Shown here: one piece after another, positions 1 to 64,000 of the stretch
Layout: each line of letters starts with the position of its first letter
How positions within the stretch are numbered: the first letter of the stretch is position 1
Assembly (NCBI GenBank): GCA_021927905.1
Contig: BLLK01000020.1
Location: forward strand, 1,426,001 to 1,490,000
Length of the DNA: 64,000 bases
Source of the DNA: Chaetoceros tenuissimus
Taxonomy: Eukaryota; Bacillariophyta; Thalassiosirophyceae; Chaetocerotales; Chaetocerotaceae
Direction: 5' to 3'
Made by a program: the position numbers and the translations under genes
The notes under the pieces: generated by a model
Databases searched by the model: none
Told to the model about the DNA's origin: nothing
Seen by the model: the letters and a program-made list of their open reading frames with translations, nothing else

Positions 1-1
1 T

Positions 2-679
2 CTTAAGGCAAAGCTTGCTGCGGCAGATAGTATCTCGGAAAAGGCTCACAATATTGACTTGACATTTGATAACTTTGAAGATGAAGTGAAGGCCAGCAGA
101 AAAGAAGACGACAACAAGTCTAGTAGAGGTAGTGGGACTATGAGCTGGGGTGACGAGCAGCCTGGTGATTCCAAGCCGAAGATTGAAAAATTGAGCAAGA
201 AAGCACCAAATGCAAATGTTCCAGAATCCAGCACTTCTTCAAATAAAAAGCCAACTTTTGAAGGTACTATTGAACAAGCGTCTATGAACTTCGAACCATT
301 ACCAGGAAGCTGTCTTGGAAGCAATGGTATGGGTACCAACAAAGCAGGAAATAGCATCCCATTCTCAAATGACCCAACCCCCGAGATCCCAGATTATCCT
401 TCTAGCTCCAAGTCTGGTGCTCCTCAATGGTGCAATGATGAGGGTGATGCAGTAGTTACAGAAGATTGCTCCACAACCAAGAGCAAGAAAGACATGACTG
501 CTGAGGAGAAGGAGAATGTACGGGTACTTGCTGAACTCTACAAGGCTGAAATCAAGGAAGCAGAAATGAATGCCGAAAATGCATTGAAAAGAGGTGATGA
601 AGACGGTGCTAGAGCAGCACTCAAAAAGAAAATGAATTCTCAAAAACTTCTAGACACTCTTTTGGAAAGAAATGTATAG
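2..679 (+). CDS. C-terminal part of an unrecognised protein (5' partial)
   Basis: The frame is open from the first bases of the window to the TAG at 677-679, giving at least 225 residues. There is no ATG near the left edge in this frame, so the true start, or an upstream exon, lies outside the window. The visible part is polar and low in complexity: a Lys/Asp/Ser-rich stretch, a Ser/Pro/Gly-rich middle, then a charged predicted helix over the last 65 residues (Glu/Lys/Ala-rich, ending LLDTLLERNV) that could form a coiled coil. No enzyme or binding motif is recognisable and I do not assign a function. The even amino-acid composition and clean stop support real coding sequence. Confidence 0.6.
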   Translation, partial: LKAKLAAADSISEKAHNIDLTFDNFEDEVKASRKEDDNKSSRGSGTMSWGDEQPGDSKPKIEKLSKKAPNANVPESSTSSNKKPTFEGTIEQASMNFEPLPGSCLGSNGMGTNKAGNSIPFSNDPTPEIPDYPSSSKSGAPQWCNDEGDAVVTEDCSTTKSKKDMTAEEKENVRVLAELYKAEIKEAEMNAENALKRGDEDGARAALKKKMNSQKLLDTLLERNV

Positions 680-1167
680 ATACGGGAATAGGTTTTTTTA
701 GTAAGCATTAGATTTATTAAGTAATATTACTGATACAAATAAGATAAGATAAAAGAAATGATAGTTACCTTGATTTGGTTTGTCGAAAATTTGAAAACTT
801 CGGAATGTGGGAGTGATTCATCCAAAATTCTTCAGAATCCTTTTTTCTTTTAAAATAGAACCATCGTAAAAGAATAAGAAAAGAAGTTTCCTACACTAAT
901 GTTAGACTCCAACTTCTTTTAATATTCTTGGATTCACGGTATAAGTTGTATCTAACATTTTAAAAACATTTTCAGTTGGTTCTGAATGAAATGCTACACA
1001 TGATGAAAAATGGGATTGACAACAACGGAAATAAAGAATGTAATTTACACGACTCAGACCGCGTTCCCCTTCCATAAAGGAACAGAGTGTGGACAAAAGC
1101 AATAATACAAATGCAATTAACATTAACTCAAGTCGTTCATCTCAATCTACTTGTCGAGGACAGAGAT
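680..1167. other. intergenic, AT-rich
   Basis: No credible gene. It holds the 3' flank of the preceding gene and the upstream region of the secreted-protein gene. Short frames here lack ATG starts or protein-like composition. Confidence 0.5.
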
Positions 1168-1826
1168 ATGAATATCTCATCGCTGTTACTTCTTCTATGT
1201 GCATTCTGCTCTCAGCAGGTAGTTGCTACAGGTTTCTACAAAGAGTCTTGTCCAATTACAGATTCGGAAGGGAATAAATTGGTCGACCTTGAAGTAAGTA
1301 CTACACATATCATTTGGAATTCATGTATATTGATCTATACTTATATACTTGTATAAACCTGTACACTATAAACTCAACTTTTTTCTATGTCAAGGTGACT
1401 TTACGTTGTTTGACAAGAGGAGACAACAAAGTGAGCTGTATTAATGAAGATGAAGACAATCTTGGTCCAGCAATGGTTATTGACAAATGTGGGCCTTTGA
1501 ATGTGAAAGTATTTTACAAAGTATGCAACAAAGCTCCCTATGAATTCGAGTTGAACCAACCAAAAACAAAACTCATTTTCGAAACTGTTCGCCAGGAAGG
1601 ATTTCGTGGTGACATAATACCTCCACATCAATGCAAAAAGGTGAAAATAAAAAAGACTATAAATACTTGCGAAAAGATTCATGCGATGTCTCTTCAAGTT
1701 ACAGGTGCAAGTCTTGTTCCTTTCCTAGATGGTTCTGATATCAAAAAGATTTACGGATATTGTTATCTCTTCCGAAGAACAACCATGGAATATGCATCTC
1801 CATCGCTTCCTACAATAGACAATTGA
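1168..1826 (+). CDS. Putative secreted Cys-containing protein, two exons (join 1168..1293, 1395..1826)
   Basis: I propose two exons, 1168-1293 and 1395-1826, separated by a 101-bp intron with a consensus GTAAGT donor and an AAG acceptor; the junction keeps phase 0 (…LVDLE|VTLRC…). The product would be 185 aa. The ATG at 1168 was chosen because it opens a typical signal peptide (MNISSLLLLLCAF… followed by small residues), which predicts entry into the secretory pathway. The mature part has about nine cysteines and many basic residues, consistent with a disulphide-bonded extracellular or lumenal protein. I do not recognise the family. An upstream in-frame ATG at 1111 would bury the hydrophobic stretch, so it is less likely. 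Confidence 0.6.
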
Positions 1827-2781
1827 ATGGATTTTTCTCTTGTAATTTTTAGAAAAGGAGATATGCATATTTTCAAATATATGTGAATTTAGAGAGTAAA
1901 TGAGTAGGTAATATTTTGATAAACTAATCAAAATAAAATCTCTCAAAAGGTATGTACTTCTCTCATTCTTGCGCTTGTTCAAACCCCATATGTACGTAAC
2001 ACAACAAGTACCAGCGAATATGAATATAATTGTGGATGGTAAGAGCTGGATCTAAGGGCAAGGGCGAGCGACCAATGATGTAAAATCTGATCAAAGCCTA
2101 TTTTCATTGTCATTGTAATTTATACTAATCTAGTGTCAACGATAGTTTTAGATAGAGAAGTACAGGCCTCAAAAATTGCGACGCAATTCACCGAATTTTC
2201 CCATACCGGAATAAAATGCTGAAGGTGGGGAGGGTTAATTGAAACCAATTGATTTTTTAAATATTCCATGGCTAGATATGTAGCTACAACACAATGACGA
2301 CATAGTAGTGTTTTGATGAAGCCCTCCTGTCAGGTTCAACACGCGTACGTAAGTAAGAAAAGGCCTTAGATGAGAACACCCGGATACTTCCATAAGAAGA
2401 TCCCTGGTATCCTGTCTTCTCCCGTCACTGTGTATGAAAAGATGATATTTTGAGCTTCTCTTCTTCATCATCTCTGAAAGTTCCAGTTCCAGTTCCAGGT
2501 TCGGAGAAATACATTCTGACAACAGAGAAGGCGATTTTGCTGTTACATGAGACACAACTGATACCCTTCCTTTCAAGTAAGTGAAAAGAAGAGAGAACCC
2601 TCCTTCGATTAATTGTTCAGACCGGCCAACTAGCAGGGAATCTTCATTCAAAGTGCTAAAAAATCCTTGGCAAGTTTGGCAAATTTCATAGCTTCTCAAA
2701 TCGCTTTTGAAAAGATTCTCCAAAAGAGATAGTAGGAAGAATACCACACCAGAAGCCACTGCCATTGAATATCTAAAAGTC
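1827..2781. other. intergenic region upstream of the acyltransferase-like gene
   Basis: No supported gene. A minus-strand frame at 2235-2816 has no ATG at its 5' end and overlaps the start of the plus-strand gene. A small 5' exon of the downstream gene could hide here, since its frame stays open back to about 2707. Confidence 0.4.
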
Positions 2782-4026
2782 ATGTTTCTGAAAAAGATCA
2801 AAGCAACCTTTGGCAACTCGAAGAAAAAAGATGAACTCCTGATTCGAAAGGGACCTTATGCGAAGCAGTTAAAGCTAATGCAAAGAGTAGAAACCTTCAC
2901 TTTATCACATGGTTGGAAAGATGATAAAATTGCTAGATTTCGCAAAGCAATAGAAGAGGTAGTTCTAGAAAATCCAATCCTAACATCTCACCTCGTTTGG
3001 AAGAAGAATTCAATCTATACTTCGCTAGGGACCTTTACTATCGAGAACCACTCCTTTTGCACAGTTGAATACGACCGTGACCTAGATGTCAGGAAGACCT
3101 TTTGCAACCAGAAGGCAACCATGAAATACATGCATGGAAAACTGGCCAAGAAAATTGAATGCCAGAACAAGACTGCTTCTGAAGACATTGAAACGAAACG
3201 GCCTTTGTTTCATGCCCATCTGTTCGTATTTAGTCATGACTATGCCTGTCTCTACATCGGAGTCTCACATGCTATAGTCGATGTTGCTACTTACTACAAT
3301 ATTGTTGGGCAGATCTCTGCACTGATGAATGATCAAGACATCACACCTATCAATTGGCAAAATGAACATATGATAACTCTTGAGCCATTTCCCGACCATT
3401 ATACCTTCAGAGATAGGCGTAAAGGTGGTCTTTTGCCAATGCTATTTGGGGCATTGGTCAATATTTCCCGAACAAGACGAGAACAAGCTTGGATTGTCCG
3501 CAAAGACAAGGTTATTTTTGAGAAGAGAAATCAATTAGATACAAACCTGACAAATTATCTCGAGTCAGATGATATCATCTTATCAAAGGTTTCTGAGCTA
3601 TTGCAATCTTCAGTTGAAATAAACATTGATATGGACTATCGCGACAAATCTCCAGAGTTTGCACGTACCGATGGTGGAAATTGTTCCAAAGCCTTTAACT
3701 TACCATCGAATGTTGCTTCAAATCCAAATCTCTTGAGACAAACCATCGATAAGGGCTATTATTATGAAGCAAACCAAGTCGACGGAAAACCTCTCAAAAA
3801 GGGACAATTATGCTACAGCTCCTCTTGGATAAACAGCTACAAACAAATAGAAGGTATGAAGACATTATGTCACACACCATCGTTCAATCTAATTCAAGGT
3901 CAACCATTTGATGTATGCATCATGTTTGTGATTGACGAGTCGCATTTTGCAGTCTTCCACAACTTTCTAGAATACGACAAGGCTAAGTTGAAGCGGATGA
4001 AATGGGTCCGAGTATGTCGATTGTAG
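2782..4026 (+). CDS. HXXXD acyltransferase-like protein (CAT/BAHD/condensation fold)
   Basis: A 414-aa product is read from the first ATG of the frame at 2782. The frame is open upstream to about 2707 without another ATG, so a 5' exon is possible. H163-A-I-V-D167 inside 'SHAIVDVATYY' matches the HXXXD active-site motif of the chloramphenicol-acetyltransferase-like superfamily (BAHD acyltransferases, wax-ester synthases, NRPS condensation domains). In those enzymes the His is the general base and the segment follows a beta strand, as here (ACLYIGVSHAIVD). The earlier 'VVLENPILTSHLVW' resembles the N-terminal 'hP.Lr' segment of the same fold. The plant BAHD DFGWG motif is not seen, so substrate and subfamily are unknown. 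No signal peptide is evident. Confidence 0.5.
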   Translation: MFLKKIKATFGNSKKKDELLIRKGPYAKQLKLMQRVETFTLSHGWKDDKIARFRKAIEEVVLENPILTSHLVWKKNSIYTSLGTFTIENHSFCTVEYDRDLDVRKTFCNQKATMKYMHGKLAKKIECQNKTASEDIETKRPLFHAHLFVFSHDYACLYIGVSHAIVDVATYYNIVGQISALMNDQDITPINWQNEHMITLEPFPDHYTFRDRRKGGLLPMLFGALVNISRTRREQAWIVRKDKVIFEKRNQLDTNLTNYLESDDIILSKVSELLQSSVEINIDMDYRDKSPEFARTDGGNCSKAFNLPSNVASNPNLLRQTIDKGYYYEANQVDGKPLKKGQLCYSSSWINSYKQIEGMKTLCHTPSFNLIQGQPFDVCIMFVIDESHFAVFHNFLEYDKAKLKRMKWVRVCRL

Positions 4027-4996
4027 TAGTGGTTCGAACCAAAAGAGATTTTCACTTTTGCACTAGATAGACTCGAAACTGTAACAAGCTAAAACCATTC
4101 AGTATGTAGTTCGCTTTTCGCCTCTTTGGGAGATGGTCACGATGTAAATGGTATCTCTGTATAATATAGATTCCGAGATATCATTACTGTCATTTTTATG
4201 TAGACATGGATCAAGTATAAAAATTATTCCTATGCTTTGATTGCTGTTTACTGTAAATTTGGAAGAAAATCATGACCTGTTTGGGGGTCTGATTAATTCT
4301 CAATAACGAAGAACATCATGACATGTAGCCATGAAAATTTGAGAACATGTTCATTAATAGTTTCGAATAGAATCTACAGGAGTCTACAATAATGAAGTTG
4401 ATAGCAGGATGTTGGTGACATAAAGCACACTACTTGCTTGTTCGACCAATGACGCCGTAAACATTCACAATAAAGAAATATTGTCTCCTCATTCCGGAGG
4501 AAGGCTTTTATCATTCGCATGAATAAACTTAATTTCTTTTCATCACAAATGATATTGTTGGACTTTATTTAGAACGACTGCCAACCACTCCAAGCTCCAA
4601 ACCAGCAAGCAAAAATAGACAACAGAACAAATTAGAAGCTGAAGTAGTACATAAGGAAGAGGAGCGAGCAAGTATGACAAAAAAAAAAAAATGAGTTCAC
4701 GCGCATGCCTAGGATAATACGAAAACAATAATTTGTATTTTCAGCTTGTCCACTCTGATCGATTGTACATAGTAATAGTGCATAAAATTACACAATTGCT
4801 CAAAATTGGTTAGTTAGTTCAACACCAGTCAAATTTGCTCACCTTGTCTATGAATTCTTAAACTGATTAGTCTGCCCAACTTTAACAACTAATAAATATC
4901 TTCGTAAATGAAAGCAAAGTTTCAATAAATGAAAAGTAACAAATGTCACCTCTAGTCAGACTTAAGATTGTATCATGAAGAAGTTGAAATCCATGA
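4027..4996. other. intergenic between convergent genes
   Basis: This is the 3' flank shared by the plus-strand acyltransferase-like gene and the minus-strand kinase-like gene. It contains an A13 run near 4679. No open frame with an ATG and protein-like composition was found. Confidence 0.5.
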
Positions 4997-6241
4997 TTAC
5001 AATAATGGATACTTTTCATAAATTGCAGACTCCCAGTCTTTCTTCGTGAAAGTGTTTATAGTGCAATCTCCATTCCTACTTCGTCCGGACCAAGATGATG
5101 CTATGTCTTTGAGAATCTCGATTGCTCGCCTTTCTGCAAAATCAGAATTACTTCCCCAGAACCCCCACCTGTCGTCCGTAAAATAAAGCCATGAATGTAA
5201 TTAGCCATCTGCTAAAGAGTCTGTACGAATCAATTCATTTGCTATAACTTACCCAGCCATGAAACGGACGTAGTCTACCATAGCCAACTCATATTGCATC
5301 TTCAAAGTGTCAAAGGAAGTGATGATTTCGATATCTTCTTTACTCATTTCATTCATAGCATTCACATTTTTCTTGAGTTCATCAGCATAGAGTTGTATGA
5401 CACCATCCTCTCCACCTATGGCTTTCAACACTTGGGGTGATACAGAGGATACAATCAGCATAACAATATCCTTTGCTCCAAACCCTCTTCCACAATATTG
5501 GTAGTCCACAGCTGCACAAGAAAAAGAATCTTTTTTGGAACCCCCACCAATCATAATGTTTGCTTCTTTAAAGTCACCATGAACAAGGGTATAGTATAAA
5601 TCTGGACCATCATTCATTCGTTTATCAACGGCATATGCACTTTCCTTTAAAGCTCTATAGTAGGATGGGATTGATTCTAACTCTGACAATCTCGTTTTTA
5701 GGTGCCAATATCCACCTTCAGGCCATATTTTACCATTACCAGTCTTTGCTTCCATCACATCTGGATGATTGTAGAAGATCGAATGGAAAGAAGCCAACCA
5801 GCCAATGATTGCAATTACTTGCTCTTTTGATCCATCATAGTACATACCATGCGAATCGCTCAAGTCTGACATGATAAATAGAAATGAAGGCTCGGAATCT
5901 TCTTCATCATGGGTTTGCTCAATAAAGTAAGGCTGAGCAATATCGCATTTTACAACGTCTTTCCACTTCAATATATAAGGTACAAGCTTTTCGTAGAAAT
6001 ATCCTTCAACATGATAGCTCTTGATTTTGCGCTGGTCTCCAATGGAGCTTAAACTACATTTGCGTGGAGGATTGACTCGTTTAATGATTAAATTTTTGTT
6101 CGCTTTCTTCGATCTGACTTGTACACTACTGATGGTACCATATCCTGCCCACAGACTTGTCAACCTTTTCTCATTTGATATTTTCACTTCTTCAGTTATA
6201 TCTAATATTTCTTGAAAGAATGCCGGAGTCAGCTTCATCAT
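4997..6241 (-). CDS. CHK/ecdysteroid-kinase-like phosphotransferase, two exons (complement(join(4997..5168, 5253..6241)))
   Basis: The ATG at 6241 opens exon 1 (6241-5253). An 84-bp intron (5252-5169, GTAAGT…ACAG) is removed in frame, and exon 2 ends at TAA 4999-4997, giving 386 aa. Splicing converts an apparent stop after 'RFMAG' into 'RFMAGWGFWGSNSDF'. Kinase-fold landmarks: K54 (LIIKRV) as the nucleotide-binding lysine, E80 (VEGYFYEKL), the catalytic loop H221-G-D223-F-K-E-A-N228, and D246 in 'AVDYQYCGRGFGAKDI', the metal-binding motif of the APH/choline-kinase/EcKL group. Family knowledge suggests phosphorylation of a small hydroxylated molecule in the cytosol; the substrate cannot be inferred. 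A MULE terminus lies only 115 bp upstream of the start codon. Confidence 0.8.
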
Positions 6242-6355
6242 TTACGAGTATGTTCTGAAAAAGGAGTAATACAAGCAAGGAATGCTATATTGCTGTTATA
6301 TACATGAAGTGGTATGATGATGATGTGTCAACATACACAACACATGTTTTATTAC

Positions 6356-6389
6356 CCAGGCAAATCTTATGTGTTTTTTTCGACGTCAT
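6356..6389 (+). repeat. MULE left terminal inverted repeat
   Basis: 34 bp starting CCAGGCAAATCTTATG, matching the right end at 13069-13102 exactly in reverse complement. Similarity extends with a 1-bp indel to about 6401 (shared TAGTGTCAA). It contains a GACGTCAT half-palindrome. Confidence 0.9.
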
Positions 6390-6460
6390 ATCTAGTGTCA
6401 ACCGTACGTAACTTTTTCAGTACGGCTTTGGAGGGGGAGAAAATGAATTTTTGTACGTAC

Positions 6461-6526
6461 AGACAGACAGACCATTTCAATAGGCCATTTAAGAGAGACA
6501 GACAGACCACTTGAATAGGCCATTTA
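6461..6526 (+). repeat. Two-copy direct repeat inside the MULE left end
   Basis: Two 31-bp copies, at 6461-6491 and 6496-6526, begin AGACAGACAGACC, share AATAGGCCATTTA and differ at two positions. They lie between the left TIR and the protease gene. Subterminal repeats of this kind are common transposase-binding or promoter regions, but that role is inference. Confidence 0.7.
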
Positions 6527-6928
6527 GGACATTTTCTGGTTTCATTGACGCCAGTACTTTCAATACGGGATGAAGTGCTACGCAACACATCTTGCACAAA
6601 ACACAAGCGCAACCAACACAACAACTAATCACAACTAGCTTTCATTGCATGTCAGTATCTGCTTCTCAACCCAAGTCCCATTGTGAGCCAGCTACATAGT
6701 ATCTTTAAATTGCTGTATTTGCCCTGGTTGTGTTTATTGAGCTGTTCTGTTTCTTCATTTGAAAGTCAAAGGTTACTTCGTGTTTCGACTTTCAACTCTT
6801 TGTTTGGTACTTTTGCACTACTGTGGAAGAGCATCCAAACGATCTGTTTATTTTCAAAGGTTACTTCGTGTTTCGAATCTCGACTTTTCTTTCGGTGCTC
6901 TGACAGTAGTGCTTTAGTGTAACCCATC

Positions 6929-9733
6929 ATGGACCGGAAAGGAGGAAGTACACAGTCAGCTCACAACATTGGACGTATATTCAATTTTTTTCGTGGGTCC
7001 CATGGGAAAAAGGCAATACAACTACTTGATCAAGAAAAACATTGTACATATGAGTACATTGATTACTATAAGTGCAAACACTCTCTAAGAGATACAAGTC
7101 TTATCTGTTTAAGATCTGAAAAAGAATTGATCAACGATGAAGTGATCCTCATAGCCTTATCTATCCTAACGGATCAATTTTACGAACTCGAGCAGGCATA
7201 TGCATGGGAAGGAATTTTTATCATTAAGGACCCAATATTTGCACACCAACTACTCGCTATCAATTGTTCTGATCCAAGCAAGAAATCATTTAAGATCGGA
7301 AACGTTCAACTAAGTCACGATGAACTTGCAAAACATGTCGGTGGATATTTTGGTAAAGCAAGTAGTAGGAATTTAAGAGGATGGACATTAGAAAATGACC
7401 TGGATGGATATGAAATCAATCAGTTAATATTCCCTTGCTGCATTCCTCATAAGCATTGGTTTATGGTTCGCATCCTTCTTGATGAAAAAAAAATAATGTG
7501 TTCTAGTTCGGACTACAGATCCATTCTTTTTGGGAAAGAGGAATTACCCGAAGAATTTTCCTCATTCCAATATTCCTTCAATGAAGAGTTTCTGTGCTAT
7601 ATGAAAAGTAGAAAGAAGACGAAGAAGGTTTTGAATAGTTGGTGCCAAAAGTTGAAACTTTATTCCAAGAATGCAAATGTCCAGGATTCTCTCATAACTC
7701 TATTCATGTGCTACACAATGAACCAGACCGCGTCATTTGTTTTTGACCAGTTTAAGATTGATGACCCAAACATGCGCCTAGAATGGAAGTTATGTTTTGA
7801 TCACGAGGTCATCCAAATTGATGGATCTAAATGTGACGGTGGTTTGTACTGTCTTCATATGATTGATACAACGTTACGACATTATAGAGGTGACACAAAA
7901 TATTTCAACAAGATTGAGAAGAATGGCAGGGGCACTCTTTTAAATTACATCACAAATCTTAATTTTGTGACTCGGAAATTTCTAGCTTTAGAAGAAGATG
8001 ATGATGATGACGATGAGGTGCAAATTGTTGAAGAAACTATGAGTGTTAAGGAAGTAATTACAACTATTGCCTCACCAAGTAGAGCAAATCCTAACCGAAA
8101 AGCCAAACTACTCTCTCAACCAACACCTCGTGAGTTACCTAATCCAGATCTAACTGAGACATTGAACACAACGAAGATGGGTGCAGTTGGTACCAAGTTA
8201 TTGAAGTCTATTTTTCTTGATTACAATGCAGATGATGAATCGAAAAAAATCTTCCGTAATTATCTCAGACAATTTGGTGCATATGTGCTGACTAATGCGC
8301 CAATCGAATCAACACCGGATGAGGATTTGAAAATCATTGCTTACATTTTAATTGAGCACAATCACCTGAGAGAATTCCCAGAAACAGAGAATGAACCATC
8401 AGAAGAAATTCCTGAAACAAAGATTGAACAATCTCAATCCTGTGCAATTGTCCATCTTCATAGCCATACAACCAATCATGATTATTCAAAGTCTGTCTTT
8501 GGCAAGGGTCCTCGCAATACAGTTAGAGAAAATCGTGAAAAGGGTTTGTTTCAGGATAGTATTCCTCTACGATACCTGATGTCTCAGGTTGCTCGTATGT
8601 TAATGTCCCAAAATAAACGTGATGGAACAAAAATGAAGGCCCTTTATTTCCCAGTTTATAAAACAACCACAGATGAACATGGGCATCACACAAGAATGAA
8701 GAAGAGGAAAACAGAAAGCATTGTATACCCAGACAAATTTAAATTCCGTAGAGAAATTGACAAAGTGGTGGAGCAAAATCAGAATCTGCGAAAATTGTTT
8801 GGTTTCCATATTGAAAGAAAGAAACCACCAGTGAATGCATTATACACTACGGAGGAATATGAGTGGTTGTATAAGCCAGATATCGAATATGGTAGCAACA
8901 TACTTCTGATTGGTCAAACTATTAGTCATGTGACAAAATGTGCCTTGCAAAATCTGACAAATATGGAAGGGCAATTGAAATTTCTCTTGGGTGTTGGTCA
9001 AGAACAAGATTTGTCTTCGCATGTTATGTATCTAGACCCTCATGCAGTAACCGATATACAGTTCTTTCCAGCGGAGGAAAGCAATGCAGAACCCAATCTC
9101 TATGCTAACAATCGTTGGTTTGGATATAAACACGTTCCAAAAGTAAATGAAAAAACTGAGTTAGCATTATCTGAAAATCTCACATCGATGATTGAAGACA
9201 AGAAGAAAGAAACCAAAACCTCTCAAAAGCGACAATGGATCAGGCCAGAAGTTGGAGGTGCTGTTTCTTTAATTTCCAAAGATAGATCTTGTGTGTGGTT
9301 ATCACTAAAATCAATGCTCCAGCGCCACTTCAGTCATCTTCTGCCAAGATGCAAGATTCTTGAAGATAAATACAGCTCCGGTAAATTTGAAGACTTGCGT
9401 TTTTTCAAGGCTAAAGTCAAAGGCAAAGATATTCCACTGAGTGAACTTTTAAAGGAAATGTCAATTCAGATTGTGAAGGAGAAAACACCGGATAAAGTGG
9501 ATATCTTTTCTTTTCTTCAAAAGGAATTGAAGGACAACAAATGTTATCTTTGCATGCTCACAAACATACATCGTGAATCAATACATGCCATTGGAATTGA
9601 AACGTTTAATGGAAAAGTAATTTTGAATGACAGTGGTATTATTCATGAGTATGATGGTAAAAACAGTCTTTCCAAATGTTTGGGTGATATTCCTTGCATT
9701 GACGTGAAATTCCTTTGTCATCTTAATCTATAA
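6929..9733 (+). CDS. MULE-borne C48 (Ulp1/SENP-like) cysteine protease protein with a possible second protease-like domain
   Basis: 934 aa from the ATG at 6929. The N-terminal third fits the Ulp1 catalytic layout: H176-W177 in 'HKHWFMV', D195 in 'CSSSDYRS', Q296 and C302 in 'QIDGSKCDGGLYC'. The Q-x5-C spacing is as in SUMO proteases, though the usual DCG is KCDG. An acidic patch (about residues 353-360, EEDDDDDDE) follows, then a Lys-rich middle with no recognised domain. The C-terminal 150 residues contain C788 (RSCVWLSLKSML), H886 (SIHAIGIE) and N900-D901 (ILNDSG), an order compatible with a second papain-like fold. C48 proteins travel with MULE transposases in many eukaryotes; whether this one removes SUMO/ubiquitin-like tags or aids transposition is unknown. 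Confidence 0.75.
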   Translation: MDRKGGSTQSAHNIGRIFNFFRGSHGKKAIQLLDQEKHCTYEYIDYYKCKHSLRDTSLICLRSEKELINDEVILIALSILTDQFYELEQAYAWEGIFIIKDPIFAHQLLAINCSDPSKKSFKIGNVQLSHDELAKHVGGYFGKASSRNLRGWTLENDLDGYEINQLIFPCCIPHKHWFMVRILLDEKKIMCSSSDYRSILFGKEELPEEFSSFQYSFNEEFLCYMKSRKKTKKVLNSWCQKLKLYSKNANVQDSLITLFMCYTMNQTASFVFDQFKIDDPNMRLEWKLCFDHEVIQIDGSKCDGGLYCLHMIDTTLRHYRGDTKYFNKIEKNGRGTLLNYITNLNFVTRKFLALEEDDDDDDEVQIVEETMSVKEVITTIASPSRANPNRKAKLLSQPTPRELPNPDLTETLNTTKMGAVGTKLLKSIFLDYNADDESKKIFRNYLRQFGAYVLTNAPIESTPDEDLKIIAYILIEHNHLREFPETENEPSEEIPETKIEQSQSCAIVHLHSHTTNHDYSKSVFGKGPRNTVRENREKGLFQDSIPLRYLMSQVARMLMSQNKRDGTKMKALYFPVYKTTTDEHGHHTRMKKRKTESIVYPDKFKFRREIDKVVEQNQNLRKLFGFHIERKKPPVNALYTTEEYEWLYKPDIEYGSNILLIGQTISHVTKCALQNLTNMEGQLKFLLGVGQEQDLSSHVMYLDPHAVTDIQFFPAEESNAEPNLYANNRWFGYKHVPKVNEKTELALSENLTSMIEDKKKETKTSQKRQWIRPEVGGAVSLISKDRSCVWLSLKSMLQRHFSHLLPRCKILEDKYSSGKFEDLRFFKAKVKGKDIPLSELLKEMSIQIVKEKTPDKVDIFSFLQKELKDNKCYLCMLTNIHRESIHAIGIETFNGKVILNDSGIIHEYDGKNSLSKCLGDIPCIDVKFLCHLNL

Positions 9734-9739
9734 AACTGT

Positions 9740-12700
9740 TTAAAAGTTACCTGTGGTATTGTTTAAATCACTTTGTTTTAAATTCCGACGATTGTATTCA
9801 TGTCTGCTCTTTAAACGACCTTTGACAGAAGTTCCTTGACCAGCATTCAAAACTGCCACTGTTCCCACATCTTTTGGATTTGATATACTACCAATTGCAC
9901 CACCTTCCTTACAACGTTTTTGAGTAACAATGAGATTGACTTCTTCTATTGTCTGCGAAGAGCAGGTATCAAACAATAAAGCACAATTTGCCAAAAAATC
10001 AGCACGAGTGGTTGTATTTGTAAATGCTTCAATTGTTAACAGAGATTGTGACTGTTCTTGACCATATGTGGATTGACTACCACCAGTCTGTGAAAGCTGT
10101 CCCATTCCTTGTACGGGGCCATCATAATGATATGCACTATCTTCATTATCATTCCCAAAAGCCATATCATCATGATGTGCTGTGTCATTTTGATGGTTTT
10201 TCATATATTTCTTATAATTGTCTGATCCACGACAGAGGTATCCTTCATGTAATATTGCACTTTGTACTGCACAGATAGTTTGATACGTTTGGGACTCTGT
10301 GTCAATAGTCCATTTATCCACAAATGAACAATCATTGAGTACACATCCACGAAATATTCCATTAGAGTCAAAGCCTTTTTCTATTGTATCTTTGAATACT
10401 TCTTCCAGATTCTCCTGTAACATCGCTGGTGCATAGTCACGATCAAAGTAATAATTGAATACTTTCCACCACCGAATATGATAAAGCTCTGGTCTCAAAT
10501 ATGTCTCATCATCAATAACAGCCATGATATGAATACAAGGAGCCATGTATTCATGGACAAATCCACAATCACAATGGATTCGATTGTCAGCACTTATATG
10601 CACCACTCGAACATGCTCAAATCTAGTATATTTGCTAGTGCCATCATTATCTGTGTCGAAAACACCAGCGATACCTTCTCTGTCATCTACACATCCAATC
10701 TCAATTTCTTCAAAGATAGAAGAGCGTATCACTAACCATTTCCTATTTCCAATGTAAACAGCAGTAACAAATTCCCTTTTATCAAAAAATTTGATTGCTA
10801 AACTTTCCATGTACTTGGTTAAAAAGGGGGCAGTTTGTGATCGCGACCATATCTTGGTTGCATTGATATCTGCTGCCATCACTGTATGCGCACGTTTATT
10901 CTTAAATTGACTTTGTTGGATCAATTGATAACCTGATTTTTCAAGTGTATGTCTATGATCAACAGCATGGGGTGTATTGTGTTTTAATGTACTGTTCTCT
11001 GCCTCTGAAATAGAGCTTCCCCTAAAGCCAAACGTGGGTAAGTATTTAAATATCCAATGCCCACAGTTATCTCGGAATTTATCAAAATTCTTGAGGATAC
11101 CATCAATAGCTATGATGTGATGATCTTTAAGTTGCCCAACTTCTTTTGCCAAATTATACATAGTCTCAAAATCCTTGCGGGACTTTCTATATTCTGCCTC
11201 GCTTTCTATGGAAGTAAACCATGAAAGTATGAATCCACGGATATCCTTTAGGCATTGTTTTGTTTCAAGAGTAGTGCTACTGTCAATAATAACATTCTTT
11301 AGCCACTCCTGGATCACAAGATGATACATGTCCAGCCTGTGTTTAATTCCTGTTGAGTAATCGCGCTTATTGTCGGTGCCCATTCTAATGGCATCAATCA
11401 AAGCCATCTCTGCATCACTCGCTACACAAAGCATACGCTTTGTAGTGGAGGTACCAAAAAGATATGGCATTGCTTCGGCAATAGGCCAAATATATGCTAT
11501 GGTTTGTTTCGAGGGCATAAAACAATGCATAGTTGTTACTGTTTTCATGTGCCCAGTGACAACCGTAAATGAGAAAAGATTTCTTCTGAGTCTATTCAAA
11601 CTAAATGTCATGTCACATGAAGAGAACTCAGGGAACATCTTCATGGAACGGATTTGGTCATCTGTAGCCCAGCAAATTGAGACCAATACTTTTGTGTTTT
11701 CATCCAAACTCAATTGGCTTCTCATTTCAGATATTTCACTACGGTATTTATTCTCAAGAGCTAGATGGACAGCATTATTACTGGACGAAACAACTTCCTT
11801 TGATTTTCTAATACGGTTATACACAACTAAACCTGAGTCTGGTTCATGAAAAACGTAGACATATGAAATGTCATCCATTGATTCCATCATAGCTAGCAGC
11901 CGTTCTGCATCTTGTCCATGAGGTATTTTTTTAACTTTGGCAAAAATATCATCCAGCTCTTTCTCTTTAAAAGAACGAATAGTACTGTGCGAGACGTAAA
12001 GGTTGTATGTCTTTTGTACTAGCCCTACTATAGTATGGCATGGAACGTTGAGTTGAACGTTATACTTTATAAACGTTTGTATCTCAGGAGTCAAATCATT
12101 TTTTGCAGCAGTCAAGTGCTCTGGATCTAAAGGTAAATGATGTGTGTGTTGAATAGGCTTGTTGGCAAATGAGACATACCATAAAGCATCATTGGGATCT
12201 GAATGATTGGACTTTTTATCACAAAACACTGTGAACGCAAATTTACAAGTAGTTTCAGTTGTTTCAGAACGTGAAGTTGAAGTCTTGTTCTTTTGTCCAT
12301 TTATGCGTCTCTTCTCATTACGAGGTTGAGACATACTGCATTGGCTTAAGGTATTATGTGAAGACCTACTGCAATGCCTTTTGCTTATAGGCTGATGTTC
12401 ACGACCTTCAATTGTCATTGGTTGTTGTAGCTTGTCATTGAAATTAGCTTTTGAAGTGGAAGTTTGTTGGCATATGTTATGTTTACAACAGAATCGTATG
12501 TGATGATACTGTGTTTTGTTGTTGCTTTGTTTTCTAGGAAGTATTTCAGTCCCTTGTTCTCTAGCTTTGGCTTTTAGGAATTGGATGATGGAATCTTTCA
12601 TTTCTTTTGAATGACCTTTGAAATTTTCGATACGGAAAGCAGCATTTTTTGGGTAATGATGAACATCCTGTAGAATTTGTGAATCAGCCAAGAAACGTTT

Positions 12701-12895
12701 ACTTTGTTGTATACATTCAATTAGATTTATTTCTCTGTTCTTGGACGTACAGCCAGCAGTTGGTACTGCATGAGGTGTCACAACACCACAATCATCTCGG
12801 TACCAAACTGAGGAACGCAGAGATATAACAGCATCCCACGTTTTAGATTTATCTATAGAGGAAAACAAATCATTAATTTTAGAAGATGATGCCAT
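9740..12895 (-). CDS. MULE transposase with SWIM zinc finger
   Basis: 1051 aa from the ATG at 12895 (MASSSK…). The frame is open further, to 13087 inside the terminal repeat, but that extension reads through the TIR and is less likely. An N-terminal Cys/His-rich region (about residues 130-255: FCCKH…CKFAFTVFCDKK…HTHH) resembles the WRKY/GCM1-type DNA-binding module of MULE transposases. The catalytic domain shows D428 (SCDMTF), D494 (VASDAEMALIDAI) and E631 (SSISEAENSTLKH), which fit the DDE triad and the conserved 'SE..N..LK' block. A SWIM zinc finger follows, C775-x-C777-x9-C787-x-H789 (CDCGFVHEYMAPCIH). The product would cut and paste the surrounding element. There are no internal stops or frameshifts. 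Confidence 0.88.
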   Translation of the reverse strand: MASSSKINDLFSSIDKSKTWDAVISLRSSVWYRDDCGVVTPHAVPTAGCTSKNREINLIECIQQSKRFLADSQILQDVHHYPKNAAFRIENFKGHSKEMKDSIIQFLKAKAREQGTEILPRKQSNNKTQYHHIRFCCKHNICQQTSTSKANFNDKLQQPMTIEGREHQPISKRHCSRSSHNTLSQCSMSQPRNEKRRINGQKNKTSTSRSETTETTCKFAFTVFCDKKSNHSDPNDALWYVSFANKPIQHTHHLPLDPEHLTAAKNDLTPEIQTFIKYNVQLNVPCHTIVGLVQKTYNLYVSHSTIRSFKEKELDDIFAKVKKIPHGQDAERLLAMMESMDDISYVYVFHEPDSGLVVYNRIRKSKEVVSSSNNAVHLALENKYRSEISEMRSQLSLDENTKVLVSICWATDDQIRSMKMFPEFSSCDMTFSLNRLRRNLFSFTVVTGHMKTVTTMHCFMPSKQTIAYIWPIAEAMPYLFGTSTTKRMLCVASDAEMALIDAIRMGTDNKRDYSTGIKHRLDMYHLVIQEWLKNVIIDSSTTLETKQCLKDIRGFILSWFTSIESEAEYRKSRKDFETMYNLAKEVGQLKDHHIIAIDGILKNFDKFRDNCGHWIFKYLPTFGFRGSSISEAENSTLKHNTPHAVDHRHTLEKSGYQLIQQSQFKNKRAHTVMAADINATKIWSRSQTAPFLTKYMESLAIKFFDKREFVTAVYIGNRKWLVIRSSIFEEIEIGCVDDREGIAGVFDTDNDGTSKYTRFEHVRVVHISADNRIHCDCGFVHEYMAPCIHIMAVIDDETYLRPELYHIRWWKVFNYYFDRDYAPAMLQENLEEVFKDTIEKGFDSNGIFRGCVLNDCSFVDKWTIDTESQTYQTICAVQSAILHEGYLCRGSDNYKKYMKNHQNDTAHHDDMAFGNDNEDSAYHYDGPVQGMGQLSQTGGSQSTYGQEQSQSLLTIEAFTNTTTRADFLANCALLFDTCSSQTIEEVNLIVTQKRCKEGGAIGSISNPKDVGTVAVLNAGQGTSVKGRLKSRHEYNRRNLKQSDLNNTTGNF

Positions 12896-13068
12896 GTTTG
12901 TTTCTAATGTAAGAGTATGAAGTATATCTATGGTGCTGGATATGTATTTGTTGATTAGCCAAGCAATGTTGAGCATTTTTAAACTATTTCCTGACCGTTG
13001 ATATTTTTTGGTAACAAATTGTGAATTCGGATATAGAATAAAAAAAGGGGGTGTATTGACACTAAATG

Positions 13069-13102
13069 ATGACGTCGAAAAAAACACATAAGATTTGCCT
13101 GG
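13069..13102 (-). repeat. MULE right terminal inverted repeat
   Basis: Exact 34-bp reverse complement of 6356-6389, with weaker similarity continuing inward to about 13056. It sits only 15 bp from the start of the next inverted-repeat structure at 13118. Confidence 0.9.
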
Positions 13103-13683
13103 TTTTTTATACTAAGGTACGCGCGTAGAAAATTGGCTAACGTTGAAAATTGGCTAGCAGCCATTTTCGCGGGAAATCACACACAAACTGGAAAGAAGTC
13201 CCATTTTATGTACACCTCAATTAGACCTCAACGTTTCTCAACATACAAAAAATTCAATTAAACTACCGTTGCAGAAGTCTTGTAAATACATTGAAGAAGT
13301 ATATTAGCCACTGGAACGGTCATCACAGCACGTTTACTGCACTATTAACCCATATGGAAATAAACCTTTTTTTGGGGACTTTTCTACGTGATTTTCTCGT
13401 ACTTACCCATACCAGAAAATACATTTATTCAAGCTTCTGTAATGCTCGTAATATAAAAAAATTGAACATAGTTCTCATCCAAAATATTTGTATATATACA
13501 TGAAGAAGATATCTGTACTATGGTTTCAATGTTTCTAGAGATTTTTTTAATGAATTGTTCATAGTGATCCATTCCATTTGACCATTGTCCGTTTGTGGTG
13601 TACAAGCTTGCCAATCTGTAAAGAGAACCCGGAAATTAATTGGCTAATAACCAGGCATGGAAAATATTGGACCGGCGGAAAAT

Positions 13684-15849
13684 CAGGCAAATTATATGGT
13701 GCTTTTGACACGTCACGGACACATGTCACCCCCCACTCCTCTTCCTCCTCTCTCACTTCCCTCGTTTTTTTCCAAAATCCATTAGAGTGTCCCTCCTGCT
13801 CTTTTTCAAAAATTTGAATTTCTGCCGTTGGTGCTTTTGGAGGAAACAAAACAACGAACATGTGTCATCCTTGCTCCTCTCTTCCACACCAAACTGATGA
13901 TTCATCTATCTAATCCTATGTATGGTATGTTTGTCTGCTATCTTTTCTATTGTCTGCTATCTTTTCTATATCAAGCACGCTTTTTGCCTTTTGTTGCAGT
14001 TTTTTTTTTAAGTATCCGGATGGAATAAGAAAGAAGGGTAGGGTATGGCATAATTTGAATGACCATTTCCGGTTCATGTGACAACACAACGAAAGGGAAT
14101 TGCAAAGGTGAAGCTCTCTCAGGTTCATGTGTTAGTTACAAGATCTTCACGCAACGAAACGGAACAATGGTGAAGCTCTCTTGGTTTCTCATAGACAGAA
14201 TCAAGATCAAGTAGATATCCACTGTAGTGTTTCTGTTGAATGGTTCATTAGAAAGCCAATGTCTACTTGCAATGTATCTCTTGGAGGTAGAGACCAGGAA
14301 TTGAATCCAAATTGAAATTTTGAAACAAGTAAGAGGATGATAATGGATTATGTTAAAACATAGAGCTGCTGTGTTATCATAAACATATGTAGACCACAAG
14401 AAGGAAGAAAAGGGGAGACTGGACTTCTGCAAAGTTGTACGCATTGATATCCACCACATTAATTATTAAGAGAACCAGACTATCGCAATTTTAAGTAAAG
14501 AATAAAATCAATTGATAGTTAAACCACAAAACTTGAATGCTGAAAGATTAAACTTGATTATCATGGTTTTTGTAATAAAATGTGGGAAAACATTGCAAAA
14601 GTGTTGTCAGATAAATGTGACTTGATAATCAGATTCAAAGCAACGATATTCAAACATATTTGTTTGGTAATCAGATTCAAAGCAATGATATTTAGATATA
14701 TTGGTTTGATAATCAGAAGTCTGATTTCGAATATCAAGCCTTTCCATCTGATTCTTAAAAATTTAGCCAATTTTGACAACAGTAATTGTTCATCAATAAT
14801 CAGTGCCCAATCCTTGCTAATCAGAGCTTTTAGTTTGATTATCAATACACAATCTTTGATAATCAGAAGGTTGAGTATGATAATCAAACGATTGCCGTTG
14901 ACTACAAAAACATAACAACATTGAATGGATACGTAGGGGAAGTGATTCTCTTTTGACAATTATAATGTAATCTTACAATTTGATATCATAAATGGATTTG
15001 AAAAGATGCATAAAAGCATTGCTATTTTACAAGAAAGAAATATATTTGATTTATAAAGGCAAATGCGTTTATCAGTCTCTTTCTTCATCAACTCACAAAT
15101 CAAAAGCTTCATCATCTCACGCATTTCACGTAGCTGTTATATCCACTTGGGCTTTTAGTCAACCACAGATGCCATGTGTATCTTCACCATTAATGATCAA
15201 CAGGATTGCAGTAGATGTAATTACCATTGATGATCAATAACATCAAAAATTAGAAAAGGAATAGCAACTTGAATGCAACCACTACTGTAAAGACAACTTG
15301 ACACAGCTGAGATAAAATACCAATTCTTGTGAACAAAAGAGGATTAAATCAGATGTCTCACAGGTACCATATTTGTGTCGATCCTTGTTATAATACTATA
15401 AGAAGTAGAAACTGCGATACAATTCCTCTTAATTGCAAAAAGGGCTAGTAAATAGATACTAAGAGTAACACATGAACCAGAAACTGCTGTTCAAACTGTG
15501 CCATACCCTACTCATATATCTCAGCCCATCCTTTTACAAAGAAAACTGTGAAACATACTTTAGAAGTGAAATGAGTGCTTGATAAGGAAAAGAAAATACA
15601 CACACACATACCATACATAGGATTAGATAGATGAATCAGTTTTGTGTGGAAGAGGACTGAACTTTTTTTTTTCTTCGCATCATTGTTTTTCCCTGCATCA
15701 TATATCAACGGCTAAAATTAATTTTGAAAAAGAGCAGGAGGGACACTCTAATGGATTTTGGAAAAAAACGAGGGAAGTGAGAGAGGAGGAAGAGGAGTGG
15801 GTGGTGACAGATGTCCGTGACGTGTCAAAAGCACCATATAATATGCCTG
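13684..15849. mobile_element. Inner long-TIR non-autonomous element
   Basis: Long terminal inverted repeats: 13684-14080 pairs with 15470-15849 in reverse complement. The outer 60 bp are nearly identical (CAGGCAAATTATATGGTGC versus CAGGCATATTATATGGTGC, then a shared TTTTGACACGTCACGGACA); further in there are indels but clear blocks such as TCTATCTAATCCTATGTATG and GTAGGGTATGGCA. The 1.4-kb centre has no gene. The start CAGGCAAAT resembles the MULE TIR, so a MULE-derived non-autonomous element is plausible. Confidence 0.75.
14618..14890. repeat. Degenerate TTGATAATCAGA repeat block
   Basis: Inside the inner element, about ten degenerate copies of T(T)GATAATCAGA, some followed by TTCAAAGCAATGATATT, occur in both orientations because GATAATC is close to palindromic. 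The block makes both strands appear open; these frames are Ile/Leu-rich artefacts. Confidence 0.65.
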
Positions 15850-16440
15850 CCGGCCCATGTACAGACGGACAGACCGTTTCGCTTGCTTTGCCTTTGATAG
15901 TGACCTATTGAAAAGTTGAACAAAACAACATTACTCAAGAAAGATATTTATAACATAAATGTATTTCAATGCACTGAGAACATATATGCCTTGGTTTGAC
16001 CTCGAACAATTGATTTTTCATAAGTTCTCGTCATGTACCTACACCGCGATAAAAGTACTAACAAACGGTCCTGGTAAAAAATTTCAAAACACTTTCTGGA
16101 GACTTTCTGCCACTAAAGATGTATTCTACAAAGTCTAAGATAGATCTATTTCATGCTATATTGGGTTCCACAAGACTAGAATCATATGTTATGAGGTGCT
16201 CAAAGGTGCCAATTTTGTACGTGATTTCTATGTGATTTGTCCTAACAGAAACGACCGTTACTGCTATTTTTGGCAGTTATTGTAGGTTTTTATGTGTTTT
16301 CACTCGAAATAAAGTGTTGATAGACTATTTGTACGTTTTGATGTTTTCCAAAATTTATTTAGATACAATAGATGGTGTGTTGGAATGGAGGAATGTAAAG
16401 GGATTACTGTGCAAACACGAATTTTATGACATGTATTTTT

Positions 16441-16510
16441 TGGCTAGGTGCCTAGGTTGAACTTCCTGGTTCAAAAATGAATGTATACAAAAAATCTAGC
16501 CACCTAGCCA
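16441..16510. repeat. Short inverted repeat near the right end of the nest
   Basis: TGGCTAGGTGCCTAGG (16441-16456) and TCTAGCCACCTAGCCA (16495-16510) are inverted with 14 of 16 matches and a 38-bp loop. It lies just inside the 25-bp TIR at 16522. Confidence 0.55.
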
Positions 16511-16634
16511 CTTTTTGTGGACCGGTCCAATATTTTCCATGCCTGGATAAGCCAATTTTCAACGCGCGTATGGTAGATAATGTGTTTTGTGTCTTGTGTC
16601 CACGTGTCCACTTTCGACTGACTCGACTCACTCA

Positions 16635-16653
16635 CCCTTAACCCTAACCCTAA
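16635..16653 (+). repeat. Short interstitial telomere-like tract
   Basis: CCCTTAACCCTAACCCTAA: about three units of the CCCTAA telomere repeat, 65 bp outside the nested elements. Too short and too internal to mark a chromosome end. Confidence 0.6.
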
Positions 16654-17289
16654 CTCGACTCCAATGCCAACCCGACCCCCTTCCTGAACCCCCTTTGAAA
16701 AAAAGGGAAAAGGCTCATTTCAATTGATATTACATACTTTTATAAATTGGAATTTTATTAATTTTACAAGGCTCCATTAGTTACTCATGTCATATGCAAA
16801 TTTGAAAAGGTAGCTCGATCTAGCTAGTTCAAAGATGCATACTTAAAAAATATAGAAAATGAAAACGTTTGACGAGAATGTGCATCATACGCTGACATCG
16901 TACATACATACATTAGTATCGAGTACAAAATTAAGGAAACTGCATGATGAGATCATGATGATGTTGTTGGCTGGTTGATTTCAGCTCAACATGAACTTTC
17001 TCCTTTACGGGGCCCTATCTGGAATCATCATACTAGTAAAATTTCACTTAGGCTTACCATGATGTGGTTTCTGTTTCTGATCATGACATTGATCATGCAA
17101 CAAAATTCATACATGCGGTGATTAATAATTGTAAACCGCATTAATAATTGTAAATTCAGGCAAGTGATGAGGATCGAGGAGAAGCTAAAGATAGTCAAAC
17201 ATCTTGGAAAAAGCCGAAGAGATGAAGATGTAGAGCACTGGTAACAGCTTATTATATTTCGTCGACACTGCAAAAAATCTATTTGCGGT
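16654..17289. other. non-coding region between the transposon nest and the decayed HSF unit
   Basis: AT-rich with short simple runs; no supported gene. A minus-strand 81-codon frame at 17028-17273 has no recognisable content. Confidence 0.4.
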
Positions 17290-18340
17290 ATGACGCTACG
17301 ACGAACAACAACAACAGTAATCGTGCCACCATGATAGAGACACTACTGTGCAGTTGCAACTATTGATAAATGGAGCCAACAAACGATTATCTCACCGTAA
17401 GCAATTGCCCTAAATCTGAACATTGCACTGAAATCCCTTACAATGAGAGTACTAGTAAAGTCCTCGTACTACTATCTTGTCCCAAAAGCAGATCATTTCA
17501 AGAATTGTCAGAATTGTAGAAGGCCCATGATGCCTTTTGGGATACGAGAGAATGATAAGAAATGCCACTACAACTACGCCAAAGATGATACTGGTGAGAA
17601 AGAAAGCAGCCTGTAGGCGATCCTACTACAATTATTGTTGCTAGGCATGGTGAACAGGTACTTCATAGGTCGACATCAGTACTTCGCTGGTCCAAGTGGC
17701 TGAAAAGATGAAAAGTGTGTCGAAAAGAAATAAGTAAGTGAATATCATCATCCAATACAGCTTTCATCTGGCAGTAGCAAAGATTTATAAATGAATACGC
17801 CTTGAATAGACAATTGGAGGTGCAAATGCAACTGCAGGGTCTGTTTAGGGGCTTACCGAGAAGATGACCGTCAACGTCGTCTGGTTCATCTGATATGCTG
17901 ATCTAAGTAAGATCAGAATGTAGCAGAAGATGATAAACGATATTTCTCGGAAGGTCAGTCTTCACTGCCACTAGCATGTGAATCCCACCTTTGGTTTTGT
18001 TGTAGTCATTCTCATCTTTTTGTCATATGAATAATTTGAAGAAGGATGGATGTGCGTCGTCTCTATCAGCAGCATCTGATCAAGAGCAAGCTATTAGAAC
18101 CGGTTCTTCTTAGTTTGGGTGCATGTTTCACTTGTTATTTTACTTTACTTGTGATAAATAGAGTAAGAAGACGAACAAGATTTGCAGAAACACAGCGATT
18201 TGATCACGAACAGCACTGATCCATGGTGAATGCATTCAGTAGTGGTGGTATGTTATATCATTGTACGCATTTTGGTTATGACTAGAAAAATGTCTCTTGT
18301 GTGTAAGTAAGTAACAAAGGTATGGTAGATATCTACAATG
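17290..18340 (+). pseudogene. Heavily decayed HSF unit at the left edge of the array
   Basis: Read by eye against the intact units, 17411-17515 aligns with the HSF DNA-binding-domain coding region: both contain ACATTGCACTGAAA, then (T)CACAATGAG, and further on AGCAGATCATT(T)CAA. Stops and frameshifts break the frame. Weaker colinear similarity continues: a piece near 17850 resembles the 'GAGCTACCGAGGATGAT' 3' coding region, CCATGGTGAATG near 18221 matches the post-gene duplication, and AATGTCTCTTGTGTGTAAGTA near 18291 matches the spacer. Order and orientation are as in the intact units, so this is an old ninth copy rather than chance similarity. Exact ends are uncertain. Confidence 0.55.
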
Positions 18341-19154
18341 CGGTGTTGTGTTGTACGTATGTTTATGATGTGGCTACCGTTCGTTTCCACCACAAGCTAG
18401 GTAGTTGAGTATAGTAGAGGATAGTAGATAGTAGTAGTAGAGATAGAATCGTACTTTACTACTACCTGCCATGCGGTTACTCATATTATTATACGATGGT
18501 CGGATAAAATGAATTACAAAAGTACCAAGTACTCGAAGGGACTCAACAATCATAATGCATTGGTCATGGGGAAATCTGGTGAACAAAAGATGATTGACGA
18601 AATATATGTACGTATGGGTACATGATTTGCTTGGACTGTGAAAAAAAAAAACGGCAGTGGCTGGCTGGTTAACAAAGGGACGATGTGCATGTGTCGAGGA
18701 AGCATTCATTATTACCATAACATGATGTAGTATGAAATACTATGCAAAATAGTATAGGTATATTGTAAAAGAGTTTGGTTAGCTAGCTAAGATAATTGTC
18801 AGCTACTGGTTACTACTAAATACTACTAGATAGAACATCATGGAGCAAATAGAACAACCACGCAAGCTAGTTGCTTGAATACCTTAGTATGATCTACAGC
18901 GACGAGAATAACAATAAAAGACAACGAAGCGAGAAAGAAATAATTCTGAATTAGACTGTTTTTAAGTTGCATATTTACGGAGATAAGTAACAAATTTATC
19001 ATCTCCTTGGCACGACACCACTCCAAGCAAATCAATGCCTACTTCTTGTTATGGCGAGCAATTAGAAAGAGCCAACATGAGTTGAAGTATTGTTCCTGCA
19101 CCTCCTGTTCACAATTCCGTTGCAAAAGACAGACATGATGGGGAAGTTCTTCTC
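18341..19154. other. probable remnant spacer of the decayed unit
   Basis: No supported gene. Pieces such as TTGACGAA…, TACGTAT and AGCTGACAATT-like words recall array spacers, one of them (18780-18810) in inverted orientation, but the alignment is too weak to define. Confidence 0.3.
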
Positions 19155-20763
19155 TCACAATGATCATGTTGATTTTCCATCAATCCATCGTTTCTGTCAC
19201 TTTCCTCACGATTATCAAAATCATGGCATCCTCCAACATTCCTCAAGATTGATACGATACGCCTTACTACAGTCAGATCGCAACATTGCTTTCAGACACA
19301 CACGCCATACGCCTTTTGCAGCTGAACGCTACTACCACAGGAACAGTTCTGAGCAACTTGAATCTAACTCTGACTTTTACTATAATCCTGCGATGAGCAG
19401 TGAGTACGCTATTACTGATGCATACAGAATCGACCGGCTCTTCAGTGTTGAAGCGATTGCAAGGATCTTGAATTGGCGCCGACGAGGATCTTTCAAGGCC
19501 TCCTAGGAGCTCGTTACAAGAATTCACAACCACGAGCGTCTATTTGGTAGCAACGGCCTTACTTGCTGTTTCAGGAAGTACAAGACGGACGATAAGGACG
19601 AGTTGGTAGTCCGTTTCGAGCGAGTATGCCGCGAGGCAGCATGATCTTTACCGCTTGCATTCCCTTGCTTGTTGTTTGGATGTGGTGATAGGTCGTGGCG
19701 CGCAATCAGTGCTTTTGTGATGTGATGATATTATGATGTCCGATCCTTGATCCTTGATCCTTGATCGGGCACTGCTGGTCTGATCTGTTTACGTATGACT
19801 GACTGCATTTGGTTGTATAATATAAGAAGTAGGATGGCTGGTTTCATCCCATCCTTCATCACAGCATAGTATTCATCCTTATCTTGGTTTGGAGAGGAAG
19901 GCGTGAATGGTGAGTCATCGTCTACAGCCATCCAACCATGGGTTTGCTACTCATAATGCTGGCTTTCTTAGTAAGGCTTCCTTGCGATCACCACCCAGCC
20001 ACCACTATCATATCTTGTTTGCTCTTTCCTTGTGTAGTTTTGATGAATGGATAAGAGATAAGAGGTAGGCATTCTACTTCCTTCCATTGAGGTAAATTGT
20101 CAAGTGCGGGTCATGCCATGTTGTTGGTAGTTGTCCTTCGCAGATCATACCGTACATATGTCTATGTACACCACCCATTTCAACGGAAACAGCCGTGTAG
20201 GTAAAAAGTTGTTTAGGCCTCTTCGTGTCTGTTGAAAATTCAATTCTCTTTTGGAACGTAAACGTAATGATTTCTCTCAACCTCCTTTACATAGAGAAAT
20301 GTTACATCTACAAAGAGGGATCACTCCTTTACAAAAATGTAGCATTGATCAATGTCCTCCAATCAATGCTGGTGGTAATTATAGTATTTTTCACTACGAC
20401 AATGGGAATATTTGAGAGCGATGGTCTTGACAATCAACGATTACTCCTCAACGGACAAAACGGGATTGATTACGGTAGAACACCTCTTCCGATATTTTTT
20501 CAGTTTTTGCAGAAACGTACAAAGAAGATGAATTTGTTCCCTTGTCATGTGAAATAACCTTAGCTACATCGTAAAACCATCTCATGCCCCACATTCAAAT
20601 CAAGGAAATAGGAGCAAAATCACATGACTAGCTACGGACTTTAACAAAACAGATTGTAGTAAACATATCTTCTACAGAAGCTAGCAGATTCTCAATCACG
20701 CCGACAAAAGTTGAAACGAAGTCCTCCGCAATCACTAGCGTCGGTGGGAAGTGAAGCATCTTG
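19155..20763 (+). repeat. 5' spacer of HSF unit 1
   Basis: Array spacer without a convincing gene. It contains a frame conserved among some units (19393-19644, interrupted by TAG at 19504), a (CCTTGAT)3 micro-repeat at 19742-19766 that varies from 2 to 4 copies across units, and a GAAAATTC dyad at 20234-20241. The last 190 bp before the ATG are nearly identical in all units except unit 2. Confidence 0.8.
19393..19644 (+). other. Conserved spacer frame with an in-frame TAG (function unknown)
   Basis: From the ATG at 19393 the frame reads MSSEYAITDAYRIDRLF… to TAG at 19504-19506, then stays open for 45 more codons (…VVRFERVCREAA) to TGA at 19642. Unit 3 repeats this, including the TAG. In unit 2 the same frame has no internal stop and ends identically (VVRFERVCSKAA, TGA at 24209). 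In units 4-8 indels near the ATG shift it. It may be a decayed gene or the last exon of one, or chance conservation inside a recently duplicated spacer. Confidence 0.3.
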
Positions 20764-22134
20764 ATGTCGAAAAACAGAAGCAGTCGTACTACCGTAAGAG
20801 AGAAGTCAGATGCATCCATCATCGAGAAATACAAAAGGAATGATCTCATAGGAACTACATTCCCCATTAAGCTGCACATTGCACTGAAAGTTCTTCACAA
20901 TGAGGAGAGCGAAGATATAGTCTCCTGGTTGCCTCATGGCAGATCATTCAAAATTCATAACATGCGTGTCTTCGAGGAGATCATCATGAAGAGGTTTTTT
21001 CGACAAAGCAAGATTTCTTCGTTCAGGAGGCAGTTGAATCTCTATGGCTTTCAAAGGGTCCACTATGGAAGAGACATTGGTTCGTACTACCATAGATACT
21101 TCCTCCGAGGAAAGCCTCAGCTGGCAAAGCATATTACGAGAGAAAGCTGTACGATGCAGCAGATGTACAACCACCAGCGACTGCAACACCAAGAAGCTAG
21201 TGCTACCTGCATAGACGAGCCATACAAGCAGCAGCAGCAGGGGGGGATGGCAGGAGGAGCAAGCACGTTTGATGTGAACCGCAGTCAAGACTTTTATGAT
21301 ATGCCGTACATGGGGTCTGTAAACGACGTTGCTGACCACGCCGAGATAGGAGCTGGTATCAGTAGCAGCAGAGGAATACCATTGCTGAGAAGCAGCAATG
21401 AAGGTGGCATAGATGACCAAGCTACTGTTTCGGACATGACTAATGGTACATTCCATCCTGATCTACTTATGAATCATCATAACGCCAGTTATCAATTGGC
21501 ATTGCAACCTCCAGCTGGACCTTGCGATACTAGAGAGTGGTTGAGCTTGCAACTACAGGGACTGATAAATGCGCAAACCTTGAATGGACCATCGCAAGAG
21601 CAAATACAAGATGATCAAGCACAAGAGCAATTACAAGAGCAGGATACTATGTCTATGTCTACCAGTGCTCTTCGTGCTGGCTGTTTTCCGATGAGATCGT
21701 TGACCGTGTTGTCTAACAATACATCTCATACGCCGATCATAGCTCCGACTCGGACAGGAGAAAGAGATCAGTTGACATCCTTTTCTTCGTTGCTGCCGTT
21801 GTTGTCAGCAGAGCGAATGCCTGCTTTATCTGCGGCTCTATTGTCGTCACTATCATCATTACAACAAGGAGCTGTGTCTTCATCATTAGAATCTGACCAA
21901 TCAATGCAACAGCAACAACAACAACAACAACTACTACAACTACTCGTACTACGCCAACAGCAACTACTACAACAGCGAAGGCAATCAATGCTTCACCATA
22001 TAGAGGAGCTACCGAGGATGATATCTCAAGAAGTACCTAACATGATGACTAATGCTCATAATGGCAACAAGCATCAACACGAGCAGAGAGAGCGTAATGA
22101 AGGTCCTTCAGACAATCAATCACTTTGCGAATAA
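20764..22134 (+). CDS. HSF-type transcription factor, array copy 1
   Basis: 456 aa, intronless. The ATG at 20764 (MSKNRSSRTT…) is the first of the frame. Residues 33-127 form an HSF DNA-binding domain: 'FPIKLHIALKVL', 'DIVSWLPHGRSFKIHN', 'FFRQSKISSFRRQLNLYGFQRV' (recognition helix) and 'YYHRYFLRGKPQL'. HSFs bind nGAAn repeats in the nucleus. A canonical HR-A/B trimerisation coiled coil is not obvious; the C-terminus is Ser/Gln-rich with a Q8 tract followed by an amphipathic Leu/Gln segment (LLQLLVLRQQQLLQQRR) that could oligomerise or activate. Copy 1 differs from all others in its middle (about residues 190-290: …HPDLLMNHHNASYQLALQPPAG…), where the other copies share a different segment. Whether it responds to heat is not shown. 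Confidence 0.9.
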   Translation: MSKNRSSRTTVREKSDASIIEKYKRNDLIGTTFPIKLHIALKVLHNEESEDIVSWLPHGRSFKIHNMRVFEEIIMKRFFRQSKISSFRRQLNLYGFQRVHYGRDIGSYYHRYFLRGKPQLAKHITRESCTMQQMYNHQRLQHQEASATCIDEPYKQQQQGGMAGGASTFDVNRSQDFYDMPYMGSVNDVADHAEIGAGISSSRGIPLLRSSNEGGIDDQATVSDMTNGTFHPDLLMNHHNASYQLALQPPAGPCDTREWLSLQLQGLINAQTLNGPSQEQIQDDQAQEQLQEQDTMSMSTSALRAGCFPMRSLTVLSNNTSHTPIIAPTRTGERDQLTSFSSLLPLLSAERMPALSAALLSSLSSLQQGAVSSSLESDQSMQQQQQQQQLLQLLVLRQQQLLQQRRQSMLHHIEELPRMISQEVPNMMTNAHNGNKHQHEQRERNEGPSDNQSLCE

Positions 22135-22353
22135 TTGGAGAACAGAATATGATTTGTTGAAGCAATCATCAGTATCATTGTAGATCCTTCTTTTGTATCA
22201 GGAATGAAAATATTCATTGACATATCATTCTTGTTTCTTTTGTATTGTTGTCGGTGTTAAAAGATGATTCTCGAGCTTCATTCGACTGTTCAATGTGATT
22301 CCATAAATGAGCATTGAGGATCTGTGCTACTGTCTAGCTTACAATCAGTAGGA

Positions 22354-22515
22354 ATGATGCTTGCTTGCTTGCTTGGCTGTTTATTTGGTTGTATTGTTCT
22401 CGGATATCATCGTAATATGTTCGGAGATGATGAATGGAGTTGCGTTATAAAGACGGAAGTACTACGAAAGATAAAAATGAAAAGGCATAGAAAACGCATT
22501 AGAAGACCATTGTGA
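22354..22515 (+). CDS. Conserved post-HSF micro-ORF with one hydrophobic segment (eight copies)
   Basis: 53 codons from the double ATG at 22354: MMLACLLGCLFGCIVLGYHR, a hydrophobic Cys/Gly/Leu-rich helix followed by an acidic then a basic tail (RKIKMKRHRKRIRRPL). Equivalent frames lie at 26798-26959, 31523-31684, 36074-36235 and 40694-40855. Shortened 44-aa versions (ending KMKA) occur at 45311-45445, 50078-50212 and 54837-54971 after a 2-bp loss. It starts about 220 bp after the HSF stop, on the same strand, and may simply be HSF 3' UTR. Most differences among copies are conservative, but the copies are too similar to test selection by eye. Low confidence as a translated gene. Confidence 0.3.
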   Translation: MMLACLLGCLFGCIVLGYHRNMFGDDEWSCVIKTEVLRKIKMKRHRKRIRRPL

Positions 22516-24984
22516 ATGCGGAATATATTGCTCATTATCAGAAGTGCGAAAGACAAAAATGAAGGAAAAAGGAAAGGCATTAAACTACCATGGTGAATGT
22601 TGAATATGTTGTACATCATCGGTATGATACTAATGTGAATGTGTTGGAGTGCTCACAGAATTCAAAATGTCCTTTTGTGTGTAAGTAGCATCGTGAAAAA
22701 GGTACACTATCTATCTACCAATCGGTGATGTCATCGTATACTCGTAGAATGTACAACTATGTATTGTGTACAGTAAGGTACCCTACCACTACTATGCGGG
22801 GGGTCTCGGTGTGGTGATTCATGTCAATTTATCTGATGATACGTATTTGGCTATGGGAAAAAAGACACGTGTGTAACAGCTAAGCTAGTAGATAGCGGCA
22901 ACAGGAGCAGAAACATTTCAACATTACTATACGTACTATGGCGAAAAAATAGCAGATAGCATTTATCAGCTATAGAAGACCGTCCTCGTTTAGTTTCTTT
23001 TTGTTCAGTAGCTGACAATTTCTTAGAAATGAAGTAAGGAGGTCGTGACAACTGCGGGATGATGTTGGGAAGGAGGATTGTCGTCCTCTTTGCTGCTCTT
23101 AATACTAAGCAAGCAAGAAACTTGTTGCTTGGTTCAGCAAGCAATTAGCTAGCTAGTGTTAGATCACTCGAGAATGAAGAAGCAAGCAAACAACAAAAAT
23201 GTAGAAGAACCTTGGTGTAGTAATAGAAATGCATCTTTTTCATACTAGCAAGACTCGGCTACTACTTTACACACATAGGTAGTTGTTGACGAAATGTCTT
23301 CTTTCAAATATAAAAAAGTAAAGAGTACTAGTAACGGTTCGTCGTCAAATTTATTCTTTAGTACTTGTGTAGTCGGTTCATCACATTTCAATCATCTCCT
23401 TTTACATCAATCGCTCATCAGTTGTGTTGTGATACTACTCTTTGCTTGGCTGCTGGAATAAGTTCTTCTTGCTCGCTCCCACAGCATGGAACGAAGTCAA
23501 GTTGTTACAAGAATATCATCATCATCTCGTCGGCACGAAGACTCGAGGATAATACTGCTAAGGAGTGCTACCACACGACTTCTTAGCAAGCATAGAAATT
23601 CATATCTCACACTTAAAAAAGAAGAACCACGATTGGTAGCTAGTAATATTTGTTAACAAGAAGTACATCACTTCGCTCTTCTCTTCAAAATTGTAGCCAA
23701 ATAATTGATGATGTAGAATCCTTGTACCGTCAGTTTTGCTTGTTTCTCAACACTTTCAGTACAGCTCCTATCTCACAATGATCATTTGCTTTGCTTTTCT
23801 ATCAATCCATCGTTTCTGTCACTTTCCTCACGATTATCAAAATCATGGCATCCTCCAACATTCCTCAAAATTGATACGATACGACTTACTACAGTCAGAT
23901 CGCAACATTGCTTTCAGAAACACAAGCCTCTTGCAGCTGAACGCTACTACCACAGGAACAGTTCTGAGCAACTTGAATCTAACTCTGACTTTTACTATAA
24001 TCCTACGATGAGCAGTGAATACGACCTTGCTGATAGATACATAATGGACCAACTGTTACTAGCACTGGCGAGGAGCTCTCAATTCCTCCTTGTTACAGCA
24101 AAATGTCTTAACCACGAGTGTCTAGTTGGTAACTTTGTTGTTTCAAGAAGTACAAGACGGACAAGAAGTTTGGTAGTCCGTTTCGAGCGAGTATGCAGCA
24201 AGGCAGCATGATGAACTTTACCATCTTGCAAGATTGTTTTCTTTGCTTGCTTTCCCTTGCTTGTTTGGACGTGGTGCAATCAGTGCTTTTGTGATCTGAT
24301 GATCTGATTTATGATTTGTTTACCAGTGGCATTTGATTGTATGTAAGAAGTAGGATGGCTGGTTTCATGTTTTCATCCCATCCTTCTTCACGCACAGCAT
24401 AGTATTCATCCTTATCTTTGTTTGGAGAGGAATGCTGGGTCGTTGCCAACAGCCATCCAACCAAGGGTTTGCTACCCATAATGCTGGCTTTCTTAGTAAG
24501 GCTTCCTTGTGATCAGCAACACCATTATCGTTTGTTGATTTCCTGAATGGAAAGAGATAAGAGGTAGGCATTCTACTTCCTTCCATTGAGGTAAATTGTC
24601 AAGTGCGGGTCATGCTGTTGTCCTTCGCAGATCATACTGTCAAAGCATGGTCAAAGTACAAAAGTACCAAGAACCGCTCAACGGCAGCAGATGTCGCGGT
24701 AAAAGTTGTTTTAGGCCTCTTCGTGTCTGTTGAAAATTCATTCTCCTTTGGAACGTAAACGTAATGATTTCTCTCAATCTTCCAAAATCTTCTGAACGTA
24801 GAGAAATGTTTCATCTACAAAAGAAGGATCACTAGCATTGATCAATGTCTGCTCAAAGGTGGTCACAACATTAGTAACGAGAATGGGAATATTTGAGAGC
24901 GATGGTCTTGACAACCAACGATTACTCCTCAACGGATTTAACGGGATCAGAATCAGAAAAGTGAGAGTACAAGCTCGTGACATG

Positions 24985-25216
24985 TATGCACGATACCTTA
25001 CTATTACTACTGTCTCAAAAAGTAAGAAAAGTTAGAACACAACTGACAAAAACGAAAAGAGAGAATGGACATGGACTGGTATACACCATGAATACAATAA
25101 GGGCAGTGCTAAAGTTCATTTATCATTAGTTCTAATATAATTATAATTAAACTATAGTGGGGACTACTCCTTGGATCCTGCTACGCTACAAACGCGGCGA
25201 CAGAGGAGCTGCAGCG
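24985..25216 (+). promoter_or_regulatory. Unit-2-specific upstream region
   Basis: Replaces the roughly 190-bp block that precedes the ATG in the other seven copies. It is AT-rich around 25120-25150 and GC-richer just before the ATG (GCTACGCTACAAACGCGGCG). Its promoter role is inferred only from position. Confidence 0.4.
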
Positions 25217-26578
25217 ATGACGAAGTCGAAAAACAGAAGCAGTCGTACTACCGTAAGAGAGAAGTCAGATGCATCCATCATCGAGAAATACGAAAGGAAT
25301 GATCTCACAGGAACTACATTCCCCATTAAGCTGCACATTGCACTGAAAGTTCTTCACAATGAGGAGAGCGAAGATATAGTCTCCTGGTTGCCTCATGGCA
25401 GATCATTCAAAATTCATAACATGCGTGTCTTCGAGGAGATCATCATGAAGAGGTTTTTTCGACAAAGCAAGATTTCTTCGTTCAGGAGGCAGTTGAATCT
25501 CTATGGCTTTCAAAGGGTCCACTATGGAAGAGACATTGGTTCGTACTACCATAGATACTTCCTCCGAGGAAAGCCTCAGCTGGCAAAGCATATTACGAGA
25601 GAAAGCTGTACGATGCAGCAGATGTACAACCACCAGCGACTGCAACACCAAGAAGCTAGTGCTACCTGCATAGACGAGCCATACAAGCAGCAGCAGCAGG
25701 GGGGGATGGCAGGAGGAGCAAGCACGTTTGATGTGAACCGCAGTCAAGACTTTTATGATATGCCGTACATGGGGTCTGTAAACGACATTGATATGGTCGA
25801 CGCTGGTATCAGTAGCAGCAGAGGAATACCATTGCTGAGAAGCAGCAATGAAGGTGGCATAGAGGGCCAAGCTACTGTTTCGAACGTACTGAATAATGGT
25901 ACATCAATGGTTCGACAGTCCGTTCGCACTTCTGATCTGCTGATGAATCATCATAACGCCAGTCACCAAGAGGCATTGCATTCTCCACTTAGATCACCTC
26001 AAGTCCAACATGAGCATGCCTTGTCGAATCTATCTGCACAAGAGCAACAACAAGTACAAGAGCAAGTGCAATTACAAGAGCAGGATACTATGTCTATGTC
26101 TACCAGTGCTCTTCGTGCTGGCTATTTCCCGACGAGAACGTTGACCGCATTATCTAACAATACATCTCATACGCCGATCATAGCTCCGACTCGGACAGGA
26201 GAAAGAGATCAGTTGACATCCTTTTCTTCGTTGCTGCCGTTGTTGTCAGCAGAGCGAATGCCTGCTTTATCTGTGGCTCTATTGTCGTCACTATCATCAT
26301 TACAACAAGGAGCTGTGTCTTCATCATTAGAATCTGACCAATCAATGCAACAACAACAACAACAGCAACTACAGCTATTACAACTACTCGTACTACGCCA
26401 ACAGCAACTACAACAACAGCGAAGGCAATCAATGCTTCACCATATAGAGGAGCTACCGAGGATGATATCTCAAGAAGTACCTAACATGATGACTAATGCT
26501 CATAATAACAACAAGCATCAACACGAGCAGAGAGAGCGAAATGAAGGTCCTTCAGACAATCAATCACTTTGCGAATAA
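25217..26578 (+). CDS. HSF-type transcription factor, array copy 2 (private promoter)
   Basis: 453 aa from the ATG at 25217 (MTKSKNRSSRTT…). The DNA-binding domain is nearly identical to copy 1; the middle is of the common type (…MVRQSVRTSDLLMNHHNASHQEALHS…); the C-terminal tract is Q7 followed by LQLLQLLVLRQQQLQQQRR. The N-terminus (MTKSK instead of MSK) and roughly 230 bp upstream are unlike the other copies: AT-rich with an ATAATTATAATTAAACTATAG stretch near 25136. This copy may therefore be transcribed differently. No frameshift or stop. Confidence 0.9.
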   Translation: MTKSKNRSSRTTVREKSDASIIEKYERNDLTGTTFPIKLHIALKVLHNEESEDIVSWLPHGRSFKIHNMRVFEEIIMKRFFRQSKISSFRRQLNLYGFQRVHYGRDIGSYYHRYFLRGKPQLAKHITRESCTMQQMYNHQRLQHQEASATCIDEPYKQQQQGGMAGGASTFDVNRSQDFYDMPYMGSVNDIDMVDAGISSSRGIPLLRSSNEGGIEGQATVSNVLNNGTSMVRQSVRTSDLLMNHHNASHQEALHSPLRSPQVQHEHALSNLSAQEQQQVQEQVQLQEQDTMSMSTSALRAGYFPTRTLTALSNNTSHTPIIAPTRTGERDQLTSFSSLLPLLSAERMPALSVALLSSLSSLQQGAVSSSLESDQSMQQQQQQQLQLLQLLVLRQQQLQQQRRQSMLHHIEELPRMISQEVPNMMTNAHNNNKHQHEQRERNEGPSDNQSLCE

Positions 26579-29500
26579 TTGGAGAACAGAATATGATTTG
26601 TTGAAGCAATCATCAGTATCACTGTAGATCCTTCTTTTGTATCAGGAATGAAAATATTCATTGATATATCATTCTTGTTTCTTTTGTATTGTTGTCGGTG
26701 TTAAAAGATGATTCTCGAGCTTCATTCGACTGTTCAATGTGATTCCATAAATGAGCATTGAGGATCTATGCTACTGTCTAGCTTACAATCAGTAGGAATG
26801 ATGCTTGCTTGCTTGCTTGGCTGTTTATTTGGTTGTATTGTTCTCGGATATTATCGTAATATGTTCGGAGATGATGAATGGAGTTGCGTTATAAAGACGG
26901 AAGTACTACGAAAGATAAAAATGAAGGGGCATAGAAAACGCATTAGAACACCATTGTGAATGCGGAATATATTGTTCATCATCAGAAGTACGAAAGACAA
27001 GAAAAATGAAGGAAAAGTAAAAGGCATTAAACTACCATGGTGAATGTTGAATATGTTGTACATCATCGGTATGATACTAATGTGAATGTGTTGGAGTGCT
27101 AACAGAATTCAAAATGTCCTTTTGTGTGTAAGTAGCATCGTGAAAAAGGTAAACGCTCTACGCCATACCAATCGATGATGTCATGTTTGGTGACCATAGT
27201 ATGTACAGCTGACTCTTCTGTACAGTATGGTACCTACCTACTAGTAATATGTGGAGGTATTCCTACCATGCGGTGTGTCTCACTGTTGTGATGATTCATG
27301 TCAAAAATGATTGACGAATACTTTCCTCTGATGACTGATGACACGTATTTGGATATGGGAAAAGACACCATGTGTAACTTTGTAGCTATAGCTATCGATA
27401 GTTGCTACGGGAGCAGAAACATGCAACTAGCAGCCAGTTTTAACATTATTACTACGACGAAAAAATAGCAGATAAGATCGCCGTTGAGGTTCTTTTCGTT
27501 AGCTAGTAGCTGACAATTGCTTAGAAATGAAGTGAGTAGGTCGTGACAACTGCGGGATGATGTTGGGAAGGAGGATCGTCCTCCTTCCTGTTCGTACTAC
27601 TACCAGTAATAAGCAAGATATTATCTAGCTAATATTAGATTGTTCGAGAATGGAGAAGCAAACATACAACAACGAAAATGTAGAAGACCCTAGCAGGGTG
27701 AAGTACACTACTACTAGAAATGTATGCTTCTTCTTCATGTTAGCACAAGACTTGGACCACTACTATACACTTGTAGTTGTTGACGAGCGAAATGTCTGCA
27801 TCATATGGAGGAATACTTTTTCTTTAAAATTAAATCAAGTAATGATTAGTAATGGCTTGTCGTCAAGCAAGCAAGCAAGGATACCTATAGTAGTAGTCGG
27901 TTCATCACATTTCAATTATCTCCTTTTATATCAATCGCTCATCAGTTGTGTTGTGATACAACTCTTTCCTTGGCTGCTGGAATAAGTTCTTCTTGCTCGC
28001 TCCCATAGCACGGAACGAAGTCAAGTTGTTACAAGAATATCAACATCATCTCGTCGGCACGAAGACTCGAGGATAATACTGCTAAGTGCTACCACACGAC
28101 TACTTAGCAAGCATACAAATTCATGTCCGAGAAGACTAGTAGCTAGTAATATTTAACAAGCAAGAAGTACATCACTTCGCTCTTCTCTTCAAAATTGTAG
28201 CCAAATAATTGATGATATAGAATCCTTGTACCGCCAGTGTTGCTTGTTTTCTCAACACTTTCAATGCAGCTCCTATCTCACAATGATCATTTGCTTTGCT
28301 TTTCCATCAATCCATCGTTTCTGTCACTTTCCTCACGATTATCAAAATCATGGCATCCTCCAACATTCCTCAAGATTGATACCATATGATGCAATGAAAC
28401 AATACGATACTTACTACCGTCAGACAACAACAAGATCGCAGTACCAGACACACAAGCCTCTTGCAGCTGAACGATGATAGCTATGTACTACCCCAGAAAC
28501 ATTTCTGAGCAACTTGAATCTAACTCTAACTTTCATACTCCTACGATGAGCAGTGAGTACGCTATTACTGATGCATACAGAATCGACCGGCTCTTCAGTG
28601 TTGAAGCGATTGCAAGGATCTTGAATTGGCGCCGACGAGGATCTTTCAAGGCCTCCTAGGAGCTCGTTACAAGAATTCACAACCACGAGCGTCTATTTGG
28701 TAGCAACGGCCTTACTTGCTGTTTCAAGAAGTACAAGACGGACGATAAGGACGAGTTGGTAGTCCGTTTCGAGCGAGTATGCCGCGAGGCAGCATGATCT
28801 TTACCATCTTGCAACTTTGATCACTTACTTTGCTTGCATTCCCTTGCTTGTTGTTTGGACGTGGTGATAGGTCGTGGCGCGCAATCAGTGCTTTTGTGAT
28901 GTGATGATATTATGATGTCCGATCCTTGATCCTTGATCCTTGATCCTTGATCGGGCACTGCTGGTCTGATCTGTTTACGTATGACTGACTGCATTTGGTT
29001 GTATAATATAAGAAGTAGGATGGCTGGTTTCATCCCATCCTTCATCACAGCATGATAGCATGATATCCTTATCTTGGTTTGGAGAGGAAGGCGTGAGTGG
29101 TGAGTCATCGTCTACAGCCATCCAACCATGGGTTTGCTACTCATAATGCTGGCTTTCTTAGTAAGGCTTCCTTGCGATCACCACCCAGCCACCACTATCA
29201 TATCTTGTTTGCTCTTTCCCTGTGTAGTTTTGATGAATGGATAAGAGATAAGAGGTAGGCATTCTACTTCCTTCCATTGAGGTAAATTGTCAAGTGCGGG
29301 TCATGCCATGTTGTTGGTAGTTGTCCTTCGCAGATCATACCGTACATATGTCTATGTACACCACCCATTTCAACGGAAACAGCCGTGTAGGTAAAAAGTT
29401 GTTTAGGCCTCTTCGTGTCTGTTGAAAATTCAATTCTCTTTTGGAACGTAAACGTAATGATTTCTCTCAACCTCCTTTACATAGAGAAATGTTACATCTA

Positions 29501-29956
29501 CAAAGAGGGATCACTCCTTTACAAAATGTAGCATTGATCAATGTCCTCCAATCAATGCTGGTGGTAATTATAGTATTTTTCACTACGACAATGGGAATAT
29601 TTGAGAGCGATGGTCTTGACAATCAACGATTACTCCTCAACGGACAAAACGGGATTGATTACGGTAAAATGAACACCTCTTCCGATATTTTTTCAGTTTT
29701 TGCAGAAACGTACAAAGAAGATGAATTTGTTCCCTTGTCATGTGAAATAACCTTAGCTACATCGTAAAACCATCTCATGCCCCACATTCAAATCAAGGAA
29801 ATAGGAGCAAAATCACATGACTAGCTACGGACTTTAACAAAACAGATTGTAGTAAACATATCTTCTACAGAAGCTAGCAGATTCTCAATCACGACGACAA
29901 AAGTTGAAACGAAGTCCTCCGCAATCACTAGCGTCGGTGAAAAGTGAAGCATCTTG
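26579..29956 (+). repeat. Array spacer 2
   Basis: Standard spacer with micro-ORF (26798-26959), post-gene duplication, unit start near 28275, conserved frame with TAG (28545-28796), four copies of CCTTGAT near 28921, and a GAAAATTC dyad at 29424-29431. A 111-codon frame at 27650-27985 (ATG start, Phe/Val/Leu-rich) is not conserved in the other units and is not called. Confidence 0.8.
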
Positions 29957-31303
29957 ATGTCGAAAAACAGAAGCAGTCGTACTACCGTAAGAGAGAAGTC
30001 AGATGCATCCATCATCGAGAAATACATAAGGAATGATCTCATAGGAACTACATTCCCCATTAAGCTGCACATTGCACTGAAAATCTTACACAATGAGGAG
30101 AGCGAAGATATAGTCTCCTGGATGCCTCATGGAAGATCATTCAAAATTCATAACATGCGTGTCTTCGAGGAGATCATCATGAAGAGGTTTTTTCGACAAA
30201 GCAAGATTTCTTCGTTCAGGAGGCAGTTGAATCTCTATGGCTTTCAAAGGGTCCACTATGGAAGAGACATTGGTTCGTACTACCATAGATACTTCCTCCG
30301 AGGAAAGCCTCAGCTGGCAAAGCATATTACGAGAGAAAGCTGTACAATGCAGCAGATGTACAACCACCAGCGACGGCAACAACAAGAAGCTAGTGCTACC
30401 TGCATAGACGAGCCATACAAGCAGCAGCAGCAAGGGATGGCAGGAGGAGCAAGCACGTTTGATGTGAACCGCAGTCAAGACTTTTATGATATGCCGTACA
30501 TGGGGTCTGTAAACGACATTGATATGGTCGACGCTGGTATCAGTAGCAGCAGAGGAATACCATTGCTGAGAAGCAGCAATGAAGGTGGCATAGAGGGCCA
30601 AGCTACTGTTTCGAACGTACTGAATAATGGTACATCAATGGTTCGACAGTCCGTTCGCACTTCTGATCTGCTGATGAATAATCATAACGCCAGTCACCAA
30701 GAGGCATTGCATTCTCCACTTAGATCACCTCAAGTCCAACATGAGCATGCCTTGTCGAATCTACCAGTACAAGAGCAACAAGTACAAGAGCAAGTGCAAT
30801 TACAAGAGCAGGATACTATGTCTATGTCTACCAGTGCTCTTCGTGCTGGCTATTTCCCGACGAGATCGTTGACCGCATTATCTAACAATACATCTAATAC
30901 GCCGATCATAGCTCCGACTCGGACAGGAGAAAGAGATCAGTTGACATCCTTTTCTTCGCTGCTGCCGTTGTTGTCAGCAGAGCGAATGCCTGCTTTATCT
31001 GTGGCTCTGTTGTCGTCACTATCATCATTACAACAAGGAGCTGTGTCTTCATCATTAGAATCTGACCAATCAATGCAACAACAACAACAGCAACTACAGC
31101 TATTACAACTACTCGTACTACGCCAACAGCAACTACAACAACAGCGAAGGCAATCAATGCTTCACCATATAGAGGAGCTACCGAGGATGATATCTCAAGA
31201 AGTACCTAACATGATGACTAATGCTCATAATAACAACAAGCATCAACACGAGCAGAGAGAGCGAAATGAAGGTCCTTCAGACAATCAATCACTTTGCGAA
31301 TAA
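29957..31303 (+). CDS. HSF-type transcription factor, array copy 3
   Basis: 448 aa, the shortest intact copy, from the ATG at 29957. The DNA-binding domain matches the others, with 'ALKILHNEESEDIVSWMPHGRSFKIHNM'. The linker tract is Q4 (YKQQQQGMAGG) and the C-terminal tract Q6. It shares the common middle segment with copies 2, 4 and 5, and HSF-wide residues (W in SW.PHGRSF, RRQLNLYGFQRV) are retained. Upstream it carries the standard roughly 190-bp block, so expression is expected to follow copies 1 and 4-8 rather than copy 2. Confidence 0.9.
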   Translation: MSKNRSSRTTVREKSDASIIEKYIRNDLIGTTFPIKLHIALKILHNEESEDIVSWMPHGRSFKIHNMRVFEEIIMKRFFRQSKISSFRRQLNLYGFQRVHYGRDIGSYYHRYFLRGKPQLAKHITRESCTMQQMYNHQRRQQQEASATCIDEPYKQQQQGMAGGASTFDVNRSQDFYDMPYMGSVNDIDMVDAGISSSRGIPLLRSSNEGGIEGQATVSNVLNNGTSMVRQSVRTSDLLMNNHNASHQEALHSPLRSPQVQHEHALSNLPVQEQQVQEQVQLQEQDTMSMSTSALRAGYFPTRSLTALSNNTSNTPIIAPTRTGERDQLTSFSSLLPLLSAERMPALSVALLSSLSSLQQGAVSSSLESDQSMQQQQQQLQLLQLLVLRQQQLQQQRRQSMLHHIEELPRMISQEVPNMMTNAHNNNKHQHEQRERNEGPSDNQSLCE

Positions 31304-34300
31304 TTGGAGAACAGAATATGATTTGTTGAAGCAATCATCAGTATCATTGTAGATCCTTCTTTTGTATCAGGAATGAAAATATTCATTGATATATCATTCT
31401 TGTTTCTTTTGTATTGTTGTCGGTGTTAAAAGATGATTCTCGAGCTTCATTCGACTGTTCAATGTGATTCCATAAATGAGCATTGAGGATCTATGCTACT
31501 GTCTAGCTTACAATCAGTAGGAATGATGCTTGCTTGCTTGCTTGGCTGTTTATTTGGTTGTATTGTTCTCGGATATTATCGTAATATGTTCGGAGATGAT
31601 GAATGGAGTTGCGTTATAAAGACGGAAGTACTACGAAAGATAAAAATGAAAAGGCATAGAAAACGCATTAGAACACCATTGTGAATGCGGAATATATTGT
31701 TCATCATCAGAAGTACGAAAGACAAGAAAAATGAAGGAAAAGTAAAAGGCATTAAACTACCATGGTGAATGTTGAATATGTTGTACATCATCGGTATGAT
31801 ACTAATGTGAATGTGTTGGAGTGCTAACAGAATTCAAAATGTCCTTTTGTGTGTAAGTAGCATCGTGAAAAAGGTAAACGCTCTACGCCATACCAATCGA
31901 TGATGTCATGTTTGGTGATCATAGTATGTACAGCTGACTCTTCTGTACAGTATGGTACCTACCTACTAGTATTATGTGGAGGTATTCCTACCATGCGGTG
32001 TGTCTCACTGTTGTGATGATTCATGTCAAAAAATGATTGACGAATACTTTCCTCTGATGACTGATGACACGTATTTGGATATGGGAAAAGACACCATGTG
32101 TAACTTTTTGTAGCTATAGCTATCGATAGTTGCTACGGGAGCAGAAACATGCAACTAGCAGCCAGTTTTAACATTATTACTACGACGAAAAAATAGCAGC
32201 AAGTAAGATCGCCGTTGAGGTTCTTTTCGTTAGCTAGTAGCTGACAATTGCTTAGAAAGAAGGATCGTCCTCTTTGCTACCTACTAGAGGCCTAAGGAGC
32301 AACGAAAAAATTAGTAGCTAGGAGCTAGTAATGTTACTAAATCCTCGTTAGATTGCTCGAGAAGGAGGAAACAAGCAAACAACAACAAAAATGTAGAAGA
32401 ACCTAAATGTAGTACACTTCTAGACTTCTTCTTTAAAAATAAAATCAGCCAAGTCATAATTACTAGTAACCGCTTGTCATCAGCAAGCAAGCAAGAATAC
32501 TTATTCCTTGCTTAGTAGTGTAGTCGGTTCATCAGATTCAATCATCTCCTTTTATAGCAATCGCTCTTCAGTTGTGATACTCCTTATTGCTTGGAACAAA
32601 TTCTTGCTCCCATAGCACGGAACGAAGTCAAGTTGTTACAAGAATATCATCCTCATCTCGTCGGCACGAAGACTCGAGGATAATACTGCTAAGGAGTGCT
32701 ACCACGTGACTACTTAGCAAGCATACAAACTCATGTCCTAGAAGACTAGTAACTAGTAATATTTGTTAACAAGAAGTACATCACTTCGCTCTTCTCGTCA
32801 AAATTGTAGCCAAATAATTGATGATGTAGAATCCTTGTACCGTCTATGTTGCTTGTTTTCTCAACACTTTCAATGCAGCTCCTATCTCACAATGATCATT
32901 TGCTTTGCTTTTCCATCAATCCATCGTTTCTGTCACTTTCCTCACGATATCAAAATCATGGCATCCTCCAACATTCCTCAAGATTGATACCATATGATGC
33001 AATACAACAATACGATACTTACTACCGTCAGACAACAACAAGATCGCAGTACCAGACACACAAGCCTCTTGCAGCTGAACGATGATAGCTACGTACTACC
33101 ACAGAAACATTTCTGAGCAACTTGAATCTAACAACTCTAACTTTCATACCCCTACGATGAGTAGTGAGTACCGTACTATCTTGCTGATGCATACATAATC
33201 GACCGGCTCTTCAGTGTTGAAGCGAATGCAAGGATCTTGAATTGGCGCCGACGAGGATTTTTCAAGGCCTCCTAGGAGCTCGTTACAAGAATTCACAACC
33301 ACGAGCGTCTATTTGGTAGCAACGGCCTTACTTGCTGTTTCAAGAAGTACAAGACGGACGATAAGGACGAGTTGGTAGTCCGTTTCGAGCGAGTATTCCT
33401 CGAGGCAGCATGATCTTTACCATCTTGCAACTTTGATCACTTACTTTGCTTGCATTTCCTTGCTTGTTGTTTGGACGTGGTGATAGGTCGTGGCGCGCAA
33501 TCAGTGCTTTTGTGATGTGATGATATTATGATGTCCGATCCTTGATCCTTGATCCTTGATCGGGCACTGCTGGTCTGATCTGTTTACGTATGACTGACTG
33601 CATTTGGTTGTATAATATAAGAAGTAGGATGGCTGGTTTCATCCCATCCTTCATCACAGCATGATAGCATGATATCCTTATCTTGGTTTGGAGAGGAAGG
33701 CGTGAGTGGTGAGTCATCGTCTACAGCCATCCAACCATGGGTTTGCTACTCATAATGCTGGCTTTCTTAGTAAGGCTTCCTTGCGATCACCACCCATCCA
33801 CCACTATCATATCTTGTTTGCTCTTTCCCTGTGTAGTTTTGATTGAATGGATAAGAGATAAGAGGTAGGCATTCTACTTCCTTCCATTGAGGTAAATTGT
33901 CAAGTGCGGGTCATGGTGTTGGTAGTTGTCCTTCCAGATCATACCGTACATATGTCTATGTACACCACCCATTTCAACGGAAACAGCCGTGTAGGTAAAA
34001 AGTTGTTTAGGCCTCTTCGTGTCTGTTGAAAATTCAATTATCTTTTGGAACGTAAACGTAATGATTTCTCTCAACCTCCTTTACATAGAGAAATGTTACA
34101 TCTACAAAGAGGGATCACTCCTTTACAAAAATGTAGCATTGATCAATGTCCTCCAATCAATGCTGGTGGTAATTATAGTATTTTTCACTACGACAATGGG
34201 AATATTTGAGAGCGATGGTCTTGACAATCAACGATTACTCCTCAACGGACAAAACGGGATTGATTACGGTAAAATGAACACCTCTTCCGATATTTTTTCA

Positions 34301-34561
34301 GTTTTTGCAGAAACGTACAAAGAAGATGAATTTGTTCCCTTGTCATGTGAAATAACCTTAGCTACATCGTAAAACCATCTCATGCCCCACATTCAAATCA
34401 AGGAAATAGGAGCAAAATCACATGACTAGCTACGGACTTTAACAAAACAGATTGTAGTAAACATATCTTCTACAGAAGCTAGCAGATTCTCAATCACGAC
34501 GACAAAAGTTGAAACGAAGTCCTCCGCAATCACTAGCGTCGGTGAAAAGTGAAGCATCTTG
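31304..34561 (+). repeat. Array spacer 3
   Basis: Micro-ORF at 31523-31684, post-gene duplication, unit start near 32885. The conserved TAG-containing frame is broken here by an insertion (MSSEYRTILLMHT-stop near 33158). Nearly identical to spacers 4 and 5. Confidence 0.8.
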
Positions 34562-35854
34562 ATGTCGAAAAACAGAAGCAGTCGTACTACCGTAAGAGAG
34601 AAGTCAGATGCATCCATCATCGAGAAATACAAAAGGAATGATCTCACAGGAACTACATTCCCCATTAAGCTGCACATTGCACTGAAAATCTTACACAATG
34701 AGAAGAGCGAAGATGTAGTCTCCTGGATGCCTCATGGAAGATCATTCAAAGTTCATAGCATGCGTGTCTTCGAGGAGATCATCATGAAGAGGTTTTTTCG
34801 ACAAAGCAAGATTTCTTCGTTCAGGAGGCAGTTGAATCTCTATGGCTTTCAAAGGGTCCACTATGGAAGAGACATTGGTTCGTACTACCATAGATACTTC
34901 CTCCGAGGAAAGCCTCAGCTGGCAAAGCATATTACGAGAGAAAGCTGTACGAGGATGCAGCAGATGTACAACCACCAGCGACGGCAACAACAAGAAGCTA
35001 GTGCTACCTGCAAAGATGAGCCACAGCAGCAGCAAGGGATGGCAGGAGGAGCAAGCACGTTTGATGTGAACCGCAGTCAAGACTTTTATGATATGCCCTA
35101 CATGGGGTCTGTAAACGACATTGATATGGTCGACGCTGGTATCAGTAGCAGCAGAGGAATACCATTGCTGAGAAGCAGCAATGAAGGTGGCATAGAGGGC
35201 CAAGCTACTGTTTCGAACGTACTGAATAATGGTACATCAATGGTTCGACAGTCCGTTCGCACTTCTGATCTGCTGATGAATCATCATAACGCCAGTCACC
35301 AAGAGGCATTGCATTCTCCACTTAGATCACCTCAAGTCCAACATGAGCATGCCTTGTCGAATCTACCAGTACAAGAGCAACAAGTACAAGAGCAAGTGCA
35401 ATTACAAGAGCAGGATACTATGTCTATGTCTACCAGTGCTCTTCGTGCTGGCTATTTCCCGACGAGATCGTTGACCGCATTATCTAACAATACATCTAAT
35501 ACGCCTCATAGCTCCGACTCGGCCAGTTGACATCAGCAGAGCGAATGCCTGCTTTATCTGTGGCTCTGTTGTCGTCACTATCATCATTACAACAAGGAGC
35601 TGTGTCTTCATCATTAGAAGACCAATCAATGCAACAACAACAACAGCAAACAGCTATTACAACTACTCGTACTACGCCAACAGCAACTACAACAACAACG
35701 AAGGCAATCAATGCTTCACCATATAGAGGAGCTACCGAGGATGATATCTCAAGAAGTACCTAACATGATGACTAATGCTCATAACAACAAGCATCAACAC
35801 GAGCAGAGAGAGCGAAATGAAGGTCCTTCAGACAATCAATCACTTTGCGAATAA
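34562..35854 (+). pseudogene. HSF array copy 4, truncated after the DNA-binding domain
   Basis: The ATG at 34562 opens a normal HSF DNA-binding domain and middle segment, but the frame stops at TGA 35528-35530 after 322 aa. Compared with copy 5, the region 35503-35800 has several deletions and almost no substitutions: 2 bp in 'ACGCC(GA)TCATAG', about 14 bp after 'GACTCGG', 27 bp after 'TTGACATC', 3 bp at 'GAA(TCT)GACC', and loss in the CAA tract. The deletions sum to a multiple of three, so the final codons and stop (35852-35854) return to frame but are not reached. The product would bind DNA but lack the Q/L-rich C-terminus; it could be a pseudogene or a repressor-like short form. An assembly error is possible. 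Confidence 0.75.
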
Positions 35855-38800
35855 TTGGAGAACAGAATATGATTTGTTGAAGCAATCATCAGTATCACTG
35901 TAGATCCTTCTTTTGTATCAGGAATGAAAATATTCATTGATATATCATTCTTGTTTCTTTTGTATTGTTGTCGGTGTTAAAAGATGATTCTCGAGCTTCA
36001 TTCGACTGTTCAATGTGATTCCATAAATGAGCATTGAGGATCTATGCTACTGTCTAGCTTACAATCAGTAGGAATGATGCTTGCTTGCTTGCTTGGCTGT
36101 TTATTTGGTTGTATTGTTCTCGGATATCATCGTAATATGTTCGGAGATGATGAATGGAGTTGCGTTATAAAGACGGAAGTACTACGAAAGATAAAAATGA
36201 AAAGGCATAGAAAACGCATTAGAACACCATTGTGAATGCGGAATATATTGTTCATCATCAGAAGTACGAAAGACAAGAAAAATGAAGGAAAAAGGAAAGG
36301 CATTAAACTACCATGGTGAATGTTGAATATGTTGTACATCATCGGTATGATACTAATGTGAATGTGTTGGAGTGCTAACAGAATTCAAAATGTCCTTTTG
36401 TGTGTAAGTAGCATCGTGAAAAAGGTAAACGCTCTACGCCATACCAATCGATGATGTCATGTTTGGTGATCATAGTATGTACAGCTGACTCTTCTGTACA
36501 GTATGGTACCTACCTACTAGTATTATGTGGAGGTATTCCTACCATGCGGTGTGTCTCACTGTTGTGATGATTCATGTCAAAAAATGATTGACGAATACTT
36601 TCCTCTGATGACTGATGACACGTATTTGGATATGGGAAAAGACACCATGTGTAACTTTGTAGCTATAGCTATCGATAGTTGCTACGGGAGCAGAAACATG
36701 CAACTAGCAGCCAGTTTTAACATTATTACTACGACGAAAAAATAGCAGCAAGTAAGATCGCCGTTGAGGTTCTTTTCGTTAGCTAGTAGCTGACAATTGC
36801 TTAGAAAGAAGGATCGTCCTCTTTGCTACCTACTAGAGGCCTAAGGAGCAACGAAAAAATTAGTAGCTAGGAGCTAGTAATGTTACTAAATCCTCGTTAG
36901 ATTGCTCGAGAAGGAGGAAACAAGCAAACAACAACAAAAATGTAGAAGAACCTAAATGTAGTACACTTCTAGACTTCTTCTTTAAAAATAAAATCAGCCA
37001 AGTCATAATTACTAGTAACCGCTTGTCATCAGCAAGCAAGCAAGAATACTTATTCCTTGCTTAGTAGTGTAGTCGGTTCATCAGATTCAATCATCTCCTT
37101 TTATAGCAATCGCTCTTCAGTTGTGATACTCCTTATTGCTTGGAACAAATTCTTGCTCCCATAGCACGGAACGAAGTCAAGTTGTTACAAGAATATCATC
37201 CTCATCTCGTCGGCACGAAGACTCGAGGATAATACTGCTAAGGAGTGCTACCACGTGACTACTTAGCAAGCATACAAACTCATGTCCTAGAAGACTAGTA
37301 ACTAGTAATATTTGTTAACAAGAAGTACATCACTTCGCTCTTCTCGTCAAAATTGTAGCCAAATAATTGATGATGTAGAATCCTTGTACCGTCTATGTTG
37401 CTTGTTTTCTCAACACTTTCAATGCAGCTCCTATCTCACAATGATCATTTGCTTTGCTTTTCCATCAATCCATCGTTTCTGTCACTTTCCTCACGATATC
37501 AAAATCATGGCATCCTCCAACATTCCTCAAGATTGATACCATATGATGCAATACAACAATACGATACTTACTACCGTCAGACAACAACAAGATCGCAGTA
37601 CCAGACACACAAGCCTCTTGCAGCTGAACGATGATAGCTACGTACTACCACAGAAACATTTCTGAGCAACTTGAATCTAACAACTCTAACTTTCATACCC
37701 CTACGATGAGTAGTGAGTACCGTACTATCTTGCTGATGCATACATAATCGACCGGCTCTTCAGTGTTGAAGCGAATGCAAGGATCTTGAATTGGCGCCGA
37801 CGAGGATTTTTCAAGGCCTCCTAGGAGCTCGTTACAAGAATTCACAACCACGAGCGTCTATTTGGTAGCAACGGCCTTACTTGCTGTTTCAAGAAGTACA
37901 AGACGGACGATAAGGACGAGTTGGTAGTCCGTTTCGAGCGAGTATTCCTCGAGGCAGCATGATCTTTACCATCTTGCAACTTTGATCACTTACTTTGCTT
38001 GCATTTCCTTGCTTGTTGTTTGGACGTGGTGATAGGTCGTGGCGCGCAATCAGTGCTTTTGTGATGTGATGATATTATGATGTCCGATCCTTGATCCTTG
38101 ATCCTTGATCGGGCACTGCTGGTCTGATCTGTTTACGTATGACTGACTGCATTTGGTTGTATAATATAAGAAGTAGGATGGCTGGTTTCATCCCATCCTT
38201 CATCACAGCATGATAGCATGATATCCTTATCTTGGTTTGGAGAGGAAGGCGTGAGTGGTGAGTCATCGTCTACAGCCATCCAACCATGGGTTTGCTACTC
38301 ATAATGCTGGCTTTCTTAGTAAGGCTTCCTTGCGATCACCACCCATCCACCACTATCATATCTTGTTTGCTCTTTCCCTGTGTAGTTTTGATTGAATGGA
38401 TAAGAGATAAGAGGTAGGCATTCTACTTCCTTCCATTGAGGTAAATTGTCAAGTGCGGGTCATGGTGTTGGTAGTTGTCCTTCCAGATCATACCGTACAT
38501 ATGTCTATATGTACACCACCCATTTCAACGGAAACAGCCGTGTAGGTAAAAAGTTGTTTAGGCCTCTTCGTGTCTGTTGAAAATTCAATTATCTTTTGGA
38601 ACGTAAACGTAATGATTTCTCTCAACCTCCTTTACATAGAGAAATGTTACATCTACAAAGAGGGATCACTCCTTTACAAAAATGTAGCATTGATCAATGT
38701 CCTCCAATCAATGCTGGTGGTAATTATAGTATTTTTCACTACGACAATGGGAATATTTGAGAGCGATGGTCTTGACAATCAACGATTACTCCTCAACGGA

Positions 38801-39112
38801 CAAAACGGGATTGATTACGGTAAAATGAACACCTCTTCCGATATTTTTTCAGTTTTTGCAGAAACGTACAAAGAAGATGAATTTGTTCCCTTGTCATGTG
38901 AAATAACCTTAGCTACATCGTAAAACCATCTCATGCCCCACATTCAAATCAAGGAAATAGGAGCAAAATCACATGACTAGCTACGGACTTTAACAAAACA
39001 GATTGTAGTAAACATATCTTCTACAGAAGCTAGCAGATTCTCAATCACGACGACAAAAGTTGAAACGAAGTCCTCCGCAATCACTAGCGTCGGTGAAAAG
39101 TGAAGCATCTTG
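35855..39112 (+). repeat. Array spacer 4
   Basis: Nearly identical to spacer 3, including the broken conserved frame. Micro-ORF at 36074-36235, unit start near 37434. Confidence 0.8.
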
Positions 39113-40229
39113 ATGTCGAAAAACAGAAGCAGTCGTACTACCGTAAGAGAGAAGTCAGATGCATCCATCATCGAGAAATACAAAAGGAATGATCTCACAG
39201 GAACTACATTCCCCATTAAGCTGCACATTGCACTGAAAATCTTACACAATGAGAAGAGCGAAGATGTAGTCTCCTGGATGCCTCATGGAAGATCATTCAA
39301 AGTTCATAGCATGCGTGTCTTCGAGGAGATCATCATGAAGAGGTTTTTTCGACAAAGCAAGATTTCTTCGTTCAGGAGGCAGTTGAATCTCTATGGCTTT
39401 CAAAGGGTCCACTATGGAAGAGACATTGGTTCGTACTACCATAGATACTTCCTCCGAGGAAAGCCTCAGCTGGCAAAGCATATTACGAGAGAAAGCTGTA
39501 CGAGGATGCAGCAGATGTACAACCACCAGCGACGGCAACAACAAGAAGCTAGTGCTACCTGCAAAGATGAGCCACAGCAGCAGCAAGGGATGGCAGGAGG
39601 AGCAAGCACGTTTGATGTGAACCGCAGTCAAGACTTTTATGATATGCCCTACATGGGGTCTGTAAACGACATTGATATGGTCGACGCTGGTATCAGTAGC
39701 AGCAGAGGAATACCATTGCTGAGAAGCAGCAATGAAGGTGGCATAGAGGGCCAAGCTACTGTTTCGAACGTACTGAATAATGGTACATCAATGGTTCGAC
39801 AGTCCGTTCGCACTTCTGATCTGCTGATGAATCATCATAACGCCAGTCACCAAGAGGCATTGCATTCTCCACTTAGATCACCTCAAGTCCAACATGAGCA
39901 TGCCTTGTCGAATCTACCAGTACAAGAGCAACAAGTACAAGAGCAAGTGCAATTACAAGAGCAGGATACTATGTCTATGTCTACCAGTGCTCTTCGTGCT
40001 GGCTATTTCCCGACGAGATCGTTGACCGCATTATCTAACAATACATCTAATACGCCGATCATAGCTCCGACTCGGACAGGAGAAAGAGATCAGTTGACAT
40101 CCTTTTCTTCGTTGCTGCCGTTGTTGTCAGCAGAGCGAATGCCTGCTTTATCTGTGGCTCTGTTGTCGTCACTATCATCATTACAACAAGGAGCTGTGTC
40201 TTCATCATTAGAATCTGACCAATCAATGC

Positions 40230-40260
<31 letters not shown>

Positions 40261-40474
40261 GCAACAACAGCTATTACAACTACTCGTACTACGCCAACAG
40301 CAACTACAACAACAACGAAGGCAATCAATGCTTCACCATATAGAGGAGCTACCGAGGATGATATCTCAAGAAGTACCTAACATGATGACTAATGCTCATA
40401 ATGGCAACAAGCATCAACACGAGCAGAGAGAGCGAAATGAAGGTCCTTCAGACAATCAATCACTTTGCGAATAA
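39113..40474 (+). CDS. HSF-type transcription factor, array copy 5 (longest polyQ)
   Basis: 453 aa from the ATG at 39113. N-terminal and middle parts are almost identical to copy 4 ('HNEKSEDVVSWMPHGRSFKVHSM', 'RESCTRMQQMY', linker 'DEPQQQQGMAGG' without YK). Unlike copy 4 the C-terminus is complete. Its glutamine tract is the longest of the array, Q14 encoded mostly by pure CAA (40229-40270), followed by LLQLLVLRQQQLQQQRR. Long pure CAA/CAG runs mutate by slippage, so length may differ between alleles. HSF core residues are intact. Confidence 0.9.
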
Positions 40475-43400
40475 TTGGAGAACAGAATATGATTTGTTGA
40501 AGCAATCATCAGTATCACTGTAGATCCTTCTTTTGTATCAGGAATGAAAATATTCATTGATATATCATTCTTGTTTCTTTTGTATTGTTGTCGGTGTTAA
40601 AAGATGATTCTCGAGCTTCATTCGACTGTTCAATGTGATTCCATAAATGAGCATTGAGGATCTATGCTACTGTCTAGCTTACAATCAGTAGGAATGATGC
40701 TTGCTTGCTTGCTTGGCTGTTTATTTGGTTGTATTGTTCTCAGATATCATCGTAATATGTTCGGAGATGATGAATGGAGTTGCGTTATAAAGACTAAAGT
40801 ACTACGAAAGATAAAAATGAAAAGGCATAGAAAACGCATTAGAACACCATTGTGAATGCGGAATATATTGTTCATCATCAGAAGTACGAAAGACAAGAAA
40901 AATGAAGGAAAAGTAAAAGGCATTAAACTACCATGGTGAATGTTGAATATGTTGTACATCATCGGTATGATACTAATGTGAATGTGTTGGAGTGCTCACA
41001 GAATTCAAAATGTCCTTTTGTGTGTAAGTAGCATCGTGAAAAAGGTAAACGCTCTACGCCATACCAATCGATGATGTCATGTTTGGTGACCATAGTATGT
41101 ACAGCTGACTCTTCTGTACAGTATGGTACCTACCTACTAGTATTATGTGGAGGTATTCCTACCATGCGGTGTGTCTCACTGTTGTGATGATTCATGTCAA
41201 AAAATGATTGACGAATACTTTCCTCTGATGACTGATGACACGTATTTGGATATGGGAAAAGACACCATGTGTAACTTTGTAGCTATAGCTATCGATAGTT
41301 GCTACGGGAGCAGAAACATGCAACTAGCAGCCAGTTTTAACATTATTACTACGACGAAAAAATAGCAGCAAGTAAGATCGCCGTTGAGGTTCTTTTCGTT
41401 AGCTAGTAGCTGACAATTGCTTAGAAAGAAGGATCGTCCTCTTTGCTACCTACTAGAGGCCTAAGGAGCAACGAAAAAATTAGTAGCTAGGAGCTAGTAA
41501 TGTTACTAAATCCTCGTTAGATTGCTCGAGAAGGAGGAAACAAGCAAACAACAACAAAAATGTAGAAGAACCTAAATGTAGTACACTTCTAGACTTCTTC
41601 TTTAAAAATAAAATCAGCCAAGTCATAATTACTAGTAACCGCTTGTCATCAGCAAGCAAGCAAGAATACTTATTCCTTGCTTAGTAGTGTAGTCGGTTCA
41701 TCAGATTCAATCATCTCCTTTTATAGCAATCGCTCTTCAGTTGTGATACTCCTTATTGCTTGGAACAAATTCTTGCTCCCATAGCACGGAACGAAGTCAA
41801 GTTGTTACAAGAATATCATCCTCATCTCGTCGGCACGAAGACTCGAGGATAATACTGCTAAGGAGTGCTACCACGTGACTACTTAGCAAGCATACAAACT
41901 CATGTCCTAGAAGACTAGTAACTAGTAATATTTGTTAACAAGAAGTACATCACTTCGCTCTTCTCGTCAAAATTGTAGCCAAATAATTGATGATGTAGAA
42001 TCCTTGTACCGTCTATGTTGCTTGTTTTCTCAACACTTTCAATGCAGCTCCTATCTCACAATGATCATTTGCTTTGCTTTTCCATCAATCCATCGTTTCT
42101 GTCACTTTCCTCACGATATCAAAATCATGGCATCCTCCAACATTCCTCAAGATTGATACCATATGATGCAATACAACAATACGATACTTACTACCGTCAG
42201 ACAACAACAAGATCGCAGTACCAGACACACAAGCCTCTTGCAGCTGAACGATGATAGCTACGTACTACCACAGAAACATTTCTGAGCAACTTGAATCTAA
42301 CAACTCTAACTTTCATACCCCTACGATGAGTAGTGAGTACCGTACTATCTTGCTGATGCATACATAATCGACCGGCTCTTCAGTGTTGAAGCGAATGCAA
42401 GGATCTTGAATTGGCGCCGACGAGGATTTTTCAAGGCCTCCTAGGAGCTCGTTACAAGAATTCACAACCACGAGCGTCTATTTGGTAGCAACGGCCTTAC
42501 TTGCTGTTTCAAGAAGTACAAGACGGACGATAAGGACGAGTTGGTAGTCCGTTTCGAGCGAGTATGCCGCGAGGCAGCATGATCTTTACCATCTTGCAAC
42601 TTTGATCACTTACTTTGCTTGCATTTCCTTGCTTGTTGTTTGGACGTGGTGATAGGTCGTGGCGCGCAATCAGTGCTTTTGTGATGTGATGATATTATGA
42701 TGTCCGATCCTTGATCCTTGATCCTTGATCGGGCACTGCTGGTCTGATCTGTTTACGTATGACTGACTGCATTTGGTTGTATAATATAAGAAGTAGGATG
42801 GCTGGTTTCATCCCATCCTTCATCACAGCATGATAGCATGATATCCTTATCTTGGTTTGGAGAGGAAGGCGTGAGTGGTGAGTCATCGTCTACAGCCATC
42901 CAACCATGGGTTTGCTACTCATAATGCTGGCTTTCTTAGTAAGGCTTCCTTGCGATCACCACCCATCCACCACTATCATATCTTGTTTGCTCTTTCCCTG
43001 TGTAGTTTTGATTGAATGGATAAGAGATAAGAGGTAGGCATTCTACTTCCTTCCATTGAGGTAAATTGTCAAGTGCGGGTCATGGTGTTGGTAGTTGTCC
43101 TTCGCAGATCATACCGTACATATGTCTATATGTACACCACCCATTTCAACGGAAACAGCCGTGTAGGTAAAAAGTTGTTTAGGCCTCTTCGTGTCTGTTG
43201 AAAATTCAATTATCTTTTGGAACGTAAACGTAATGATTTCTCTCAACCTCCTTTACATAGAGAAATGTTACATCTACAAAGAGGGATCACTCCTTTACAA
43301 AAATGTAGCATTGATCAATGTCCTCCAATCAATGCTGGTGGTAATTATAGTATTTTTCACTACGACAATGGGAATATTTGAGAGCGATGGTCTTGACAAT

Positions 43401-43723
43401 CAACGATTACTCCTCAACGGACAAAACGGGATTGATTACGGTAAAATGAACACCTCTTCCGATATTTTTTCAGTTTTTGCAGAAAAGTAAAGAAGATGAA
43501 TGTGTCCCCTTGTCATGTGAAATAACCTTATATCGTAAAAACATCTCATGCCCCACATTCAAATCAAGGAAATAGGAGCAAAGTCACATGACTACGGACT
43601 TTAACAAAACAGATTGTAGTAAACATATCTTCTACAGAAGCTGGCAGATTCTCAATCACGACGACAAAAGTTGAAACGAAGTCCTCCGCAATCACTAGCG
43701 TCGGTGAGAAGTGAAGCATCTTG
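40475..43723 (+). repeat. Array spacer 5
   Basis: Like spacers 3 and 4 over most of its length. The last 250 bp switch to the version found before copies 7 and 8 (shorter AGAAA(A/C)GTAAAGAAGATGAATGTG, CATGACTACGGAC without CTAG). Micro-ORF at 40694-40855. Confidence 0.8.
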
Positions 43724-45091
43724 ATGTCGAAAAACAGAAGCAGTCGTACTACCGTAAGAGAGAAGTCAGATGCATCCATCATCGAGAAATACAAAAGGAA
43801 TGATCTCACAGGAACTACATTCCCCATTAAGCTGCACATTGCACTGAAAGTTCTTCACAATGAGGAGAGCGAAGATATAGTCTCCTGGATGCCTCATGGA
43901 AGATCATTCAAAGTTCATAGCATGCGTGTCTTCGAGGAGATCATCATGAAGAGGTTTTTTCGACAAAGCAAGATTTCTTCGTTCAGGAGGCAGTTGAATC
44001 TCTATGGCTTTCAAAGGGTCCACTATGGAAGAGACATTGGTTCGTACTACCATAGATACTTCCTCCGAGGAAAGCCTCAGCTGGCAAAGCATATTACGAG
44101 AGAAAGCTGTACGAGGATGCAGCAGATGTACAACCACCAGCGACTGCAACACCAAGAAGCTAGTGCTACAGGTACAGACGAGCCATACAAGCAGCAGCAG
44201 CAGCAGCAGCAGGGGATGGCAGGAGGAGCAAGCACGTTTGATGTGAACCGCAGTCAAGACTTTTATGATATGCCCTACATGGGGTCTGTAAACGACATTG
44301 CTATGGTCGACGCTGGTATCAGTAGCAGCAGAGGAATACCATTTTTGAGAAGCAGCAATGAAGGTGGCATAGAGGGCCAAGCTACTGTTTCGAACTTACT
44401 GAATAATGGTACATCAATGGTTCGACAGTCCGTTCGCACTTCTGATCTGCTGATGAATCATCATAACGCCAGTCACCAAGGGGCATTGCATTCTTCATTT
44501 AGATCGCCTCAAGTCCAACATGAGCATGCCTTGTCGAATCTACCAGTACAAGAACAACAATTACAAGAGCAAGTGCAATTACAAGAGCAGGATACTATGT
44601 CTATGTCTACCAGTGCTCTTCGTGCTGGCTATTTCCCGACGAGATCGTTGACCGCATTATCTAACAATACATCTAATACGCCGATCATAGCTCCGACTCG
44701 GACAGGAGAAAGAGATCAGTTGACATCCTTTTCTTCGCTGCTGCCGTTGTTATCAGCAGAGCGAATGCCTGCTTTATCTGTGGCTCTATTGTCGTCACTA
44801 TCATCATTACAACAAGGAGCTGTGTCTTCATCATTAGAATCTGACCAATCAATACAACAACAGCAACAGCAACAGCAACTACAGCTATTACAACTACTCG
44901 TACTACGCCAACAGCAACTACAACAACAACGAAGGCAATCAATGCTTCACCATATAGAGGAGCTACCGAGGATGATATCTCCTCAAGAAGTACCTAACAT
45001 GATGACTAATGCTCATAATGGCAACCAGCATCAACACGAGCAGAGAGAGCGTAATGAAGGTCCTTCAGACAATCAATCACTTTGCGAATAA
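43724..45091 (+). CDS. HSF-type transcription factor, array copy 6
   Basis: 455 aa from the ATG at 43724. The DNA-binding domain is complete ('ALKVLHNEESEDIVSWMPHGRSFKVHSM'). Group markers shared with copies 7 and 8 are 'ASATGTDEPYK' plus an expanded CAG linker (Q7), 'GIPFLRSSNEGG', 'NASHQGALHSSFRS' and 'QEQQLQEQ'. The C-terminal tract reads SIQQQQQQQQLQLLQLL, with Ile in place of Met, and the end has an extra proline (RMISPQEVPN) and NGNQHQ. No stops or frameshifts. Confidence 0.9.
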   Translation: MSKNRSSRTTVREKSDASIIEKYKRNDLTGTTFPIKLHIALKVLHNEESEDIVSWMPHGRSFKVHSMRVFEEIIMKRFFRQSKISSFRRQLNLYGFQRVHYGRDIGSYYHRYFLRGKPQLAKHITRESCTRMQQMYNHQRLQHQEASATGTDEPYKQQQQQQQGMAGGASTFDVNRSQDFYDMPYMGSVNDIAMVDAGISSSRGIPFLRSSNEGGIEGQATVSNLLNNGTSMVRQSVRTSDLLMNHHNASHQGALHSSFRSPQVQHEHALSNLPVQEQQLQEQVQLQEQDTMSMSTSALRAGYFPTRSLTALSNNTSNTPIIAPTRTGERDQLTSFSSLLPLLSAERMPALSVALLSSLSSLQQGAVSSSLESDQSIQQQQQQQQLQLLQLLVLRQQQLQQQRRQSMLHHIEELPRMISPQEVPNMMTNAHNGNQHQHEQRERNEGPSDNQSLCE

Positions 45092-48000
45092 TTGGAGAAC
45101 AGAATATGATTTGTTGAAGCAATCATCAGTATCATTGTAGATCCTTCATTTGTATCAGGAATGAAAATATTCATTGACATATCATTCTTGTTTCTTTTGT
45201 ATTGTTGTCGGTGTTAAAAGATGATTCTCGAGCTTCATTCGACTGTTCAATGTGATTCCATAAATGAGCATTGAGGATCTGTGCTACTGTCTAGCTTACA
45301 ATCAGTAGGAATGATGCTTGCTTGCTTGCTTGGCTGTTTATTTGGTTGTATTGTTCTCGGATATCATCGTAATATGTTCGGAGATGATGAATGGAGTTGC
45401 GTTATAAAGACGGAAGTACTACGAAAGATAAAAATGAAGGCATAGAAAACGCATTAGAACACCATTGTGAATGCGGAATATATTGCTCATTATCAGAAGT
45501 ACGAAAGACAAAAATGAAGGAAAAAGGAAAGGCATTAAACTACCATGGTGAATGTTGAATATGTTGTACATCATCGGTACAGTATGATACTAATGTGAAT
45601 GTGTTGGAGTGCTCACAGAATTCAAAATGTCCTTTTGTGTGTAAGTAGCATCGTGAAAAAGGTAAACGCTCTACGCCATACCAATCGATGATGTCATGTT
45701 TGGTGATCATAGTATGTACAGCTGACTCTTCTGTACAGTATGGTACCTACCTACTAGTATTATGTGGAGGTATTCCTACCATGCAGTGTGTCTCACTGTT
45801 GTGATGATTCATGTCAAAAAATGATTGACGAATACTTTCCTCTGATGACTGATGACACGTATTTGGATATGGGAAAAGACACCATGTGTAACTTTGTAAC
45901 TTTGTAGCTATAGCTATAGTTGCGACGGGAGCAGAAACATGCAACTAGCAGCCAGTTTTAACATTATTACTACGACGAAAAAATAGCAGCTATAAGATCG
46001 CCGTTGAGGTTCTTTTCGTTAGCTAGTAGCTGACAATTGCTTAGAAAGAAGGATCGTCCTCTTTGCTACATAGAGGCCTAAGCAAGGAGCAAGAACGAAA
46101 AAATTAGCTAGGAGCTTATGTTAAATCCTCGTTAGATTGCTCGAGAAGGAGGAAACAAGCAAACAACAACAAAAATGTAGAAGAACCTAGATGTAGTACA
46201 CTTCTAGACTTCTTCTTTAAAAATAAAATCAGCCAAGTCATGATTACTAGTAACCGCTTGTCATTGGCAAGCAAGCAAGAGTACTTATTCCTTGCTTAGT
46301 AGTGTAGTCGGTTCATCAGATTCAATCATCTCCTTTTATATCAATCGCTCTTCAGTTGTGATACTCCTTACATTGCTTGGAACAAATTCTTGCTCCCGCA
46401 GCACGGAACGAAGGCAAGTAGTCATCATAAGAATATCAACATCATCTCGTCGGCACGACGACTCGAGGATAATACAGCTAAGTGCTACCACACGACTACT
46501 GAGAAAAAATACAAATTCATATCGCAAACTTAAAAGAAGAACCACGATTAGTATAGCTAGTATATTTCACAAGAAGTTATCATCATCTCGTTGGCACGAA
46601 GACTCGAGGATAATACTGCTAAGTGCTACCACGAGACTACTTAGCAAGCAAACAAATTCATGTCTCACACTTCTTAAAAGAAGAACCACGATAAGACTAG
46701 TAACTAGTAATATTTGTTAACAAGAAGTACATCACTTCGCTCTTCTCGTCAAAATTGTAGCCAAATAATTGATGATGTAGAATCCTTGTACCGTCAGTTT
46801 TGCTTGTTTCTCAACACTTTCAATGCAGCTCCTATCTCACAATGATCATTTGCTTTGCTTTTCCATCAATCCATCGTTTCTGTCACTTTCCTCACGATTA
46901 TCAAAATCATGGCATCCTCCAACATTCCTCAAGATTGATACCATATGATGCAATACGATACTTACTACCGTCAGACAACAACAAGATCGCAGTACCAGAC
47001 ACACAAGCCTCTTGCAGCTGAACGATGATAGCTACGTACTACCACAGAAACATTTCTGAGCAACTTTAATCTAACAACTCTAACTTTCATACTCCTACGA
47101 TGAGTAGTGATTACTATCTTGCTGATGCATACATAATCGACCGGCTCTTCAGTGTTGAAGCGAATGCAAGGATCTTGAATTGGCGCCGACGAGGATCTTT
47201 CAAGGCCTCCTAGGAGCTCGTTACAAGAATTCACAACCACGAGCGTCTATTTGGTAGCAACGGCCTTACTTGCTGTTTCAAGAAGTACAAGACGGACGAT
47301 AAGGACGAGTTGGTAGTCCGTTTCGAGCGAGTATGCCGCGAGGCAGCATGATCTTTACCATCTTGCAACTTTGATCACTTACTTTGCTTGCATTTCCTTG
47401 CTTGTTGTTAGGACGTGGTGATAGGTAGTGGCGCGCAATCAGTGCTTTTGTGATGTGATGATATTATGATGTCCGATCCTTGATCCTTGATCGGGCACTG
47501 CTGGTCTGATCTGTTTACGTATGACTGACTGCATTTGGTTGTATAATATAAGAAGTAGGATGGCTGGTTTCATCCCATCCTTCATCACAGCATGATAGCA
47601 TGATATCCTTATCTTGGTTTGGAGAATAAGGCGTGAGTGGTGAGTCATCGTCTACAGCCATCCAACCATGGGTTTGCTACTCATAATGCTGGCTTTCTTA
47701 GTAAGGCTTCCTTGCGATCACCACACAGCCACCACTATCATATCTTGTTTGCTCTTTCCTTGTGTAGTTTTGATTGAATGGATAAGAGATAAGAGGTAGG
47801 CATTCTACTTGTCCTTCCATTGAGGTAAATTGTCAAGTGCGGGTAATGTTGTTGGTAGTTGTCCTTCGCAGATCATACCGTACATATGTCTATATGTACA
47901 CCACCCATTTCAACGGAAACAGCCGTGTAGGTAAAAAGTTGTTTAGGCCTCTTCGTGTCTGTTGAAAATTCAATTATCTTTTGGAACGTAAACGTAATGA

Positions 48001-48487
48001 TTTCTCTCAACCTCCTTTACATAGAGAAATGTTACATCTACATAGAGGGATCACTCCTTTACAAAAATGTAGCATTGATCAATGTCCTCCAATCAATGCT
48101 GGTGGTAATTATAGTATTTTTCACTACGACAATGGGAATATTTGAGAGCGATGGTCTTGACAATCAACGATTACTCCTCAACGGACAAAACGGGATTGAT
48201 TACGGTAAAATGAACACCTCTTCCGATATTTTTTCAGTTTTTGCAGAAACGTAAAGAAGATGAATGTGTCCCCTTGTCATGTGAAATAACCTTATATCGT
48301 AAAAACATCTCATGCCCCACATTCAAATCAAGGAAATAGGAGCAAAGTCACATGACTACGGACTTTAACAAAACAGATTGTAGTAAACATATCTTCTACA
48401 GAAGCTGGCAGATTCTCAATCACGCCGACAAAAGTTGAAACGAAGTCCTCCGCAATCACTAGCGTCGGTGAGAAGTGAAGCATCTTG
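45092..48487 (+). repeat. Array spacer 6 with internal duplication
   Basis: First spacer of the long type (4.76-kb unit). It contains a 141-bp-period duplication of a TCATCTCGT(C/T)GGCACGA-headed block (46441-46561 and 46582-46701), absent from spacers 1-5, and a second copy of AACTTTGTA near 45890. The micro-ORF is shortened (45311-45445). The duplication makes a 142-codon frame at 46292-46720 that starts without ATG and is internally repetitive; not a gene. Confidence 0.8.
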
Positions 48488-49858
48488 ATGTCGAAAAACA
48501 GAAGCAGTCGTACTACCGTAAGAGAGAAGTCAGATGCATCCATCATCGAGAAATACATAAGGAATGATCTCACAGGAACTACATTCCCCATTAAGCTGCA
48601 CATTGCACTGAAAATCTTACGCAATGAGGAGAGCGAAGATATAGTCTCCTGGATGCCTCATGGAAGATCATTCAAAGTTCATAGCATGCGTGTCTTCGAG
48701 GAGATCATCATGAAGAGGTTTTTTCGACAAAGCAAGATTTCTTCGTTCAGGAGGCAGTTGAATCTCTATGGCTTTCAAAGGGTCCACTATGGAAGAGACA
48801 TTGGTTCGTACTACCATAGATACTTCCTCCGAGGAAAGCCTCAGCTGGCAAAGCATATTACGAGAGAAAGCTGTACGAGGATGCAGCAGATGTACAACCA
48901 CCAGCGACTGCAACACCAAGAAGCTAGTGCTACCGGTACAGACGAGCCATACAAGCAGCAGCAGCAGCAGCAGCAGCAGGGGATGGCAGGAGGAGCAAGC
49001 ACGTTTGATGTGAACCGCAGTCAAGACTTTTATGATATGCCCTACATGGGGTCTGTAAACGACATTGCTATGGTCGACGCTGGTATCAGTAGCAGCAGAG
49101 GAATACCATTTTTGAGAAGCAGCAATGAAGGTGGCATAGAGGGCCAAGCTACTGTTTCGAACTTACTGAATAATGGTACATCAATGGTTCGACAGTCCGT
49201 TCGCACTTCTGATCTGCTGATGAATCATCATAACGCCAGTCACCAAGGGGCATTGCATTCTTCATTTAGATCGCCTCAAGTCCAACATGAGCATGCCTTG
49301 TCGAATCTACCAGTACAAGAACAACAATTACAAGAGCAAGTGCAATTACAAGAGCAGGATACTATGTCTATGTCTACCAGTGCTCTTCGTGCTGGCTATT
49401 TCCCGACGAGATCGTTGACCGCATTATCTAACAATACATCTAATACGCCGATCATAGCTCCGACTCGGACAGGAGAAAGAGATCAGTTGACATCCTTTTC
49501 TTCGCTGCTGCCGTTGTTATCAGCAGAGCGAATGCCTGCTTTATCTGTGGCTCTATTGTCGTCACTATCATCATTACAACAAGGAGCTGTGTCTTCATCA
49601 TTAGAATCTGACCAATCAATACAACAACAGCAACAGCAACAGCAACTACAGCTATTACAACTACTCGTACTACGCCAACAGCAACTACAACAACAACGAA
49701 GGCAATCAATGCTTCACCATATAGAGGAGCTACCGAGGATGATATCTCCTCAAGAAGTACCTAACATGATGACTAATGCTCATAATGGCAACCAGCATCA
49801 ACACGAGCAGAGAGAGCGTAATGAAGGTCCTTCAGACAATCAATCACTTTGCGAATAA
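48488..49858 (+). CDS. HSF-type transcription factor, array copy 7
   Basis: 456 aa from the ATG at 48488. Nearly identical to copy 6 in the coding region. Differences seen: 'KYIRNDL' for 'KYKRNDL', 'ALKILRNEESED' for 'ALKVLHNEESED', and one more Gln in the CAG linker (Q8). The C-terminus is of the SIQ…LQLLQLL and RMISPQEVPN type. HSF DNA-binding residues are intact and the standard upstream block precedes the ATG. Confidence 0.9.
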   Translation: MSKNRSSRTTVREKSDASIIEKYIRNDLTGTTFPIKLHIALKILRNEESEDIVSWMPHGRSFKVHSMRVFEEIIMKRFFRQSKISSFRRQLNLYGFQRVHYGRDIGSYYHRYFLRGKPQLAKHITRESCTRMQQMYNHQRLQHQEASATGTDEPYKQQQQQQQQGMAGGASTFDVNRSQDFYDMPYMGSVNDIAMVDAGISSSRGIPFLRSSNEGGIEGQATVSNLLNNGTSMVRQSVRTSDLLMNHHNASHQGALHSSFRSPQVQHEHALSNLPVQEQQLQEQVQLQEQDTMSMSTSALRAGYFPTRSLTALSNNTSNTPIIAPTRTGERDQLTSFSSLLPLLSAERMPALSVALLSSLSSLQQGAVSSSLESDQSIQQQQQQQQLQLLQLLVLRQQQLQQQRRQSMLHHIEELPRMISPQEVPNMMTNAHNGNQHQHEQRERNEGPSDNQSLCE

Positions 49859-52800
49859 TTGGAGAACAGAATATGATTTGTTGAAGCAATCATCAGTATC
49901 ATTGTAGATCCTTCTTTTGTATCAGGAATGAAAATATTCATTGATATATCATTCTTGTTTCTTTTGTATTGTTGTCGGTGTTAAAAGATGATTCTCGAGC
50001 TTCATTCGACTGTTCAATGTGATTCCATAAATGAGCATTGAGGATCTGTGCTACTGTCTAGCTTACAATCAGTAGGAATGATGCTTGCTTGCTTGCTTGG
50101 CTGTTTATTTGGTTGTATTGTTCTCGGATATCATCGTAATATGTTCGGAGATGATGAATGGAGTTGCGTTATAAAGACGGAAGTACTACGAAAGATAAAA
50201 ATGAAGGCATAGAAAACGCATTAGAACACCATTGTGAATGCGGAATATATTGCTCATTATCAGAAGTACGAAAGACAAAAATGAAGGAAAAAGGAAAGGC
50301 ATTAAACTACCATGGTGAATGTTGAATATGTTGTACATCATCGGTACAGTATGATACTAATGTGAATGTGTTGGAGTGCTCACAGAATTCAAAATGTCCT
50401 TTTGTGTGTAAGTAGCATCGTGAAAAAGGTAAACGCTCTACGCCATACCAATCGATGATGTCATGTTTGGTGATCATAGTATGTACAGCTGACTCTTCTG
50501 TACAGTATGGTACCTACCTACTAGTATTATGTGGAGGTATTCCTACCATGCAGTGTGTCTCACTGTTGTGATGATTCATGTCAAAAAATGATTGACGAAT
50601 ACTTTCCTCTGATGACTGATGACACGTATTTGGATATGGGAAAAGACACCATGTGTAACTTTGTAACTTTGTAGCTATAGCTATAGTTGCGACGGGAGCA
50701 GAAACATGCAACTAGCAGCCAGTTTTAACATTATTACTACGACGAAAAAATAGCAGCTATAAGATCGCCGTTGAGGTTCTTTTCGTTAGCTAGTAGCTGA
50801 CAATTGCTTAGAAAGAAGGATCGTCCTCTTTGCTACATAGAGGCCTAAGCAAGGAGCAAGAACGAAAAAATTAGCTAGGAGCTTATGTTAAATCCTCGTT
50901 AGATTGCTCGAGAAGGAGGAAACAAGCAAACAACAACAAAAATGTAGAAGAACCTAGATGTAGTACACTTCTAGACTTCTTCTTTAAAAATAAAATCAGC
51001 CAAGTCATGATTACTAGTAACCGCTTGTCATTGGCAAGCAAGCAAGAGTACTTATTCCTTGCTTAGTAGTGTAGTCGGTTCATCAGATTCAATCATCTCC
51101 TTTTATATCAATCGCTCTTCAGTTGTGATACTCCTTACATTGCTTGGAACAAATTCTTGCTCCCGCAGCACGGAACGAAGGCAAGTAGTCATCATAAGAA
51201 TATCAACATCATCTCGTCGGCACGACGACTCGAGGATAATACAGCTAAGTGCTACCACACGACTACTGAGAAAAAATACAAATTCATATCGCAAACTTAA
51301 AAGAAGAACCACGATTAGTATAGCTAGTATATTTCACAAGAAGTTATCATCATCTCGTTGGCACGAAGACTCGAGGATAATACTGCTAAGTGCTACCACG
51401 AGACTACTTAGCAAGCAAACAAATTCATGTCTCACACTTCTTAAAAGAAGAACCACGATAAGACTAGTAACTAGTAATATTTAACAAGCAAGAAGTACAT
51501 CACTTCGCTCTTCTCGTCAAAATTGTAGCCAAATAATTGATGATGTAGAATCCTTGTACCGTCAGTTTTGCTTGTTTCTCAACACTTTCAATGCAGCTCC
51601 TATCTCACAATGATCATTTGCTTTGCTTTTCCATCAATCCATCGTTTCTGTCACTTTCCTCACGATTATCAAAATCATGGCATCCTCCAACATTCCTCAA
51701 GATTGATACCATATGATGCAATACGATACTTACTACCGTCAGACAACAACAAGATCGCAGTACCAGACACACAAGCCTCTTGCAGCTGAACGATGATAGC
51801 TACGTACTACCACAGAAACATTTCTGAGCAACTTTAATCTAACAACTCTAACTTTCATACTCCTACGATGAGTAGTGATTACTATCTTGCTGATGCATAC
51901 ATAATCGACCGGCTCTTCAGTGTTGAAGCGAATGCAAGGATCTTGAATTGGCGCCGACGAGGATCTTTCAAGGCCTCCTAGGAGCTCGTTACAAGAATTC
52001 ACAACCACGAGCGTCTATTTGGTAGCAACGGCCTTACTTGCTGTTTCAAGAAGTACAAGACGGACGATAAGGACGAGTTGGTAGTCCGTTTCGAGCGAGT
52101 ATGCCGCGAGGCAGCATGATCTTTACCATCTTGCAACTTTGATCACTTACTTTGCTTGCATTTCCTTGCTTGTTGTTAGGACGTGGTGATAGGTAGTGGC
52201 GCGCAATCAGTGCTTTTGTGATGTGATGATATTATGATGTCCGATCCTTGATCCTTGATCGGGCACTGCTGGTCTGATCTGTTTACGTATGACTGACTGC
52301 ATTTGGTTGTATAATATAAGAAGTAGGATGGCTGGTTTCATCCCATCCTTCATCACAGCATGATAGCATGATATCCTTATCTTGGTTTGGAGAATAAGGC
52401 GTGAGTGGTGAGTCATCGTCTACAGCCATCCAACCATGGGTTTGCTACTCATAATGCTGGCTTTCTTAGTAAGGCTTCCTTGCGATCACCACACAGCCAC
52501 CACTATCATATCTTGTTTGCTCTTTCCTTGTGTAGTTTTGATTGAATGGATAAGAGATAAGAGGTAGGCATTCTACTTGTCCTTCCATTGAGGTAAATTG
52601 TCAAGTGCGGGTAATGTTGTTGGTAGTTGTCCTTCGCAGATCATACCGTACATATGTCTATATGTACACCACCCATTTCAACGGAAACAGCCGTGTAGGT
52701 AAAAAGTTGTTTAGGCCTCTTCGTGTCTGTTGAAAATTCAATTATCTTTTGGAACGTAAACGTAATGATTTCTCTCAACCTCCTTTACATAGAGAAATGT

Positions 52801-53255
52801 TACATCTACAAAGAGGGATCACTCCTTTACAAAAATGTAGCATTGATCAATGTCCTCCAATCAATGCTGGTGGTAATTATAGTATTTTTCACTACGACAA
52901 TGGGAATATTTGAGAGCGATGGTCTTGACAATCAACGATTACTCCTCAACGGACAAAACGGGATTGATTACGGTAAAATGAACACCTCTTCCGATATTTT
53001 TTCAGTTTTTGCAGAAACGTAAAGAAGATGAATGTGTCCCCTTGTCATGTGAAATAACCTTATATCGTAAAAACATCTCATGCCCCACATTCAAATCAAG
53101 GAAATAGGAGCAAAGTCACATGACTACGGACTTTAACAAAACAGATTGTAGTAAACATATCTTCTACAGAAGCTGGCAGATTCTCAATCACGCCGACAAA
53201 AGTTGAAACGAAGTCCTCCGCAATCACTAGCGTCGGTGAGAAGTGAAGCATCTTG
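49859..53255 (+). repeat. Array spacer 7
   Basis: Near-identical to spacer 6, including the internal duplication (about 51208-51470) and the shortened micro-ORF (50078-50212). A small difference at 51480 (ATTTAACAAGC in place of ATTTGTTAAC) is shared with spacer 8. Confidence 0.85.
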
Positions 53256-54617
53256 ATGTCGAAAAACAGAAGCAGTCGTACTACCGTAAGAGAGAAGTCA
53301 GATGCATCCATCATCGAGAAATACATAAGGAATGATCTCACAGGAACTACATTCCCCATTAAGCTGCACATTGCACTGAAAATCTTACGCAATGAGGAGA
53401 GCGAAGATATAGTCTCCTGGATGCCTCATGGAAGATCATTCAAAGTTCATAGCATGCGTGTCTTCGAGGAGATCATCATGAAGAGGTTTTTTCGACAAAG
53501 CAAGATTTCTTCGTTCAGGAGGCAGTTGAATCTCTATGGCTTTCAAAGGGTCCACTATGGAAGAGACATTGGTTCGTACTACCATAGATACTTCCTCCGA
53601 GGAAAGCCTCAGCTGGCAAAGCATATTACGAGAGAAAGCTGTACGAGGATGCAGCAGATGTACAACCACCAGCGACTGCAACACCAAGAAGCTAGTGCTA
53701 CCGGTACAGACGAGCCATACAAGCAGCAGCAGCAGCAGCAGCAGCAGGGGATGGCAGGAGGAGCAAGCACGTTTGATGTGAACCGCAGTCAAGACTTTTA
53801 TGATATGCCCTACATGGGGTCTGTAAACGACATTGCTATGGTCGACGCTGGTATCAGTAGCAGCAGAGGAATACCATTTCTGAGAAGCAGCAATGAAGGT
53901 GGCATAGAGGGCCAAGCTACTGTTTCGAACTTACTGAATAATGGTACATCAATGGTTCGACAGTCCGTTCGCACTTCTGATCTGCTGATGAATCATCATA
54001 ACGCCAGTCACCAAGGGGCATTGCATTCTTCATTTAGATCGCCTCAAGTCCAACATGAGCATGCCTTGTCGAATCTACCAGTACAAGAACAACAATTACA
54101 AGAGCAAGTGCAATTACAAGAGCAGGATACTATGTCTATGTCTACCAGTGCTCTTCGTGCTGGCTGTTTTCCGATGAGATCGTTGACCGCATTATCTAAC
54201 AATACATCTAATACGCCGATCATAGCTCCGACTCGGACAGGAGAAAGAGATCAGTTGACATCCTTTTCTTCGCTGCTGCCATTGTTATCAGCAGAGCGAA
54301 TGCCTGCTTTATCTGTGGCTCTATTGTCGTCACTATCATCATTACAACAAGGAGCTGTGTCTTCATCATTAGAATCTGACCAATCAATGCAACAACAACA
54401 ACAGCAACAACAACTACTACAACTACTCGTACTACGCCAACAGCAACTACTACAACAGCGAAGGCAATCAATGCTTCACCATATAGAGGAGCTACCGAGG
54501 ATGATATCTCAAGAAGTACCTAACATGATGACTAATGCTCATAATGGCAACCAGCATCAACACGAGCAGAGAGAGCGTAATGAAGGTCCTTCAGACAATC
54601 AATCACTTTGCGAATAA
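53256..54617 (+). CDS. HSF-type transcription factor, array copy 8 (mosaic)
   Basis: 453 aa from the ATG at 53256. The first 300 residues match copy 7 (KYIRNDL, ALKILRNEESED, linker Q8). The C-terminal part instead carries copy-1 features: 'GCFPMRSLT' (54163-54183 as TGGCTGTTTTCCGATGAGATC) and 'QQQLLQLLVLRQQQLLQQRR', with SMQ rather than SIQ and no extra proline before EVPN. In between, 'SVALLSS' and 'NGNQHQ' follow copy 7. Patchwork of this kind points to gene conversion or unequal crossover with a copy-1-like template. The open frame is intact and functional prediction is as for the other copies. Confidence 0.9.
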   Translation: MSKNRSSRTTVREKSDASIIEKYIRNDLTGTTFPIKLHIALKILRNEESEDIVSWMPHGRSFKVHSMRVFEEIIMKRFFRQSKISSFRRQLNLYGFQRVHYGRDIGSYYHRYFLRGKPQLAKHITRESCTRMQQMYNHQRLQHQEASATGTDEPYKQQQQQQQQGMAGGASTFDVNRSQDFYDMPYMGSVNDIAMVDAGISSSRGIPFLRSSNEGGIEGQATVSNLLNNGTSMVRQSVRTSDLLMNHHNASHQGALHSSFRSPQVQHEHALSNLPVQEQQLQEQVQLQEQDTMSMSTSALRAGCFPMRSLTALSNNTSNTPIIAPTRTGERDQLTSFSSLLPLLSAERMPALSVALLSSLSSLQQGAVSSSLESDQSMQQQQQQQQLLQLLVLRQQQLLQQRRQSMLHHIEELPRMISQEVPNMMTNAHNGNQHQHEQRERNEGPSDNQSLCE

Positions 54618-56664
54618 TTGGAGAACAGAATATGATTTGTTGAAGCAATCATCAGTATCATTGTAGATCCTTCTTTTGTATCAGGAATGAAAATATTCAT
54701 TGATATATCATTCTTGTTTCTTTTGTATTGTTGTCGGTGTTAAAAGATGATTCTCGAGCTTCATTCGACTGTTCAATGTGATTCCATAAATGAGCATTGA
54801 GGATCTATGCTACTATCTAGCTTACAATCAGTAGGAATGATGCTTGCTTGCTTGCTTGGCTGTTTATTTGGTTGTATTGTTCTCGGATATCATCGTAATA
54901 TGTTCGGAGATGATGAATGGAGTTGCGTTATAAAGACGGAAGTACTACGAAAGATAAAAATGAAGGCATAGAAAACGCATTAGAACACCATTGTGAATGC
55001 GGAATATATTGTTCATCATCAGAAGTACGAAAGACAAAAATGAAGGAAAAAGGAAAGGCATTAAACTACCATGGTGAATGTTGAATATGTTGTACATCAT
55101 CGGTATGATACTAATGTGAATGTGTTGGAGTGCTCACAGAATTCAAAATGTCCTTTTGTGTGTAAGTAGCATCGTGAAAAAGGTAAACGCTCTACGCCAT
55201 ACCAATCGATGATGTCATGTTTGGTGACCATAGTATGTACAGCTGACTCTTCTGTACAGTATGGTACCTACCTACTAGTATTATGTGGAGGTATTCCTAC
55301 CATGCGGTGTGTCTCACTGTTGTGATGATTCATGTCAAAAAATGATTGACGAATACTTTCCTCTGATGACTGATGACACGTATTTGGATATGGGAAAAGA
55401 CACCATGTGTAACTTTGTAACTTTGTAGCTATAGCTTATTAGTTGCGACGGGAGCAGAAACATGCAACTAGCAGCCAGTTTTAACATTATTACTACGACG
55501 AAAAAATAGCAGCTATAAGATCGCCGTTGAGGTTCTTTTCGTTAGCTAGTAGCTGACAATTGCTTAGAAAGAAGGATCGTCCTCTTTGCTACCTAGAGGC
55601 CTAAGGAGCAAGAACGAAAAAATTAGCTAGGAGCTTATGTTAAATCCTCGTTAGATTGCTCGAGAAGGAGGAAACAAGCAAACAACAACAAAAATGTAGA
55701 AGAACCTAGATGTAGTACACTTCTAGACTTCTTCTTTAAAAATAAAATCAGCCAAGTCATGATTACTAGTAACCGCTTGTCATCGGCAAGCAAGCAAGAG
55801 TACTTATTCCTTGCTTAGTAGTGTAGTCGGTTCATCAGATTCAATCATCTCCTTTTATATCAATCGCTCTTCAGTTGTGATACTCCTTACATTGCTTGGA
55901 ACAAATTCTTGCTCCCGCAGCACGGAACGAAGGCAAGTAGTCATCATAAGAATATCAACATCATCTCGTCGGCACGACGACTCGAGGATAATACAGCTAA
56001 GTGCTACCACACGACTACTGAGAAAAAATACAAATTCATATCGCAAACTTAAAAGAAGAACCACGATTAGTATAGCTAGTATATTTCACAAGAAGTTATC
56101 ATCATCTCGTTGGCACGAAGACTCGAGGATAATACTGCTAAGTGCTACCACGAGACTACTTAGCAAGCAAACAAATTCATGTCTCACACTTCTTAAAAGA
56201 AGAACCACGATAAGACTAGTAACTAGTAATATTTAACAAGCAAGAAGTACATCACTTCGCTCTTCTCGTCAAAATTGTAGCCAAATAATTGATGATGTAG
56301 AATCCTTGTACGACCGTCAGTTTTGCTTGTTTCTCAACACTTACAATGCAGCTCCTATCTCACAATGATCATTTGCTTTGCTTTTCCATCAATCCATCGT
56401 TTCTGTCACTTTCCTCACGATTATCAAAATCATGGCATCCTCCAACATTCCTCAAGATTGATACCATATGATGCAATACGATACTTACTACCGTCAGACA
56501 ACAACAAGATCGCAGTACCAGACACACAAGCCTCTTGCAGCTGAACGATGATAGCTACGTACTACCACAGAAACATTTCTGAGCAACTTTAATCTAACAA
56601 CTCTAACTTTCATACTCCTACGATGAGTAGTGAGTACGCTATTGCTGATGCATACATAATCGAC
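54618..56664 (+). repeat. Array spacer 8, truncated at its 3' end
   Basis: Starts like spacer 7 (micro-ORF 54837-54971, duplication about 55960-56220), passes the unit start near 56360 and ends abruptly at …GATGCATACATAATCGAC. About 1.5 kb of 5' spacer and most of the next HSF gene are missing. Confidence 0.85.
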
Positions 56665-56992
56665 ATTACAACAAGGAGATGTGTCTTCATCAGTATCTGA
56701 TCTATCAATGCATACTATTTTGAATGTAAACAATTCATCACAGACCGGGCAGCAACATCAGTCTCAACAAAGACAGCGACAGCAACAACATCAACAACAA
56801 CATAATGATGATGATGATGATGATTATCAACGACAACAAATCTGACAGCAAGTAAATCCCACTATATCAAGTTGATGCACCAATTCTTACTATTGCCCAT
56901 TGTAATAACCAGTATCATCAGCATGCAGAGCGACAAGAAAGAAGTACTCCAGTCAATCAACTACTTCGCTTCACTGATAAGAGCTCAACGCA
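56665..56992 (+). pseudogene. 3' fragment of a divergent HSF paralogue
   Basis: Directly after the spacer break the sequence reads (frame 56668 onward) LQQGDVSSSVSDLSMHTI…, which aligns with SLQQGAVSSSLESDQSM of the array genes. A Gln/His/Asp-rich stretch (HQQQHNDDDDDDYQRQQ) ends in a TGA. A later piece, QYHQHAERQERSTPVNQLLRF (about 56910-56970), aligns with the array C-terminus NKHQHEQRERNEGPSDNQSL, in another frame. No DNA-binding domain remains. It is more diverged than any array copy, so it probably belonged to an older neighbouring paralogue. Confidence 0.6.
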
Positions 56993-57996
56993 TACAATGA
57001 ACGCACGATGATTTATTTTGATTGCCTTTGGCGCGCCCACTAGCAAGATCATGATGGCTTGGATCAGAAATGAATATATTTGATATTTCGTTTTTTTTTC
57101 CTCTTGCATTGTGATCAAATGGTGATTTTTAATTCAATGCAAAATGTGCTCCTTGCTAGCTAGGTAATGTGCAAAGTTCGAGATTAGGGAATATTTCATG
57201 GGTATTATTTCACTATCTCGTTGGCAGAAATTAGCAATGGAAATGTCCTTTTTCGACGATACAGATGCGAAAAAGAGATCTTATGAGAAGCACGTCAATG
57301 GTGAGAGGGAAAGCCAAACATTATTTGATGAAAGAATTTGTTGGAGGAATTTTCTTTCTCCAATGAGAATCTATTGTGAGGTTGTAATTTTGCAGTGCTG
57401 TATAGGTATTCTAGTACTACTCTAGTACTCCTCGCTAGCTAGTACAAAAAAATACTAATTCTACGTATTACTAGCCACTAGTTGTGCTGGTAGTACTAGC
57501 TAGCTAGTAGTAGTATACTACTGTTATTTGCTAGTACTAGTAGTGGTCTTATGAGTGTATTTTATGTCGCTCACTCCCCATAGTAGTAGGAAAATGATTC
57601 TACGATTACTGCAGCCATGATAGCATCCAAATCGGGTCCAGCGCCATGTGTACCATGCAGCGCCATTATTTACTTAACGTTCCAGCGCCATCTCTTGTTT
57701 TTTTAGCTCCTTTATGATTATAAGTACCACTAGGTACGTTTTTTGATGATGCAGCGCCATCAAAATAACCAGCGCCACTCCCTCATGGCGCTGAGCTTGC
57801 AACATAATGGCGCTGGAATAAACATATTTCACACGATTCGACCAAAATAGCTTTTAACCAAAATTTCTCAGACACGAATGAAGGCTATGTTAGTATCACT
57901 TAACGTCTACTGTAACCGATATTCTATTATCACATTTCTAGATACATTTCTAATTTATTTCCATTAGATTACTCTTTTATTAGATATTACTACGCT
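56993..57996. other. intergenic with simple repeats and a motif cluster
   Basis: Contains TAGTA/CTAGCTAG-rich simple sequence (about 57420-57550) and the AGCGCCAT cluster listed separately. A 75-codon ATG frame at 57198-57425 has no recognisable features and is not called. Confidence 0.5.
57638..57816. repeat. Cluster of AGCGCCAT motifs with inverted outer copies
   Basis: Five direct copies of (C/G)CAGCGCCA(T/C) start near 57638, 57657, 57682, 57751 and 57769; two inverted copies (ATGGCGCTG) start at 57785 and 57807. The first (CCAGCGCCAT, 57638-57647) and last (ATGGCGCTGG, 57807-57816) are exact inverted repeats, so the block could be a 179-bp MITE-like element or a dense protein-binding cluster. 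The surroundings are AT-rich. Confidence 0.6.
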
Positions 57997-58407
57997 TTAT
58001 ACATACTGCCTTCTTTTCTTCATTCCTTGCACAGCTATATAGTATCCTGTCACAACCCTTCCATCAAAGCGTTGTTTTTGCCTTTTACGAGATTTAGCTA
58101 TACTTTTCTTTTCGTAGAGATAATCATCTTCAAACTTAACACTATCATCAAGTATTCTACTGTTTTCAACCTCTTGATATGCACGATTGTAGTATGTCGC
58201 ACATGTAAGCGTATCATAAATCGATTTTGTCGACGAGAGTCTTGTACCACTTGGTTCATAACTCTGTCTAAATTTCGGACGATGACGCGATTCTTTAGAT
58301 ATCACAATTTCCTTTCTCCCTGCTTTCGACCACAAATGAAATCCAAGCTCAACAACCACACACGCAAAAGCTTCATCAGACACTGTTAGAATTTCTGAGA
58401 CCTTCAT
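57997..58407 (-). CDS. Small hypothetical protein
   Basis: 136 aa from the ATG at 58407 to the stop at 57997. Composition is balanced and protein-like (MKVSEILTVSDEAFACVVVELGFHLW…), with a basic KSRKRQKQRFDGR stretch and a hydrophobic VVTGYYIAVQG before a Lys/Arg-rich end. I do not recognise a domain. Basic short proteins of this look also occur as fragments of transposon-associated genes in algae, which is possible here next to the motif cluster and array end, but nothing proves it. An overlapping plus-strand frame is the shadow. Confidence 0.5.
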   Translation of the reverse strand: MKVSEILTVSDEAFACVVVELGFHLWSKAGRKEIVISKESRHRPKFRQSYEPSGTRLSSTKSIYDTLTCATYYNRAYQEVENSRILDDSVKFEDDYLYEKKSIAKSRKRQKQRFDGRVVTGYYIAVQGMKKRRQYV

Positions 58408-58853
58408 TCTTTTTACTTGTTCACAAGGAAGACAAGGAAGAAATAACTAGCTAAACAATAGTAACTTCGTAATGATAATACTAAATAAAAAGGCTGGTTC
58501 ATTAGGCAGGGGGCAGCATGTTGTCTTCTTACCGAGCTCTCAAGGCATCACCATGGAGTGAAGAACAAAAAACATGTTAACATGTTCCTACTTAGTGGTA
58601 AATAGCTAAAAGCAACTATAATGAGCACTAGTAAGGAAGTGAGCAGTTCATAGTAGACTTTGTTATTTCTTCCGAAGCTTTCTCGATATTTGATTTGTAA
58701 GAAATGTGCGTACAATATCGAAAGGTACAGCCAACGGTACTTTTGTCAAAAGTTGGACACTGCTGAAATTTGAAATCGTTCAACTAATGTTTCTTGGTAT
58801 GGCTTTAGATTACTAAATGGAAGAATTTATAAAGATTAGGTGGCTCAGATCAT
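58408..58853. other. intergenic
   Basis: No supported gene; 3' flank of the bestrophin-like gene and 5' flank of the small hypothetical gene. Confidence 0.5.
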
Positions 58854-60377
58854 CTACTTGCTGACTGTGGTGGTACTAGAAGTGGTAGTAACATCACTTT
58901 CAGTTGTAAACCAAGTCATGTCACGGCTAGTCTTTGTAACCGTCTCGACATTATCTGCCCATTCCATTGCGATATCCTTGACTTCTTCCCATGGAAGAAC
59001 AACATTACTCAAACCATAGTCCATAGGAATTGGAGCATCTAACTTTTCTTGCACTGTTGTAGCTGAAGCCAAAGCGGGAGAAGCTGTTGTAGATACCTTC
59101 TCTGTCTCCTCGCTTGTCATGACACTCATTTCATCATTCTTGTAATAATAAACTGGCATTCCATTACTTCCTGGTTCAAAAGATACAATCTCATTCACCC
59201 AGTTGTAAATCTTGTCACAAAATCCCTGCATCGGCAAAATAGTGAATGGCTCCTCCAGTTGAGTCGCTAGTTCTTCAATTCCGAGTAAAAAGATGGAGAG
59301 TAGTGCTACAGTTGGAATCAATGCAATATGATTCCAAGATTGAAGAGGAGCCCATAATGCCAAGGGTAAAAACAACAACCATGAAGAAAGAACACGTCCC
59401 GTGTGTGCGGAATAAAATAGAGGGATTGGGGACGTCAAAATACGCTCAGAAGAACCCAAATTATCTTCAAAGATAGTCGCAGCAGCCTGAATCTCATTTC
59501 TTCGCATGAAGTGCATAGGAAGATTTTCAATGGAATTTGACAAATCTTGCAGTGCACGATTTGGTCTATGTGCAGCCTCGAAAATCTTAAGTGCTTGTTC
59601 TTTTGGAAGCTTCTCGAGTAATTCTCTACGGAAGTCGTCTTCATCTTCCCACTCTGGAGATAGATGGCGCTTCATACATCTAACGAAGCACCAAGTGTTG
59701 AGTGCTAGCCTATCCAAATCCTCCTTTGCCCTTTCAGGAGACACAGCTTGACGATCGTAGTATGCATTTCCCATACGAACAAGATCACGTGTATGATTGA
59801 TGTTCATTCCCCAATTTTTACGTGCTTCGTCCCACCTCTTGTATGAGGTGTTGGTGCGAAATACAAGAAGAAGACCAAGTGATGGACTGGATAGAGTAAA
59901 GGCTGCTAGAGGCAGCTGCATGAGAGGCACGGTTGGGTACATTTCTTTCAACATTCCTACATGAGTGACGCTTTGAAGATCTTGGTATTCTCCAAATAGA
60001 CAATTCCATACTACTACAAACGTAGCTACAGAAGTAATGAAAGAAACTTCCTTGAACAGGGTTCTATAAATTCCACTGGTGGCAAAAGACCGAAGGTTTC
60101 TGAAAAATCTATCGGATTCGCGATGACGGACCCAGTCATTGTGAGTATAAACAGTTCTACGATAGGCACGGGATTCTTCGGAGTACTTCTGAAAAACATC
60201 ATATGGTACAGGACCCGACTTTCCGATTGGCATCTGTTCAGGGATTTTATTTGAAGATACATTTAGTTCAGTGAGAGAAGATACTGCCGGTAAGTTGCTG
60301 CTTGGAACAAAGGCATTTACAACTGGTACTGTTGTAGCCAGTACTATGCAAGCAGCCACTTTGGATAATGGAACCAT
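58854..60377 (-). CDS. Bestrophin-like anion channel, predicted plastid-targeted
   Basis: 507 aa, intronless, ATG at 60377. The bestrophin family domain spans roughly residues 80-390: 'HNDWVRHRESDRFFRNL', hydrophobic segments near 110-130 and 155-175, 'LLLVFRTNTSYKRWDEARKNWG', a hydrophobic pair near 325-365 and 'LGIEELATQLEEPFTILPM', which match the signature blocks of plant and algal bestrophin (UPF0187) proteins. The first 25 residues are a hydrophobic signal peptide ending '…VVNA|FVPSS'; a Phe right after the cleavage site is the hallmark of diatom plastid presequences. Family knowledge: algal bestrophins conduct bicarbonate or chloride across thylakoid membranes, and in diatoms some sit in pyrenoid-penetrating thylakoids as part of the CO2-concentrating mechanism. 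That role is inference here. A TGACGTCA palindrome lies upstream. Confidence 0.85.
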   Translation of the reverse strand: MVPLSKVAACIVLATTVPVVNAFVPSSNLPAVSSLTELNVSSNKIPEQMPIGKSGPVPYDVFQKYSEESRAYRRTVYTHNDWVRHRESDRFFRNLRSFATSGIYRTLFKEVSFITSVATFVVVWNCLFGEYQDLQSVTHVGMLKEMYPTVPLMQLPLAAFTLSSPSLGLLLVFRTNTSYKRWDEARKNWGMNINHTRDLVRMGNAYYDRQAVSPERAKEDLDRLALNTWCFVRCMKRHLSPEWEDEDDFRRELLEKLPKEQALKIFEAAHRPNRALQDLSNSIENLPMHFMRRNEIQAAATIFEDNLGSSERILTSPIPLFYSAHTGRVLSSWLLFLPLALWAPLQSWNHIALIPTVALLSIFLLGIEELATQLEEPFTILPMQGFCDKIYNWVNEIVSFEPGSNGMPVYYYKNDEMSVMTSEETEKVSTTASPALASATTVQEKLDAPIPMDYGLSNVVLPWEEVKDIAMEWADNVETVTKTSRDMTWFTTESDVTTTSSTTTVSK

Positions 60378-60907
60378 GGCTCAACTAGTAGTGGTGCTTA
60401 AGACAACTAAATATGATGGAAATCTTTAGATCTTTGCAAAAAGTGTTGATGATGATGAGATGAGTCGAGTACTTTCACTTTTGAATCTGATGGTGATGTG
60501 TTTTTCAGTTTCAACATCATCGTGACGTCAGTATTTTCTCATACTCAGAACCTATTATAAAAATAGTAATGTGAGTACGGTTTAATTTTTGCATCTGAAT
60601 CTATTTGTACGTACGTACATAGATTACAAAGACAGTGCGACAAAACATGAACATGCAAAGGGAAGTAAATATTACATAAATTCACAAATATGACCGTGAT
60701 TATTTCCGCATCAAATGCCATCAGTGGACTTATTCCAAATGTGGTTATCTCAGAAATTTATCTCCACATTTACTCAGTAACAATATATGCAGATTTGCCT
60801 TTTAAAGTTTTGAAATTCTTCATGCACTCGCAAGCTCACTTGGATAGGAAATATTGTCTATTTTAATTTTTTTATAAAGAATTTGGAGTTTGATGGTAAA
60901 ACATTAT
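60378..60907. other. intergenic, bestrophin upstream region
   Basis: Holds the CRE-like palindrome and a GTACGTACGTAC run near 60608-60619. No open frame of note. Confidence 0.5.
60523..60530. promoter_or_regulatory. CRE-like palindrome upstream of the bestrophin gene
   Basis: Perfect TGACGTCA, 146 bp upstream of the bestrophin ATG. TGACGT/ACGTCA elements are known CO2/cAMP-responsive sites bound by a bZIP factor in a diatom; one occurrence can arise by chance. Confidence 0.45.
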
Positions 60908-63900
60908 TTAAAACCCAAAATCAGAGCTTGGAGATGCTCCTCCGCCGACGTCATAGCTTGCTTCCCATTCTGCCATGAAATTTCTTTCTTGCTCTAAATC
61001 AACTGTAGGTTTGATATCTTTCAAATCTTTTTCTGCCTCTTCACGGGCCTTTTGAGCCTTCTCTTTCTCCTCCTTTTCTTTTTGCTCTTTCTTTCGCTTC
61101 TCCTCTTCTTCCTTGGCTTTTCTCTCCTTCTGAAGTTTTTTGCCTCTTTCCTTTGCTTCTTCGAGGGTTCGTTGGGCGTCCTCTTCTGCTGCTTGTTGCA
61201 TCTTTTGCTCACGCTCTTGCCTTTCCTTATCAAGCTTTTGTTTCTCAGCTTGTGCCTTTTGTGCGTTCTCCCAGACGTCGTCTTCTTCCTCGTCGTCGTC
61301 ATCGTCGCTATCTTTACTATTTTTATCAGTAGGAACTGTCCAGTTTGTGCCTGAGAATCCAGCATCTTCCATTTCTTCGTCATCGTCATCATCGTCATCC
61401 GCAGTAAATTCAAGAGTATTTTCAGCTGGCTCTTGCTGTGTGGCCAGCTCCTCATCTTCACTATCTGAGTCATCAGCACCTACTGCAAATAATGAATTGG
61501 ATACTGGTGCAGGGGCTGGAGCCGGTGCAGGACTTCTCTTTTTAGTTGTTTTCTTCGATTTTGATTTCGCCTTATCCTAAAAGGAAAATGGCATTGAGAC
61601 ATTTGCTCCAAAACGGTACTTTTGGAAACTGTCATGTTCATGTGTCTATAACTTACCTTGTTAATCAAGTTCAATAGCTTTCGTTGTGCCTCGACAGGAA
61701 GCAAATCTATCTCCAGATCAATTTCATCTTCGTCACCAATATTGGTTGCTTCTCTGATTATTTCGATCACTTGAGCTAACTTGGTTTCATCGTCACTATT
61801 TGCAATCTCGTTGATAGCATACGTGAGTTCTTCTTGCTCCTCAAAAGAAAGAGGCTTTGCTTCGGCCTTCTTCCGCGCTGGAGCTACAGGAGCCGAAGAA
61901 CTTGTAACTGGAGTTGGATCCGATGTAGTTGACTTCTCAGTCTTCTTTCGTTTCTTGGTTGACTTCTTGGTACTACCAGTATCAGTAGATGGAATTGCAC
62001 CTGTAGTAGCCTTACTTGTAAGTTCTGGAATAATAGTGGCAAGAAGGCCTTCTATTTGAGAAACTTGAGTCGATAGGTGTTCTAGCACTGTAGTTTGAAG
62101 AGAGAATTCATCACGAGTAACATTTGACTCGAATAAGGATGCAGACGTTGCTTTCAATGCATTTAGATTCTTTTCGACTTCGGAACTTGAAGAATTCAAT
62201 ATTCTGATCATTCGTAGTTTTGGATCTTCTTCCTCTTCACGTTTTCGCTTCTTTTCTTTCTCCAAACGCTTTTTCTCTTCCTGTTCTTTCTTCTTCATTT
62301 CCTTCAATTCCTTCTTAGTGTGCTTTTTCTTCTCTTTCATTCTCTCTACATCACGGAACTTGCCATTGAAAATAGAAAGGAAATTTTTTGCAGCTTGGTG
62401 AACTATGTGCCCAGGGTCCACATTAAATTTCATAGCATTTTGAAAAGTAAGCCTCACCAATCTCGCAAACTCTTCAGGCGTTTCAATTTCATTAGCGTTC
62501 ATTTTTGCCTGAACAGTACCAAGGTCCATCGGGTTAGTGATGATTTGATGATAGGTTGGAATGCGCTGAGCGACTGGATCTACGGGTTCTGCGAAGAACA
62601 AACCTCCAAGTGCATCTTTTTCTCGCATAGTCTTAAGGATAGCATTACACTTCTCCATCATTCTAGCATTCAATGTGGACGGGTCGTCATCCTCAAGACG
62701 AGATGGAAGTTTAGTAGCACGAGCAGATTCACGCCTTGCAGCGCCTGCAGTCAAGGCATTTAAACTCTTGCCGCTACTATTCTTCTTGGTGGTATTTTTT
62801 GCAGTTGGTAGTGCTTTTCCAGAGGGTTTGTTGGAGTCTGGCTTGACTTCAGTCTCTATTGGTGCTGTTTGATAAATTCTGTACAATTCCACTTGTCCAC
62901 TATTACGACCATGCATGATGAAGGTTCCAATCAAATCGAAAGTTCCAAACGAATTCACTCCTTTCCCATAGACATTATATGATCCCTGCATATTTTTCCT
63001 AAACTTCATGACGATTTGTTTGTCCACTATCGATTGTAACTTGGATGCACCGCGCTTCAGTTTGAACGATCCCTTGTAGTTTGCAGAATCTACAGGGAAC
63101 ACACCTGATTCAGTTTTAGCATGATGTTCCTCTAGTCCGAAATGAAAGTTACTTGTAATGTTATTACTGAAATGAGCTTTTGAAATAGCCCACTTTCCAC
63201 TGCATGAAATGACACCATTTTCGTTCACTTTTAAAATTCCTCTGGAAATCGCTGCAAAGCTCCCATCTTCCATTGAAGGAATAACTTTAATATCATCTCC
63301 TTCTGGTGCCTCCACTTCGTCCAGTGGAATTAGGTCAGAATCAGGAATATCTGGAGGAAGTATCTCTTTAGGTGAGGCTATGACAGGAGCCGATATACTC
63401 TTTCTCGCCTTTACTGGTAAAAAGTGCCTGAAGATTGTGATGACGTTCTCTTTGTCAAGAGTTCCAGTGATGTTATACTTTCCAAACATGTTTGATCCTT
63501 TCCCTTCAACGTTCCAAAAACCAGCATTATTCTTTTTGAATTTCAAGGTAACATCTCGTTCTGGGATTCTATTTCTTGTCCCGTCTTCACCTGTTAAGTT
63601 AAACCAACCAGTATACTTTCCAGAAATTGGAAATGCCTCTGTTGCCACTGTACCGCGATATTCATATTCAAACGAATTGCATAGTCCACGTTTGTTTTCT
63701 GGATCTGATTTGATAATATCCAGTCCCGAAGACCACATTCCGGAAACACGATGTACCACACCATCTTGTGCACTGGACATGTGTGTAATTTTTCCGCGTA
63801 AAGCGACAACGCCGGTCGGATGCTCCTTTGAAGGATCGGGTAATGGCCCTTCCTCTTGAATTAATGAACTATTCTCAAGTTTGCGTTTTTTGAAATTTTT

Positions 63901-64000
63901 CTTCTTCTTTTCCTCAACTACCACCGGATTTTCCTGTGGCTTGTACTTTTTTCGCAATTCAATTTTAAACTTTTTATCAACCGCTTCATAGTCCCTTGTA
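60908..64000 (-). CDS. BET-like bromodomain protein, two visible exons, 5' partial (complement(join(60908..61576, 61657..64000)))
   Basis: Exon A runs open from the window edge to 61657. An 80-bp intron (61656-61577, GTAAGT…TTTTAG) is removed in phase 0, and exon B ends at 60908; at least 1000 aa. Numbering from 63957: two similar beta-rich modules (about 50-180 and 235-362), each with 'KY/YKG.F.L…KF(K/R)KN..G.(W/Y)NV.GKG.N.FG…GT'; a bromodomain (about 433-535) with 'PTYHQIITNPMDLGTVQ' and 'NAMKFN', whose last Asn is the acetyl-lysine contact; a Lys/Glu coil; and a NET/extra-terminal-like region (about 700-767, SFEEQEELTYAINEI…). Exon B adds an acidic patch and a long charged coil ending FMAEWEASYDVGGG…DFGF. 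BET proteins read acetylated histones in the nucleus. No start codon is in the window. Confidence 0.85.

Follow-up and report, generated by a model that had tools for sequence, protein, structure and literature searches.

An eight-unit tandem array of HSF-type transcription factor genes in Chaetoceros tenuissimus, probably amplified locally and evolving in concert

The window analysed here, a stretch of 64,000 nucleotides of the Chaetoceros tenuissimus genome (C14:1426001-1490000), contained eight head-to-tail units, all in + orientation, forming one direct repeat at 19145-56664 in self-BLAST and unit alignment. Self-comparison of the window gave a unit period of 4.46-4.77 kb, and pairwise self-matches reached 14.2 kb at 96.8% and 10.1 kb at 98.6%. 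This confirmed the eight-copy array of the original prediction, whose coordinates were correct within 10 bp. In a search of the whole genome (41,027,912 bases in 68 contigs), unit DNA and spacer DNA were matched only inside the array, which is a single locus; a dispersed mobile element carrying the unit was rejected, since unit DNA was confined to the array. Every unit (8/8) held one uninterrupted HSF reading frame, beginning at the first coordinate of the respective gene line:

19145-56664, + strand: whole array, eight head-to-tail units and about 0.3 kb of a ninth (self-BLAST, unit alignment)
20764-22134, + strand: HSF gene of unit 1, 456 aa, with a divergent middle segment at 21416-21665 (ORF, alignment, tract scan)
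23763-25216, + strand: upstream region of unit 2, differing by about 25% from every other unit
25217-26578, + strand: HSF gene of unit 2, 453 aa, with another upstream sequence and another N-terminus (MTKSKN)
25222-27532, + strand: homogenised tract of unit 2 (gene and about 1 kb of 3' flank), 95-98% identical to units 3-8
29957-31303, + strand: HSF gene of unit 3, 448 aa (ORF, alignment)
34562-35530, + strand: HSF gene of unit 4, 322 aa from the ATG, frameshifted after about 35505, DNA-binding domain intact
39113-40474, + strand: HSF gene of unit 5, 453 aa
43724-45091, + strand: HSF gene of unit 6, 455 aa, Pfam PF00447 at residues 41-126
45092-48487, unstranded: example spacer, unit 6 to unit 7, with no ATG-started ORF above 85 aa and no Rfam match
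48488-49858, + strand: HSF gene of unit 7, 456 aa
53256-54617, + strand: HSF gene of unit 8, 453 aa, C-terminal variants common to unit 1 only
56350-56664, unstranded: terminal partial (ninth) repeat, 78% against the first 290 bp of the array (self-comparison)

The frames of seven units were intact and encoded 448-456 aa, in agreement with the seven complete HSF genes proposed earlier. The eighth, unit 4, was a frameshifted and truncated copy: a 2-bp deletion at about 35505 was followed by a 41-bp deletion, and a stop occurred at 35530. Unit 4 is one recent copy loss. Its coding deletions relative to unit 5 (34562-35800) added up to a length divisible by three at the gene's end, and the frame was regained near the C-terminus, with the early stop lying before that point.

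The surroundings of the array comprised several other elements. At 6356-13102 of the window we found a probable MULE-type DNA transposon with 46/47-bp inverted ends about 96% alike and two convergent ORFs, one of which showed a weak SWIM signature in addition to a MULE transposase; no clear target-site duplication was seen for it. An element of about 2.17 kb with inverted ends of about 400 bp and without a long ORF followed at 13684-15849. Copies of one end at 99% occurred on C17 and C29, and three more on C54 at a spacing of about 7.2 kb, which suggests another tandem duplication on C54. The right flank (58857-63957) held two minus-strand genes, one bestrophin-like and the other coding for a BET bromodomain protein. 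Elsewhere among the genes of this genome, light-harvesting protein L005 aligned nearly throughout with the photosystem I antenna FCPI-7 of a Chaetoceros species (PDB 6ly5, E=4e-103).

The assignment of the genes to the HSF family rested on a Pfam HSF_DNA-bind match (PF00447) of 73.8 bits against a cut-off of 22 (E=1.7e-20) and on sequence matches to human HSF1 structures (E=8e-11), with HSF2 and HSF4 structures also found. The recognition helix SFRRQLNLYGF was invariant in all copies, truncated unit 4 included. For the HR-A/B trimerisation region, a simple scan showed no strong heptad after the DNA-binding domain, and the AlphaFold model of the 455-aa protein had a mean pLDDT of 34.5, too low for judging this region. 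From what is known of the family, the array proteins are probably regulators of transcription that recognise specific DNA sequences. Many of the HSFs in this genome (L002, L003, L014-L036) had an EPxFYxMP-like motif about 60 residues past the recognition helix; its counterpart in the array, QDFYDMPYMGSVNDI, lay farther from the helix.

All coding indels in the seven intact copies were in frame (16/16), as opposed to 28 of 95 in the spacers, although part of this excess reflects slippage in the Q tracts (CAA/CAG), which is in frame by nature. For segregating changes among units 2-8, pN/pS was about 0.45 (p=0.002, an approximate value like all p-values here, because sites are not independent when copies exchange sequence). 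Together, the in-frame indels and the pN/pS ratio indicate that the copies are under purifying selection. The neutral substitution pattern named in the original prediction as speaking against the array was therefore not what we found. Broken down by part, pN/pS was 0.28 in the C-terminal part, the only individually significant one, 0.52 in the middle and 0.54 in the DNA-binding domain. It had been proposed that diversity is concentrated in the Q tracts and the middle segment and that the DNA-binding domain hardly varies. This was only partly right: the DNA-binding domain had 12 segregating changes, 8 of them amino-acid-changing, the strongest excess of silent changes fell in the C-terminal third, and the very divergent middle segment was restricted to unit 1. 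Compared with unit 6, this segment of unit 1 had a pN/pS of about 1.0, and all its indels were in frame.

Alignment and tract scan further revealed that divergence shifts abruptly along the units, a mosaicism absent from the original prediction. In unit 2, the strongly divergent upstream region gave way to the homogenised tract, and divergence resumed 3' of 27532. Unit 1 diverged by 0.9-1.9% across 1.35 kb upstream, strongly at 21416-21665 within the gene, little afterwards and again 3' of about 22.7 kb. Unit 8 was nearly identical to unit 7 save for the C-terminal stretch of its coding sequence; there, four of its sites (relative positions 907, 911, 916 and 1198) matched unit 1 only. Among neighbouring sites the incompatible fraction was 0.156 against 0.246 expected, none of 1000 site-order permutations was as low, and the rejection of no recombination by site order persisted when units 1 and 2 were excluded. 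This mosaicism would be read most simply as the result of gene conversion or of unequal exchange between units. Some of the small tracts could stem from haplotype switches in the assembly; the large tracts of units 1 and 2 could not. A literature search found no report of HSF gene conversion in diatoms. The upstream regions of units 4 and 5 differed at 0 of 1357 bases and those of units 7 and 8 at 1 of 1345, near-zero values that support the recent local amplification suggested before.

The spacers deserve separate consideration, since among units 3-8 they were about as similar to each other as the genes, and what is amplified might thus be a conserved function residing in them, be it a non-coding RNA, a second gene or a shared regulatory element. 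Such similarity is, however, expected from recent duplication, and candidates for a function were rejected one after the other. The spacers matched no Rfam family, which disposed of a non-coding RNA, and ARAGORN (bacterial code) detected no tRNA. A second protein gene was dismissed as well, the ORFs being short and none both sizeable and conserved. Autoregulation through heat-shock elements was discarded since perfect or near-perfect three-unit elements upstream were not above chance. No codon-phase signal was found in the diverged spacer pairs, a test of low power because the coding control was flat too. About 70% of the spacer indels were not multiples of three, and the spacers of units 1 and 2 had diverged freely. 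A functional spacer as the amplified entity is the reading to which we give least credence; a spacer function past that of an ordinary promoter finds no support in these comparisons. Spacer conservation would reflect recent duplication and exchange between copies, without need of a function.

Part of the array could also be an artefact of assembly, with alleles of two diploid haplotypes strung together as false tandem copies. The published assembly is haploid and was made from Nanopore and Illumina data, and heterozygosity of the sequenced strain is 1.56% (PMC8613185), on the order of the divergence among units 3-8, so that haplotype mixing could imitate some of the tracts or contribute an extra copy; the near identity of units 4/5 and 7/8 would fit as well. 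On the other hand, units 1 and 2 differed from the rest over long stretches and far above allelic divergence, all eight units carried their own substitutions or indels, unit lengths differed, and a similar HSF array exists elsewhere in the genome. We consider such an artefact unlikely. Somewhat less probable is that the array works as a cassette in which conversion shuffles middle and C-terminal segments and thereby yields different regulators on one DNA-binding domain. Boundaries of mosaic segments do fall inside the coding region, and the pN/pS of about 1 and in-frame indels of the unit 1 middle segment point the same way; yet differences among units 3-8 were few and under purifying selection, and conversion mainly homogenises. 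More doubtful again is a living variant generator in which conversion swaps middle and C-terminal segments and puts young genes under old promoters, and strains differ in their regulators. If true, it would provide sets of regulators that all have the same constant DNA-binding domain, and the environment might select among them.

We therefore return to the reading we favor, with a probability of about 0.82: one diatom gene for an HSF-family transcription factor was amplified locally into a tandem array, and its copies evolve in concert. The copies are adjacent, share orientation and flanks, and bear traces of exchange with each other. Repeated unequal exchange between homologous repeats would have created the units and would change their number; the partial ninth repeat (about 0.3 kb) on the right is what exchange between flanking repeats could leave behind, although it does not prove such an origin. 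Gene conversion would continue to homogenise the genes, with some of the upstream and middle segments escaping it. Several copies may plausibly provide extra dosage, and unit 2 may be regulated separately, because its upstream sequence differs. With its near-identical protein and other upstream sequence, unit 2 is a natural case in which to study how regulation diverges once a gene has been duplicated.

The array was not the only clustered HSF locus. The genome gave at least 151 HSF-domain matches, and among the 150 domains listed, 68 had another within 10 kb and fell into 23 clusters, where about 10 would be expected if 143 loci were placed at random. Besides the eight-unit array, the genome contained at least two more tandem HSF arrays. 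One, at C43:61300-71300, was a second strict head-to-tail array of six genes of about 248 aa with repeated flanks, units from about 1.49 kb and coding divergence of 0-3.4%, two copies being identical in their coding sequence. The other, a shorter array on C59, had a 1.68-kb tandem unit at 93%. The eight-unit array was the largest HSF cluster seen among the matches listed. Tandem HSF expansion has been described in several diatoms, Seminavis robusta included (PMC7335047). Given these reports and the clustering in the present genome, the view that HSF expansion in diatoms is known only as dispersed families, against which the array had originally been set, is incorrect.

The array is thus a large new example of the tandem HSF expansion already known in diatoms and not a new kind of system. 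It illustrates the course that the exceptional HSF expansion of diatoms would take: local duplication, conversion, occasional copy loss and escape of regulatory segments. With the HSFs of Seminavis robusta and other diatoms (PMC7335047) it shares the HSF-type DNA-binding domain, membership in a large family and tandem duplication; it differs from them in its eight near-identical units with 3-kb spacers, strict head-to-tail order and mosaic exchange. For C. tenuissimus NIES-3715 (assembly of 41.0 Mb, 38.9% GC, largest scaffold 4.46 Mb), HSF domains were reported to be commoner than in three other diatoms (PMC8613185); a text search of that paper did not find the word "tandem". The array on C43 likewise has head-to-tail HSF genes with repeated flanks, but its units are shorter and its compact proteins belong to another HSF subfamily. 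The HSF paralog L002 at C14:1352593, 93 kb upstream, is 59% identical over the DNA-binding region and has the FYxMPYMGSVND motif in common with the array proteins, whereas it is a single-copy gene of 645 aa with another C-terminus.
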